A stretch of DNA of 64,000 nt from Orobanche coerulescens (Eukaryota > Streptophyta > Magnoliopsida > Lamiales > Orobanchaceae), in contig CM065802.1 of the NCBI GenBank assembly GCA_033398695.1, positions 207,905,096-207,969,095 on the forward strand. The letters run 5' to 3'. A model generated the notes under the pieces. The model saw only the letters and a list, made by a program, of their open reading frames with translations, did no database searches and was not told where the DNA came from. This document shows positions 1-64,000 of the stretch, piece by piece. Made by a program: the position numbers and the translations under genes. Position 1 is the first letter of the stretch; each line of letters begins with the position of its first letter.

Positions 1-805
1 ACCACGAGGTCCTTCGATGCTATACGCTTTACAAGTACTGAAAATGCGGAATGGTTTAAGCAACGAGCTCATTCTAAACTTCTGGTCGAGAAAGATATCA
101 CATAGGAGGTTGAAGATAAATTCAACCTATCTCAATTCTTCAGTCACCTACATTGGGAGAATGCGTTGAACCTCCCTGATCATTACTACGGAGATTTTGT
201 CTGTGAATTCTACGCCAATGTAGAGGCAAAATGCAAAGATGACTACGCTATACGAAGCACGGTTAGAGGGACACCAGTGGTAATCACTGAGAGCGCGATA
301 AATCACTCCAGACGAGGGGGAGAAATTAAATTTCAGAAAAGCTTTCAATCCCCCAGAAGGACTGGTGTGGAACACTAGTAGTGCCATGGCGCAGTTTGAC
401 ATCCAGTACACTCCTTCCCGGAAGGATGGAGTGAAGATCGGGACCTTATCCTTCTCCAACCAACACCGCCTCATTTTATACCTTCTCGGCACAAATGTTC
501 TTCCTCGTCCGAGTAGTAAAAATGAAGTACGAGTTGGGGATTTATACTTTTTGGATAAAATGGTGCATGGGCTAGGTGCTATACAGGGATTGAATTATGG
601 GAGTATTATATACAATCACATGCGTGATTTCCTACGGAACAAAAGCCCCAAGCACTCCATTCCTTATCCTCGGTTGATCATGTTGATACTCGAGCAGGCG
701 TATGTTGACTTCACAAATGCCGACCGCACAGTAATTAAAGACCGGGACAAATTGAGGCGTGCTACTTGTAGCCGAATGAGTATTGAGTTCGAAGAGGATC
801 CGCAG
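1..805 (+). pseudogene. Late ORF of Tat/Athila-like element (putative plant transposon protein), 5' part
   Basis: Frame 1 is open from the window edge except for TAG at 103-105, and continues to 378. Reading shifts to frame 2 around 330-375 and runs on to the Tekay-1 insertion at 806. Recognisable blocks are a Trp-containing segment near 150-165, an FYANV-like block near 210, and a later stretch rich in LPYPR- and Y-like blocks. These resemble the plant-specific 'putative plant transposon protein' family found downstream of pol in Athila-type elements. No biochemical function is known to me. The stop and the frameshift make it a pseudogene. The coding sequence resumes in the same frame at 9807, after the Tekay-1 insertion. 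Confidence 0.6.
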
Positions 806-1340
806 TGTAATATCCGTAATTTTCCCATTTTTAGCAGTTTCCATTTTTGGTGTATGTCTATTTTTATCGACTCGCTTGTAACCGTTTCGACATTTTGAAT
901 CTATGTTGCTCTTGGAGTTTTTCCATTTGGACGAGTTTTGATGATGTTTTCACGTAATTTCATTTTATGACATGTTTTGCCGTATGAACGTTCGATTCTT
1001 GTAAAACTCATTCGTCTTCGTTATTTCTGGGTTTGTACAAGTTCGTATGGTTGAGTTGGTCTTGTGGAGACTTTCGGTTTGTAAATCCGACGTCGTTTCG
1101 TGATTTTCGGGCACTTGGGCCATTTTTGTAATTTCCTAATAGTTTAGGGAATCTCGTTTTCGTTGTCGCATTACGGACCCTTCGGTGGTCGGAATTGTAT
1201 TTTTCTTTCAGCGCTTAGCTCCGTCGTCTTATATGCTTCGCGTTCATGTTCCTGGATTCTGACCTCGTCGTGCATTTCGTGTTTTGTACCTCCGACAATC
1301 ACATGGCGACATGAGCAAAGATCAATTGCTGCTGCGTAGG

Positions 1341-1514
1341 TAGCGCACGCTACCCCTGTTGCCTTGCGTGCGCTACCAATGTGCAGTTAGCGTGCGCTAA
1401 CTCATTTTTGTTAGCGTGCGCTAGCGATGGCAGCAGTAGCCACTGGACCGGTCTCAGCCCCGTTAGCGTGCGCTATACATGTTAGTTAGCGTGCGCTAAC
1501 TTCACATTTTTAAA
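1341..1514 (+). promoter_or_regulatory. Tekay-1 U3 array: six TAGCGTGCGCTA-type words plus TATA-like box
   Basis: Twelve-base words of the form TAGCG-nn-CGCTA start at 1341, 1364, 1388, 1412, 1464 and 1487. The spacing is 23, 24, 24, 52 and 23 bp. The first word is TAGCGCACGCTA, the others its reverse-complement form, one with TT for TA at the left edge. About 9 bp after the last word comes TTTTAAAG, a weak TATA-like box. The 3' LTR repeats the arrangement. Confidence 0.85.
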
Positions 1515-2457
1515 GATCAGGGGCAGTTTAGTTTCAGCATTATTTTTCATTCTTTTCCTTTCCTTCCCTTCCTACGGGCGATTTTGGCGATTCAGAGCAG
1601 ATTGTGGAGAGTAACCGGTGGAGTTCCCTTCCAGTCCAATTCTTGTGTCTCGAGCATAACACACCACCATCTAAACCCATCTCCATCGTCCGAATTCAAG
1701 GTAATTTCTCAGGAACCCTAACTTTGACGGATTTGGGGGTTTTTCCGGGTTTTATTAATTGGAACCGAATTATTCCAGTATGTTAGGATATTCTTCACCG
1801 ATTGTGATTGTTGAATGATTCCAAATCCAATTTCCTTGATTTTAATCCGCGAATTATCGATACGGGGAGATTTTACGTAAACCCTCGCCCGTATCAATTG
1901 ATCGTCTATTGTCGTTATTAGTAATCGGGGTTTTGGGAGTATTCCTTTCGATTGCGATGTGCATTGGGGCGAGTTATGCTAATTCTTCGTTTAGGAACCG
2001 TCGTTGTCCATTCGGATCATCCGTAGTCACTTTTCACTTCCGATCCTTCGAAGATGTCACAAAGGCAAGTACTTTACATTTGTTTACATGTTCTAGTATT
2101 TGAATTATGGCTGTATCGTGGTTGTTGTGGATGGTTATGTGTATGTTCACCTAGGGACGGTCCGACGGGGCCTCTAGGGATACGTATTGCCGTGTGTGTG
2201 CGTATCACGAACTGTGGTTAGCCACCCAGGGATGTCCGACGGGGCTCTACGGGGTACGGTGGCCGTGAGTCTCGTGCCAACGGTTAACTTTGAATTATGA
2301 TTTGTTGGAGATAAGGTGTTTTGTGTGTACATCGTAAATATTCCGGAATATAAAATGTTTTCTAAAATGATTTTTGGCGCATGTATTCATCTGATTAGAA
2401 TGTAGTTCAAATGGATTGTACTTGCACTAGCAGTTGTCGCTAACCCCTTAAATGGGG

Positions 2458-2478
2458 GAAATACTTTTTGTATTTCAG
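2458..2478 (+). other. Conserved LTR hairpin followed by TTTCAG (Tekay-1)
   Basis: GAAATAC, five T, GTATTTC forms a perfect 7-bp stem, and its last C begins CAG|GT, which looks like a 3' splice site. Just upstream is CCCC-TTAAAT-GGGG. The same structure with a different but still complementary stem occurs in Tekay-2 and Tekay-4. Confidence 0.75.
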
Positions 2479-2790
2479 GTATTGATCGTGGGGACAAACG
2501 AGCACTCGGGCCGTATGAGGATGATTGTCAAGCAAGATATTGTACATTATTTGACTTTTCTATGTTATGTCTGTCGGTATCTATTGATGTCTTATTTTGT
2601 GATTTATTTATTATAAAATTGTTTTAAGTACTCGAGTACTTCCTGTTTGAAATTGTTAATGTTGTGTTCCCGTTTTGGGAAATGGATTTGATGTCAAATT
2701 TTAATTGTCGGTTTGTAGTCTTTTATTTTAATTGTCGTTTTATTAATGATAGTTTGTCGTTGTCAAATGTCTTGTTGGTATGTTTGCACA

Positions 2791-2815
2791 GTGGATTCCA
2801 CGGTGTGGGGTCCAC
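2791..2815 (+). other. U5 hairpin (Tekay-1 5' LTR)
   Basis: GTGGATTCC pairs with GGGGTCCAC (9 bp including two G-T wobbles) around a 7-base loop, about 40 bp before the LTR end. The 3' LTR copy is at 9738-9762. Confidence 0.75.
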
Positions 2816-2859
2816 GGCGCTGTAATATGCCCGGAATGTATTTGGGGTGTTACATAATA

Positions 2860-2871
2860 AGGTATCAGAGC
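2860..2871 (+). promoter_or_regulatory. Primer binding site, initiator tRNA-Met type
   Basis: AGGTATCAGAGC six bases after the 5' LTR end; the canonical plant tRNA-iMet PBS is TGGTATCAGAGC. The first base is changed. Confidence 0.85.
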
Positions 2872-3075
2872 TTAGGTTTATGGATACCTCGGCTGACGCT
2901 CATTTGGGTCTAGTTAAGTGTCGTTTTTGGACAGTATCACTGCTATGCCATCATCTCAGTACGCCGGTGCTCGTAAGTTTTCCTAACTTGACTCGTTTCA
3001 CCGTTCTGTTCTATTCCTGTCTTAGTATCTTTTGCTTTTCGCGTTTGAATTGTACTTACCCGTTGCTTCTTCAGA

Positions 3076-4200
3076 ATTCCTGCTGGTAGAGGACGCGGAC
3101 GCGGTCGCGGACGCGGTAGGGGACGTGGCGCAGCCGGTGGGGCGGCCATGTCCGATCACTCGGGAACTGATTCGGCGATGCCCTCTTTGTCGAACAGTGT
3201 CCCCCCTAGTTCCGGAGGTCAGCAGGACCAGTCTGCTAGCTCCGGTAATGCTCATGAGAATGTTGGAGTGGCCAACATATTACAGCAAGTAGCGAACCAG
3301 ATGACGCTGCGGCTCGAGGCCGTTACAGTCGGCCATGCTAATGCCAACCCGGTTCCGCCCTCTGGAGCCGGTAATGATAAGCTACTTGGGACGTGATTCG
3401 TATGCGTCCTCCGCAGCTTTGATGGTGCTTGACCCTTCTGGTTGGGAGAATTGGTTATTCGAGTTGGAGAAAGTGTTTGAGGCTGCTAACTGTTCCGAGG
3501 AGAGGAAAGTACCCATTGCTCAGTACTTCCTCGCCAAGGAGGCAGCGACGTGGTGGCAAGCGGTGAAACCGCGTGACCGGGCAGCTACGTGGGCAGAGTT
3601 TCGAGATCTGATGGAAGATGAATACTGTCCTTGGCCAGTGAAAGAGGGGAGGATCCGAGCCTTCTTTGAGGCTAAGCCCCAAGATGTTCCGATTTCTCAA
3701 GCTATCAAGGACTACAATCAACAGCTGCATTATGTAAGAAACCAAGTCCGCGATGAGCTCGATAAGATCCGCCACTTTGACATGCGGATGAAACCGAGAG
3801 TGCGCCACTACATGTCTGGTCTGGGGTGCACGACTTTGAAAGATTATCAGAATAAGGCGATGGCTTACGAGATGTCGTTTTCTGCGACAGAGACGGCAGC
3901 TGAAGGAAAGAAGCAGAAGACCTCCGGTCAGTTTTCGGGAGGCAAGTCAGGAGGGTATCCGAAGGCTCAGTCCGGTTCGCGAGTCTTCGGGGCCGATCGC
4001 CATCGGTTGGTCGAGAGCAGTTCTAGGTCCGCTCTCGCTGGTTAGTTCGTGGTCCTACATGCTTCAAGCTGATCGTCAAGCCACATGATGAGTGAGTGTG
4101 ATAGGCCTCCGATTCAGTGTCTTGCTTGTGGCCGTATGGGTCACCGTGCTAAGTTTTGTACGGATGCAGCTCGGGCTCCAGTTACTCAGATATCTGCTCC
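3076..4200 (+). pseudogene. Tekay-1 gag (nucleocapsid precursor), frameshifted, start lost
   Basis: Homologous to the gag ORFs of Tekay-2 and Tekay-4. It begins with an Arg/Gly-repeat tail (3079-3125) but has ATT at 3076 where the relatives have ATG. A Ser/Gln-rich linker follows, then a frameshift near 3380-3395. The retrotransposon gag core (about 3420-3900) has a conserved WENWLFELEKVF-like helix and an AATWWQAV motif. After the stop at 4043-4045 a CCHC zinc knuckle of the form C-x2-C-x4-H-x4-C is readable at about 4119-4162 in another frame. Gag would form the cytoplasmic particle and bind genomic RNA. The lost start and the frame breaks make it inactive. Confidence 0.85.
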
Positions 4201-4324
4201 AGCTGCAGGAGAGCCGAGTGTGAATTAGGCAAGCAGGTTCCTCGGCCCGTGAGTTTTGGTAGAGGTCGAGGTCGTGGTCGGCCTTCTAGAGGGGAGCTTC
4301 TAGTGCGGGTGCATTCCGCCCCGT

Positions 4325-7300
4325 GTGTATGAGATGAGGCGAGCCGGAGATCCCGACGCGACGGTTGCTACAGGTACCGTCCACATCCTTGACCATCCTG
4401 TTTCCGTATTGTTCGATTCTGGTGCTACGCATTCTTTTATATCTATGGATTGCGTGCGTCGTCTGCATGTTGATTGCCTTGTTGCTTGTGAGCCTTTTGT
4501 TGTTAAACTTCCTAGCGGGGATAGCATCGTGGGGGATCGTGAGGTTAGAGATTTTCCAGTGAGTATCGCGGGGGAGGGTTTGGCTTTCTAATCTGATTGC
4601 GATAGATATTAGAGATGAGGATTTGATTCTGGGTGAGGATTGGCTCGACCGTCATGGGGCGATCATGAATTATAGAACGAGGACTGTTACGATGTTAGCC
4701 TCTGATGGTACCGAGCATTCTTTTGTGGGGCGTAAGCGGGGTAGTCAGAGATTACTGATCAGCGCTTTGAGGGCGGTGAGGCTTCTTCGGGGAGGTTGCA
4801 CGGGCTATTGGTGTTACGCTTTGAGATCGGAAGAAGGGGGAGTCGAGCTCTCGTCTATTCCGGTAGTATGTGAGTATCCTGACGTTTTCGGATGAGTTGC
4901 GGGTTTGCCGCGGGCGAGAGGTTGAGTTTACCGTCGATTTAGAGCCGGGTGCAGCACCTATCTCTAAGACGCCATACCGTATGGCGCTGCCGAGATGCTT
5001 GAGTTGAAGAAACGATTGGGAGGATTCTTGGACATGGGATATATTCGACCGAGCGCTTCGCCTTGGGGCGCACGGTCCTATTTGTAAAGAAGAAGGATGG
5101 GTCACTTCGTTTGTGCATCGACTACCGAGAGTTGAACAAAGTGACCATCAAAAACAAATATCCACTCCCGAGGATTGATGACTTGTTTGATCAGTTGCAA
5201 GGAGCGACCGTGTTTTCGAAGATTGATTTGAGATCGGGGTATTATCAGCTCCGAGTGAAGGATACCGATATTCCGAAGACGGCCTTTCGGACGAGATACG
5301 GTCACTACGAGTTTGTGGTTATGCCTTTTGGGCTAACCAACGCACCAGCCGTGTTCATGCAGCTTATGAACAAAGTCTTTATCGAGTACCTCGATAAGTG
5401 TGTAGTCGTTTTTATTGACGACATCCTGATTTACTCGAGGAGCGAGGAGGAGCACGCCCGTCATTTGCATATTGTGTTAGATATTTTGAGAACTCAGCAT
5501 CTTTTGCGAAGTTCTCAAAGTGCGAGTTTTGGTTACGGGAAGTCATGTTTCTCGGTCATGTGATCTCGGCCGAGGGTGTTCGTGTGGACCCACATAAGGT
5601 AGAGGCAGTGTTGGATTGGGCGCCGCCCAAGAACGTGAAAGAGGTCCGTAGTTTTCTGGGATTAGCCGGGTATTACCGTAGGTTCGTCGAGGGGTTCTCT
5701 AAACTTGCTCGACCTCGACTCGATTATTACGAAGTCGAGAGAAGTTTGTGTGGACCGATGAGAGGCGAATAGTTTTGAGGAGTTGAAGAAGCGGTTGACG
5801 ACCGCTCCGTGGGCTTTACTGCAGAGTGGTAATGATGGTTTCTCTGTTTATAGTGATGCTTCGGGCCAAGGGCTCGGATGCGTACTTATGCAAAGACGGG
5901 AGGACGATTGCCTATGCTTCCGTCACCAAACCGTATGAATTGAATTACCTACGCACGATCTTGAGTTGGCTTGATTGTGTTTGCGTTGAAAATCGGCGTC
6001 ATTACTTGTATGGCTCGTCGTGTCGATTTTCACCGATCACAAGAGCACGAAGTACATCTTCACGCAGAAGGAGCTTAATATGAGACAGAGGAGATGGTTG
6101 GAACCGATTAAGGATTACGATCTTGAGATCCTCTATCATCGGGCAAGGCTAATGTGGTAGCGATGCCTTGAGCCGGAAATCGGTATCGCTTCGGGCGCTT
6201 GAGTTACTCACGGCCCGGTCGGGACTTCAGCGAGTTTATGAGGTTGAGCATTGAGATTGTCTTGCCCGAGAGTTCGGGCGATTGCGTACTCTTGAGATTT
6301 CTTCATCTCTGGTCGAGGACATTAAATCGGGACAGTTGAAGGACCCGATGTTTATTCATTGCGGGAGAGTGTAGAGAAGGGGAAAGCCGGGATTCGTTAT
6401 TCATGAGGACGGCGTGTTGAGATTCCGAGGTCGGTTGTGTGTTCCGAACGACTCGGAATCGAGACAGAGCATTATGCGAGAGGCTCATGCGTCACCATAC
6501 TCGATCCATCCGGGCTCGAGTAAGATGTATAAAGATCCGAGGAAGAATTTACGGTGGAGCGATATGAAGAAGGAGGTAGTTCGGTTTGTAGCTAAGTGTT
6601 TGACTTGTCGGCAAGTCAAGATTGAGCATCAGTGGCCACCGGATTATTGAAACCGCTTCCGTCCGGAATGGAAGTGGGAGGACATCTCTATGGATTTTGT
6701 CACGAGTTTACCGAGGACGAAGACTAGTATGAATATGGTATGGGTAATTGTAGACCGATCGACTAAGTCGGCACATTTTCTGGGCATCAAGGATACTTGG
6801 GGTCCGTAAAAGTTGGCTCGTATTTTTATCACTCAGATAGTGAGGCTTCATGGTACGCCGAGGACCATTATTTGAGCAGAGATGGCGATTTGTATCGCAT
6901 TTTGGCGGGCGTGCATAAGGCATTGGGGACTCGGCTACGTGTGAGCACTTCATTCCATCCCTGCCGATGGGCGATCCGAACGTACCATTCGGGCGTTCGA
7001 GGATTTGTTGCGCGCGTGTGCGTTAGATTGGAGTAATCGGGAGGATCATTTGGCCTTGATTGAGTTCACTTATAATAATAGGCACGCGTCGATTAAGATG
7101 GCACCATATGAGGCACTTTATGGCCGCGTTGCGATCACCGATATGTTGGGATGAGCCGTCCGATTTGGTTGGCACCGAGCGGATCCGTATTGGAGACGAG
7201 GGAGAAAGTCGAATTGATTAGAAAGAGGATGTTGGCTGCCCAGAGTCGACAAAAGTCTTATGCGGATGTTAGGCGTAGACCTTTGGAGTTTGAGGTGGGA

Positions 7301-7717
7301 GATCACGTTCTGTTGAGAGTATCTCCAACGAAAGGAGTTTTCCGATTCGGGAAGAAGGGGAAACTCAGCCCGAGATATATTGGACCTTTCGAGGTATTGG
7401 AGAGAGTCGGTGAGTTAGCGTACCGTTTGGCTTTACCTCCGTCGCTGAGTCATGTACATAGCGTATTTCACGTTTCCCAGTTGAGGAAGTACGTTACAGA
7501 CCCGTCCCACATTATTGACTTTGGGGACGTGGAGATCGAGAAGGATGTTACGTTTGAAGAGAGGCCCGTCAGAATTTTGGAGCGTCGTGACAAACAGTTG
7601 AGGCACAAAACCATTCCTTTGGTTAAAGTGCAATGGTCGAGGCACGGAGTAGAAGAAGCGACGTGGGAGTTAGAGGAGGATATGCGTTCGAGATACCCCG
7701 AGCTTTTTGATTCTTAA
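4325..7717 (+). pseudogene. Tekay-1 pol: protease, RT, RNase H, integrase, chromodomain
   Basis: Domains in order: aspartic protease with [11 protein letters not shown] (about 4407-4440); reverse transcriptase (about 5050-5560) with the [13 protein letters not shown] and FIDDIL motifs, the two catalytic Asp intact; RT-RNase H connection with [11 protein letters not shown] (5640-5690); RNase H with [10 protein letters not shown] (about 5850); integrase HHCC zinc domain (6480-6640) and core (about 6690-7100); GPF-type C-terminal region and chromodomain (VKVQWSRHG...ATWE) in the intact final ORF 7151-7717. At least six indels or stops (near 4590, 4895, 5560, 5770, 6080 and 6650) break the polyprotein. 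TAA at 7715-7717 overlaps the stem of the following hairpin. Confidence 0.9.
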
Positions 7718-7752
7718 GTTTCGGGACGAAACTTTATTTTAGAGGGGGAGAA
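7716..7752 (+). promoter_or_regulatory. Hairpin plus polypurine tract (Tekay-1)
   Basis: AAGTTTCGGGACGAAACTT at 7716-7734 is an 8-bp perfect stem with a GGA loop, overlapping the pol stop codon. AGAGGGGGAGAA at 7741-7752 is the polypurine tract priming plus-strand DNA, directly adjoining the 3' LTR. Confidence 0.9.
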
Positions 7753-9801
7753 TGTAATATCCGTAATTTTCCCATTTTTAGCAGTTTCCATTTTTGGTGT
7801 ATGTCTATTTTTATCGACTCGCTTGTAACCGTTTCGACATTTTGAATCTATGTTGCTCTTGGAGTTTTTCCATTTGGACGAGTTTTGATGATGTTTTCAC
7901 GTAATTTCATTTTATGACATGTTTTGCCGTATGAACGTTCGATTCTTGTAAAACCCGTTCGTCTTCGTTATTTCTGGGTTTGTACAAGTTCGTATGGTTG
8001 AGTTGGTCTTGTGGAGACTTTCGGTTTGTAAATCCGACGTCGTTTCGTGATTTTCGGGCACTTGGGCCATTTTTGTAATTTCCTAATAGTTTAGGGAATC
8101 TCGTTTTCGTTGTGGCATTATGGACCCTTCGGTGGTCGGAATTGTATTTTTCTTTCAGCGCTTAGCTCCGTCGTCTTATATGCTTCGCGTTCATGTTCCT
8201 GGATTCTGACCTCGTCGTGCATTTCGTGTTTTGTACCTCCGATGCCATCTGCTGACATGAGCGGCAATCTTGAACTGCTGCGTAGGTAGCGCACGCTACC
8301 CCTGTTGCCTTGCGTGCGCTACCAATGTGCAGTTAGCGTGCGCTAACTCATTTTTGTTAGCGTGCACTAGCGATGGCAGCAGTAGCCACTGGACCGGTCT
8401 CAGCTCCGTTAGCGTGCGCTATACATGTTAGTTAGCGTGCGCTAACTTCACATTTTTAAAGATCAGGGCAGTTTAGTTTCAGCATTATTTTTCATTCTTT
8501 TCCTTTCCTTCCCTTCCTACGGGCGATTTTGGCGATTCAGAGCAGATTGTGGAGAGTAACCGGTGGAGTTCCCTTCCAGTCCAATTCTTGTGTCTCGAGC
8601 ATAACACACCACCATCTAAACCCATCTCCATCGTCCGAATTCAAGGTAATTTCTCAGGAACCCTAACTTTGACGGATTTGGGGGTTTTTCCGGGTTTTAT
8701 TAATTGGAACCGAATTATTCCAGTATGTTAGGATATTCTTCACCGATTGTGATTGTTGAATGATTCCAAATCCAATTTCCTTGATTTTAATCCGCGAATT
8801 ATCGATACGGGGAGATTTTGCGTAAACCCTCGCCCGTATCAATTGATCGTCTATTGTCGTTATTAGTAATCGGGGTTTTGGGAGTATTCCTTTCGATTAC
8901 TGATGTCCGTTGGGACTGAGTTATGCTAATTCTTCGTTTAGGAACCGTCGTTGTCCATTCGGATCATCCGTAGTCACTTTTCACTTCCGATCCTTCGAAG
9001 ATGTCACAAAGGCAAGTACTTTACATTTGTTTACATGTTCTAGTATTTGAATTATGGCTGTATCGTGGTTGTTGTGGATGGTTATGTGTATGTTCACCTA
9101 GGGACGGTCCGACGGGGCCTCTAGGGATACGTATTGCCGTGTGTGTGCGTATCACGAACTGTGGTTAGCCACCCAGGGATGTCCGACGGGGCTCTGCGGG
9201 GTACGGTGGCCGTGAGTCTCGTGCCAACGGTTAACTTTGAATTATGATTTGTTGGAGATAAGGTGTTTTGTGTGTACATCGTAAATATTCCGGAATATAA
9301 AATGTTTTCTAAAATGATTTTTGGCGCATGTATTCATCTGATTAGAATGTAGTTCAAATGGATTGTACTTGCACTAGCAGTTGTCGCTAACCCCTTAAAT
9401 GGGGGAAATACTTTTTGTATTTCAGGTATTGATCGTGGGGACAAACGAGCACTCGGGCCGTATGAGGATGATGGGCAAGCATGATATTGTCCAGTATTTG
9501 ACTTTTCGATGTTATGTCTGTCGGTTGCTATTGATGTCTGATTTTGGGATTTATGTATTATAAAATTGGTTTAAGTACTCGAGTACTTCCTGTTTGAAAT
9601 TGTTAATGTTGTGTTCCCGTTTTGGGAAATGGATTTGATGTCAAATTTTAATTGTCGGTTTGTAGTCTTTTATTTTAATTGTCGTTTTATTAATGATAGT
9701 TTGTCGTTGTCAAATGTCTTGTTGGTATGTTAGCCTGGTGGATTCCACAGTGTGGGGTCCACGGCGCTGTAATATGCCCTGAATGTCTTGGGGGTGTTAC
9801 A
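7753..9801 (+). repeat. Tekay-1 3' LTR
   Basis: Near-identical to 806-2854, ending TGTTACA before the TSD. Dyad words start at 8287, 8310, 8334, 8358, 8410 and 8433, the same spacing as in the 5' copy. The splice-site-like hairpin is at 9405-9423 and the U5 hairpin at 9738-9762. Differences from the 5' copy cluster in short patches (for example around 8241-8275 and 8899-8925). Confidence 0.95.
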
Positions 9802-9806
9802 CGCAG

Positions 9807-10085
9807 CACGAGCAGGAGATACATTCTCCGACTGGCGGAGCTGACAGCGAGAGCCCTTCAAGAGAGCCCACCATATCCCGCCATCCGATCCATTGCCACC
9901 AGTCTCCGTCCCTCCTCCGTCGCATATGGGAGGCGATTGGCTGCATCAGAGAAGACCAGGAGGTTATCAAAAGTGAGCTTAAAAAGGTAAACGATCGTCT
10001 CGACCGAACAGACAAACAGATGGCATGCATTCAGCAGCACTTCGGCATCAGACCACCATCACCACCACCCGGGCCATCGGCTTAG
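9807..10085 (+). pseudogene. Late ORF of Tat/Athila-like element, 3' part after Tekay-1
   Basis: Removing Tekay-1 plus one copy of its 5-bp TSD (9001 bp) restores the frame of the 365-805 reading frame, which then runs to the stop at 10083-10085. This part is hydrophilic: it starts with a Glu/Ser/Pro-rich tract, passes a Lys/Asp-rich segment that could form a short coiled coil (about 9955-10020), and ends in a Pro-rich tail. The continuous frame shows that the ORF was still open here when Tekay-1 inserted. Function unknown. Confidence 0.65.
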
Positions 10086-10542
10086 TGCTACTTTTTTTTT
10101 ATTTGTGTTATTTTTCTGACTTCTGTTCTTTTTGTCTTGTTTAGACTGTTTGCGTATTTTTCTCTTTTTCTTGCAATCATAGATTTTGTTTTTATTTATT
10201 TAACTTGTTTCAACATGGTTTTCTTTTGTTTCAAAGTTCTTTTTAGGGATTGCTATGAGGATGAACCGTACCACACGATAGGGGAGTCCTTTTTCTTCTA
10301 TTTTTTCAATACATTGAGGACAATGCTTATTTCTAAAGTGTGGGGTGATATCGGAAATATATGAATTTTTAAAACAAAAAAAAATTAATACCTCCAACAG
10401 TCAATTTGTAATATGTCTTACTACTCACCTCGGGAGACTTGTTTATAAAAATTTGGTGCGGTAAAATGACCATGGGTTAAACTTGAATTTTCGATCAAAG
10501 GTCAAACTCAATTGTTTCTAAAAATTTTTGTTAGCATGAATT

Positions 10543-10545
<3 letters not shown>

Positions 10546-10598
<53 letters not shown>
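10546..10598. repeat. (AT)n microsatellite
   Basis: About 26 uninterrupted AT units in the noncoding 3' region of the Tat/Athila-like element. Confidence 0.97.
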
Positions 10599-10601
<3 letters not shown>

Positions 10602-10999
10602 ACCTTGTGAGCTTTTGAGCCGTTGTTTACTTGCTATCATTGATTGAGTGCGCTATTTGTGTTGTGAAACTCTAGAATGTGCATTGGTATCTTACTCAAA
10701 ACTACAAAGTGTGTGCAAAATAGTGAAAGTGATTTCAGGCGATTTTTTTAGCCTTTTAATCTTTTCGGCCTACCCCAAAAATTATTAATTCCCTCGTTAA
10801 CCCAATTGAGCTTATTGCCTATTTTATTGTTAACCACATACTGAGCTTTCCATCGCTGTAAATCCTTTGACCCATACTTGAACAGTTATAAATTATTTTT
10901 GACAAGGATAAAGATATTGTGTGGTGACATTGAGTGATATATATTGTTGGTATTGTTGAAAAATGGAGAAAATATTTACTCCGCTGTTTTTGGAAACTT

Positions 11000-11149
11000 A
11001 GTAACTGGGTGTATTCATGTGACCCATGTTTACATTCGCGTAAAACAGTTACCTTAGATATGAGTATGCATAGAAGCAGTTTGTGTATGTTTTTATCCTA
11101 GTAACCGGGTGTATTCATGTGACCCATAGTTTACATTCGCGTAAAACAG
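11000..11149 (+). repeat. Two direct repeats of about 49 bp, period 100 bp
   Basis: The segment beginning AGTAACTGGGTGTATTCATG recurs 100 bp later with two or three changes; both copies end in TTCGCGTAAAACAG. Noncoding. Confidence 0.9.
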
Positions 11150-11940
11150 ATAATAAACAACCCAAAAAAAGGGAAAAGGCGGAAAAAAATTGGTTGATTG
11201 AAAAGCAAGAAAAAGAGCTCAGATAAATCGAAGCATAAGTAAGGGGATCGATAGAAAGCTTCATTAAATAGCTTCTAAAGTGCTTACCTGTTGATAACAC
11301 TCGATTCAGGATATTTTCTAATTGTTTAGTTTCAAGTCACTTTATCCATATTCTCCTACCCCAACCAAAGATCCGACATTACAACCTAACAGTCCTTTTT
11401 GATTCACAACGTTACACACACAAGTAGTAGAGATAAAAGACGATTTGCACGCCTATGGAAGTTTTCACCTCATTAAATAAGCTTGAGCGAAAATATGTCC
11501 CTTATACACTTCAGAGTGAGCGATACACTTATCCGGCGAGTTCTATGAATTCATGCTTTTTATTTAAAAAAGGAAATTTTCTTGAGATTTGACAAAATTA
11601 TATAAACTTGGTCTGATTTACCCCTTGAGGTGTGGTAAAATTATTGGTACATTCAATCATACCATATCTGAGGTTTACTTGAGGACAAGCAAATATTTAA
11701 GTGTGGGGTATTTGATTAGTGCATAATTGATCTAAAAATTCATATATAAAATATTCCTTTTACGGGCATAATCGTACTGATTTGTGATTAAAAATAGATA
11801 TTTTATAGATATGTCAAAACATGAGCTAAAATGGTCATTTTACAGATTACTGACATGAAGCATCAAAAAGGACGGAAAACAAGATCAAATCCAACGACGG
11901 AAAATTTTCAAGGAGACAGTCTACAAAACGATCAAAGCAA

Positions 11941-12018
11941 CACGGCGCAAATCATGGCCGCTTCTTCGGCCGTTTATCACACGGCGCAAATCATGGCCGC
12001 TTCTTCGGCCGTTTCTCA
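11941..12018 (+). repeat. 39-bp tandem duplication in the Tat/Athila-like LTR
   Basis: Two adjacent copies starting CACGGCGCAAATCATGGCCG, differing at one position. Each contains the inverted repeat GGCCGCTTCTTCGGCC. Confidence 0.95.
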
Positions 12019-12310
12019 CACGACACACATTTTCCGCCGGATCATTGCGCGTGTTCCGGACAAGACCGAGTCATCCTAATACGGCTATATAATACGGCGC
12101 AAAATGAGCCATTTTCCAGCGCCGTTTTTCAGCAGATGCCATGCAAAAAATAGTCCATTTTTGACCATCTTGTGAACTCAACCACAAGATATTTTTATGG
12201 TCAAAAATCTGAAAAATCAAAGACATGGGTGAAGTGTGAACAAAGAATTAATCAAGATACTACAATAGATATTTTGAATTAAATAATCAATTGTATTCTT
12301 GAAAATCACC

Positions 12311-12318
12311 TATAAAAG
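12311..12318 (+). promoter_or_regulatory. TATA box of the Tat/Athila-like LTR
   Basis: TATAAAAG in the context CACCTATAAAAGGACACC, a near-consensus plant TATA box inside an LTR. Transcription would start about 30 bp downstream. Confidence 0.7.
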
Positions 12319-13467
12319 GACACCTTCACCCATGAAGAAAAAAATCATCTCATCTTCTTGCCAAGAAACACTCCTTTCTTTTAGCAAGATATTTTCCTTA
12401 GAACTCTCAATTTTAGTTTGTATTTCATTTTTGGTTTGAAGTTTTTCTTTCATTTAGTTTGTAATTGAAAAGTGCTTGATCAATAAGCACTTAGTATTTT
12501 ACTTGGTGTTTTACTTTCAATTTTTATAAGCTTGTAATCTTTGAACAAGTTTGAAGTTATATTTTGAAGTATATTCCTTGTACTTTGATCCATCATATTC
12601 AAGTAAGTTTTCATCTATTGTCATTGAGTTCTAGTAATTAAGAGTTTCTATATATATTATGTATATCAATTATTTCTATTATAATTTTAGTTTGTATAAA
12701 CCAATGAGTAGCTAATCTTTCTTCCTAGGGGAAGGGGGATTTCTATTAGGTTATATATTGAGTATTTGATTGATTTACACTATTTTGATTAAAAATATTC
12801 AAATAGAGATTGATCATATCCTATTTCTACTAATGAAACCTCCTTGATTGATTGTTGAGTGAATTGGAAATATATCTTTCCAATCTATCAAGTGTTAATC
12901 TTGTTATCAACATCTTAAGATTTCGAAAGTCATTAAGACACCTTTGAATACGAAAGTTATGAGGTGGAAAGTTGGTTACACGATAAACATCCGTTTTTCT
13001 TTGATATCTGTGTAAATCAATTCTGATACTTAGTTAAAAACCTAATTTAATGAACCCGTAATACCCTAGATTTAATAAATTCCCAACTCATTTTAATTCT
13101 ATTCATTTTCACTCGTTAAAGATAGTCTTAATATAAATAGTCTAGTTATAAATAGTCTTAATATAAATAGTCTAGTATTAAAATAGTAGTATTGAAAATA
13201 GTCTTATTAAAATAGTCTTATTAAAAATAGTTTGGTTTAAAAAAAATAGTGCATTTAATTTAGTTAATATTTAAAAATTCAATAATCTATTTTAGAATAT
13301 TTTAGTATTTATTTCTCGCAATTTGTAATAAAATATTATACGAAGCCCTGTTGAACACTCCTCGAGAGAAAAGACCTTGGTAGAACTTACCACAACTACT
13401 TCTATCTCGTATATATTTGCGAGAGACTCAAAAACTCCTATTTTTAGGATAAGTTTTTGGTCGATCC

Positions 13468-13589
13468 GTGATGTGGTGTTATTGCGTCGACTCCGTGAGT
13501 CGATGAGTGAAGTTGATTTCCTAGCCTGGTGGGTCCCATGTAGAGTCCACAGCGCTGTTACATTCCCAGGATTTCTTGGGGGTGTTACA
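13468..13589 (+). repeat. Tekay-2 5' LTR remnant
   Basis: Matches 28896-29018, including the U5 hairpin (13529-13550) and the GGGGGTGTTACA end. Sequence to the left (GGTCGATCC) has no counterpart in the 3' LTR, which marks a breakpoint. Confidence 0.92.
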
Positions 13590-13594
13590 GAAAA

Positions 13595-13606
13595 TGGTAT
13601 AAGAGC
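13595..13606 (+). promoter_or_regulatory. Primer binding site of Tekay-2
   Basis: TGGTATAAGAGC, one base from the initiator tRNA-Met complement TGGTATCAGAGC. Confidence 0.8.
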
Positions 13607-13827
13607 ACTAGGTTTATGGATACCTAGGCTTGTTGGTTAATTGGGTCTAGTTGTGTTTTGTTTTGCACATTGTCACCCCGCTGCCATCATCTCGGTACTT
13701 CCCGTGCTCGTAAGTTTTCCTTACTCGATTCCTTGCTTCCTTGTATCATACTTTCGATTCTTGAATTGTGACTGTTTATCCTCTCGTACTTATCATCGAA
13801 TTGCATTTGCTACCTCTTCTCTTCAGT

Positions 13828-14934
13828 ATGGATGCTGGGAGAGGCCGAGGTAGGGGTCTCGGCCGTGGTTGTGGACGCAGTCGGGGACGTGGGGTAGCCA
13901 GTGAGGTGGCCACGTCACACAATTCTGGGGCTGGTAGTACTGATGGTCATCAGAGTCATAGTGCTACTCAGGAGGGCGCAACTGGCGGCAACGCCGATCT
14001 TGGTGTTGCAGTTGTGATGCAACAAATGGTGAACTAGATGGATGCGATAGTTCAGGCGGTTCAGAACCTGACTCTAGCCCATGCTACTCGGGGCGGAGCA
14101 GACCGTTGGCTTCAAGATGTCATCAAGATGCATCCTCCTCAGTTTTCGGGGGCTTCAGACCCAATTGGTTGGGAGGGGTGGATCAAAGAGATATCCAAGG
14201 TCTTTGTTGCCACCAACTGTCTCGAGGATCGCAAGGTCCCTATTTCCCAGTACTTTCTCACTGGGGACGCTACTGACTGGTGGGAGGCTGTTGAGCCTAA
14301 GGACCATGCTGCTTCATGGGTCGAGTTCAAAGATCTGATGGAGACCGAATATTGCCCGTGGCCAGTTAAACAGGCTCAAGTCTATGCTTTCTATAATGCT
14401 CAGCCTCGGGATATTCCTGTTTCCTAGGACATTGCTGATTACAAATGGGAGTTGGTCTTCGTGAAGGCCCAAGTTAGAGAGGAGAGCGACAAGACTTTCC
14501 ACTTTTCCAGACGGATGAAACTGAAGGTTCGTGACTACATGTCTGGGCTCGCCTGAACCACCTTGAAGGATTATCAGAGTAGAGCTCTTGCATACGATAT
14601 GTCTTGGACGGCCAGTGAGGCGGCTCGTGAGATCAAGAAACAAAAGTCCACCAAAAATTTTTCGGGCCACAAGGGTGGAGGTCAGCAGAAATCTCAGTCT
14701 GCTAACTTCCCCGCTGGTGGTGGTCCAGCTCGTTCTACTGGGGGTTTCTGCGGGGCTTCCAGTACTCCTTCCCGTGATGTGAAGTGTTTTAACTATGGTC
14801 TACCAGGCCACATCAGTCGAGCTTGTCTGAGTCCCTTGCTGACATGTAATCGGTGTGGCCAGCCGGGCCAAAAGGCTGCTTTCTGTGCTGAGAGAGAGGA
14901 CTCTTGGTGCCCAGGCTTCCTTCCCAGCACCTAG
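13828..14934 (+). pseudogene. Tekay-2 gag
   Basis: ATG at 13828 opens an Arg/Gly-rich head (about 25 residues), followed by a Gly/Ser/His-rich linker. In-frame TAG at 14035-14037 and at 14425-14427 replace Gln codons (CAG in the relatives). The gag core is at about 14100-14400, with the conserved WWEAV and EYCPWPVK blocks. A later segment (14563-14934) holds two zinc-knuckle remnants; the first reads C-x2-Y and the second has Gln for the metal-binding His, so both have lost ligands. Not functional as it stands. Confidence 0.87.
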
Positions 14935-15064
14935 GGAGCCGAGTGTGAACCAGGGGTCATCTAATCCACAGCCTCCGCCGAGTGCCAGTCGAGGAAGAGG
15001 TCGGGGTCAGCCGGCTAGAGGGGGAGCTTCCAGTGTCGGCTCCGCTCATCCGTGAGTTTACGAG

Positions 15065-18000
15065 ATGAGGAGGGGCGATGATCCAGCAACCATCGTGGCT
15101 ACAGGTACCGTTCATATCCAGTCTCATCCTGTCAGTGTGCTTTTTGATTCGGGTGCTATGCATTCATTTATTTCTCTGGAGTGTGTGCACCATTTGAGTC
15201 TCGACTGTTTGACTCCTTGTGAGCCTTTCATCGTTAAGCTTCCTAGCGGTGATAGGATCGTTGGTGATGAGGAGGTCCGAGACTGTTCTGTGTTTATTTG
15301 TGAGAGGGCTTGGCTCTCTAACCTTATTATTGTGAGTATTGATGGTGAGGATTTGATTCTCGGGGATCATTGGCTCGAGCGGCATGGTGCAATCATGAAC
15401 TACCGCACGAGGATTATCACCATGTTAGTCGAGGACAGCACCGAGCACTCTTTCGCAGGGTGAAAGAGAAACCAGAAGTTCGTGATTAACGCCATGAAGG
15501 CGATGAGGCTCCTACGGAAGGAGTGTACTGGTTATTGGTGCTATGCCTTGAAGGCGGGGGATGGTGGGGTCGAGTTTTCATCGATTCCAGTCGTTAGTGA
15601 GTTCCCCGATGTTTTTCTTGATGAGTTACCGGGGTTGCCACCAGACCGTGAGGTTGAGTTGTCTATCAAATTAGAGCCGGGTGCGGCTACAATTTCGAAG
15701 GCGCCGTATCGCATGGCACCTTCATAGATGGCCGAGTTGAAGAAGCAGTTGAGTGAGCTTCTTGAGTCGGGGTATATTCGACCGAGCGCTTCACCTTGGG
15801 GCGCACTGGTTCTGTTTGTGCGGAAGAAGGATGGTTCACTGTGTTTATGTATCGACTACCGTGAGCTAAACAATGTGACCATCAAGAACAAATATCCCTT
15901 GTCGAGAATTGAATTGATCAGTTGCAGGGAGCTGCGGTATTCTCGAAGATTGACTTGAGATCGGGGTACTATCAACTTCAGGCGAAGGAGTCCGATATTC
16001 TGAAAATAGCTTTTCGGACGAGATACGGACATTATGAGTTTATGGTTATGCCCTTCGGGTTGACTAATACGCCGGCGGTGTTCATGCAGTTGATGAACAA
16101 GGTCCTTATCGAGTATTTAGATTATGTGTCGTCGTCTTCATTGACGGTATCCTTATCTATTCGAGGAATGAGTAGGAGCATACGCATCATCTGCTTGTGG
16201 TGTTAGACGTTTTGAGAACCGAGCGACTCTATGTGAAGTTCTCAAAATGCGAGTTTTGGCTGAAGGAAGTGATGTTTATGGGTCACGTGATTTCATCCGA
16301 GGGGGTCCGTGTGGATCCACAGAAGATCGAGGCAGTGCTGGACTGGGCACCGCCTAAGAATGTGAAGGAGGTCCGTAGTTTCTTGGGTTTGGCTGGCTAC
16401 TACCGTAGGTTCGTCGAGGGGTTCTCGAAACTAGCTCAGCCACTTACTCAGTTGCTCCAGAAATCCGAGAAGTTCGTCTGGAATGACGAGAGACAGTCGA
16501 GTTTTGAAGAGCTGAAGAGGCGTTGACTTCAGCCCTGATTCTAGCATTGTCGTGTGGCAACGAGGGTTTTTCCGTCTATAGCGATGCTTCGGGTCAGGGT
16601 CTTGGGTGTGTGTTGATGCAGCACGGCATTACATATGCGTCCAGGCATTTGAGGCCATATGAGCTCAACTACCCTACTCACGATTTGGAGTTAACGGCAG
16701 TTGTCTTTGCGCTCAAGATTTGGCGTCACTATCTTTTAGGCTCTGCATGTCAGATTTTTACCGATCATAAAAGTCTGAAGTACATATTTACTCAGCGGGA
16801 GTTGAATATGAGGCAGAGGAGGGGGTTGGAGTTGATTAAGGATTATGACCTCAAAATCCTTTATCATCCGGGCAAGGCGAATGTCGTGGCAAACGCCTTG
16901 AGTCGGAAACCGGTTGCATTGCGGACGCTTGAGATACTTACATCTCAATCTGAGCTTCAGTGGGATTTGACCGAGTTGAGTGTTGAGTTTGTTGCCAAGA
17001 GCTGCCAGACAACTTTGCGCTCTGGAGATTTCGTCGTCGTTGATCGATGAAATTAAGCTGAAGCAATTAGAGGATCCGATGATTACTCAAATCCGAGAGA
17101 ATGTTCTCAAGAGGAAGTCTCCCGGGTTTGTGGTTCACGAGGATGGTGTATTGATATTTCAGAGTCGGCTTTGTATACCGAACGACTTGGGATTGAGATA
17201 GAGTATTTTGCGAGAGGCCCATGCTACACCTTACTCGGTTCATCCTGGTTCGAGTAAGATGTACAAGGACCTAAGGAGGAATTTTTGGTGGAACGACATG
17301 AAGGAGGAGGTCGCACGGTTTGTAGCGAGGTGTTTGACTCGTCAGCGACCGACCGGGTTACTACAGTCGCTTCCCGTTATGTAATGGAAATGGGAAGATA
17401 TCTCGATGGACTTCATCACGAGCTTACCGAGATCGAAGTCTGGTATGAATATGGTTTAGGTGATTGTGGATCGTCTGACCAAGTCAGCACACTTTCTGGG
17501 CATCAAGGATACTTGGGGTCGGAGAGGTTAGCTCGTGTGTTTATTGCGCAGATTATGAGGCTTCACAATACTCCGAAGTCTATTGTTTCGGCGTGATGGC
17601 CATTTTGTATTGCATTTTTGGCAGGCGGTACATAAGGCGTTGGGCACTCGTTTGTGTCTGAGTACTTCTTTTCATCCTCAGTTGGATGGGCAGTCAGAGC
17701 GCACTATCTAGACATTTGAGGATATATTGCATGCTTGTGCCCTCGATTGGAGCAGTGACTGGGAGAAGCATTTTCCGTTGATCGAGTTCACGTACAACAA
17801 TAGTTGGCACGAGTCGATTCGAATGGCACCGTATGAGGCGCTTTATGGGCGACGATGTCGATCGCCGATTTGCTGGAACGAGGCATCCGATTTGGTTGGG
17901 ACCGAACCAGATATCGCTATGGAGGCGAGGTGGAAGGTGGAATTGATTCTGGAGAGGATGTTGACTGCTCAGAGTTGACAGAAGTCATATACCGACGTCC

Positions 18001-18478
18001 GTCGTCGACCTTTAGAGTTCAAGGTGGGAGATCACGTTTTTCTAAAGGTGTCGCCGACAAGGGGAGTTTTCCGCTTCCGAAAGAAAGGAAAGTTGAGTCC
18101 GAGATTTATTGGGCCCTTTGAGATTCTCGAGAGAGTCGGTGAGTTGGTATACCGTTTGGCATTGCCTCTGGCCTTGAGTCACGTTCATAGCGTTTTCCAT
18201 GTTTTCAAGCTGAGGAAATAGGTTCCGGATCCTAGTCATGTCATCGACTATGGTGAGATTGATGTTGCCGAGATATTACCTTCGAGGAGTGCCCCTTGAA
18301 GATTTTGGAGCACCGTGAGAAGCGATTGAGGCATAAGACCATTCATTTGGTCAAGGTGCAGTGGTCGAGGCATGGTGTCGAGGAGACAACTTGGGAAACC
18401 AAGGATAGCATGCGTGCTAGGTACCCCAAGTTGTTTGTTTCTTATGTTTCGGGACGAAACTTTTTTTTAGAGGGTTAG
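15065..18478 (+). pseudogene. Tekay-2 pol: protease to chromodomain
   Basis: Protease at about 15140-15180 has LFDSG followed by AMHSF (Thr to Met after the active site). RT (15728-16206) has the usual YRELN and MPFGLTN blocks, but the catalytic motif reads FIDGIL-like in a shifted frame near 16140-16155 (second Asp lost). The RNase H (16523-16960) keeps [10 protein letters not shown]. The integrase zinc region and core span about 17150-17870. The chromodomain (about 18330-18450) is readable. Premature stops occur at 15461, 15725, 17199, 17709 and 17976. The normal terminal TAA has become TAT, so the last frame reads on to 18478 through the hairpin. Confidence 0.9.
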
Positions 18479-18480
18479 AA
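18444..18480 (+). promoter_or_regulatory. Hairpin plus polypurine tract (Tekay-2)
   Basis: ATGTTTCGGGACGAAACTT at 18444-18462, the same stem-loop as in the other Tekay elements with one base changed. AGAGGGTTAGAA at 18469-18480 is a decayed polypurine tract. Confidence 0.85.
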
Positions 18481-19392
18481 TGTAATATCCGCATTTTTCC
18501 TTTTTCCGGAATTCCCATTTTTATGTATTTTTCGTTTTTAACGACTAGCTTACAACTGTTTCGACGTTTTGAATCTATTTTATTCTTCGAGTTTTTCCTT
18601 TTGGATGAGTTTCAGAGATATTTTGATGTAATTCCGTTCTATGTTATGTGTTGTTGCATGAACGTTCGATTCTCGCAAAACTCATTTGACTTTGTAATTT
18701 CTTTGGTTACACGAGTTCCTATGGTTGAGTTGTTCGTGTTGTGAGTTTCAGTTTGTTAATCCGACGTTGTATCGTGCTTTTAGGACATTTGGGCTGTTTT
18801 GTAATTTCTTATAAGTTTAGGGAATTTTACTTCTTTGTCGTATTCCGGATTCCCCGGTAGTCGGAATTGTATTTTTCTTCAGTACTCAGCTTCGTCGTCG
18901 TGAATATTTCGCATCTACGCTTTTGGTTATGTCTTTGTGATGCATCCCGACTTCAGACCGCTGGTGCAGTTAACTACATTCAGTAGTATTGAACTGATGC
19001 ATGCATAACGTACGTTATGCATGCTTTCTTGCGTGTGCTATCAGCACCTTCATAACGTATGTTATACCTTGGCGTTAACGTACGTTATGGCCTTCAGCGG
19101 ATTGAGCAGATTGTTCTTCCGAGCCTTTACATACGCTAACTCCTGTGTGTTACATACGTAAAGCTCCATTGTAGCGTACGCTAACTGTCCGACGTAGCGT
19201 ACGCTATCGAACTCGGCGATTTGGAGAGATTGTTCTGCCGAGCCATTACGTACGCTAACACTTGAGTGTTACATACATAATGAGTGTAACATACGTTAAC
19301 ATCATCATGTTAACGTACGTAATGAAGGAACAGGTTTTATAAACCTGGGATGACCTTCACTTCGTCATTTCTTTATTTTTCTTCCTCCGACC
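18481..19392 (+). repeat. Tekay-2 3' LTR, first part
   Basis: Starts TGTAATATCCGC. It carries the dyad-word array and a TATA-like palindrome, then is interrupted by Copia-1 50 bp after the TATA-like box. It continues at 27750. Confidence 0.93.
19006..19347 (+). promoter_or_regulatory. Tekay-2 U3 array: twelve TAACGTACGTTA/TAGCGTACGCTA words plus TATA-like palindrome
   Basis: Words start at 19006, 19029, 19053, 19076; 19127, 19150, 19172, 19195; 19246, 19269, 19287 and 19311. This gives three blocks of four at a 22-24 bp pitch (one interval of 18), with 51 bp between blocks. Both inter-block spacers contain a GATTGTTCT(T/G)CCGAGCC segment. TTTATAAA at 19336-19343 sits inside the inverted repeat CAGGTTTTATAAACCTG and is the likely TATA box, 14 bp after the last word. 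Confidence 0.85.
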
Positions 19393-20884
19393 TGTTAGGA
19401 TTGTATACTGCAAAGCATACTTTATGCTTGTATTACCTAATTTCCCATTTACTACCTATGAGGATATTAATTATATTTAATCACATGTTTTGCATATTAA
19501 TTCACGTTATGGTTATGCAAATGAAATGTCTAATTATTTTATATTGTAGATAATGTGGTGTGTTGGTGTCACACGGAAGATCACATTACCGGTGCCTTAT
19601 AAAATAATATAATAGTTCACAACCTATATAATTATTAGACAAATTATATATAGGGTTGTAGTGTATGCTTGAAAATAGTTGGTCTTGACTATTAGCATAC
19701 ATTAGCGTATTTGCATATGTTGAACAGGATCGAGGTGAGATAGTGTCTTCTGTACTGACTGTAAGAAGAACGTAAATCTCGGATAATTATTATTTCTTAA
19801 TTCTAAGTATATAATATTTAATTGTGTATTTATAATAATTATTGCTTTGATTTACCATATGTGAGAGTCAAAATGATCGACTCAATAAGCCTCGTATCTT
19901 GGGCAATAATATTGTTTATACGACAATTATTATTATTACTAGAAATCGTGTCCCGACTCGTGCGGGTTGATTATGTCCCCTTGAGGAGCTCGATAATGAT
20001 TATTATATTAAACCTATGCAGTGGATTTAATTCGATATAATAATAAGGTTCGAGTGGTACTACTCTTGGATAAGATATTAATTAATTAAAGTCATCGTAG
20101 CTTATAATTAATTAATGGACATTCGATATCTTAAACACGGGAAATAATATATTTAATAAGGAGCCCAATTTCGTAATTTGGGATTTTGGTAGGAATGCAA
20201 TATCAAACTTTTTAGTGGACTAAGTTGATATTAATTAATTCATCATATATTAGGAAGAGTTCTAATAAGGTAAGATGAATTAATTGGGAGTCCTTCCATA
20301 ATCCTCCTCTAGATCCCTAGTAGTAGTTCAATAGCCTATAAATAGGACATTATGGTTGATGGCCGATTTTATGCTTCTTCATACACAAGGAATTTCGATT
20401 TTTTTCTTCTAAGTGTTTAATTGTGGATCTTGACTTGTGTCTTTGATTCCACAATTGAGAGAACACTTTAATTCTTGCTACATATCGGAATTACTTGAAG
20501 AAAAGAAAATCGAGAGTAGTGAGGCATAAGAATTCGGCCGATCCATAAGGTGTCCAAGCAAGATCCGGTAGCTCGTTGCCCACACAACGTCCGGTTCAAG
20601 ACGGATCATACTCTAGAAGATCTGAAGGTAGAAATACAAGGCGATCAAGAAGGAAGTAACCAACGCGCTTCAAAAGGTAATATCCTATGATCTTGGATCT
20701 AGATTAGGATATTTTAATTAATCAACATATTTAATTAAAAAATAATAAATAATATTTAAATTGCTTGTTAGTCTTAGTAATTAATTAATTAGCATGCCTA
20801 AATAGATCTAATGCTCGTAGATGCGTAAAACGCTATTATCAATTCTTCCCAAACTTCGCTTCTGCTGCATTTTACTTTCCAACA
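19393..20884 (+). repeat. Copia-1 5' LTR
   Basis: TGTTAGG...CCAACA. TATA box TATAAATA at 20337-20344 in CCTATAAATAGG. Small mismatch patches against the 3' copy occur near 19406, 19750, 20010 and 20090. Confidence 0.96.
20337..20344 (+). promoter_or_regulatory. TATA box of Copia-1 LTR
   Basis: TATAAATA, identical in both LTRs (second copy 27196-27203). Confidence 0.75.
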
Positions 20885-20886
20885 AT

Positions 20887-20899
20887 TGGTATCGGAGCC
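20887..20899 (+). promoter_or_regulatory. Primer binding site of Copia-1
   Basis: TGGTATCGGAGCC two bases after the LTR; initiator tRNA-Met type with one change. Confidence 0.85.
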
Positions 20900-20901
20900 G
20901 G

Positions 20902-22255
20902 TTTTTTTAGGCTTTTGCTATTTTAATTAATTTTAGTGATTAATTGATAGCAATTTAAATATTCATATATTTTGATGTTGGAATATTTTGCTAGATGTGT
21001 TCTTGCAGGTGATATGATCCAATTATCATGGTTTATATGAATGGTGTATTTATTTATTTATTTTTATTAATTATGCAATTGTTGGTTGGCCCGTTTTGAG
21101 GCATGAAATGGTTTTTCCCGTGAGAAAATCCGCGGGTAGTTCTAGGTGGTTTTATTTTTTCGTGTAAATCTTGATGTAATTTCGATGTATTTTATTTTGT
21201 ATAAAATTGTAATCGAATTCGGAAAAGACGGATCGCGAAGAAATAGGCGAGCAAGGATCGCCGATTTGGGCAAGCGCGGCCGGCAATGCGGCCAAAGCGG
21301 CAAAGACACTGCCGGCGGCGTCAGCGGTACCCGATCTGTGGCGGCTGGTCGGGCAGTTCCTTTGGTTCGGGTCGTCGATTTTAGTCCGGTCCGTTCGTTG
21401 CGTCCCATTGGGGAAGTCGGGATTTAAAATTAAATTTTTTTTATGTAATTAATTTTGCATAAAAGTAAAATTTTAATTTTGAAAATCCACAGCCCGGCCG
21501 GGGAGAAGCGACGAGATGCTTGATTCAGTGGGAGAGATCGAGTCGAAGATTTTCTCGGATTCAACTCAAGGAAGAAGACCATGATAATTGGATAAATTTA
21601 ATTATCCATGTTTTATTTTGGTTTTTTATTGTTTTGATGTATGGCATGTATGCGTGATATGTTTCCTTGCATGTTAGGACGAGAAAATTAAAAACCTTAA
21701 GGCTAAAATAACTAAGTGATTAAATTGATTTAATTTTTTTTAAATTAAAATCAAATTGGCCTCCATAATTAATTTAAATTGTGAAGTAATTAGCATGCGC
21801 GTTGACATTAGAGTCTTCCTCCATATCGGATGTGCTAATTATAGGTTCACTAGTTTTAAATTTCAAAATGATAACATAAGGTAAATATTACTTTTTATGA
21901 TAGGACCTCTCCATCTGTAGGACTATTATTTAAAAGATAATATTTTAAGGATGTTAAATTATGGTGTTCACTTAGGTGTATTAATTAATAAGCTCCCCAT
22001 CGGAGTCTATGTTAATTAATACATGGCGAAGGAACCAACTATTAATTTTACTTGTCATAACGTAATTTGACTAGATAGTAAAATTAAAGACGTAAAACTC
22101 TACTTGGAAAATGTGTGTGTAGCGTCCACACGATCGTGGCTTGCATGTGCGGATTTTTCGAGGTATTGGTTGCTAGCATATATATTGTGTTTTGAGGTTT
22201 TTCGATATATTTTGCTATGCATTATGTGATGGATGTTTTTAATTTTTATTCTCGG
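20902..22255 (+). other. Copia-1 leader with a GC-rich island
   Basis: A 1.35-kb untranslated leader between PBS and gag. It is AT-rich except for a sharply GC-rich segment at about 21225-21420, full of GCCGGC, GCGGC and GCGGCC words, and a second short one at about 21488-21520. No coding function seen; it is probably the RNA packaging/dimerisation or translation-control region. Confidence 0.6.
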
Positions 22256-25200
22256 ATGTCTTTCAATCCACTATTTGTTATTCTCAAAGATAATAAACTA
22301 GATGGCACTAACTTTGCCATTTGGAAAAGAAATCTTGACATTGTCACATTGTGAGGGCATAAGTTTGTCTTAATCGAGGAGAGCCCTCTAGAACCAGAAC
22401 CGGATGCCACTTCCGAAGATTTGGCTGAATTAGAAAATGGAAAAAGTCGATGAGATGGCTCATTGTTACATTTTGGCTTCACCGACAAATGTATTGCGGC
22501 ATCGACATCGACGATGGGTTCGCCGCGGAAATGATGAAAAGTCTCACCGAGATGTTTGGTCATCGAGGCAGGCGGCTAGACAAAATGCTATGAGGGTATT
22601 GATGACAACCCAAATGTCCGAAGGGACTCAGTGAGGGATCATGTTCTAAAAATGATGTCTCATTTGAATGAATCGAGCATCTTGGGGGCTACTATCGATG
22701 CGAAACGCAGTCGATATTATCTTAGGCGACTTACCTAGAAGCTTTGAGCGATTCCGCCTTAACTACAATATGAACCGTAGGACATATAGTTTGGCGGAAC
22801 TTCCGAAAGCTTGATCTGTGAAGGTCTCTTCAAACAAGGTTATCATCAGATTCTTGCGGCAACCGGTGCTACTTCTTCCAAACCCAAATGGGGAAAGAAG
22901 AAGAAGCAGGTTGGCCAGAAGCAAGTGGCAACTCTCAAGGTGAAAAGAAAGGCTCCTCACCTCGAGGCGAACAAAAAGCCAAAGGGAAAGTGCTACAAGT
23001 GCGGTCAGAAAGGACATTTTAAAGCGGACTGCCCTGCTCTTAAGAAAGGTATGTCTCGTGCACTAGTAGTCAAAACATGTTTGGCAGCTTGTTCTTCCAC
23101 TTCGTGGATAGTTGATTCAGGCTCCACTGATCATGTTTGCTTTGACTCGCATGGTTTTCAGGTAACCAAGCAGCTTAGTGCGGGCGAGATTACCATCAAC
23201 TGGGGCGATTATTCCAGGCTTATGGCTGTTGCAGTGGGAGTCGTGCAGTTGAAGATTAATGATAAATTATTAGTTCTCAATAATGTATTATTAGTACCGG
23301 ATTTTAGAATGAATTTAATTTCGGTTTCTAAATTAAAATGCGATGGTTATTCAGTTTCTTTTGATGATGATGCCATTATTAAGAAAAGAAGCGGTGAATA
23401 TATTTGCAGAGGTACTTTTAATGATGGACTATATATTGTTAATACTGCACAAACTCCTATGCATAAATCACTTAACTCTTTGTCTAAACCTAAAAAGAGA
23501 AAAGAACCTTCAAGCATAAACCAAACATATCTGTGGCATTTACGGTTAGGACATGTAAACCTTAGAAGGATTCAAAGATTGGTAGATGATGGCCCATTGG
23601 ATGATCTCCAAGTTGAGTCATTTCCAATTTGTGAATCCTGTCTGGAAGGTAAGATGACCGAAAGAGTTTTTAAAACCAAAGGAAACCGTGCTCAGGATGT
23701 GTTAGAATTGGTTCATACGAATGTATGTGGTCCAATGAATATCCAGGCTAGGGGTGGTTTCGAATACTTCATCACGTTTATAGATGATTATTCGAGATAT
23801 GGATACATCTATTTGATGTGACGTAAGTCTGAAGCCTTTGACAAGTTCAGAGACTTCAAGGCTGATACGGAGAAGCGTCATGGGAAGAGTATCAAGTCGC
23901 TATGATCTGATCGTGGTGGCGAATACCTTAGCGGAGAGTTTTTGGATTTCTTGGCGAATGAGGGGATTTCGTCCCAGCTCACCGCGCCGGGAACTCCACA
24001 ACAAAATGGTGTGGCTGAAAGAAGGAATAGGACTCTTTTAGAAATGGTTAGATCAATGATGAGTTATTCAGATTTACCTATTTCGTTTTGGGGATACGCC
24101 TTAGAAACAGCGGCGTACATTCTAAACCTGGTGCCTTCGAAATCAGTTCCAAAAACACCCACAAAACTATGGAGTGGGCGTAAGCCCAGTCTAGGACATG
24201 TTCGGATTTGGGGTACTCCAGCACATGTGCTGAATAAGGAAGCTGATAAATTGGCATCTCGTACAGAAGTGCGAGTGTTTGTAGGATACCCTAAGGGAAC
24301 GAAGGGTGGCTTGTTCTATAGTCCCCCGGATCAGAAGGTCATTGTTAGCACCAATGCCCGATTTCTGGAAGAGGATTATATGATTAGTCACAAGCCCATG
24401 AGCTAGATAATTCTGGAAGAGCTAAGGGGCGAGACTCCACCTATACCAATCGTACAAGCGCCAACTAACACTGCACCACGTATCGATTCTGAAACTTTTA
24501 CACCAACTCAGGATTTGCCTCGTCGTAGTGGGAGGGTTGTTCGTCAGCCCGAACGATTCATAGGCGTGGGAAAGTCTTCGAACTCAATCCCATACGAAGA
24601 TGAATCAGTTCCCTGGACCTATAAGGAGGCAATCCAAGATAAAGATGCTGACTCCTGGCAATAAGCAATGGAATCAGAAATGGGATCTATGGATTCCAAT
24701 CAAGTGTGGGAGCTAGTAGAGCTACCTGATGGTGTACAAGCCATTGGAAGTAAATGGGTCTACAAGCGAAAGAAAGGACGTGACGGGAAGGTTGAAACCT
24801 TCAAAGCGAGGCTTGTTGCAAAAGGTTACACTCAGAAAGAGGGTATCGATTATGATGAAACCTTTTCGCCGGTAGCCATGCTTAAGTCAATCCGGATTCT
24901 TTTAGCTATAGCTGCGCATTTGGATCTGGAGATTTGGCAGATGGATGTCAAGACTGCATTCTTGAATGGGAGTCTAGACAAGGAAATCTATATGCGCCAA
25001 GCAGAGGGATTCATTGCTAAAGGAGAAGAGCACTTGGTGTGCAAACTTAAGAAATCCATTTATGGACTTAAGCAAGCATCTAGATCTCGGAACAATCGTT
25101 TTGACGAAGTTGTCCATTCATATGGATTCGTCCAATGTCCGAGTGAGAGTTGTGTGTATAAGAAATGCGATGGAAACGTGTTGGTGTTTCTTGTACTGTA

Positions 25201-26180
25201 TGTAGACGATATCCTTCTGATTGGAAACAATGTGAAGGAATTGTCGGATGTACGGGTATGGCTATCTGAGCAGTTCGATATGAAGGATCTAGGAGAAGCA
25301 GGACACATCCTTGGAATCAGGATCTTTCGTGATCGGAAGAAAAGGATGTTGTGCTTATCCCAGGCATCTTATATCGATACAGTGCTGAAGCGGTTTAGCA
25401 TGGAGAATTCCAAGAAAGATTTTCTACCTTACAGACATGGAATTCAACTATCTAAGAACATGTGTCCTAAGACACAAAAGGAGATAGATGACATGAAGAT
25501 GGTCCCTTATGCATCTGCTGTGGGAAGTCTCATGTATGCTATGCTTTGCACTAGACCAGATATCTGTCATGCAGTGGGCATGGCTGCTAGATATCGATCA
25601 AACTCAGGACTGTGACACTGGATTCTTTGTCAAGCACATACTCAAGTACCTAAGAAGGACTAGGAGTACATGCTTGTATATCAATCAGACGACACATTTA
25701 GGTGGGTTACACGACTCAAATTTTCATCGGACAAGGAAAAGTCCAAGTCTACTTCGGGTTATGTGTTTAGCTTTGGGAGGTGGAGCCATTAGTTGGAGGA
25801 GTGTGAAGCGTAAATGCATCTTGGACTCTACCATGGAAGCGAGTATGTGGCGGCCTGCGAGGCGACCAAGGAGGTGTGGCTCAAATACTTCTGCGGGACT
25901 TAGATGTGATTCCCGATTTGCCGGAGGGTATTACACTTTATTGTGATATCTTGGTGCGATCGCAAATTCGAGGAACCACGAGCCCATCGAGCAAGTAAAC
26001 ATATCAACCGCAAGTACCACATCATACGACACTTCGTGAAGGAAGGAGACGTAGTTGTAGCGAGGTTGCATCGGAAGATAATCTTGCTGACCCTTTCATG
26101 AAAGGCCTACCTTCAAAAGTTTTTGAAAGGCATGTGGAAGGAATGGGATTACGGTGTATGGCAGCATTGCTTTGAGTATA
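22256..26180 (+). pseudogene. Copia-1 gag-pol: gag, protease, integrase, RT, RNase H
   Basis: ATG at 22256 starts a UBN2-type gag that is frameshifted several times before 22811. From 22811 the frame is open to 23821: zinc knuckle C-x2-C-x4-H-x4-C (22991-23032), protease WIVDSGSTDHV (active-site Asp about 23114), GAG-pre-integrase block (WHLRLGH) and the start of the integrase core. There the first catalytic Asp of the usual HTDVCGP motif is Asn (HTNVCGP). TGA at 23819-23821 ends this part. The integrase continues at 23942-24406 (the [14 protein letters not shown] block holds the catalytic Glu). RT is in 24668-25615, with MDVKTAFLNG and YVDD at 25199-25210. The RNase H from about 25620 is badly degenerate. 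Confidence 0.92.
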
Positions 26181-26240
26181 AGTGGGAGAAATGAGAGACT
26201 ATGTAATAGAGTAGTATACTTAAAAGCATGCTTTGAGTAT

Positions 26241-26251
26241 AAGTGGGAGAT
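26241..26251 (+). promoter_or_regulatory. Copia-1 polypurine tract
   Basis: AAGTGGGAGA immediately before the 3' LTR. A similar block about 60 bp upstream (ATAAGTGGGAGAAATGAGAG) is a partial local duplication of GCTTTGAGTATAAGTGGGAG. Confidence 0.85.
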
Positions 26252-27744
26252 TGTTAGGATTGTATCTTAAAGCATACTTTATGCTTGTATTACCTAATTT
26301 CCCATTTACTACCTATGAGGATATTAATTATATTTAATCACATGTTTTGCATATTAATTCACGTTATGGTTATGCAAATGAAATGTCTAATTATTTTATA
26401 TTGTAGATAATTTGGTGTGTTGGTGTCACACGGAAGATCACATTATCGGTGCCTTATAAAATAATATAATAGTTCACAACCTATATAATTATTAGACAAA
26501 TTATATAAAGGGTTGTAGTGTATGCTTGAAAATAGTTGGTCTTGACTATTAGCATACATTAGCGTATTTGCATACGTTGAACAGGATCGAGGTGAGATAG
26601 TGTCTTACATCTTGTTGTAAGAAGAACGTAAATCTCGGATAATTATTATTTCTTAATTCTAAGTATATAATATTTAATTGTGTATTTATAATAATTATTG
26701 CTTTGATTTACCATAGGTGAGAGTCAAAATGATCGACTCAATAAGCCTCGTATCTTGGGCAATAATATTGTTTATACGACAATTATTATTATTACTAGAA
26801 ATCGTGTCCCGACTCGTGCGGGTTGATGATGTCCCCTTGAGGAGCTCGATAATGATTATTATATTAAACCCTGCAGGTGGATTTAATTTCGATATAATAA
26901 TAAGGTTCGAGTGGTACTACTCTTGGATAAGATATTAATTAATTAAAGCTGTCAGTAGCTTATAATTAATTAATGGACATTCGATATCTTAAACACGGGA
27001 AATAATATATTTAATAAGGAGCCCAATTTCGTAATTTGCGATTTTGGTAGGAAGTGCAATATCAAACTTTTTAGTGGACTAAGTTGATATTAATTAATTC
27101 ATCATATATTAGGAAGAGTCCTAATAAGGTAAGATGAATTAATTGGGAGTCCTTCCATAATCCTCCTCTAGATCCCTAGTAGTAGTCCAAGAGCCTATAA
27201 ATAGGACATTATGGTTGATGGCCAATTTTATGCTTCTTCATACACAAGGAATTTCGATTTTTTTTCTTCTAAGTGTTTAATTGTGGATCTTGACTTGTGT
27301 CTTTGATTCCACAATTGAGAGAACACTTTAATTCTTGCTACATATCGGAATTACTTAAAGAAAAGATAATCGAGAGTAGTGAGGCATAAGAATTCGGCCG
27401 ATCAATAAGGTGTCCAAGCAAGATCCGGTAGCTCGTTGCCCACACAACGTCCGGTTCAAGGCGGATCATACTCTGGAATATCTGAAGGTAGAAATACAAG
27501 GCGATCAAGAAGGAAGTAACCAACGCGCTTCAAAAGGTAATATCCTATGATCTTGGATCTAGATTAGGATATTTTAATTAATCAACATATTTAATTAATA
27601 AATAATAAATAATATTTAAATTGCTTGTTAGTCTTAGTAATTAATTAATTAGCATGCCTAAATAGATCTAATGCTCGTAGATGCGTAAAACGCTATTATC
27701 AATTCTTCCCAAACTTCGCTTCCGCTGCGTTTTACTTTCCAACA
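26252..27744 (+). repeat. Copia-1 3' LTR
   Basis: Near-identical to 19393-20884, ends CCAACA, followed by the TSD CGACC. Confidence 0.96.
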
Positions 27745-28608
27745 CGACCGAGAGCTGCGTTCCAAGTGAGGTTTTGAGCGATTCTTCAAGTTTTGTTCGT
27801 GGAGTTCGTTGAGAGATTGATTGTTGTCCCCCAAGTGAAGTTTATCATCATCTTAATCCTCTTTCTCCATCCTTAATCCAAGGTAATCTCCTAGAACCTT
27901 ATTTTTGATAAATTTGGGGGGTTATGGTTTTTTGTCCGATTCGTTCCATATTGTTGATTTATCCATGATGGCTATGATTAATATTAGTAGTATTCATGTG
28001 CTTCCTACGAAATTTCGGTGAACTTCGGTGTGTTCTTGAAATCGAGAGGGTTTGGGGTTGTTGTCCGCCCTCGTTGATTTTGTCATATGAAATTACATGA
28101 ATCGTAGGTGGGTTTCCGGGTGTTTTCCGTTATCGTTGTTTTGTCGAGTTGTTGAAATTGTGTTTGACAAATCGTCTAGGTTCGGTGTTTGGTTTCTCGC
28201 AACCGTGATCGTAATCTTTCCTGTTTCTCGTAGTCGTTTAATCGAGGCAAGTATTCTTAAATGAACTTACACTCTTAACATGATAACATTGCATGAGTGA
28301 TGTGTGTGTGTGTGTGTATGCTCACTATGGGAGTAGGGATCCATAGAGGCATGGATCGACGAGCTTTGCTTTGAACCACTACGGGTTAGATCCGACGGGG
28401 TCTCGGTAGGGGTCTACAGAGGCGTGGATCGACGGTTAATTGTGGTGCATTTATAAATGTGATTTGGCTATGGCATTTCCGGAAATGAGTACTTTTGAAC
28501 TGTGTTTTCATGATTGCATGCATTGACTAAATGTGTAAGATGTAAGTTGTTCATTTGGCCTACTTGTACTAGCGTAATGGCTAACCCCTTTGGGGGACCC
28601 TTGTTGGG

Positions 28609-28631
28609 GAAATTCGTTTTATGAATTTCAG
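28609..28631 (+). other. Conserved LTR hairpin followed by TTTCAG (Tekay-2)
   Basis: GAAATTC pairs with GAATTTC (7 bp) around a 7-base loop and is followed by AG|GT. Relative to Tekay-1 both sides of the stem have changed, keeping the pairing. Confidence 0.75.
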
Positions 28632-28956
28632 GTTATGTTCAGCCGGACGAACGGGCATTGGGACAGTACGAGGATGCAGGCCAGGGTTGTTGACATGTGC
28701 AAGTGGGTTTCTTTATTTTCCGTTGTCCATTTCAATATGGTTGTTTTCCAACTTGTGAACTAATAGACGTACTCGAGTACTTAGGGGCTTTTGATTTTGC
28801 AAAGTGTATTGAGTTGTCTGTTATGTTTTCGTTGGATTATTATGTTGCTCAATTGACCGGTCGAACCGGGTGGATTATTACTGTTTTGCGTCTTTGTGAT
28901 GTGGTGTTATTGCGTCGACTCCGTGAGTCGATGAGTGAAGTTGATATCCTAACCTG

Positions 28957-28979
28957 GTGGGTCCCATGTAGGGGTCCAC
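28957..28979 (+). other. U5 hairpin (Tekay-2 3' LTR)
   Basis: GTGGGTCCC pairs with GGGGTCCAC (9 bp with two G-T wobbles) around an ATGTA loop, about 40 bp before the LTR end. Confidence 0.75.
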
Positions 28980-29043
28980 AACGCTGTTACATTCCCAGGA
29001 TTTCTTGGGGGTGTTACAGTGGTAAGAATCATGGCGGGGGTGT

Positions 29044-29523
29044 TTGTATGGAAAGGGTGTCTGTTATAACTGCGGGAAGCCAGGTCACACAAGCCGACAA
29101 TGTCCACAATCTAAGGGCAAAGGACAAACATCGGGAGGTCAAGCTCGAGTCTACTCAATGAATCAGGCTGATGATAGTCCCGGCACAGTATCATGTATGC
29201 TTACGATCTCTAATGTGCCTGCTTTCGCTTTGTTTAACACTAGTGCCACACACTCTTTTATGTCTGCAAAATTTTATCATGCCTTTGGTTATAGAAGCGT
29301 TAAAACTGTTGAGTCTCTAAAGGTTAGCTTACCGTCAGGAAGTGCGATACTCACTAATAGGATGATTGATGAGAGTATTGAGATAGGAGGAAGAGAATTT
29401 GACGCTAACCTGTATTTGATTAACTCGGTGGATTTTGACGTGATCCTTGGTATGGACTGGCTCGATAGACATGATGCTGAAATAAGGTGCTGTGAGAAGA
29501 AGGTGACATTAAGGTGCTCCTAA
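29044..29523 (+). pseudogene. Tekay-3 gag C-terminus and protease
   Basis: CCHC zinc knuckle CYNCGKPGHTSRQC at 29062-29103, followed by a linker and the aspartic protease. The active site reads LFNTSATHSF instead of [10 protein letters not shown]: the catalytic Asp is Asn (AAC at 29236-29238). The second conserved protease region GMDWLDRH is present near 29450. The frame stops at 29521. The N-terminal gag was removed by the rearrangement at 13467/29018. Confidence 0.88.
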
Positions 29524-29583
29524 GGCGAGTCGATCACCTTTTATGGTACTAAGAGTAGGGCAGTACGAAGAGTAATCACAGCC

Positions 29584-30549
29584 ATGGCGGCACTGAGAAC
29601 TCTAAAGAAGGAGGAATGTCAGGGTTACTTGGTGAGTTTGGTCGACACTCGTACTAATGAGGTGTCCCCTACAGACGTACCTATAGTACGGGAGTTTTTG
29701 GATGTGTTTCCAGAAGACTTGACGGGAGTCCCGCCCGAATGGAAAGTGGAGTTTAGTATTGATTTGATCCCCGGAGCAGCCCCAACATCCAAACTGCCAT
29801 ATAGAATGGCTCCGAAGGAACTGCAAGAATTGAAAGTTCAAATCCAAGAGCTAATGGAACTTGGATTTGTTCATCTTAGTGTGTCACCATGGGGTGCACC
29901 AGTGTTGTTTGTAAGAAAGAAAGATGGGTCACTTTAGATGTGTATTGATTACAGGGAGCTGAACCGACTCACGGTGAAGAACAAGTACCCATTACCGAGA
30001 ATCGAGGATCTATTCGATCAGTTGAGGGGAACGAAACCTTTTCGAAGATCGATTTGAGGTCGGGTACCCTCAACTAAAGATAAGGGAGTGTGACATTCCC
30101 AAGACGGCTTTCAGGACCTGTTACGGGCATTTTGAATTTGTAGTGATACCATTTGGTCTGAGTAATGCACCTGCAGTCTTTATGGATTTGATGAACAGGG
30201 TGTTCCAACCTTACTTGGATAAGTTCGTGATCGTCTTCATAGACGACATCTTGGTGTATTCTAAGGACAAGGAACAACACCAAGAGCATTTGAGGGTTAC
30301 ATTAGAGACACTTCGCAAGGAGAAGTTGTATGCCAAGTTCAAGAAATGTGAGTTTTGGTTAAATAGGGTTGGATTCCTTGGTCATGTGGTGACTTCTAAA
30401 GGAATTGAGATAGATCCCGACAAAGTTGTAGCAGTGAGTAGTTGGAGAGTACCCAAGAATGCGAGCGAAGTTCGCAGTTTTCTGGGCTTAGCTGGCTATT
30501 ATAGAAGATTTATCGAAGGATTTTCGAAAATCACGACTCCTATGACCCA
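29584..30549 (+). pseudogene. Tekay-3 reverse transcriptase, broken
   Basis: N-terminal RT part 29584-29937 (VFPEDL, PYRMAP and KKDGS blocks), with TAG at 29935-29937 replacing a sense codon before the YRELN block. Frame breaks follow near 30030-30120. The frame from 30143 contains [17 protein letters not shown] and FIDDIL motifs with both Asp intact, then [11 protein letters not shown]. The segment ends at the retroposon insertion and its poly(T). Confidence 0.88.
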
Positions 30550-30550
30550 G

Positions 30551-30584
<34 letters not shown>

Positions 30585-31222
30585 CAAAAAGGATAGGGGG
30601 CCTATTCCCTTACAAAGCCAATTTCTACTGTTATTCAGGGGGCCAAATCCCTAACATGACCAATACTAACAAAAGGAAAATTAGGAAATACAAAGAAATC
30701 CCGATTACAACACAGAAACCCATTAGTTCGGGTTTTTCTTCTCCTTGACTTTTTTCTTTTTATTTTTGCTCACGACTTCAATGTAACCCTCAACCTCTTC
30801 GGATGTGCCAATGATTTCATTTTATGGACCTATTGCTCGATCATTTGCCTCGAAATCTTCTTCCACGTTTATAATTTCTTTTTCTGGTTCCCATGCTCGA
30901 TCATTTTCCTCGGAACATCATGTTGTTGGCTGGTAAGATTTCATATGATTGAAAGATATCATCTCTAATCTTTTGAACAATCGACCGCTCGAGCGTTAGA
31001 CGAAGCTTGCGAAAGTGGGGTCCCTGATTCGATCGAAAACTGAGTCTTCATCGAACTCCGGGGGTAACCTCAAGAAATTTGGGTAGCTGGCGATGCAGAC
31101 GGTCGGTTGTTGTACGACTGGGTAAGAAACATTTTGGAGATGATCTTTCTCTTCAATTGCCACAAGACATTTTTCCAAAATCTGAGTATTTTTTGTCTTA
31201 CCCGTTTCATAAGAGGCGGGCT
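30550..31222 (-). mobile_element. Poly(A) retroposon (LINE-derived or processed), minus strand
   Basis: A 673-bp insert flanked by the exact 15-bp duplication GACTCCTATGACCCA (30535-30549 and 31223-31237). On the plus strand it starts with about 27 T (30551-30577), i.e. a poly(A) tail on the minus strand. The long TSD plus poly(A) is the mark of LINE-type target-primed insertion. On the minus strand it carries a Lys-rich coding tail and an apparent 3' UTR. A 5'-truncated LINE or an internally deleted LINE derivative is most likely; a processed transcript is possible. I do not recognise the 5' half. Confidence 0.88.
30723..30809 (-). pseudogene. C-terminal coding tail within the retroposon
   Basis: Minus-strand reading frame of 28 codons ending in TAA at 30723-30725. 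It has an acidic start (EEVEGYIEVV) and a Lys-rich end ([12 protein letters not shown]). Such tails occur at the end of plant LINE ORF1 proteins; this is inference only. Confidence 0.4.
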
Positions 31223-31237
31223 GACTCCTATGACCCA

Positions 31238-31527
31238 ATTAACAAGGAAAGGTGTGAGATTTGAATGGAGTGAGAGGTGCAAGGAAAGTTTCCAAGAGTT
31301 GAAGAGGAGACTAACCTCGGCACCAGTATTAACGATTCCCGATCCGACGGAAGACTTTGTTATTTACAGTGATGCCTCAAAGCAGGGGTTGGGTTGTGTT
31401 CTGATGCAACATAGTAAAGTAGTAGCATATGCATCGATACAACTTAAACCACATGAGTTGAACTATCTGACGCATGATCTGGAGTTGGCTGCTGTAGTAC
31501 ACGCGTTGAAGATTTGACGTCACTATC
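31238..31527 (+). pseudogene. Tekay-3 RNase H, first part
   Basis: Continues the RT-RNase H connection directly after the retroposon TSD (LTRKG...[12 protein letters not shown]) and includes the RNase H start [13 protein letters not shown] with its catalytic Asp. The TGA at 31515-31517 replaces the Trp of the usual KIWRHYL. It is interrupted by Copia-2 within the RHYL codons and resumes at 41016. Confidence 0.88.
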
Positions 31528-33503
31528 TGTTAGGAGTATGCCCTCGAATGCCACTCAGAGGTTGTTGAGTGAGGACATTGTACTTGTAATTATGTAAACC
31601 ATTTATATAAGGCAAATGAATGTTTCTTTATTTACTGGTAGTTACTGGCATTCCTAACTCATAAATAAACATATAGAAACTAGTCCATGTATTTGAGAGC
31701 AAAACGTTCCACTCCTTATTGGATAAGGGGGTCGGCACTGGAAAGGTTATAGCTCAAATACTTAATCGTTCGCAAGTCGATGAAACTTGATTGGGCGTTA
31801 AGTTTATGTGAAGACTTGTATGACGTGTTCTTTGACATGGAGAGTGCCTGTCGAACACTAATGGTTAGTGGGAGCACACGTTATAGGTATGCTAATTGGA
31901 TTAGTATACTCGAACCGACTCACCCTCGATTCGTCACATGGATTTCACTCCGGGACAGTCAATGACGGAATCGAAAGGTTGTGATAGGTATTCGTGAACC
32001 TTCGACTTGAGGATTTAGTAGGGATGTGCTTGTGACGTCAAGATTTTCATTAGAGTAGTTCGACCCTGTAAAGCGGAAGGCGGGGGTCAACCTCGACGTG
32101 CATCTTGACGGGCAAGTAGCAGGTCCTACTGAATACCAAGATAGAATTCTTTCTCCCGTTAGTGAGCGGGTTATATGTCCTATGCGGTTATTGGCAGATG
32201 AGATCATAAGTCTTTGGCCAAAGCATTGGAGCTAGTTGTATTAGATACACGACAGCTCGATGATCTCGATTTGCATTAACGCATGCATAGCGTCAAAATC
32301 TGAGATATGGTTTGGTCGACCGTGACCCTATAACTTGATCGGGACATTTGAAAGAAGGGTTTATACGTATACCGGTATTCACGGAGAATGGTTCTTGAAT
32401 GATCCCAATCATTCGTTCTCGATCGAAGTGCAGTGTAGGCCACCAGTCGGCTAGGTGGTGCTACTACTCTTTGGTTCCTCCCATTGCCGATCGAGACGGA
32501 CCTACCGAGTCGCGCATTAGGATTGACAACGGAATGAATCGAGCTAATTATCTCATTATGAATATTAGATATTGGATATCTAATTTTGGAACATTGGATG
32601 TTTAAATCGATTTATTGGATAAATTGATTTACGGCTAATGAATTAAATAAATTACTTGGGTGATTAATTTAATTCATGAATATAATTATTTCTTGGAGAA
32701 ATTAATTATGTTATTTTGTATTTGATATGTTTAATTAATTGGATTAATTAAACGACATAAATACATCGGAGCGGAATAGGAGTTTATCTGTTTGGACTCA
32801 CGGGAGTCAAAGCAACCGAACTCGACCGTTTTCTAGCATGGGCCAACCCCCACTTATTACCATGTGTGTGTATTGACTTGTCCCCATCATGGTTTTGGAA
32901 TCTCATGTGATTGAGGGGACAAGTATCATATACATTATATGGGAATCAAATCATGATATATGTATTTGTTTTCATGTGGGTTGAATAAGAATATATACAA
33001 GACTTTGATCTCTCATCCTTACAATACTTCTTGGCATTTACGTATCATTGAGTTTGAGAGAGAGAGAGAAAATTGTTTTCTCTTTAGTCATCTTCTTCTT
33101 CAACCTTGTTCTTGTTTTTCTTAGAGAAAAATATCAAGACATAAAGAGAGAGTAAGATTAAAACACTTAGAGTGTAGTAATCTTTACATATATAGCTTCA
33201 TCACCTAGCTCTAGCCGTATCCTCGGAGGATAGCAAGGTGTTGTCATTCCGTTCGTTTCTCGTGGCGTGGCAAGTAGAGACGCGGTGCTTTCGGCGTTGG
33301 ATCGTTCAAGAGCTTGGGGAATAGCTCAAGAGAAGGTTACCATTTAATCAACGGACTTCGAGGGTTAGTTTTTTACAACTCTTGCTTTTCGTTTATATAT
33401 TCGTATATACGTAGCTCGATCGATCATCGTAGGGATTCGGATCGAATTAATTTTCGTTTTACCGCTTCCGCTGGGCCTTCGTTTTAGGCACCGAATCCCA
33501 ACA
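31528..33503 (+). repeat. Copia-2 5' LTR
   Basis: TGTTAGGAGTATG...AATCCCAACA. A possible TATA box TATATAC lies at about 32992-32998. Matches 39045-41010 except for about a dozen short mismatch patches and some 1-3 bp indels. Confidence 0.95.
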
Positions 33504-33504
33504 G

Positions 33505-33516
33505 TGGTATCGGAGC
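33505..33516 (+). promoter_or_regulatory. Primer binding site of Copia-2
   Basis: TGGTATCGGAGC right after the LTR, initiator tRNA-Met type. Confidence 0.85.
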
Positions 33517-35143
33517 GTAGGTCTTGCGATCGTATATACGATATTAGCGTTTGGAATGCTTGATTAGATGATGAATGATTTGGAATCATTTTAGTCGTAA
33601 TCGTGGTATATATATTTTTACGTTCGTTGTAGTTATATTTTTCGTAAGTTTATGTCTAAATATAAATCTTAATTTCTTGGAAATATGATTTATATTGAAG
33701 ATATGAATGTTGAAAAATATTGATATTGGATATCCGGTCGAAAATCGAGCTCCGAATCGTCGTCGGACGATTTTTCGGACAAAGGCGAGTTCTTGCCGGG
33801 TGATCGGCCGTGTCCGGTGACACGGGCCGTGTCAGGCGATCCCGAGCCATTGCCGGGCAGACCCGACCGTGTCGGAGACACGGGCGTGCCCGGCAGTGCC
33901 GATCGTGATCGGCCATGCCAGCATGTCTGCCGGCATCTTGCCGGCGATGACTTCGGCCATGGCAGCCAATTTCGCCCGGCTCGATTTTTCGTGTATTCTT
34001 GAAAATTAATCTCCGCATGTTAAATTGGATTTAATATGATTAAAATGATTTATGGTATTTCATTTTATAAGGGAAATTTGATTAATTGGAATATTTATGG
34101 TCGATCAATTATTTTGAACGTTATCATATTACCGATTGTGTGAATCGATTGGATCGAATTGTTGATTGGATCAATGTATCTCTACGCTTTCCATTTATAT
34201 AGTATTTATTGGATGAATGCTTTTTGAATGGGGATGTGGTTCGTGGACTTAGATTTGAATCGTTCGTTTTATTCGATTGGGTTGTAAAGGCCGTTTTGAG
34301 CCTATTTATTTTACTAGAAATGTTTGTATCTAGGATGCAATTTTCAATGTAAAATTTATATGTAATGACGAAGACCGGAGGAAGATCCATTTCGAGAAGA
34401 CGAAGATTCAAGACGAAGACTTGTAATTAGATTACTAATTTTTTCGTTGCTAGTAACGGTCCATGAACCACATGTTGGTAGCAACTAGGTTGTGAATGGT
34501 TGTTTCATATTGTATGAATGCCACAAACGCGCTAATATGATTAATGTGCAAAGTGCAACGTAAATCGCGAAAATTCTCCCACAATAAATTATTAAGTTTA
34601 TAAGGTTTCAAGGTTTTCCTTCCCTCCATCGAGTTTTGAAATTGAAATCCAAACCGGATGTGCTATGCTTAGAGTTATCGGGGTAGTCGTTCGGGAGGAC
34701 GGATAAATTACGGGAGCGCATTGGATGCCTTTCGGTTGGAGCAAATTTTATCCCTAGAAACTGTTAGGTTCTGGATAAGATTCAATTGTGAAACTGATTT
34801 GCGTCGATGGTATAAACTTAACTTGTTCACGAACCATAGAAACCGTATAGGTTGAGGGGAGTGAACAAGGGGAAAAAGAAGATCAAATCATCCATTAGAT
34901 GGGTTGGTGTTGGACACCACTTTATGAAAATTAATAGACTAGAAACCTGTTCGGTTGCCCTCTATTAAAATTTATAAAGAACTCGATCACCACTATGAAG
35001 TAGAGCGACGATACTTCCGGATTTCACATGGGAGTGTGTTATTCCGATAAAAATAGTGGGAGTTGGGTAACAAGAATAGAAAAGACCTTAATTCTATACT
35101 CAGAACATAATTAAATGAGTCACTAACTAATCTGTTATACTTA
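33517..35143 (+). other. Copia-2 leader with a GC-rich island
   Basis: An untranslated, AT-rich leader of 1.6 kb interrupted by a GC-rich island at about 33735-33995. The island is packed with GCCGGGC, TGCCGGCA and CGGTGACACGGG-type inverted repeats. Placement is the same as the island in the Copia-1 leader. Open frames through it are low-complexity and probably chance. Confidence 0.55.
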
Positions 35144-36029
35144 ATGCAGACAAATCTCAATATGACAATGAATCCACTCGCAATTCTACTCGAAAAGAAC
35201 ACCTTAATGGGACCTAACTTTGTGGATTGGCTCCGCAATCTGATGATTGTCCTCAGTATAGAGGCACTGGGATACGTCTTGGAGTCGGACATTCCGGCGC
35301 CTCGTGTGCGGACCCGATCCAATCAGGAAGTGATTGAAAACCACGAAAAGTGGGTTAAGGATGACGTGAAAGTCCGTGCTTATATGATGGCTTCCATGTC
35401 TTATGAGCTTCAGAGAGCTCATGAGAAAATGACTTCGCTAGGCGATTTTATCTCACTTAACCGAGCTTTATGGTGAGCATAGTAGAACTGCTAGATATGA
35501 GATATCCAAGCAAGCTGTCGGTGCAAGGATGAAGGAAGGTGAGAAGGTTGGGGAACACGTCCTCAAAATGATATCCATGATCGAGAGATTGGAGGCTCTT
35601 GATTTTAAAATGGATACTTCTCTCAAACCGACCTTATCCTACAGTCTCTCACGATTCCTTCTCACGGTTTGTTATGAACTTCCTGCAATGAGATTGCATG
35701 TAATTTAGGGGCTAATGAACAAACTTGTGGCTCGGTCTCGAGATGAAGACTCCGCGGATGAAGGAGTCTGCTCTTGTGATTTCTTACGGACTTGGAAGTC
35801 TAAGAATAAGAAGAAAAAGACCAAGAAGCGGACTCGACCACAAGCTAAGGACCTTAAGGGTAAGGGCAAGGCCCCGATGGTTCCAAAGAACAAGAAGAAG
35901 AAGGATGCTTGTCTCAAGTGCGGTGGTGGGCCCTTTGGGCTAGAGACTGTCCGATTCTTCATGGCACTTAGTCTGAGAACTTTTAGTTTTGGAAACAAAT
36001 TGTTACGCTCTTGTATTTTCTACTTCTGA
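35144..36029 (+). pseudogene. Copia-2 gag
   Basis: ATG at 35144 starts a UBN2-type gag (NPLAILLEKNTL...WLRNLMIVL), open for 110 codons to 35476, then frameshifted. The remainder is Lys/Arg-rich (35715-35900). The zinc knuckle reads CLKCGGGPFG without the expected His, so it is broken. Confidence 0.85.
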
Positions 36030-38960
36030 ATCGGATTCGGTGCTAGTTCTCATATTTGTACCGTGAATCGGGATGCGGAACAAAGTAGGAAGCTTGGAGC
36101 CGGAGAAGTTATGATCACGGTCGGAAGCGGGCATAGTGTCGAGGCGACCGACATAGGATCACTTCTTTTGGGTTTAGAATCCGGCTTTGTTTTGACTTTA
36201 GAAGATGTACTTGTTTTGCCCAAGGGCACAAAACATTGTATCCATTCGGTCATGGACCGAAAAGGCTTTTCATTTTTCATTGGTGATGGTTCTGCAAAAT
36301 TTATTTTAGAAATAAACTAGTGGACCTTGCTATATTGTTGAATGGATTGTATCATCTAAATCTCAGCAACAAAGTAGTTGTGAATACTATAACTAGAAAA
36401 CGCGGTAGGGATGAAACCAATCAAGTTTTGAAATGGCATCTTAGACTTGGTCATGTTGGTCAGACCAAGGTTTACAAGATGGAAAAAGATGGACTTATGG
36501 GTCCATTGGGATCGGATCCCTTTCCTACTTGTGAATCTTGCCTTAAAGGCAAAATGACTAAGTCCCCTTCACAGGGACATTTCAAAGAGCGATAAACTGG
36601 GATTAATCCATACCGATGTATGTGGTGCTTTGGAAGCAGCACGTGACGGATATCAATATTTCATTACGTTTACAGATGATCATACTAGGTATGGTTATGT
36701 ATACTTAATGAAACATAAATCCGAGGCCTTTGAGAAATTCCAGAATTCAAGGCCCTAGTCGAGAAACAAACGGTAATCATATCAAAGTACTTGGTCGGAC
36801 CGAGGTGGCGAGTATATGAGTACGGAGTTTGACGAGTTCCTTAAGGAACATGGAATAGTTTCACAACTAACACCTCCAGTACTCCTCGGTTAAATGGTGT
36901 GTCGAAAGAAGGAACCGGACCTGTTGAACATGGTCCGTTCCATCTCGGGCTATCTTGACTTGCCGATTTACCCGTGGGGTATGCACTGATTGCCGCGTAT
37001 ATCTTGAACAGATGTCCTTCTAAATCCGTTCCTAAAACTCCACATGAGATGTGGGAAGGAAGGAAACCAAGTCTTAATCATATTAGGATTTGGGGATGTC
37101 CCGCCTATGTCAAGAAGACTAAGGTGGAAAAGTTGGAAGCTAGTGCGAAGGGACGTTTCATTGGATTCCCGTCTGGGACGATGGGATATCTATTCTACAT
37201 GCCCGAAGATCGAAGGATCATTGTTGCTTTACAAGCACACTTCTGGAAGATGAGTTCATTCGGGAAGGCGGAGCGGGTAGAAGTATTTCTTTAGAAGAAT
37301 ACAATGAAACTCCTCGAGAGACACTGTGCAAGAAACTGGAACCGAACTTTCAAACACAAGTACAACCACCTCGTAGGTCTAGTAGGGTGTCTCATTTACG
37401 AGAGGTATGGGCTTGTGCACTTGGAGGAGCCGGGTCTCCATGAGGTTCCAAGTGATAGCCAAGAGACCGACCAACAACCTATGACCAAGCGATGGTGGAT
37501 GTAGACTCCGCGAAATGGCGTGAAGCTATGGAAGCCGAGATAGACTCGATGCATGTCAATCAGTCTGGACTCTAGTAGACCGCCCCAAGGGCATAGTGCC
37601 TATTGGGAACAAGTGGATCTACAAGAGAAAGGCGATGGTGATGGCAAGGTTGACGCCTATAAGGCCGGGCTTGTGGCAAAGGGTTATACCCAAAAGGAAG
37701 GGATCAATTACCACGATACCTTCTGCCCGTAGCCATGATCAAGTCTATTCGCATGATGCTTGCTATAGCCGCCTACCACGATTATGAGATATGGCAAATG
37801 GACGTAAAGACGGCTTTCCTTAATGGATTCCTCGAGGAGAAATCTATATGGAGCAGCCTAAAGGCTTTGTGTCCGAAGTCGATATTCGAGAAAGTGTGCA
37901 AGCTTCACGTTCCATTTATGGTGAAGCAAGCGTCGCGTAGTTGGAACCTTCGTTTTGACGAGGCGGTCAAAGAGTTTGACTTCGTGCAAAATGAAGAGGA
38001 ACCTTGTGTATACAAGAAGGTTAGTGGGAGCAAGATCGCATTCTTAGTACTATATGTAGATGACATTCTACTAATAGGAAATGATGTGGTAATGCTCGAT
38101 TACGTGAAAGCTTGGCTTTGAGTAATTTCTCCATGAAAGACTTGGGAGAAGCAACCTATATTCTTGGTATTCGACTCTCTGGGATAGAGCGAAGAGAACA
38201 ATAGGCCTTTCCCAAGCCCTCTATATAGATAAGATCTTAAAGCGATTTAAGATGGATGATTCTAAAGAGGGTTCCTACCGATGCAACATGGAATAAAACT
38301 CACCTTGAAGATGTGTCCTCAAAGTGAGGAACAACGCAAGGAAATGAGTAATATACCATATGCTTCGGCCGTGGGTAACCTTATGTATGCTATGTTGTGT
38401 ACAAGACTGACATTGCGCATCTTTGTAAGCGTGGTGAGTAGGTTTCGAGCAAACCTGTAGAGAACATTGGATGCTTTGTAAAGAACGTTCTCAAGTACTT
38501 GAGAAGAACGAGAGATATGGTTCTTATGTATGGCGGTGGAGATTTGGATGTGGTGGGATTCAGATTCGGACTTCCAAGGACGAAGGGCGACTCGATGTCC
38601 ACTCGGCTACATATTTACTCTTAATGGAGGAGCAGTATCTTGGCGTAGTGCCAAGCAAAGCGCGGCTGCTGATTCCACCTGTCAGGCTGAGTATCAAGCA
38701 GCCTCGGAGGCTTCCAAGGAAGGGTTCTGGATTAAGAAGTTTCTAGGAGAACTTCAAATGATACCATGTCTTGAAATTTTTGTTCATTTGATCGCGACAA
38801 CGACGGAGCTGTAGCACAGGCCAAGGAGCCGAGGTTTCACAACAGCACCAAACATATTGAGAGGAAGTATCATCTCGTAAGAGAATTTGTTCGCAAGGGA
38901 TACATTGTGCTGCATAGAGTAGACTCGGCCGACAACGTCGCCGATCCACTGACCAAGCCA
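36030..38960 (+). pseudogene. Copia-2 pol: protease, integrase, RT, RNase H
   Basis: Protease remnant (SGFGASSHIC) at about 36035. GAG-pre-integrase WHLRLGHVGQTK and CESCLKGKMT in 36320-36595. Integrase blocks with frame changes in 36596-37300 (HTDVCGA intact near 36610; [22 protein letters not shown] from 36974). RT (about 37500-38121) has MDVKTAFLNGF and YVDD at 38053-38064. RNase H near 38530-38960 has AVSWRSAKQSAAADSTCQAEY. More than ten indels interrupt the frame, so the copy is inactive. Confidence 0.9.
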
Positions 38961-39033
38961 CTATCTCAGACTAGCTTGGAGCGTCATCTGGAGAACATGG
39001 GTATTAGATACCATAGTGTGTGGCATTGAGTGT

Positions 39034-39044
39034 AAGTGGGAGAT
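39034..39044 (+). promoter_or_regulatory. Copia-2 polypurine tract
   Basis: AAGTGGGAGAT immediately before the 3' LTR. Confidence 0.85.
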
Positions 39045-41010
39045 TGTTAGGAGTATGCCCTCGAATTCCACTCAGAGGTTGTTGAGTGAGGGCATTGTAC
39101 TTGTAATTATGTAAACCATTTATATAAGGCAAATGAATGTTTCTTTATTTACTGGTAGTTACTGGCATTCCTAACTCGTAAATAAACATATAGAAACTAG
39201 TCCATGTATTTTAGAGCAAAACGTTCCACTCCTTATTGGATAAGGGGGTCGGCACTGGAAAGGTTATAGCTCAAATACTTAATCGTTCGCAAGTCGATGA
39301 AACTTGACTGGGCGTTAAGTTTATGTGAAGACTTGTATGACGTGTTCTTTGACATGGAGAGTGCACCGAACACTAATGGTTAGTGGGAGCACACGTTATA
39401 GGTATGCTAATTGGATTAGTATACTCGAACCGACTCACCTCGATTCGTCACATGGATTTCACTCAGGACGATCAATGACGGAATCGAAAGGTTGTGATAG
39501 GTATTCGTGAACCTTCGACTTGAGGATTTAGTAGGGATGTGCTTGTGACGTCAAGATTTTCATTAGAGTAGTTCGACCACATGGCCGGAAGGCGGGGGTC
39601 AACCTCGACGTGCATCTTGACGGGCAAGTAGCAGTCCCATGAATACCAAGATAGAATTCTTTCTCCCGTTAGTGAGCGGGTTATATGTCCTATGCGGTTA
39701 TTGGCGAGATGAGATCATAAGTCTTTGGCCAAAGCATTGGAGCTAGTTGTATTAGATACACGGCACTCGATGATCTCGATTTGCATTAACGCATGCATAG
39801 CGTCAAGTATAGATATGGTTTGGTCGACCGTGACCCTATAACTTGATCGGGACATTTGAAAGAAGGGTTTATACGTATCTTGGTATTCACGACAGAATGG
39901 TTCTTGAATGATCCCAATCATTCGTTCTCGATCGAGTGCAGTGTAGGCCACGGTGGCTAGGTGGTGCTACTACTCTTTGGTTCCTCCCATTCTTGATCGA
40001 GACGGACCTCTTCGAGTCGCGCATTAGGATTGACAACGGAATGAATCGAGCTAATTATCTCATTATGAATATTAGATATTGGATATCTAATTTTGGAACA
40101 TTGGATGTTTAAATCGATTTATTGGATAAATTGATTCACGGCTTTAATGAATTAAATAAATTCTTGGGTGATTAATTTAATTCATGAATATAATTTTTTA
40201 TTTTAGAATTTAATTATGTTATTTTGTATTTGAGATGTTTAATTAATTGGTTTAATTAATCGACATAAATACATCGGAGCGGAATAGGAGTTTATCTGTT
40301 TGGACTCACGGGAGTCCAAGCAACGAACTCGACCGTTTTCTAGCATGGGCCAACCCCACTTATTACCATGTGTGTGTATTGACTTGTCCCCATCATGGTT
40401 TTGGAATCTCATGTGATTGAGGGGACAAGTATCATATACATTATATGGGGAATCAAATCATGATATATGTATTTGTTTTCATGTGGGTTGAATAAGAATA
40501 TATACAAGACTTTGATCTCTCATCCTTACAATACTTCTTGGCATTTACGTATCATTGAGTTTGAGAGAGAGAGAGAAAATTGTTTTCTCTTTAGTCATCT
40601 TCTTCTTCAACCTTGTTCTTGTTTTTCTTAGAGAAAAATATCAAGACATAAAGAGAGAGTAAGATTAAAACACTTAGAGTGTAGTAATCTTTACATATAT
40701 AGCTTCATCACCTAGCTCTAGCCGTATCCTCGGAGGATAGCAAGGTGTTGTCATTCCGTTCGTTTCTCGTGGCGTGGCAAGTAGAGACGCGGTGCTTTCG
40801 GCGTTGGATCGTTCAAGAGCTTGGGGAATAGCTCAAGAGAAGGTTACCATTTAATCAACGGACTTCGAGGGTTAGTTTTTTACAACTCTTGCTTTTCGTT
40901 TATATATTCGTATATACGTAGCTTGATCGATCATCGTAGGGATTCGGATCGAATTAATTTTCGTTTTACCGCTTCCGCTGGGCCTTCGTTTTAGGCACCG
41001 AATCCCAACA
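39045..41010 (+). repeat. Copia-2 3' LTR
   Basis: Matches the 5' LTR end to end. A locally degraded stretch at about 40190-40215 (T-rich) and several short mismatch patches distinguish it. Confidence 0.95.
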
Positions 41011-41015
41011 CTATC

Positions 41016-41561
41016 TCTACGGAGGAAAGTGTGAGATATACACGGACCATAAAAGTCTGAAGTATCTTTTCACACAGAAGTACCTTAACATGAGGCAAAG
41101 TAGATGTTTAGAATTGGTGAAGGACTATGATTGTACTATTCAATACCATCCGAGTAAGGCTAATATGGTAGCCGAAGCCTTGAGTCGAAACACTAGAGGC
41201 GAGTTAGCTTGCTTGACCGATCAGGAGAGTTTGATAAAGGAGTTCTCCCAATTGAGGATTGAGGTAGTTGAGTCTTCAAAGAGTTTGAAAGCAATACTAT
41301 CATCTTTGGTCTTGCAACCAAACTTTAGGGATAAGAATAAGGAGGCTCAACCACGTGATAAGTTCTTGTGCAAGATGAAAGATCGAGCACAAGATGGGAG
41401 TTTTGGGAAATTTATCATTGCCGCAGACGACATTTTGACTTATGATGGGAGGTTATATGTTCCTAAGGATCAATCCCTTAGGAAGCAAATTCTTGAAGAA
41501 GCCCATAATGCACCATATTCCGCTCACCCGGGAGGTACAAAGATGTACCACGACCTGAAGA
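41016..41561 (+). pseudogene. Tekay-3 RNase H end and integrase zinc domain
   Basis: Reads on in frame from the Copia-2 target site: [18 protein letters not shown] (RNase H), then [15 protein letters not shown] and ALSR, a linker, and the start of the integrase HHCC domain ([22 protein letters not shown]). Interrupted by the CACTA element in the middle of the HHCC domain. Confidence 0.9.
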
Positions 41562-41582
41562 CACTACGCCATAGATGGCCTA

Positions 41583-42160
41583 CAACAACCCTGAAACCGT
41601 GTCAGCATAGACCTGATTTAATGTTGCCTTAGCCCCGAAAAGGGCAAAGGTAACACCAAAAGTGTGTTGTGTTCTCGGCAGTTGCCTTTGACCACAAAGG
41701 CAACATGCGAACGGCCTAAGGTAACACCCTGTGCTCATGTTACCATAGGAGCCTATGGCAACATATTTGGCACCCTATTGCAACATTTTATCTGTGTTGC
41801 AATAGACATTATAATTTAATAAAATAGATACCAAATTGGGTGGGGCATACCTGTGGGCCCATATTGTGGAAACGTGGTTAATGCAACACCAGATAATAAC
41901 AACTGCAACTCAATGTGTATTGCAAAATATTAACCAATTTCAACACACTAACTACCTATTGCAACACCTCAAATGAACAGAATAAAAATATAGCATTTAA
42001 ATATTGCATTTCCCATAGAAAAACAATTCTGCGTCATTAACCTAGCTATAGTTAAACCAACAAGTACATCGATCCACCAAAAACATCAACCAATCCATTA
42101 CATCAACCAAATAGACAAATGGATGAAAATTGTTCAAAAGAGAAGAACAAATGAATGATA
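41583..42160. other. CACTA left subterminal region
   Basis: Noncoding. Repeated words GGCAACA, GTTGC and GGTAACACC in both orientations (about 41620-41950), resembling transposase-binding subterminal repeats of CACTA elements. Confidence 0.6.
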
Positions 42161-42161
42161 T

Positions 42162-42380
42162 CTAAGAGCTAGGGCCTCCTGTAACTGGAGTTTCATATTC
42201 TTGTGTAATTGGAGTGCCATCTTCTCGCGTAATTGGAGTGCCATCTTCTCGTGTGTCACCAGAAAGTGTTGCACCAATATCAATATTCAAGTCAGGGTTG
42301 GCTTCACCAAATTTTTTCTCTGAAGGGGTTGCATGCCTTCGGGTATCTGTTCCTTGTGTCAGCCACATATGCACTACCAC
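42162..42380 (-). pseudogene. Unrecognised exon-like reading frame with short tandem repeats
   Basis: A 72-codon frame on the minus strand ending in a Pro/Thr/Asp-rich tail containing two exact and one diverged copy of an 8-residue unit (REDGTPIT). The DNA unit is about 24 bp. It could be the last exon of a captured gene or a remnant of an element protein. I do not recognise it. Confidence 0.35.
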
Positions 42381-42687
42381 ACATTATATAGAACTTGTCA
42401 AAATTGAAAATCACCAAAAGAATAAAAGAAACTAAGAAAGTGAATGCATCATAACCAGGATAGGCAATTGTGCTTTGATATTTTTCAAAATAACTAATAA
42501 TACTTGCAACTATAAACAAATTTCCATATGTCAACTACCATTGGTACTGTGGTTTCATTTTTGAAATTCAGTAAAATCCCAATATCCCCCTTGCTTGATA
42601 ATATCTGCAATAAAAGATGCAGTGAATTATGTTTATGATGTCGGCATTAAAAAATTTGGTAAAAAAAAAAACGATTTCAGATGCTAC

Positions 42688-42759
42688 CTTCTTGTTGAGA
42701 GGGAGAGCCTTGAAGCTGTGAGATGAATGATCAACACCATCCCTGGTGTAATACTCGCC
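42688..42759 (-). pseudogene. Unrecognised 24-codon exon-like segment
   Basis: A 72-bp open segment (starting GEYYTRDG, ending LPLNKK) on the minus strand. It is preceded by TTTACAG and followed by GTAGCA, matching a phase-0 internal exon. It lies downstream of the TOPLESS-related exons in the same orientation but does not read like the part of TOPLESS that should follow. Source gene unknown. Confidence 0.4.
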
Positions 42760-42903
42760 CTGTAAACACAAACACCCAAAAATACAAATCACCATAAAGC
42801 AAATTAACTTTTAAAAGAAAGAAAAGAAAATATATACCTGAGCTTCGTAGGTCTAGGCTTGGCGACGAACAAGATACCCGAATTAATATCCAAGAGTACT
42901 CAC

Positions 42904-43575
42904 TTGCAATGGCACCGAACAAGCTGATATATCCCAGACCTTAGACGTTTTGAGTGCTAACCTTTCTCGGGAACCAATTTCCAATATGCTAATATCACCA
43001 ACATTAGTCCCAACTACAATCAAAATTACAGTCGGTTCAGTAAAAGAGCAAGCAAAATCAAACTATTTCACAAGCGAAAATTCTACTCTGGTTGTCTTCT
43101 AGACAAATATATCAGTATAAAAAATGAGATGTTCAAATCAAAGAGAAGAAAAATGAAACAAGTTAAGAGAGAGGGAGAAAAACTCAAAGACAGCTCAACC
43201 TAAAAGAACAACCTGTTGTTGTGGATGAAAATCCATGCTCATAACATTCGATCCTTGACTGAGACTTCGTACAGCTGTTTTGGGAAGGTCATCTGGTGAA
43301 CAGATATTAGGTGGATGAGTAGAACCAGAAAATGACACCTAGTAAAAATTGATAGTGTCACAATATGAATTGGAGGTGAATAGTATTTAACATTTTCCAT
43401 ACAAGGAAAAAAGTCAAACAATGGTCAAAGAAATTAAAGGGGGCAGCAGATATATTTGAAAATACCTCGTCAGGTTGGCCAACTCGAAGATGCTTCATCA
43501 GATGCTCTGAGTCAGCAGTCTGATATTCCATTCCAGGACCACCAGGGGGAGTTCTTGGATGTTTCAAGAAAGCAA
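42904..43575 (-). pseudogene. TOPLESS-related (TPR) corepressor fragment: three exons with introns
   Basis: Exons on the minus strand are 43466-43575, 43200-43338 and 42904-43013, each bordered by AG and GT. The phases fit, so about 119 codons read without a stop. The first encodes FLKHPRTPP...YQTADSEHLMK, the second the SPDDLPKTAVRSL and MSMDFHPQQQ blocks, the third GTNVGDI, GSRERLA and KVWDISACSVPLQ. These are the linker and first WD-repeat blocks of plant TOPLESS/TPR corepressors, which bind EAR-motif repressors in the nucleus. The N-terminal LisH/CTLH part and most WD repeats are absent. The short exon-like pieces downstream are not from this region. Confidence 0.88.
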
Positions 43576-44112
43576 CTGAAGATAAAAGGGAAAGGCATAC
43601 TTCATTAACTCGTTGGTTATGTGATACAGGGAGTGCATGTAAAAAGTTTCGCTTTAGCACAGGTGATTCGTTGTAGCAAAAGCCAGAACCGTGCATCTAA
43701 ACATTTTGAGGTGTTCGGCAACATTTTAGAATGATCCTGGTTTAATGTGTGTAATCCTCGTTTTAGCTGTCTCCCTTACTTTCTCAAGAATAATAAAAGA
43801 ACATGAAAAAACACTCTACATCCCTTTAAGCTACAATATCACCTAATAAGATAGAAGCTCTTTGCTTTAAAAAAAAGGGACGAAAAAAAAGACTAGTTTC
43901 TCGTCTAAATATGCTGAATACACACATATATGCACCTAAGTAGTAAGATTACTAATTTAGGGGACTTAGGCAGCCACCTCAACATCCTTACAGGCATACA
44001 ATGAACTTTTCAACTTAAGATGAACCCACATAACTCGATTCAAAACGCACAAGAATAAGATATAATGATCATTTAGCATCCTAACAAGTTGAAGAACAAT
44101 AATGGAGTACAC

Positions 44113-44362
44113 CTGTTGAGCTTTCTCCTCATCTTTCCTCTTTCTCTCCTCTTCCTTCTGCTTGTTCTTCTGCTCCTTCTTCAGTGCACTGCAAACCATA
44201 CATGGTCCAAGGCAATCAAAACCAAAGCCCTAATTCTCAGAATTGATTGAATTACATAATGAAATAGAGAAGAGTGACTTACTTTTTGCTTAGTTTAGCG
44301 CCTTCTCCTTCCATTGTCAAATCGGAGACAGCCCTGGTTGTTTTGTCAACAGCTTTCTCCAT
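44113..44362 (-). pseudogene. Lysine--tRNA ligase N-terminal fragment: exons 1 and 2
   Basis: Exon 1 (44283-44362) starts with ATG at 44362 and ends at GTAAGT. Exon 2 (44113-44188) follows TTTGCAG and ends before GTGTAC. Together they encode 52 residues: an N-terminal stretch (MEKAVDKTTRAVSDL) and a Lys/Glu-rich helix (NALKKEQKNKQKEEERKRKD). This matches the N-terminal tRNA-binding extension of plant cytosolic lysyl-tRNA synthetase; the anticodon-binding and catalytic domains are absent. The segment upstream (44363-44470) looks like the native 5' UTR. Same orientation as the TOPLESS-related exons, about 540 bp upstream of them. Confidence 0.85.
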
Positions 44363-44575
44363 AACAATCGCGACTCATCTCTGAAACGTACGAGAGGGAA
44401 AGAGAGAGCAGCAGAGGAGGCGCTTTCAGACGAGAAAGAGTTTGAGGGGGTTTTCTGAGAGATGCTAGGGTTTTAATTTAAGCGGGTCGGGTCTCTGGTT
44501 TTCCCCAACTTTCTTTTTTTTTTTTTTCTTTTTTTCTCTTTTCAGTTTATTGTTTAACCAGATGCTACTTTTTTC

Positions 44576-45076
44576 TAGGGATGGGACTTTCGGTTATTGA
44601 GTAAAAAAAATTGTACCCATTATCCGAACCAAAATAAAATTTTTGGGTACGGTTCCTCATTTTTTTTGCATTATCCAAAAATACTCGAACCGAAATTATA
44701 TCGGGTATTTTTATCGGTTCTTGGGTTATTTCCAACAGGTGAAAATATAGTATGTACTATATATATTTCCAAGAGTATTCGAAAATATGTAGAATATAGT
44801 ATATACCAAAAAATATAAAATAACCGAAAACATATAGAATAACCAAAAATATATAGAATAACCGGGTATTTCGGTTATTTTTAACATGAATTTTATGTAT
44901 ATCGGTTTCTCGGGTATTTCGGAGTTCGGAAAATCAATAACCGTTATCCGAACTTTAGTTTGAAGTAGGATCCAATAACAAAAAAAACACGATTTTTTTC
45001 CAATAACCGCCGAACCGAACCGTTTTTACCTTTTTGGTTCGATTATTCAGTTATTCGATCCTAAGTCCCAGCCCTA
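44576..45076. mobile_element. hAT-type MITE nested in the CACTA element
   Basis: 501 bp with imperfect terminal inverted repeats TAGGGATGGGACTT / TAGGGCTGGGACTT and an exact 8-bp target duplication CTTTTTTC (44568-44575; 45077-45084). The interior is AT-rich, noncoding and full of ATAACCG/CGGTTAT words in both orientations. The TSD length and TAGGG(A/C)TGGG ends fit hAT MITEs. The duplication is low-complexity, which lowers certainty slightly. Confidence 0.82.
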
Positions 45077-45084
45077 CTTTTTTC

Positions 45085-45549
45085 TTTTCTTTAAAAGAGA
45101 AACTACCGTTAAATATAAACGCTCCAATAATAAGTGGATGATTCATCTTCACCAGTGTATGTGTGTTTTCACCGATGATTATTAATATTAATAATCAGTT
45201 TCAATTTTATGCATCGTATCCAGTCATTATATCATAATATTTTATAATGATTATAATTATTATTATATGTAGATATTCATGTTGAGGAAAATATTATGGA
45301 TAGAATAATTATTTAATTATTTTCCATGAGATTGTATATTATTGTTATATGTGTGATTTCCACTATTATTGTATATTAATAGTCTAAGGCAACATTGGCA
45401 TAGTGTTGCAGTGTGTAACACCTATTTATAGCTACAGCAACACATATTTATGTCTACGGTAACACCAAGATTACAAGGTTGCGATAGGACAAAAATTTCA
45501 TAGCTACTGCAACACCTGAGAAGGCAACACCATGCCCATGAGGTGGCGA
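45085..45549. other. CACTA right subterminal region
   Basis: AT-rich to about 45385, then GGCAACA, GTGTTGC and GCAACACC words in both orientations up to the terminal repeat. No gene seen. Confidence 0.6.
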
Positions 45550-45573
45550 TAGGCCATCTATGGCGTAGTGAGA

Positions 45574-46411
45574 AGTTCTTTTGGTGGAGAGGAATGAAAA
45601 GGGATATTGGTGTATTCATGGAGATATGTATGATATGTCAGCAGGTGAAGGCAGAGCACCAACGGCCAGGAGGTTTACTTCGACCATTGGAAATCCCAGA
45701 ATGGAAATGGGAGCATATCACAATGAATTTCGTGGTTGATCTGCCGCGAACCGTGAAGAAGAATGATGTTATCTGGGTAATAATAGATCGTTTAACGGAG
45801 TCATCTCATTTTCTACTTGTGAGGATGACTTATAGTATGGAACAATATGCGAAGATTTATATTCGGGAGATTGTGAGGATACATGGTGTTCTAGTATCGA
45901 TCATCTCGGATAGAGATCCGCGATTTACGTCGAAATTTTGGAAGAGTCTTCAGATTGCGTTGGGCACTAAGTTGAATTTCATGCATATCATCCACAGACC
46001 GATGGTCAATCTGAACGGAATATCAAAACACTCGAAGATTTGTTGAGGGTGTGTGTTCTTGATACAGGTGAGAATTGGGAAAATATTTTGCCGTTAGTAG
46101 AGTTTGCTTATAACAACAGTTACCAAGCGACTATACAAATGGCCCCGTATGAGGCTCTGTACGGAAGAAAATGTCGATCGCCTCTTTATTAGAGTGAGGT
46201 TGGAAAAGGATAGATTTTGGGTCCAAAATTGATTGGGCAGACTGTAAAGAAGATAGCCGAAATCAGAAGTAGAATTAAGACTGCCCAAGATCGGCAGAAG
46301 TCTTATGCTGATAAACGAATAAAGATATCCAATTTGGGATTGGAGAAAATATGTTCTTGAAGGTAGCGCCGATGAAAGGAGTGATACGATTCAGTAAAAA
46401 GGGAAAGCTAC
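45574..46411 (+). pseudogene. Tekay-3 integrase core, 3' broken
   Basis: Joins 41561 in frame across the CACTA insertion: ...DLK|KFFWWRGMKRDI..., completing the HHCC domain with CMICQQ. Core blocks PEWKWEHI, VIIDRLTESSHF and SDRDPRFTSKFW follow. The frame shifts near 45990-46060; later blocks (ENILPLVEFAYNNSY, APYEALYGRKCRSP) are readable in other frames. A TAG lies near 46191. The last readable block is KGVIRFSKKGKL, where LTR-G begins. Confidence 0.88.
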
Positions 46412-47242
46412 TGTAATATCCGCAATTTTCGATTTTCGGTAAATTTCTTTTTTTTGTAGGAGTCCGTATAAACGGCTTTCCTATGACCGTTTCGTCATTC
46501 TGAGAATGATTCATTCTACACTTTTTGACATTCGAGTTCATTTCGGTGTCGTTTTGCTGAGTTTCATGCTTTTTGGTGACTTTTCTGCATTTGAGTTTGA
46601 TTCTTGCGAATCTCGTTCAAAACTGTTGTTTCATGTTCTCCGTAAGTCCGTTTAACTTTGTTAGACGTGTTGTGAGCTTTAGTTTGGTTATTCGATCACA
46701 TATCGTGACTTCCGGGCATTTTGGGCCATTTTGTAATTTTCTAAAGTTGTGGGTATCCGCATTCGTATTTGTTGTCTTGACCCTTTTCATGGTCGCGTGT
46801 GAGTTTGATTGTAGCTCAAGCTCTTAGTATGATCTTATTCTGGAGCTTTCCGTGCGTATCTTGAACTTGGTGTTCCGATCGGAGGAGTCCGTTGTTGTAA
46901 CCAGCTTTGAGAGCACTACTGCCGTAGTTCTAGGTGCATTAGCGCACGCTAAGGGATCTCCTTAGCGCACGCTATCGAGCAATAAGGCCAGAGGACAGTA
47001 GTTGGATTCAGGCCCGTTAGCGCACGCTAAGGGTAGGTGGTTAGCGCCCGCTAAGGTGCAGTAGTTAGCGCACGCTACGGGTTTGGTAGCGCACGCTAAC
47101 TGGTACTTCGAGGCAGTCCAGAAGTTACTGGACTGGGTTGGTGTTTTGTCTAGCGCATGCTACGAAGTAGTGTAGCGCACGTTATTGGCAGAATTTAGCG
47201 CACGCTACTGGAAACATAACGTACGCTGACTGTTGGTTGGGT
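46412..47242 (+). repeat. LTR-G: left part of another Tekay-type LTR
   Basis: Begins TGTAATATCCGCAATTTTCG after the Tekay-3 integrase and runs to the Tekay-4 insertion. It has its own dyad-word array but differs in sequence from all other LTRs here. The rest should lie to the right of the window, after Tekay-4; whether it is a full element or a solo LTR cannot be seen. The expected TSD copy on the left would be GCTAC (46407-46411). Confidence 0.82.
46940..47228 (+). promoter_or_regulatory. LTR-G U3 array: ten TAGCGCACGCTA-type words
   Basis: Words start at 46940, 46963; 47018, 47042, 47066, 47087; 47151, 47173, 47196 and 47217. The pitch inside blocks is 21-24 bp, with gaps of 55 and 64 bp between blocks. 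The Tekay-4 insertion point is 14 bp after the last word, where the other families have their TATA-like box. Confidence 0.83.
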
Positions 47243-47741
47243 TGTAATATCCGTGTTTTCTATTTTTGGTAATTTCTATTTTCGGTGTATATTCGTTTCG
47301 GACAACTCGCTTGGCACTGTTTTGGAATTCTGAATCTATTTTGTTCTTGGAGTTTCTCCGTCGGGATGAGTCTCGATGATGTTTTTACGTAATTTCATCT
47401 TGAGTTATATTTTATAGCATGTGTATTTGACTCTCGTTAAACTCGTTCGATTTCGTCATTTTCCTATTTCCATGAGTTCGTATGGTTGAGTAGAGCATGT
47501 TGTGAGTTTCGGATTGTTAATCCGACGTTGTATCGTGATTTTCGGATGTTTGGGCCGTTTTTGTAATTTTCTATAAGTTTAGGGAATTTGTTCCTTGTTC
47601 GATTTTGGTTGTGTACCTCGGACTGTTTTGGGGTTTCCGTACTTCCATTTGGTGTTATTGTTTCCCAAATATCGATTCCTATTGCTTTTATTCTCTTCCC
47701 GGATCATTTTTCATCATTTTGGGACCCAAGGGGGGGTGTGG

Positions 47742-48086
47742 GCCGCGGCACAAGGAATGTGCGCCGGCACACACATTGTCCAGTTTCTGGCCGAGCAGTC
47801 TGTACCGTGGGCCGCGGCACATGCCGGCAGGGCCGCGAGACACTGCCGAGTCACTGCCGCGGCACACTCGTCCGGCCGCGGCACACTCGTGTTGCACTTA
47901 TCGGCCAAACCTTCTGTACCGTGTGCCGCGGCACATGCTGACGGGGTCGCGGCACAATGCCGAGTCACTGCCGCGGCACATTCGTCCGGGCCGCGGCACG
48001 CTGCCGATCACTGGGCGCAGTTTTGGCCCTGTGCCGCGGCACACCTCGGCTGGGCCGCGGCACACAGAGCAGTCAACTCTATAACT
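47742..48086 (+). promoter_or_regulatory. Tekay-4 U3 array: twelve GCCGCGGC(ACA) words plus TATA-like box
   Basis: Words start at 47742, 47763 (decayed); 47811, 47832, 47856, 47875; 47925, 47946, 47970, 47990; 48033 and 48054. Blocks have a 19-24 bp pitch and are separated by 43-50 bp. CTATAAC at 48080-48086 is the likely TATA box, about 18 bp after the last word. The 3' LTR copy (63286-63591) has words at 63286, 63336, 63357, 63381, 63405, 63455, 63476, 63500, 63520, 63563 and 63584. Confidence 0.85.
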
Positions 48087-48702
48087 GCGTTTTTTTTCAG
48101 CGAGATTCACTCATTTTCTTATTCCTCTTCTCTTCTTCACGTCGGGGCGACTTCCAAGGCGAGGGTTCATCAGATTTTCATCCAAACACCGTTTGGGAAG
48201 TATAACTTAGCATCATATCATCACCACAACACCAAATCATCTATTGTTCGGCTTCGAATCAAGGTAAGACCTCCTATAACCCTAGTGTGAATTTGGGGAG
48301 GGTTTGGTGGTGATCTTGCCTTTTAATCCGATTTAACCGATGTTGCTGTTAGATTTCGATAGTTTACTCGTGATCCTTGGTTCCCTTGTTATTGGATGGG
48401 ATGAAATCCCGTTATTACACCGTTGACCGATTTCAACTCCCTATGCACTCTTGTTGTTCGATGAATTGTCCCAACGGGTAGAACTAGGATGAATTTCTTC
48501 GTATTCATGATGTTGAGATTGGTTGTATATCATTATTATGTTAGGGTCGGATTTGAGAGGATTGTTCGGACCGAAACCTATTCCTTCGCTGCTTCCTTGG
48601 CCGTAATATCCAAGGCAAGTACATGTATTATATTTCATTATGTGTGTACGGTTTTGATGCGAATGATGTAAATCGGTTTATTGAACGATTGTGATGGTTA
48701 CT

Positions 48703-48907
48703 CTTCCACAGGGATGGCATGGGGCCTGGGGGCCGATACTAATGGGTACGGCCACTAAGTGGACTTGGGTGCGTGCGTTGATGTTCTTCCACTGGGACGG
48801 TTCGACGGGACCTGGGGCCGATACTAATGGGTACGGCCGCGAAGTGGTTTCTCACTGGGACGGTCCGACGGACCTGCGGGGCCGATACTAATGGGTACGG
48901 TCGCGAG
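48703..48907 (+). repeat. Three-copy repeat in Tekay-4 5' LTR
   Basis: Three units of about 55-65 bp at about 48703, 48786 and 48851. Each contains a GGGACGGTCCGACGG-like head and GGGGCCGATACTAATGGGTA. They lie between the donor-like site and the conserved hairpin. Counterparts of different sequence occupy the same place in Tekay-1, -2 and -5. Confidence 0.85.
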
Positions 48908-49099
48908 TTACCAAACGTGGATAATTGTGATGTGGAAAGCTTGATGATATATTGTTTTGGTGTAAATGTGATATTCCGGAATATTGATTTTTAAAATGAT
49001 TTTTCCTAATGATTTGTTTGCGTTGAATCGTGTATGTATATAATGTTGTGTAATTGTGTACTTGCACTAGCTATTCGAATGCTAACCCCTTAAATGGGG

Positions 49100-49120
49100 G
49101 AAATGCGTCTTATGCATTTC
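49100..49120 (+). other. Conserved LTR hairpin (Tekay-4)
   Basis: GAAATGC pairs with GCATTTC (7 bp) around a 7-base loop; a third stem variant that keeps pairing. Preceded by CCCCTTAAATGGGG. Confidence 0.75.
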
Positions 49121-49459
49121 TGTGCCGGAGAGCCGAGGAGCAGTACGGACGCGCACACAAATGATGGGCTGGCATGATGATGTGGCTCGAGTTTGTATTT
49201 TTATGTTTTGGCATTGCATTTGTCGAGTATTGGAGTTAGACTGTTTATTTTTTTCAACTTGGTTTAAGTCCCCTGCGTGGGCGATGAACTTCCGAACTCT
49301 CGATTGAGCCCTTCCCGTTTTACGATTGTACCTTACCAGGTGTCTGTTACCAGGAGTGCATGTACTCCGTTAAAATGTTTTGGCCGGGGCCACGGCCTTA
49401 TTTACTTTTGAGTGCATCTTTTGGGATTTCATTGTGATTATGTGTCATGTGTTAGCCTG

Positions 49460-49481
49460 GTAGACCTCACGAAGGTTCTAC
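49460..49481 (+). other. U5 hairpin (Tekay-4 5' LTR)
   Basis: GTAGA pairs with TCTAC, extended by CCT/AGG across a single bulged T. The outer stem differs from Tekay-1 at compensating positions. Confidence 0.72.
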
Positions 49482-49522
49482 GGCGTGTAATGTCCCATTT
49501 GTGAATTGGGGTGTTACATTTA

Positions 49523-49534
49523 TGGTATCAGAGA
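49523..49534 (+). promoter_or_regulatory. Primer binding site of Tekay-4
   Basis: TGGTATCAGAGA, 11 of 12 bases of the initiator tRNA-Met complement. Confidence 0.87.
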
Positions 49535-49775
49535 CATGTTTTGAATACCTAGGCTGTCGGTAAATTTTTGGGTCTGTCAGTTGCGTCATTAGAGTCAGTC
49601 GTTCAGCCTAATATCATCATGCTACCGTCTTTTTGTGCGACCCGTGGCTGTAAGTCTCCTCGAACTCTTATTTTCTGTAATTCATTTTCTTGCGTTGTTC
49701 GGAATTATGAATTGTGATACCAACTTTGTCAATTGTGAATCTTTCTGATCTTGTTCTTTTCATTCTTCCTTTAGT

Positions 49776-50801
49776 ATGTTGAGAGGTCGTAGTAGACCAG
49801 CTAGGGGACGCGTCCGAGGCCGTGGTCGGGGTGCTGATAATGAAGAGGGCTCACTTTCTCAGTCCACTGCGGACTCAGCCTCTCACTCAGTGTCGTCGGG
49901 TAATAATGCCGACGTCGGGGCTACTGCCGTACTTCAGCAGTTAGTAGCCCAGCTTGCTCAGATAGCTCAGGGTGGACGCCAGAATCCGCCCCCGACACCT
50001 GAAGAGGAAGCTAGTAAGTGGCTTCAGACGGTGACTAAGATGCACCCTCCTCGTTTCTCCGGATCTTCTGACTCCCTCGGTTGGGAGAATTGGCTCTTTC
50101 AGTTGTCCAGGACCTTTGATGCCGTAGCTTGTCCTGAAGACAGGAGGGTACATATTGCCCAATACCTCCTGGATAAGGAAGCTACGGAATGGTGGGAGGC
50201 CGTTGCGCCCCGAGACCGTCCAGCTACTTGGGAAGAGTTCAGGGCTGCTATGGAAGCAGAATATTGTCCGCCGCCAGTCAAAGAACGCAGAATTGTGGAG
50301 TTCTTCACTGCCACACCTCAGGATGTGCCGATTTCGCAGGCTATTATCTCTTACAATCAGCAGTTGGGTTTTGTGAAAGATCAGGTGAGGACGGAGGCCG
50401 ACAAAATCCGTTACTTCAATATGCGCATGAAGCCGCATATCAGGCAGAGTATGGCACCGCTCATGTGTGCCACTTTGAAGGAATACCAGGATCGCGCTCT
50501 AGCGATCGAGATGGCCGTCCCGGAATCAGAGACTGTTTCGGAAGCTAAGAAGCAGAAGACTACTGGCGGATTCTCGGCCGGTAAGGGTGGTCAGTTTTCG
50601 AGGTCTCGTTCTGCCCCTACACCGGGGAAGAGGCCGTTTCATCAGGCCGGTGGATCTCAGGGTAACCGTCACCCATCTGTTGCACTGGCGGGAGAGTTTG
50701 TTTTAATTGCGATCGGCCGAGCACGTTGTGAAGGATTGCCCATTTCCGTTAGTTGCTTGCTTTACTTGCGGACAGACCGGGCATCGGGCAGCTCATTGTG
50801 A
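49776..50801 (+). CDS. Tekay-4 gag, near-intact until the zinc knuckle
   Basis: ATG at 49776 follows the LTR and PBS by 250 bp and starts a 341-codon frame. It has an Arg/Gly-rich head (residues 3-22), a Ser-rich linker, an Ala/Gln helix (residues 50-65), and a retrotransposon gag core (about 85-235) with [21 protein letters not shown] and the [11 protein letters not shown] block. A Ser/Gly/Lys-rich tail follows. Small frame changes near 50690-50715 separate it from the first zinc knuckle, of which CFNC is in a third frame. The second knuckle, [14 protein letters not shown], is at 50758-50799 in the pol frame. Gag assembles the cytoplasmic particle; this copy is truncated at its RNA-binding end. 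Confidence 0.88.
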
Positions 50802-53800
50802 GAGGGCCACCAGGGCCGCTAGAGTTCCGACTACCACTGCCGATCAGAGGGATCACAGCACTCCAGCTACTCATGTTCCGCAGGGTTCGGGTCGTGGTAG
50901 AGGTCGGGGTCAGCCGGATCGCCGTGCAGCATCGAGTTCGGGTTCAGTTCACCCCCGATTGTATCAGATGAGGCGCTCAGAGGAGGCAGACGTTCCGGTG
51001 GCGTCAGGTACCACTCAGATTCTTTCTCATCCAGTTTCAGTGCTTTTTGATTCGGGTGCTACTCACTCCTTTATTGCTTCGGACTGTGTGAGTCTTATTG
51101 GCTTTGACTGCTTGTTTGAGTGTGAACCATTCGTAGTGGGTACGCCTAGCGGGGATCATATGGTTGGGGACCGGGAGGTTAGGGATTGCCCAGTGAGGAT
51201 CAGGAGCCGGGATTGGCCCTCGAATCTCATTGTTATAGAACTTAAGGGTGAGGATTTGATCCTCGGAGATGATTGGTTGGATCGTCACGGTGCTATCATG
51301 AACTATCGGACTCGTACCATCTCGATAGTGGCCGAGGACGGCACCGAGCATACCCTCGTCGGTCGTAAGCCGGGTAGGTCGGGGAGTGTGATTAGCGCCT
51401 TGAAGGCGATGAAACTTCTGAACCAGGGTTGTGTCGGTTACTGGTGTTACGCTCTGAAGGCGGAAGATGGTGGAGTTTATTTGTCGTCTATTCCAGTTGT
51501 TAGTGAATACCCCGACGTATTTCCGGATGACTTGCCGGTATTACCACCACATCGAGAGGTGGAGTTTCCTATTGATCTAGAGCCAAATGCAGCCCCTATT
51601 TCTCGAGCGCCGTACCGTATGGCACCGTCGGAGATGTTAGAGTTGAAGAATCAGTTGGGAGAGTTGCTAGATAAAGGGTATATTCAATCGAGCGCATCGC
51701 CTTGGGGTGCGCCCGTACTTTTTGTTAAGAAGAAGGATGGATCGCTTCGTTTATGCATCGATTATCGAGAATTAAACAAGTTGACCATCAAAAATAAATA
51801 CCCTTTGCCCCGGATTGACGACTTGTTTGATCAGCTTCAGGGGGCGACAGTCTTTTCGAAGATTGACTTGCGATCGGGATACTACCAATTGAGGATTCGG
51901 GACATCGATATACCGAAAGCTGCCTTTCGGACGAGATATGGACATTACGAGTTTGTGGTTATGCCTTTCGGGCTAACCAATGCCCCAGCAGTGTGCATGT
52001 AGTTGATGAACAAAGTTTTTATTGAGTATTTGGACAAATTCGTAGTCGTCTTTATCGATGACATTCTGATCTATTCACGGAGTCGGGAGGAGCACGCCTT
52101 ACATCTCCGGATTGTATTAGACATTTTGAGAGCTGAGCAATTGTATGCGAAGTTCTCTAAGTGTGAGTTTTGGCTCGAGGAAGTGATGTTCCTCGGGCAT
52201 GTGATTTCAGCAGAGGGAGTTCAGGTAGATCCGCAGAAGATAGAGGCAGTGTTGGCTTGGGAGCCGCCTAAGAATGTGAAGGAGGTGAGAAGTTTTCTGG
52301 GTCTTGCCGGCTATTACCGTCGATTTGTTGAGGGATTTTCTAGGATTGCTAAACCGCTCACTCAGTTGCTCCAGAAGACTCAGAAATTCGAGTGGACCGC
52401 AGACAGACAGAATAATTTTGACAAGTTGAAGAGACGACTAACTACCGCACCCGTGTTAGCATTGCCTCAGGGGAACGAAGATTTCGTGGTATATAGTAAT
52501 GCTTCGGGCCTCGGACTCGGATGCGTTTTGATGCAGAGAGATAGGGTTATTGCTTATGCGTCCCGCCAGTTGAAACCGTATGAGGCGAATTACCCCACGC
52601 ACGATTTGGAGTTAGCTGCGGTCGTTTTCGCCTTAAAGATCTGGAGGCATTATCTCTATGGGTCGTTGTGTAGGATTTTTACGGATCACAAGAGCTTGAA
52701 GTATATCTTCAGTCAGAAAGAGTTGAATATGAGACAGCGTAGGTGGTTGGAGCTAATTAAAGATTACGACCTCGAGATACTTTACCATCCGGGTAAGGCT
52801 AACGTAGTGGCTGATGCGTTGAGCCGGAAGCCGATGACGTTACAGATGTTAGAGGTACTTACACCACAGAGTGGGATCCAGCGAGATTTTATCTGTCAGA
52901 ATATCGAGGTTTGGGTTCAGAGAGTTCAGGGTCAGTTATGTACGTTAGAGATCACTTCGTCCTTGACTGATGATATCAAGGCGAAGCAGTATGACGATCC
53001 GTTTTTGGTCCAGTTAAAGGAGGATGTGAGGAAGGGGAAAGCGCCTAGATTTGTGGTTCAGGATGATGGCGTTCTGAGATTTCGCGGTAGATTATGTGTA
53101 CCGAATGACTTTGAGTTGAGGCAGAAGGTTTTGAGTGAGGCTCATACTACGCCTTATTCCATACATCCTGGTACGAGCAAAATGTACAAGGATGTGAGGA
53201 GTAACTATTGGTGGAGCAATTTAAAGACAGACGTTAGCGGGTTTGTGTCGAGGTGTTTGACCTGTCAGCAGATTAACATCGAGCATCAGCGACCCGCGGG
53301 GCTTTTACGACCACTTCCTATCCCGGAGTGAAAATGGGAGGATATTTCTATGGATTTCATTACTAGTATGCCTAAGACTCGAACTGGAATGAACATGATT
53401 TGGGTTGTTGTCGATCGACTAACCAAATCAGCTCATTTTCTGGGTATTAAGGACACTTGTGGGCCAGAGAGACTAGCGCGAGCGTTTATTGCGGAGATAG
53501 TGAGGTTGCATGGGACCCCTAAGAGTATTGTTTCGGATCGTGATGGCCGGTTCATATCACATTTTTGGCAGGCCGTTCATAGAGCTTTGGGGACCGAGTT
53601 GAGACTTAGTACATCCTACCACCCTCAGACATACGGACAGTCCGAGCGGACGATACAGACACTGGAGGATATGTTGAGAGCCTGTGCATTAGATTGGAAG
53701 GATGATTGGGAGTCGCACTTGCCGTTGATCGAGTTCACGTACAACAATAGTTGGCATGCCTCGATCAAAATGGCACCATTCGAGGCATTGTATGGGAGGA

Positions 53801-54393
53801 GGTGTAGATCGCTGTTGTGTTGGGATGATGCGTCCGAGCTGTTTGGTACCGAGCCCGATATGGTAGTTGAGACGAGAGAGAAGATTGCCCTGATTCGCGA
53901 TAGATTGGTGACGGCCCAGAGCCGGCAGAAGTCTTATGCCGATACACGTCGCCAACCGTTGGAGTTTGAGGTGGGAGACCATGTGTTGCTTAAGGTGTCG
54001 CCGACATGGGGAGTTTACCGCTTCGGTCGGAAGGGTAAACTTAGCCCGAGATTTATTGGGTCGTTCGAGATTCTAGAGAGAGTTGGAGAGCTTGCATATC
54101 GGTTAGGTTTGCCGTCGTCCCTGAGCCACGTGCATAACGTATTTCATGTTTCCCAGCTTAGGAAGTACGTACCGGACCCTAGCCATATTATTGATTTTGG
54201 AGATATCGAGTTGGGGCCCGACATTACCTTCGAGGAGAGGCCGATTCAGATCTTAGAGCATCGGGTGAAGCAACTCAGGCACAAAACCATTCCTTTGGTT
54301 AAAGTGCAATGGTCGAGGCATGGGTCTGAGGAAGCCACGTGGGAGACGGAAGAGAGTATGAGATCGGGATACCCCGAGTTATTCGTGTTGTAA
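50707..54393 (+). pseudogene. Tekay-4 pol: protease, RT, RNase H, integrase, chromodomain; two stops
   Basis: One continuous reading frame broken only by TAG at 52000-52002 (CAG in relatives) and TGA at 53329-53331 (TGG in relatives). Zinc knuckle 50758-50799; protease [11 protein letters not shown] with catalytic Asp at 51049; RT with YRELN, FIDDIL at 52051-52068 and both Asp intact; RNase [11 protein letters not shown], where the first catalytic Asp is Asn (AAT at 52498-52500); HHCC zinc domain about 53140-53290; integrase core with MDFI, SDRDGRF and the Glu of ERTIQTLEDML; chromodomain near 54300-54390. Both stops and the Asp-to-Asn change are C-to-T type transitions. TAA at 54391-54393 overlaps the following hairpin. 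Confidence 0.93.
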
Positions 54394-54428
54394 GTTTCGG
54401 GACGAAACTTATTTTTAGGGGGAGATAA
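54392..54428 (+). promoter_or_regulatory. Hairpin plus polypurine tract (Tekay-4)
   Basis: AAGTTTCGGGACGAAACTT at 54392-54410, identical to Tekay-1 and overlapping the pol stop codon; AGGGGGAGATAA at 54417-54428 adjoins the 3' LTR. Confidence 0.9.
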
Positions 54429-54945
54429 TGTAATATCCGTGTTTTCTATTTTTGGTAATTTCTATTTTCGGTGTATATTCGTTTCGGACAACTCGCTTGG
54501 CACTGTTTTGGAATTTTGAATCTATTTTGTTCTTGGAGTTTCTCCGTCGGGATAAGTCTCGATAATGTTTTTACGTAATTTCATCTTGAGTTATATTTTA
54601 TCGCATGTATATTCGACTCTCGTTAAACTCATTCGATTTCGTCATTTTCCTATTTCCATGAGTTCGTATGGTTGAGTAGAGCATGTTGTGAGTTTCGGAT
54701 TGTTAATCCGACGTTGTATCGTGATTTTCGGATGTTTGGGCCGTTTTTGTAATTTCCTATAAGTTTAGGGAATTTGTTCCTTGTTCGATTTTGGTTGTGT
54801 ACCTCGGACCGTTTTGGGGTTTTCGTACTTCCATTTCGTGTTATTGTTTCCCAAATATCGATTCCTATTGCTTTTATTCTCTTCCCGGATCATTTTTCAT
54901 CATTTTGGGACCCAAGGGGGGGTGTGGGCCGCGGCACAAGGAATG
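54429..54945 (+). repeat. Tekay-4 3' LTR, first part
   Basis: Matches 47243-47759, ending just after the first dyad word of its array, where Tekay-5 inserted. Confidence 0.94.
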
Positions 54946-56572
54946 TGTAATACCCGTAATTTTGTTTCCCGGAAATTTTCTATTTTTGGCGGAAGTCCGT
55001 TTTTGACAACTTTCTTGGGACCGTTTCGTCATCCCGAGAATGATTAATTCTACACTTTTTATCATCCGAGTTCGTTTCGGTATCGTTCTGTTGAATTCCG
55101 TGTTCTTTAGCGACTTTTCCACGTATGAGTTCGACTTTGTTAAATCACCATTAATTTTTGGAAACTCCAAAAATTCTGAATCTTGGCAATATTATAAAGC
55201 ATCGAGTTAGCTTTCCAATGGTTCAAACGGTGAGTCAATCGGAGTCCATACGAGGGAGTTATGGTCGAAATAGCTAAGTCACTCTCATTTTCCAGATTCG
55301 CCAAAACCGCCAGACTCGTGCCGCGGCACACTGGCTGAGCCGCGCACACCTTGCCGAGCCACGGGAGCAAATTTTGGGCCTGTTCCGCGGCACACCTCTA
55401 CCGAGCCGCGGCACACATGACAGATTTACCCTATATCTGCGTTTTTGTGCGATTCAACCGATACTTTTTCATTTCTTCACCTTCACACGAGAGAAGGCTT
55501 GAGAGAGGAAGTTTCTTCATCTATCACTTGAGTGGGTGACTTCCTTCATCTATTTTCGATTGTGAAGCCCGGATCATCGCTCTATCGCGTGCTCTTGAAT
55601 CATAGTGCTTGAATCTTCAAGAGGTAATTTCTTCAACATCTTGGATTTCGATTTTGTATTGGGTAATGATGTTTTGGATGTTAAAATCATGGGGTATGAA
55701 GTGATATACGCATGATTATGGACTTGTTGGAGTATTCATCGGATTATTGAAAGATTATTCAAGAACACTTGAATTTTGTATTGGAAATTGGGGATTTTGT
55801 TTGACTTCATCCTTTTAATCCGTAGTAATTTAGATTAGTGATGGATTGATGATTATTTAGGTGTACTCTATCATTTCCATCGTTATTCCACGGTTGGATT
55901 GTATTGGTTCGTCGTTTTGGTTGAGTTATTAGTCGACGCCTTGAAGGTGTTCGACAAAAGGTCTAAGAGGGGGGTTTGTGCGTTGTACGATTATTATTCA
56001 TCGTACGATTGTTGATTTATCATTGATATGACTTAGGGACGAAATCCTTGTGAAGAACTCAAGTGGAACCCTTCCGCTCGTTGTCTTCTTCGTGGTTCAA
56101 GCTTCCCGGTCGAACCGTGTTCTTCGGGATCTTGAAGAACGTTTATTAAGGCAAGTATACATTTATGATTATACGTTCGACTTTGAAAGTATGAAATATT
56201 GATGGTATGATTATTTCTAGCCACTCCGGGACGGCCTATGGTCCTCTCGAGGGTTTCGTAGCCTCTGGTGCGATTCCATGGTTGATATGAACGAACCGTT
56301 TCTACGGCATTCATATGAAATAATGTTGGCATGTAATGAACGAACCGTTTTGACGGCATTCCTACATGTAACGGCGTATGATATGAACGAACCGTTTCTA
56401 CGGCATTCACATACGTCTTGAGATTTTAGTCATTCCGGAATACTAGTCTTAAATTGATGAATTGACGGATATTGATGAATTGACGGATTACATTTACTTT
56501 ATTGTCGAGGAGTATTATGTTTCATATTGTTATACTTGCACTAGCTATTCGACGGCTAACCCCTTTATGGGG

Positions 56573-56595
56573 GAAATACGTTTCATGTATTTCAG
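56573..56595 (+). other. Conserved LTR hairpin followed by TTTCAG (Tekay-5)
   Basis: GAAATAC, loop GTTTCAT, GTATTTC. In the 3' LTR (62884-62903) one inserted A weakens the base of the stem. Confidence 0.72.
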
Positions 56596-56907
56596 GTTCC
56601 AGGAGAGCGGACAGGTGGGTACCGGGTCGGCATGAAGATGATGGGCAAGTGTGATACTGTGTTTTGTCTCCGGTTATTTTCTTGGATTCCTCCATTCAGG
56701 TTGTTGTACTGGAATGGATTTTTAAATACTCGAGTATTGTATTTCAGTTTCCTTGATGTTCCGGCCTGTGTTGCCGAGGTATTGATTTGTGCAGTGATGT
56801 ATATGGTTTCATTGGTTATGGTTTTTGAATACCATTTGTATCGTCTTTCTTTCTATTGTATGTAGACCTTATCGGTCAAGTGTATAGTTCCGCGTATGTT
56901 TAGCCTT

Positions 56908-56930
56908 GTGGGTCCCACGGCGGGGCTCAC
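56908..56930 (+). other. U5 hairpin (Tekay-5 5' LTR)
   Basis: GTGGGTCCC pairs with GGGGCTCAC (9 bp with G-T wobbles) around an ACGGC loop; second copy at 63216-63238. Confidence 0.72.
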
Positions 56931-56969
56931 GGCGCTGTAATATACCCTGAGTAACTTGGGGGTGTTACA

Positions 56970-57492
56970 GAATATGGTATCAAAGCTTAGGTTTATGGAT
57001 ACCTAGGCTGTCGGTCTTTTGGGTCGATTGAGTCGGCATTTGCCCACAGTATCACTACTCTGCCATCATCACAGTGCGACCGGTACTTGTAAGTCCTCTC
57101 ACTCTTCTCGTATTTTTCTTAATCGTTTCGTTTATAGCTTGGTATTCTTGGGAATTGGTCACTTCGAGAATGTGCGATTCGGATTATACTTACGCACGTG
57201 TGTGCCTTTGTAATGTTGGTGAAAGTAGGAAGAATCGTGGCCGTGGTCACGGACGTGAACTCTTCCTTGAGATTTTGTTAAGTTGCTAATGGCGATAATG
57301 GTGTGTATCGATATTATGTTGAGACTTTGTTTAGAGTCGCATGCTAGTATCACGGAGATCTTCGACTTCGCAGACTTGTAAGTATGTTGTTCAATTATTC
57401 GAAAATTCTTGGTGAAATTGAATTCCGTTGAAATGTTGTTTGTATTTAGTGATTGTAAGTTTCGAGACGAAACTTATTTTTAAGGGGTAGAG
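56970..57492 (+). other. Tekay-5 internal segment X with PBS, gag-start remnant and polypurine tract
   Basis: PBS TGGTATCAAAGC at 56975-56986. An Arg/Gly-coding trace (RKNRGRGHGRE) at about 57224-57262 resembles the N-terminus of Tekay gag. After that nothing coding. The right end has the hairpin AAGTTTCGAGACGAAACTT (57457-57475) and an AAGGGGTAGAG tract abutting LTR-F. Confidence 0.7.
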
Positions 57493-57686
57493 TGTAATAC
57501 CCGATTTTCGGATATATTTTTTTCGTTTATATATTGGATATCGTGGATGGTTAATTATGCTCGAGGACGTTGTGAACGTATGACAATGTTATTGAATTGA
57601 GTATATGTATTGATTTTGCCGTATGCTCGTATTTGGTATGTCATGACTTTGGACAGAATTGTTGAAATTGGCTAAGTATGGAATTA

Positions 57687-58109
57687 TTACGACGTTAATA
57701 AGGTGAGATTACGACGTAAGATTGCCATGGTTACGCACGTTAAGGCTAAGGTATTACGACGTAACAAAGGCATCGGACGTAACCGAGTCCTCGTCGGCAG
57801 TGGGACCTGCTTTCGCAACTTTCGGCGGAGGATGTTGACAGTGAGTCAACGCACGCGTGTTACGACGTTATACGGACGTGTTACGACGTTATACAGACGT
57901 GTTACATACGTAACACAACCATTGTACCGTAGCAAGTCAACCGCATATTACGACGTTATATGGTATGGGTTACGACGTAATGGATCCGCACGGAATGAGA
58001 CAAAGGAGTTGGTTACGTACGTTATGGATATTGGATTACGTACGTTAAAGTTGTTACGTACGTTAAGAAAGGACACTTACGTACGTAATGAGAGTGCAAT
58101 TTATATATT
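57687..58109 (+). promoter_or_regulatory. LTR-F U3 array: TTACGACGTTAA/TTACGTACGTAA words plus TATA-like box
   Basis: Clear words start at 57687, 57709, 57731, 57754; 57860, 57881, 57902; 57948, 57970; 58013, 58036, 58054 and 58077. The pitch inside blocks is 18-23 bp. Decayed words may fill the gap at about 57775. TTTATATATT follows 12 bp after the last word. Confidence 0.82.
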
Positions 58110-58804
58110 GAAGTGTTGCCTTTCATTTCTCTCACGATCCTTTGAGATATTTCTCTCCAAAACTCGTCCCTCTTCACTTTTAAGAGTGTTCTAAACACTT
58201 TTAACATGATTGTGAGCTTGGAATCATGGAATTAGATCTTGGTTATGGAACTATTGTTGATTCTTGAAGTGATTTCTTGTGTTATCCATATTCTATGAGG
58301 TTTATGTTGAAGGAAGATAATGATATACTTTGAATATGTTGATTATGATTATGGAATCATAGAGATCTTGATGTTCTTGAGGCCATATGATGACTATGAT
58401 GATTTAATGATTCTTGGAATGGAGTTCAATTATTCTTTCTTCGTGGTTCGTCCATACAAGGTAATCCTCGTATCCCTTTGATAGTGGCTCATTTTTTTTT
58501 TGGATTACTACTTGGGAGGGAGTATGTTGGGAATCGTGTATTTTGATGTTCGTCTTATTTCAATGAAAATGCATAAATTGGATCATACTTTTATCCATTG
58601 CGTGAGTATTTTTGAAATGGATTTTGGTATTTTGCCAATCAAATTTTATTTTGTAAAACCGATTCCCTAAACTGAGTTTTTGGCATTTTAACCTTGATCG
58701 TTTTGACGGTATTTGGAAAATGATTTTTTTTAGTATTTGAAAAATATTACCGTCATCGGTCTTTTTGGCATTTTTGGAATGACGTGGAAATTGTGCTTAG
58801 CCTG

Positions 58805-58829
58805 GTAAATCCTTGTGAGAAGGGTTTAC
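58805..58829 (+). other. U5 hairpin (LTR-F)
   Basis: GTAAATCCTT pairs with AAGGGTTTAC, a 10-bp stem with one wobble around GTGAG. It is the longest and most diverged version of the U5 hairpin in the window. Confidence 0.78.
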
Positions 58830-58866
58830 GGCGTGTAATATTCCCAGGAGGATCTGGGGTGTTACA

Positions 58867-61271
58867 ATTATGGTATCATGTGATAATGTTATACGAGATT
58901 TATTGGAATTGTAATAAGAGATTTCGGATGTTGATATGATCATTGAGATCTTCTTCATATGGTGATAAGGGTTTTGTTGCGATTCTTGAGATTGTATGAA
59001 TGACATGATGAAGAAAATGGTAACATGGAGATATATACCTCGGATATGTTGTTCTGAACGTGATTTCGGATATTTCATGTTCTTGAAGAACTCTTGAATT
59101 ATACGAGGTGATGAAAATTTTTTTAGAAGTGTTGATGTTTTGAAAATGAATATGGAATATTCATATCTAGAGCTAAACTATGTGTTGGAAATAATATTCG
59201 TATAGGAAATACGAATGTGATTATGAGTTTGATGAGTCTATTATTCATCTCTGAATTTGGAAGCCCATACGTATGGAGCAAATATTCAAATCGAATGATT
59301 GGATTGTTTGATCACCTTAGAATACGATTATCTATAATGTTGAACTAATTGGATGGTTCGAATTAACGATGATCATCGGAAAATTTTAACTACGGATTTA
59401 CGAGAAGGGAACCTTGTCAATTCGTATTTAAGAATTGAGTTTGGGACTTTTAGACCTTTATTATTGGTCCTTATTTGTTGCGGATATGATCATCATATTT
59501 CAACTCGTATTGTGGACAGGGTTTGTCAGTGTCTGAGTTGGATTGTTCAGACTGTGTTTAGTCGAGATATGGTTCAAACGGTTGAGTTTGTGATTTGGTG
59601 GTGTTGATATTGGTCGTCATCGAACCTGTTGATTATTAATCCTTCGTCTTACAATAAGGTATGATGTTTGATCGTGAATTATGACTGTTGTGTTGCGGTT
59701 AAGGTTGAAGGGTTCGTAGATTAACTTGGTCGAGATCGAGGGAATTCGTAAGACGAAATCAATCAATTGGTAACAGTACGTTGTATTGATATCGAGACAA
59801 GTTTTATACTCGTACTAATCAATGAGACTAATGTTATCGTGTAGGCGTACGATTGTGTGTATCATTTTGGGACTTGGCCTCTTTATGATTGTATTGATAT
59901 CAAGGGATTGGTTGACACGACGCCGTCGGCAAATTATGCCAAATGTTACTGTTGTTTGTAAATGGCCAGTTCAAGGCATTACGATACTTGTTGGTAAAGT
60001 TGCTATCGATAGCCGGTTCGCGGTATCGATGTATCGATTATTATTGTTCGCGATTAATGTCGTTCTGAGACATCGTTGAATCTTTGTCGTCGAATTGGAT
60101 CTGTTGCTATGATGTTGCGTTAATCGATTGGGGACGTTTGATATATCCTTTTGTCATCTCCGTTTCGGTGGTCGGTTTAAGACACCGGGACATCTATCCT
60201 ATCGTATCATTGATTATCGATTGACCGTTCTAGGGTAATCGAGGTATTGAATTGGGATTATCGAAGATAATTCCCATCCGTTGTCAAAGATATTCTCATC
60301 CATTGTATCGTTGCTATCGATTAGCCATTCTACGGTAATCGAAGTATTGAATTGGGACTGTCGAGGAGAGTTCCCATCCGTTGAATTATTATTGTCGTGT
60401 TGGCCGACTCAAGGCAGCACACTATTATTCTTGTGAACTCGATAATTTTGTGATCGTTGAGGGTTGAGGATTTCCCGAATTGTGGTGTTGTGATTATTGC
60501 TGTGTTAATCGGTCCTTAGGGAATTCTGATTCCAGGATGGTTGTTTTGAATATCGTTGGTCGTGTCGATCTTTCATTATTCGTGTGTCATCGTTCACTTG
60601 GTGAGTCGTATGATCCGTATTGGATGTTTTATCCCTTGAGTTTCGTTGTCATGTTGTATCGTGGCATATCTGGAATCATGTCTGCGTGCCGATTGGTTAT
60701 GTGTAGGATTTTTAGCCAGGCACTCGATGGTCATGCGTGGATGTTTCCGCATTGGACCGTGCACACGAGACGTAGTTCTTGAGGCTAATTAAGTACATTG
60801 TCACACGTATATTCGGATTAGTATACGGGTGGACATGTGCACGGACACATTTCGGATCGGGCGTCTTGTGATGTCCCTCTTGAGCTTTATTGATTGATCG
60901 CTCGTAGTCCATGTTGTATCGATATGTCCGACGATTTGCGATCGGGTTGTTCATACGCCGAGGGGTATGTCCGACAATGTTGTTTTCTTTGAGATCTATT
61001 TTGTGATGATTTACTTTAGCCGCTCGGCTTTCGTGCCATTGTGATGTATCGGTATTTCCGTTGGAGCCTTCGGGCATTGTGAATTCGTATCTTTTTCGGC
61101 ATTGGTTTGGTTTACCTTCGGGTAATGTATTGTTGTGTTCTATATTGATGATTCGCCGTTTGGGCGTAAGTTTCGGCTCTTGTGTATCTCGTTGAGTTTT
61201 TCCTGGCGAAATATTTCTTCTCCCTGCCTGTTTTAAGTTTCGGGACGAAACTTCTTTTAAGGAGGGTAGAA
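58867..61271 (+). other. Tekay-5 internal segment Y, noncoding
   Basis: Starts with TGGTATCA at 58871 (partial PBS) and ends with the hairpin AAGTTTCGGGACGAAACTT (61235-61253) and an AAGGAGGGTAGAA tract next to the 3' LTR. Over 2.4 kb only short chance ORFs and no recognisable gag or pol blocks. Contains two copies of a roughly 74-bp repeat 100 bp apart (60210-60283; 60310-60383) and several TCGGG/CGTTTGGGC-type short repeats near 61025-61165. Confidence 0.75.
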
Positions 61272-63277
61272 TGTAATACCCGTAATTTTGTTTCCCGGAA
61301 ATTTTCTATTTTTGGCGGAATTCCGTTTTTGACAACTTGCTTTGGACCGTTTCGTCATCCCGAGAATGATTAATTCTACACTTTTTGTCATCCGAGTTCG
61401 TTTCGGTATCGTTCTGTTGAATTCCGTGTTCTTTAGCGACTTTTCCACGTATGAGTTCGACTTTGTTAAATCACCATTAATTTTTGGAAACTCCAAAAAT
61501 TCTGAATCTTGGCAATATTATAAAGCATCGAGTTAGCTTTCCAATGGTTCAAACGGTGAGTCAATCGGAGTCCAGACGAGGGAGTTATGGTCGAAATAGC
61601 TAAGTCACTCTCATTTTCCATTCGCCAAAACCGCCAGACTCCGGTGCCGCGGCACACTGGCTGAGCCGCGGCACACCGCGAGCCCCGGGAGCAAATTTTG
61701 GGCTCGTGCCGCGGCACACCTCTACCGAGCCGCGGCACACATGACGCTTTACCCTATATCTGCGTTTTTGTGCGATTCAACCGATACTTTTTCATTTCTT
61801 CACCTTCACACGGGAGAGAAGGCTTGAGAGAGGGAAGTTTCTTCATCTATCACTTGAGTGGGTGACTTCCTTCATCTATTTTCGATTGTGAAGCCCGGAT
61901 CATCGTTCTATCGCGTGCTCTTCGAATCATAGTGCTTGAATCTTCAAGAGGTAATTTCTTCAATATCTTGGATTTCGATTTTGTATTGGGTAATGATGTT
62001 TTGGATGTTAAAATCATGGGGTATGAAGTGATATACGCATGATTATGGACTTGTTGGAGTATTCATCGGATTATTGAAAGATTATTCAAGAACACTTGAA
62101 TTTTGTATTGAAATTGGGGATTTTGTTTGACTTCATCATTTTAATACGTAGTTTTTTAGATTATTTATGGATTTATGATTATTTATGTTTACTCTATCAT
62201 TTCCTTCGTTATTCCACGGTTTGTTTGTTTTGGTTCGTAGTTTTGTTTTAGTTATTAGTCGACGCCTTGAAGGTGTCCGACAAAAGGTCTAAGAGGGGGG
62301 TTTGTGCGTTGTACGATTATTATTCATCGTACGATTGTTGATTTATCATTGATATGACTTAGGGACGAAATCCTTGTGAAGAACTCAAGTCGGAACCCTT
62401 CCGTTCGTTGTCTTCTTCGTGGTTCAAGCTTCCCGGTCGAACCGTGTTCTTCGGGATCTTCGGTAACGTTTATTAAGGCAAGTATACATTTATGATTGTA
62501 CGTTCTCAACTTTGAAAGTATGAAATATTGATGGTATGATTATTTCTAGCCACTCCGGGACGGGCCTATGGTCCTCTGAGGGTTTCGTAGCCTCTGGTGC
62601 GATTCCATGGTTGATATGAACGAACCGTTTCTACGGCATTCATATGAAATAATGTTGGCATGTAATGAACGAACCGTTTTGATGGCATTCCTACATGTAA
62701 CGGCGTATGATATGAACGAACCGTTTCTACGGCATTCACATACGTCTTGAGATTTTAGTCATTCCGGAATACTAGTCTTAAATTGATGAATTGACGGATT
62801 ACATTTACTTTATTGTCGAGGAGTATTATGTTTCATACTGTTATACTTGCACTAGCTATTCGACGGCTAACCCCTTTATGGGGAAAATACGTTTCATGTA
62901 TTTCAGGTTCCAGGAGAGCGGACAGGTGGGTACCGGGTCGGCATGAAGATGATGGGCAAGTGTGATACTGTGTTTTGTCTCCGGTTATTTTCTTGGATTC
63001 CTCCATTCAAAGTTGTCAGATCGAATGGATTTTTAAATACTCGAGTATTGTATTTCGCTTTCCTTGATGTTCCTACTGTTGCCGAGGTATTGATTTGTGC
63101 AGTGATGTATATGGTTTCATTGGTTATGGTTTTTGAATACCATTTGTATCGTCTTTCTTTCTATTGTATGTAGACCTTATCGGTCAAGTGTATAGTTCCG
63201 CGTATGTTTAGCCTTGTGGGTCCCACGGTGGGGCTCACGGCGCTGTAATATACCCTGAATAACTTGGGGGTGTTACA
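61272..63277 (+). repeat. Tekay-5 3' LTR
   Basis: Near-identical to 54946-56969. GCCGCGGC words are cleaner here: 61646, 61665, 61708 and 61729. A stretch at about 62130-62245 has an unusual excess of substitutions to T relative to the 5' copy. Confidence 0.93.
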
Positions 63278-63282
63278 AAATG

Positions 63283-64000
63283 TGCGCCGCGGCATACACA
63301 TTGTCCAGTTTCTGGCCGAGCAGTCTGTACTGTGGGCCGCGGCACATGCCGTCAGGGCCGCGGCACACTGCCGAGCCACTGCCGCGGCACAGTGCCGAGT
63401 CACTGCCGCGGCACACTCGTGTTGCACTTATCGGCCAAACCTTCTGTACCGTGTGCCGCAGCACATGCCGACGGGGCCGCGGCACAATGCCGAGTCACTG
63501 CCGCGGCACATTCGTCCGGGCCGCGGCACGCTGCCGATCACTGGGCGCAGTTTTGGCCCTGTGCCGCGGCACACTTCGGCTGGGCCGCGGCACACAGAGC
63601 AGTCAACTCTATAACTGCGTTTTTTTTCAGCGAGATTCACTCATTTTCTCATTCCTCTTCTCTTCTTCACGTCGGGGCGACTTCCAAGGCGAGGGTTCAT
63701 CAGATTTTCATCCAAACACCGTTTGGGAAGTATAACTTAGCATCATATCATCACCACAACACCAAATCATCTATTGTTCGGCTTCGAATCAAGGTAAGAC
63801 CTCCTATAATTCTAGTATGAATTTGGGGAGGGTTTGGTGGTGATCTTGCCTTTTAATCCGATTTAACCGATGTTGCTGTTAGATTTCGATAGTTTACTCG
63901 TGATCCTTGGTTCCCTTGTTATTGGATGGGATGAAATCCCGTTATTACACCGTTGACCGATTTCAACTCCCTATGCACTCTTGTTGTTCGATGAATTGTC
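63283..64000 (+). repeat. Tekay-4 3' LTR, second part (cut by window end)
   Basis: Resumes after Tekay-5 and matches 47760-48470 of the 5' LTR, including the dyad-word array and TATA-like box. In two places the array is better preserved than in the 5' copy. Confidence 0.94.

Follow-up and report, generated by a model that had tools for sequence, protein, structure and literature searches.

Why would LTRs that have diverged from one another share a single promoter layout built from different words? The question arises from a 64,000-nucleotide stretch of Orobanche coerulescens DNA (the window), in which the first-pass annotation had described rows of short, CpG-containing dyads in six LTRs, named Tekay-1, Tekay-2, LTR-G, Tekay-4, Tekay-5 and LTR-F (the Tekay name being its label).

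Dyad arrays in the window and beyond

All six arrays were present in the window (Table 1). Two observations that the annotation itself had named as telling against it, namely similar dyads in shuffled sequence and loss of the 21–24 bp pitch from other copies of the same families, were sought and neither was made. Within the first ~0.8–1 kb, a CpG-containing dyad word was commoner than in any of 100 shuffles in five of the six window LTRs, the sixth, Tekay-5 (three sites, CpG demanded), tying with its shuffle maximum. Among twelve LTR starts picked by position on another chromosome, nine lay above every one of 100 shuffles when a CpG was demanded and three (L103, L104 and L113) did not, which brings the total to 14 of 18 LTRs examined. 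For the array stretches, picked with the arrays already known, the site counts against the maxima of 200 dinucleotide shuffles were 6 versus 2 (Tekay-1), 8 versus 3 (Tekay-2), 9 versus 2 (LTR-G), 11 versus 4 (Tekay-4), 3 versus 1 (Tekay-5) and 6 versus 4 (LTR-F). As controls, the LTR parts 5′ of the Tekay-1 and Tekay-4 arrays contained no site, and positions 2000–2800 of the window contained two (null maximum 4). Two non-Tekay LTRs at 19393 and 31528 had two CpG-containing sites each, inside the null, and exceeded it only without the CpG condition (12 and 5 AT-rich dyads, where 40 shuffles gave at most 6 and 4); the CpG condition therefore matters.

Table 1. Elements, dyad arrays and promoter boxes of the window
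Feature	Position	Strand	Remarks
Tekay-1 5′ LTR	806..2854	+	3′ partner 7753-9801, 97.5% identical; 5-bp target duplication CGCAG
Tekay-1 dyad array	1341..1498	+	6 words TAGCGYRCGCTA, one with mismatch; steps 23,24,24,52,23; TATA-like box TTTAAA at 1509
Tekay-1 3′ LTR, same array as 5′ LTR	8287..8444	+	
Tekay-2 3′ LTR	18481..19392	+	interrupted at 19393 by Copia element (19393-27744)
Tekay-2 array	19006..19322	+	11 words (12 in many copies), ≤3 mismatches from TAACGTACGTTA/TAGCGTACGCTA; blocks of four; steps 23,24,23 / 51 / 23,22,23 / 51 / 41,24 in window, last block 23,18,24 in other copies; TATA box TATAAA at 19338
LTR-G, U3 part	46412..47242	+	Tekay-4 inserted at 47243, inside LTR-G array; intact copies have more words beyond this cut point
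LTR-G array	46940..47228	+	9-10 words TAGCGCACGCTA; Tekay-1 word on other strand
Tekay-4 array	47740..48063	+	12 words on GTGCCGCGGCAC, ≤3 mismatches; steps 19,50,21,24,19,50,21,24,20,43,21; TATA-like box CTATAA at 48079
Tekay-4 gag and stop-interrupted pol	49749..54393	+	gag 49749-50801; pol ends 36 bp 5′ of 3′ LTR
Tekay-4 3′ LTR array, first part	54928..54947	+	Tekay-5 splits array
Tekay-5 5′ LTR array	55318..55414	+	3 clear words GTGCCGCGGCAC; TATA-like box TATATC at 55432
LTR-F array	57687..58088	+	13-14 sites: TTACGACGTWAA (11-12 bp) and TTACGTACGTWA; TATA box TATATA at 58102
Tekay-5 3′ LTR array	61646..61736	+	4 cores GCCGCGGC
Tekay-4 3′ LTR array, remainder	63286..63591	+	

Sites inside blocks follow one another at steps of 18–25 bp, a range that covers 80 of the 88 distances below 40 bp in 15 LTRs. 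Among the exact genome sites listed, no adjacent distance of 12–17 bp occurred, and those of 26–40 bp numbered 1, 0, 0 and 2 for four words; when three mismatches were allowed, off-register sites appeared at 11–13 bp in Tekay-4 and LTR-F. The arrays have the form of a U3 transcription factor array, with multiple sites 5′ of a TATA box: in 15 of 18 LTRs a TATA-like box follows the end of the row after 10–18 bp, against 0.4 of 18 for positions picked at random, the search having used a loose list of nine hexamers. No such hexamer was found within 40 bp of the L104 and L106 arrays, and the 22-bp gap of L010 was measured from an incorrect site; the corresponding gap in the window copy of Tekay-2 is 15 bp.

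The repertoire comprises arrays of 3–19 units and at least five words. It had been proposed that the words differ between families and occur in 4 to 13 copies. One layout is indeed filled with different words, but Tekay-1 and LTR-G share theirs on opposite strands (TAGCGTGCGCTA is the reverse complement of TAGCGCACGCTA), and Tekay-5 has three clear sites instead of four. Furthermore, GCCGCGGC is the core of TGTGCCGCGGCACA, and LTR-F mixes words of 11 and 12 bp. Four word patterns amount to 2,105,403 exact sites in the 3.6-billion-base genome.

Both Tekay-into-Tekay LTR insertions of the window fall inside arrays (47243, 54946), as if arrays were integration landing pads that draw nested insertions. 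Genome-wide, however, the 1,574 word-then-LTR-start junctions, some of those listed being counted double, are not enriched over the 3,294 expected from random insertion, or ~1,647 if half of the LTR starts belong to 3′ LTRs. With junctions at or below expectation, integration targeting was rejected and has next to no probability in our judgement.

Tests of constraint on words and spacing

Simple tandem repeats are alike over whole units, spacers included. Words within one row are ~87% alike, whereas spacers exceeded shuffles (p<0.05) in only four of 14 arrays (Tekay-1, L110, L113 and, marginally, L109); in the ten others word likeness was 0.74–0.97. Neutral repeats arising by slippage would account for these four arrays and the partial tandem repetition of LTR-G, Tekay-4 and LTR-F, but neither for the ten remaining arrays nor for the depletion of shared variants in words described below, and such an origin is very unlikely.

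Selection was assessed with a McDonald–Kreitman-like comparison of single-copy variants with variants shared by at least two copies, in words, spacers and sequence outside. A first test that pooled all non-CpG columns, and in which Tekay-4 went in the opposite direction (word 0.048, spacer 0.029), was set aside because it is confounded by base make-up, non-CpG word columns being mostly A/T; it was replaced by a base-stratified test with the single/shared split. At A/T columns, single-copy variants occurred at 40/288 in words, 72/404 in spacers and 226/1299 outside (p=0.26 for both comparisons). With families pooled, columns treated as independent, relatedness ignored and shared variants few, the latter were rarer in words (6/288) than in spacers (38/404; p=0.0002) or outside (142/1299; p=1e-6). 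The single/shared ratios differed accordingly (p=0.006 and 0.0005), and seven other word definitions gave p=0.002–0.019 against spacers and 0.0001–0.0011 against outside. At C/G non-CpG columns the difference between words and spacers was borderline (p=0.046; 0.047–0.157 with other word definitions), and Tekay-4 alone displayed no constraint at C/G columns. Word CpGs resembled CpGs elsewhere in single-copy variants arising after insertion (74/219 versus 87/268), yet carried fewer shared variants than those outside the array (68/219 versus 137/268; p=0.004). These data show that word bases are under purifying selection before insertion, with none detected after it. Selection acting through replication speaks for an advantage to the element.

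The annotation had seen the layout itself as selected, a view that the variant tests uphold for the word bases but that gains nothing for the spacing: indels (33 single and 28 shared in arrays, 71 and 33 outside) pointed in the opposite direction (p=0.09), with 19 of the 28 shared array indels stemming from LTR-F, whose alignment is blurred by the mixture of 11- and 12-bp words.

The same data bear on the idea that the CpG dyads are host silencing sites which draw methylation or RdDM recruiters. Their CpG density would be compatible with it, as would the variants at word CpGs, where transitions dominate and in Tekay-2 make up 146 of the 164 minor alleles. However, an element is not expected to keep the bases read by a host repressor through replication, and variants at word CpGs are no commoner than elsewhere when single and rarer when shared. 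We consider this role improbable.

Words across LTR lineages and element coding capacity

The words are not family-specific, as had been suggested. One well-supported outer-U3 clade holds three words, each of which recurs outside it, and well-supported branches of the outer-U3 tree require the TAGCG, TWACG and GTGCCG words each to have changed at least twice. The same words are thus found on different LTR backgrounds. Conversely, LTR-G and L108 share ~84% identity across the first 340 columns of their alignment and pair in promoter trees (support 97/98 and 93/99), yet their words differ. Words may change by recombination of array-plus-promoter modules or by conversion of a row to a different word from the repertoire. 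When equal word labels were applied to an identical set of 17 rows (L106 left out, promoter anchor guessed), word clustering was reached in 72 of 200 shuffles on the outer-U3 tree and 8 of 200 on the promoter tree, both trees having many open forks and the former long branches. The link between word and promoter is weak under equal labels and the difference between the trees modest, and the module idea is accordingly given less weight. A strong clustering on a promoter tree (0 of 200 shuffles as low) was rejected, as it came from unequal labels (TTACGTACG and TTACGGCCG pooled, a near-copy of LTR-G added) and was much reduced with equal ones.

Tekay-4 has the chromovirus order of gag, protease, RT, RNase H, integrase and C-terminal chromodomain, with SH3_Tf2-1 also matched in pol. 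The chromodomain match (22.6 bits; 22.9 in Tekay-1) is below the Pfam cut-off of 25.1, and the integrase core match of Tekay-4 is likewise below its own. Relatives reach 66% among the best 120 of 7,988 matches, the named ones being nearly all from plants.

Could such an element encode the reader of its own array? A factor akin to VANC, or to the additional 5′ ORF of related Tekay elements, might bind the array and lift silencing of its own family. Source passages present motif arrays that change between families as a mark of VANC targets (PMC5735166), and describe a conserved 5′ ORF, predicted to contain a nuclear signal, in some sunflower Tekay elements (PMC11728184). In Tekay-4, however, no ORF beyond gag-pol had a DNA-binding Pfam match: sense ORFs of at least 90 amino acids outside the LTRs comprise only gag, pol and a single frame nested within gag, and the antisense (185 and 167 amino acids) and array-spanning ORFs (235 and 172) lacked any Pfam match. 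The 246-amino acid 5′ ORF of Tekay-1 is gag, and a 115-amino acid ORF had a single sub-threshold match, to EBNA2_Core; a sequence-specific binder was seen neither in Tekay-4 nor in the three Tekay-1 ORFs tested. Moreover, the words recur across outer-U3 clades instead of being private to one family, as VANC-type motifs would be. Self-recognition, one of the roles originally envisaged, thus finds no support in Tekay-4 and appears doubtful, although a partner element elsewhere might supply the factor.

Proposed function and known systems

We favour, with a probability of roughly 0.57, the reading that the array is a promoter-proximal platform for a dimeric, probably host-encoded activator that would drive transcription of the element. 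The dimeric binding platform proposed earlier agrees with dimer-like sites adjoining the TATA box. Each dyad would be filled by a protein dimer, with TNNCG (TAGCG, TAACG, TTACG, TGCCG, TATCG) as putative half-site and 0–2 bases between the halves, and adjacent dimers may cooperate. The two CpGs may render binding methylation-sensitive, such that silenced copies would lose it, and the arrays may act as a methylation-sensitive promoter switch.

A different role has the U3 words, located at the 3′ end of the genomic RNA, form stems for dimerisation or packaging. By inspection the words are self-complementary, but odd-centred words (TTACGACGTAA) and TG/CA centres pair poorly, and TATA adjacency suggests a function at the DNA level, so that we give little credence to an RNA role.

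The NAC binding core is reported as T[G/A]CGT (PMC4081100). By inspection it is present in the TTACGT/TTGCGT words and absent from the TAGCG, TGCCG and TATCG words; NAC as single binder was rejected because the core fits only part of the words.

A gap between half-sites that varies among 0, 1 and 2 bases is unusual for a single family of dimers, which counts against the platform reading.

It is tempting, albeit quite tentative, to speculate that a few interchangeable dyad words serve as a promoter password read by paralogous dimeric factors. As a word succeeds, decoy copies of it would accumulate across the genome (1.3 million in the case of TAGCGYRCGCTA) until new families evade competition and silencing by replacing all words of the row with another one, the platform geometry being retained.

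If the platform reading is true, the arrays are to LTR retrotransposons what the known motif-array systems are to DNA transposons, and promoter geometry can outlast its words. More than 2 million binding-site-like palindromes in one genome would also be a load for any matching factor, and titration of factors by transposons would thus become directly testable.

In agreement with the earlier statement that no such system is known from Tekay elements, none was found among the literature matches listed, and a search for the letters GCCGCGGC and GCGCACGCTA returned no such arrays in the titles or abstract openings of these matches. Sunflower Tekay elements are likewise Tekay chromoviruses, and source passages credit some with an additional protein for which a nuclear signal is predicted (PMC11728184); by contrast, no additional 5′ ORF was seen in Tekay-4, and 'palindrom' is absent from the text of that paper. 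The heat-shock elements of ONSEN, as described in part of the source, are host factor sites in U3 that drive a plant LTR, but in the passages on such stress boxes neither word swapping nor a long row of dyads at even pitch is mentioned (PMC11656987). Similar to the present words, the targets of VANC in Arabidopsis VANDAL elements are portrayed in source passages as short family-specific motifs, dense in non-coding transposon parts and changing together per family (PMC5735166, PMC10398659). These motifs (YAGTATTAY), however, are non-palindromic and in one orientation, and the DNA transposon encodes its own binder (PMC5735166, PMC10398659), whereas the present arrays consist of TATA-adjacent dyads in LTR retrotransposons, with no binder found in the ORFs tested. 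The Tax-responsive repeats of HTLV-1 and BLV, according to the source passages, are 21-bp U3 units whose CpG-containing palindrome is recognised by the cellular factors CREB and ATF (PMC7601775). They comprise three units of a single word (TGACGTCA) and employ the viral co-activator Tax (PMC7601775), in contrast to the rows of up to 19 units and the larger vocabulary described here.

Arrays in the nested elements of the window

The arrays described for six LTR families of the window in the first-pass annotation, rows of short CpG-containing dyad words in U3 upstream of a TATA-like box, were each confirmed by word matches and in the raw sequence. A word-blind detector, which accepts any 12-mer having five or more of six dyad pairs and counts occurrences within 2 mismatches, put all six array stretches above 200 dinucleotide shuffles. 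When a CpG was demanded, five of the six window LTR starts exceeded 100 shuffles, with Tekay-5 tying, and the two non-Tekay LTR types of the window were not above the null; once the CpG condition was dropped, these two LTRs showed AT-rich dyads above the null (12 versus 6 and 5 versus 4).

The window is a nested stack of LTR elements (see table), and the relatives of its retroelements suggest a plant genome. Tekay-5 looks composite or non-autonomous because LTR-F and the polypurine-like stretch that precedes it lie between its LTRs. In Tekay-4, open frames remain for gag and for the chromodomain end.

Features of the window
Feature	Position	Remarks
Tekay-1	806-9801	LTRs 97.5% alike
Tekay-2 3' LTR	18481-19392	interrupted by Copia element (RVT_2)
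Copia element	19393-27744	inside Tekay-2 LTR; 5-bp target duplication CGACC
Second non-Tekay LTR element	31528-41010	5-bp target duplication CTATC
LTR-G	cut at 47243	cut within own array by Tekay-4
Tekay-4 pol (with gag)	49749-54393	single frame, interrupted by two stop codons
Tekay-5	54946 to about 63280	interrupts Tekay-4 3' LTR within array
47-bp unit, 2.6 copies, both Tekay-5 LTRs	56283-56409, 62612-62738	downstream of promoter; contains own inverted repeat TGATATGAA...TTCATATCA
LTR-F	57493 to about 58868	

Across 14 arrays, word identity averaged 0.87 and that of seven spacer bases 0.38, versus 0.29 in shuffles. Spacers exceeded shuffles at p<0.05 in Tekay-1 and the sampled loci L109, L110 and L113, and did not at that level in the other 10 of 14, which argues that most array units are not fresh duplicates.

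Layout and words across the genome

The layout was retained with few exceptions in same-family copies (9 of Tekay-1, 31 of LTR-G, 31 of Tekay-2, 11 of Tekay-4 and 11 of LTR-F, each set including the window copy, which for the first three was also counted as a locus). As these copies are at least 88% identical to the query, this by itself is inheritance, and comparison between families is the stronger test. Two LTR-G type arrays at another locus, L041 (15-400 and 2130-2300, about 2.1 kb apart), suggest adjacent LTRs or a nested copy.

LTRs starting with TGTAATAYCCG are very abundant, with 295,749 exact matches in the genome of 3.646 Gb (backward control, 1,552). From the first 100 listed, 12 were picked by position, all less than 1.35 Mb from the start of contig 1, where TAGCG positions were already known at the time of picking. 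Nine of the 12 (L105 to L112 and L114) lay above every shuffle, L109 with an array of 19 words; L113 tied the shuffle maximum, and L103 and L104 did not exceed the shuffles, L104 having degenerate TTACG words as judged by eye. Further words were TTACGGCCGTAA in L108 and L109 and CTATCGGCCGATAG in L111. The word types appear to fit TNNCG-(0-2)-CGNNA, a grammar drawn from six words by inspection.

Exact genome sites numbered 1,309,842 for TAGCGYRCGCTA (108 for the backward-read pattern, likewise a dyad), 492,776 for TWACGTACGTWA (control 15,356), 201,659 for TTACGSSCGTAA (control 477) and 101,126 for GTGCCGCGGCAC (control 26), together 2,105,403, for part of which location in Tekay LTRs is established. 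Among the matches listed, at the start of contig 1, 98 of 100 TAGCG sites were clustered, and neighbours closer than 200 bp stood 18-25 bp apart in 45 of 85 cases; the corresponding fractions of adjacent distances were 45/77 for TWACG, 16/52 for GTGCCG and 21/54 for TTACGSS. In the same order of words, the steps most often seen among these matches were 23-24; again 23-24, with 18 also coming up repeatedly; 21; and 22.

The words had been taken as family-specific, a view that did not hold: a fully supported outer-U3 clade (Tekay-1, L114, Tekay-2, Tekay-4, L107) contains three words, each of which recurs outside it. In trees of 17 LTRs with equal word labels, the outer-U3 tree showed no clustering of words, since 72 of 200 shuffles scored as low, and the promoter tree showed modest clustering, with 8 of 200. 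L110 and L113 are similar over about the first 175 bases and from the last words onward, and dissimilar between. LTR-G and L108, which pair on promoter trees, share 84% identity in the first 340 columns of their alignment and differ in their words.

Selection on word bases and a possible role

LTRs presumed to belong to one element, a pairing made on distance alone, diverge by 0.004-0.055 in Tekay-1 (all-copy median 0.044), by 0.059-0.085 in Tekay-2 (0.092) and by 0.015-0.071 in LTR-G (0.092). Much of the variation thus postdates insertion, so that single-copy variants are expected to be close to neutral and those shared between copies to be older. In samples of 22, 30, 30, 11 and 11 copies, single-copy variants at A/T columns occurred at similar rates in words and spacers, and shared variants were 4.5 times rarer in words, a depletion that persisted under seven other word definitions. 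C/G columns outside CpGs agree (shared, 10/129 versus 77/368, p=0.003), with ratio tests being weaker. Shared variants at CpG columns were not fewer in words than in spacers (68/219 versus 20/93, p=0.23); they were fewer than at CpGs outside the array (137/268, p=0.004), and single variants were alike. Our reading is that word bases matter during replication of the element, with no effect detected after insertion in the genome.

No description of such arrays appeared among the titles and abstract openings listed, which came mostly from outside the subscription journals. A landing-pad role was rejected (1,574 junctions versus 1,647-3,294 expected). A TATA-like box adjoins the array in 15 of 18 LTRs, with 0.4 expected. 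Given this adjacency, the dyads, their even pitch and a selection that favours the element, the array is probably a platform for an activator. Its putative binder is probably encoded by the host rather than the element, because Tekay-4 has a plain gag-pol and words are reused, and the two CpGs per word, taken alone, suggest that binding could be methylation-sensitive.
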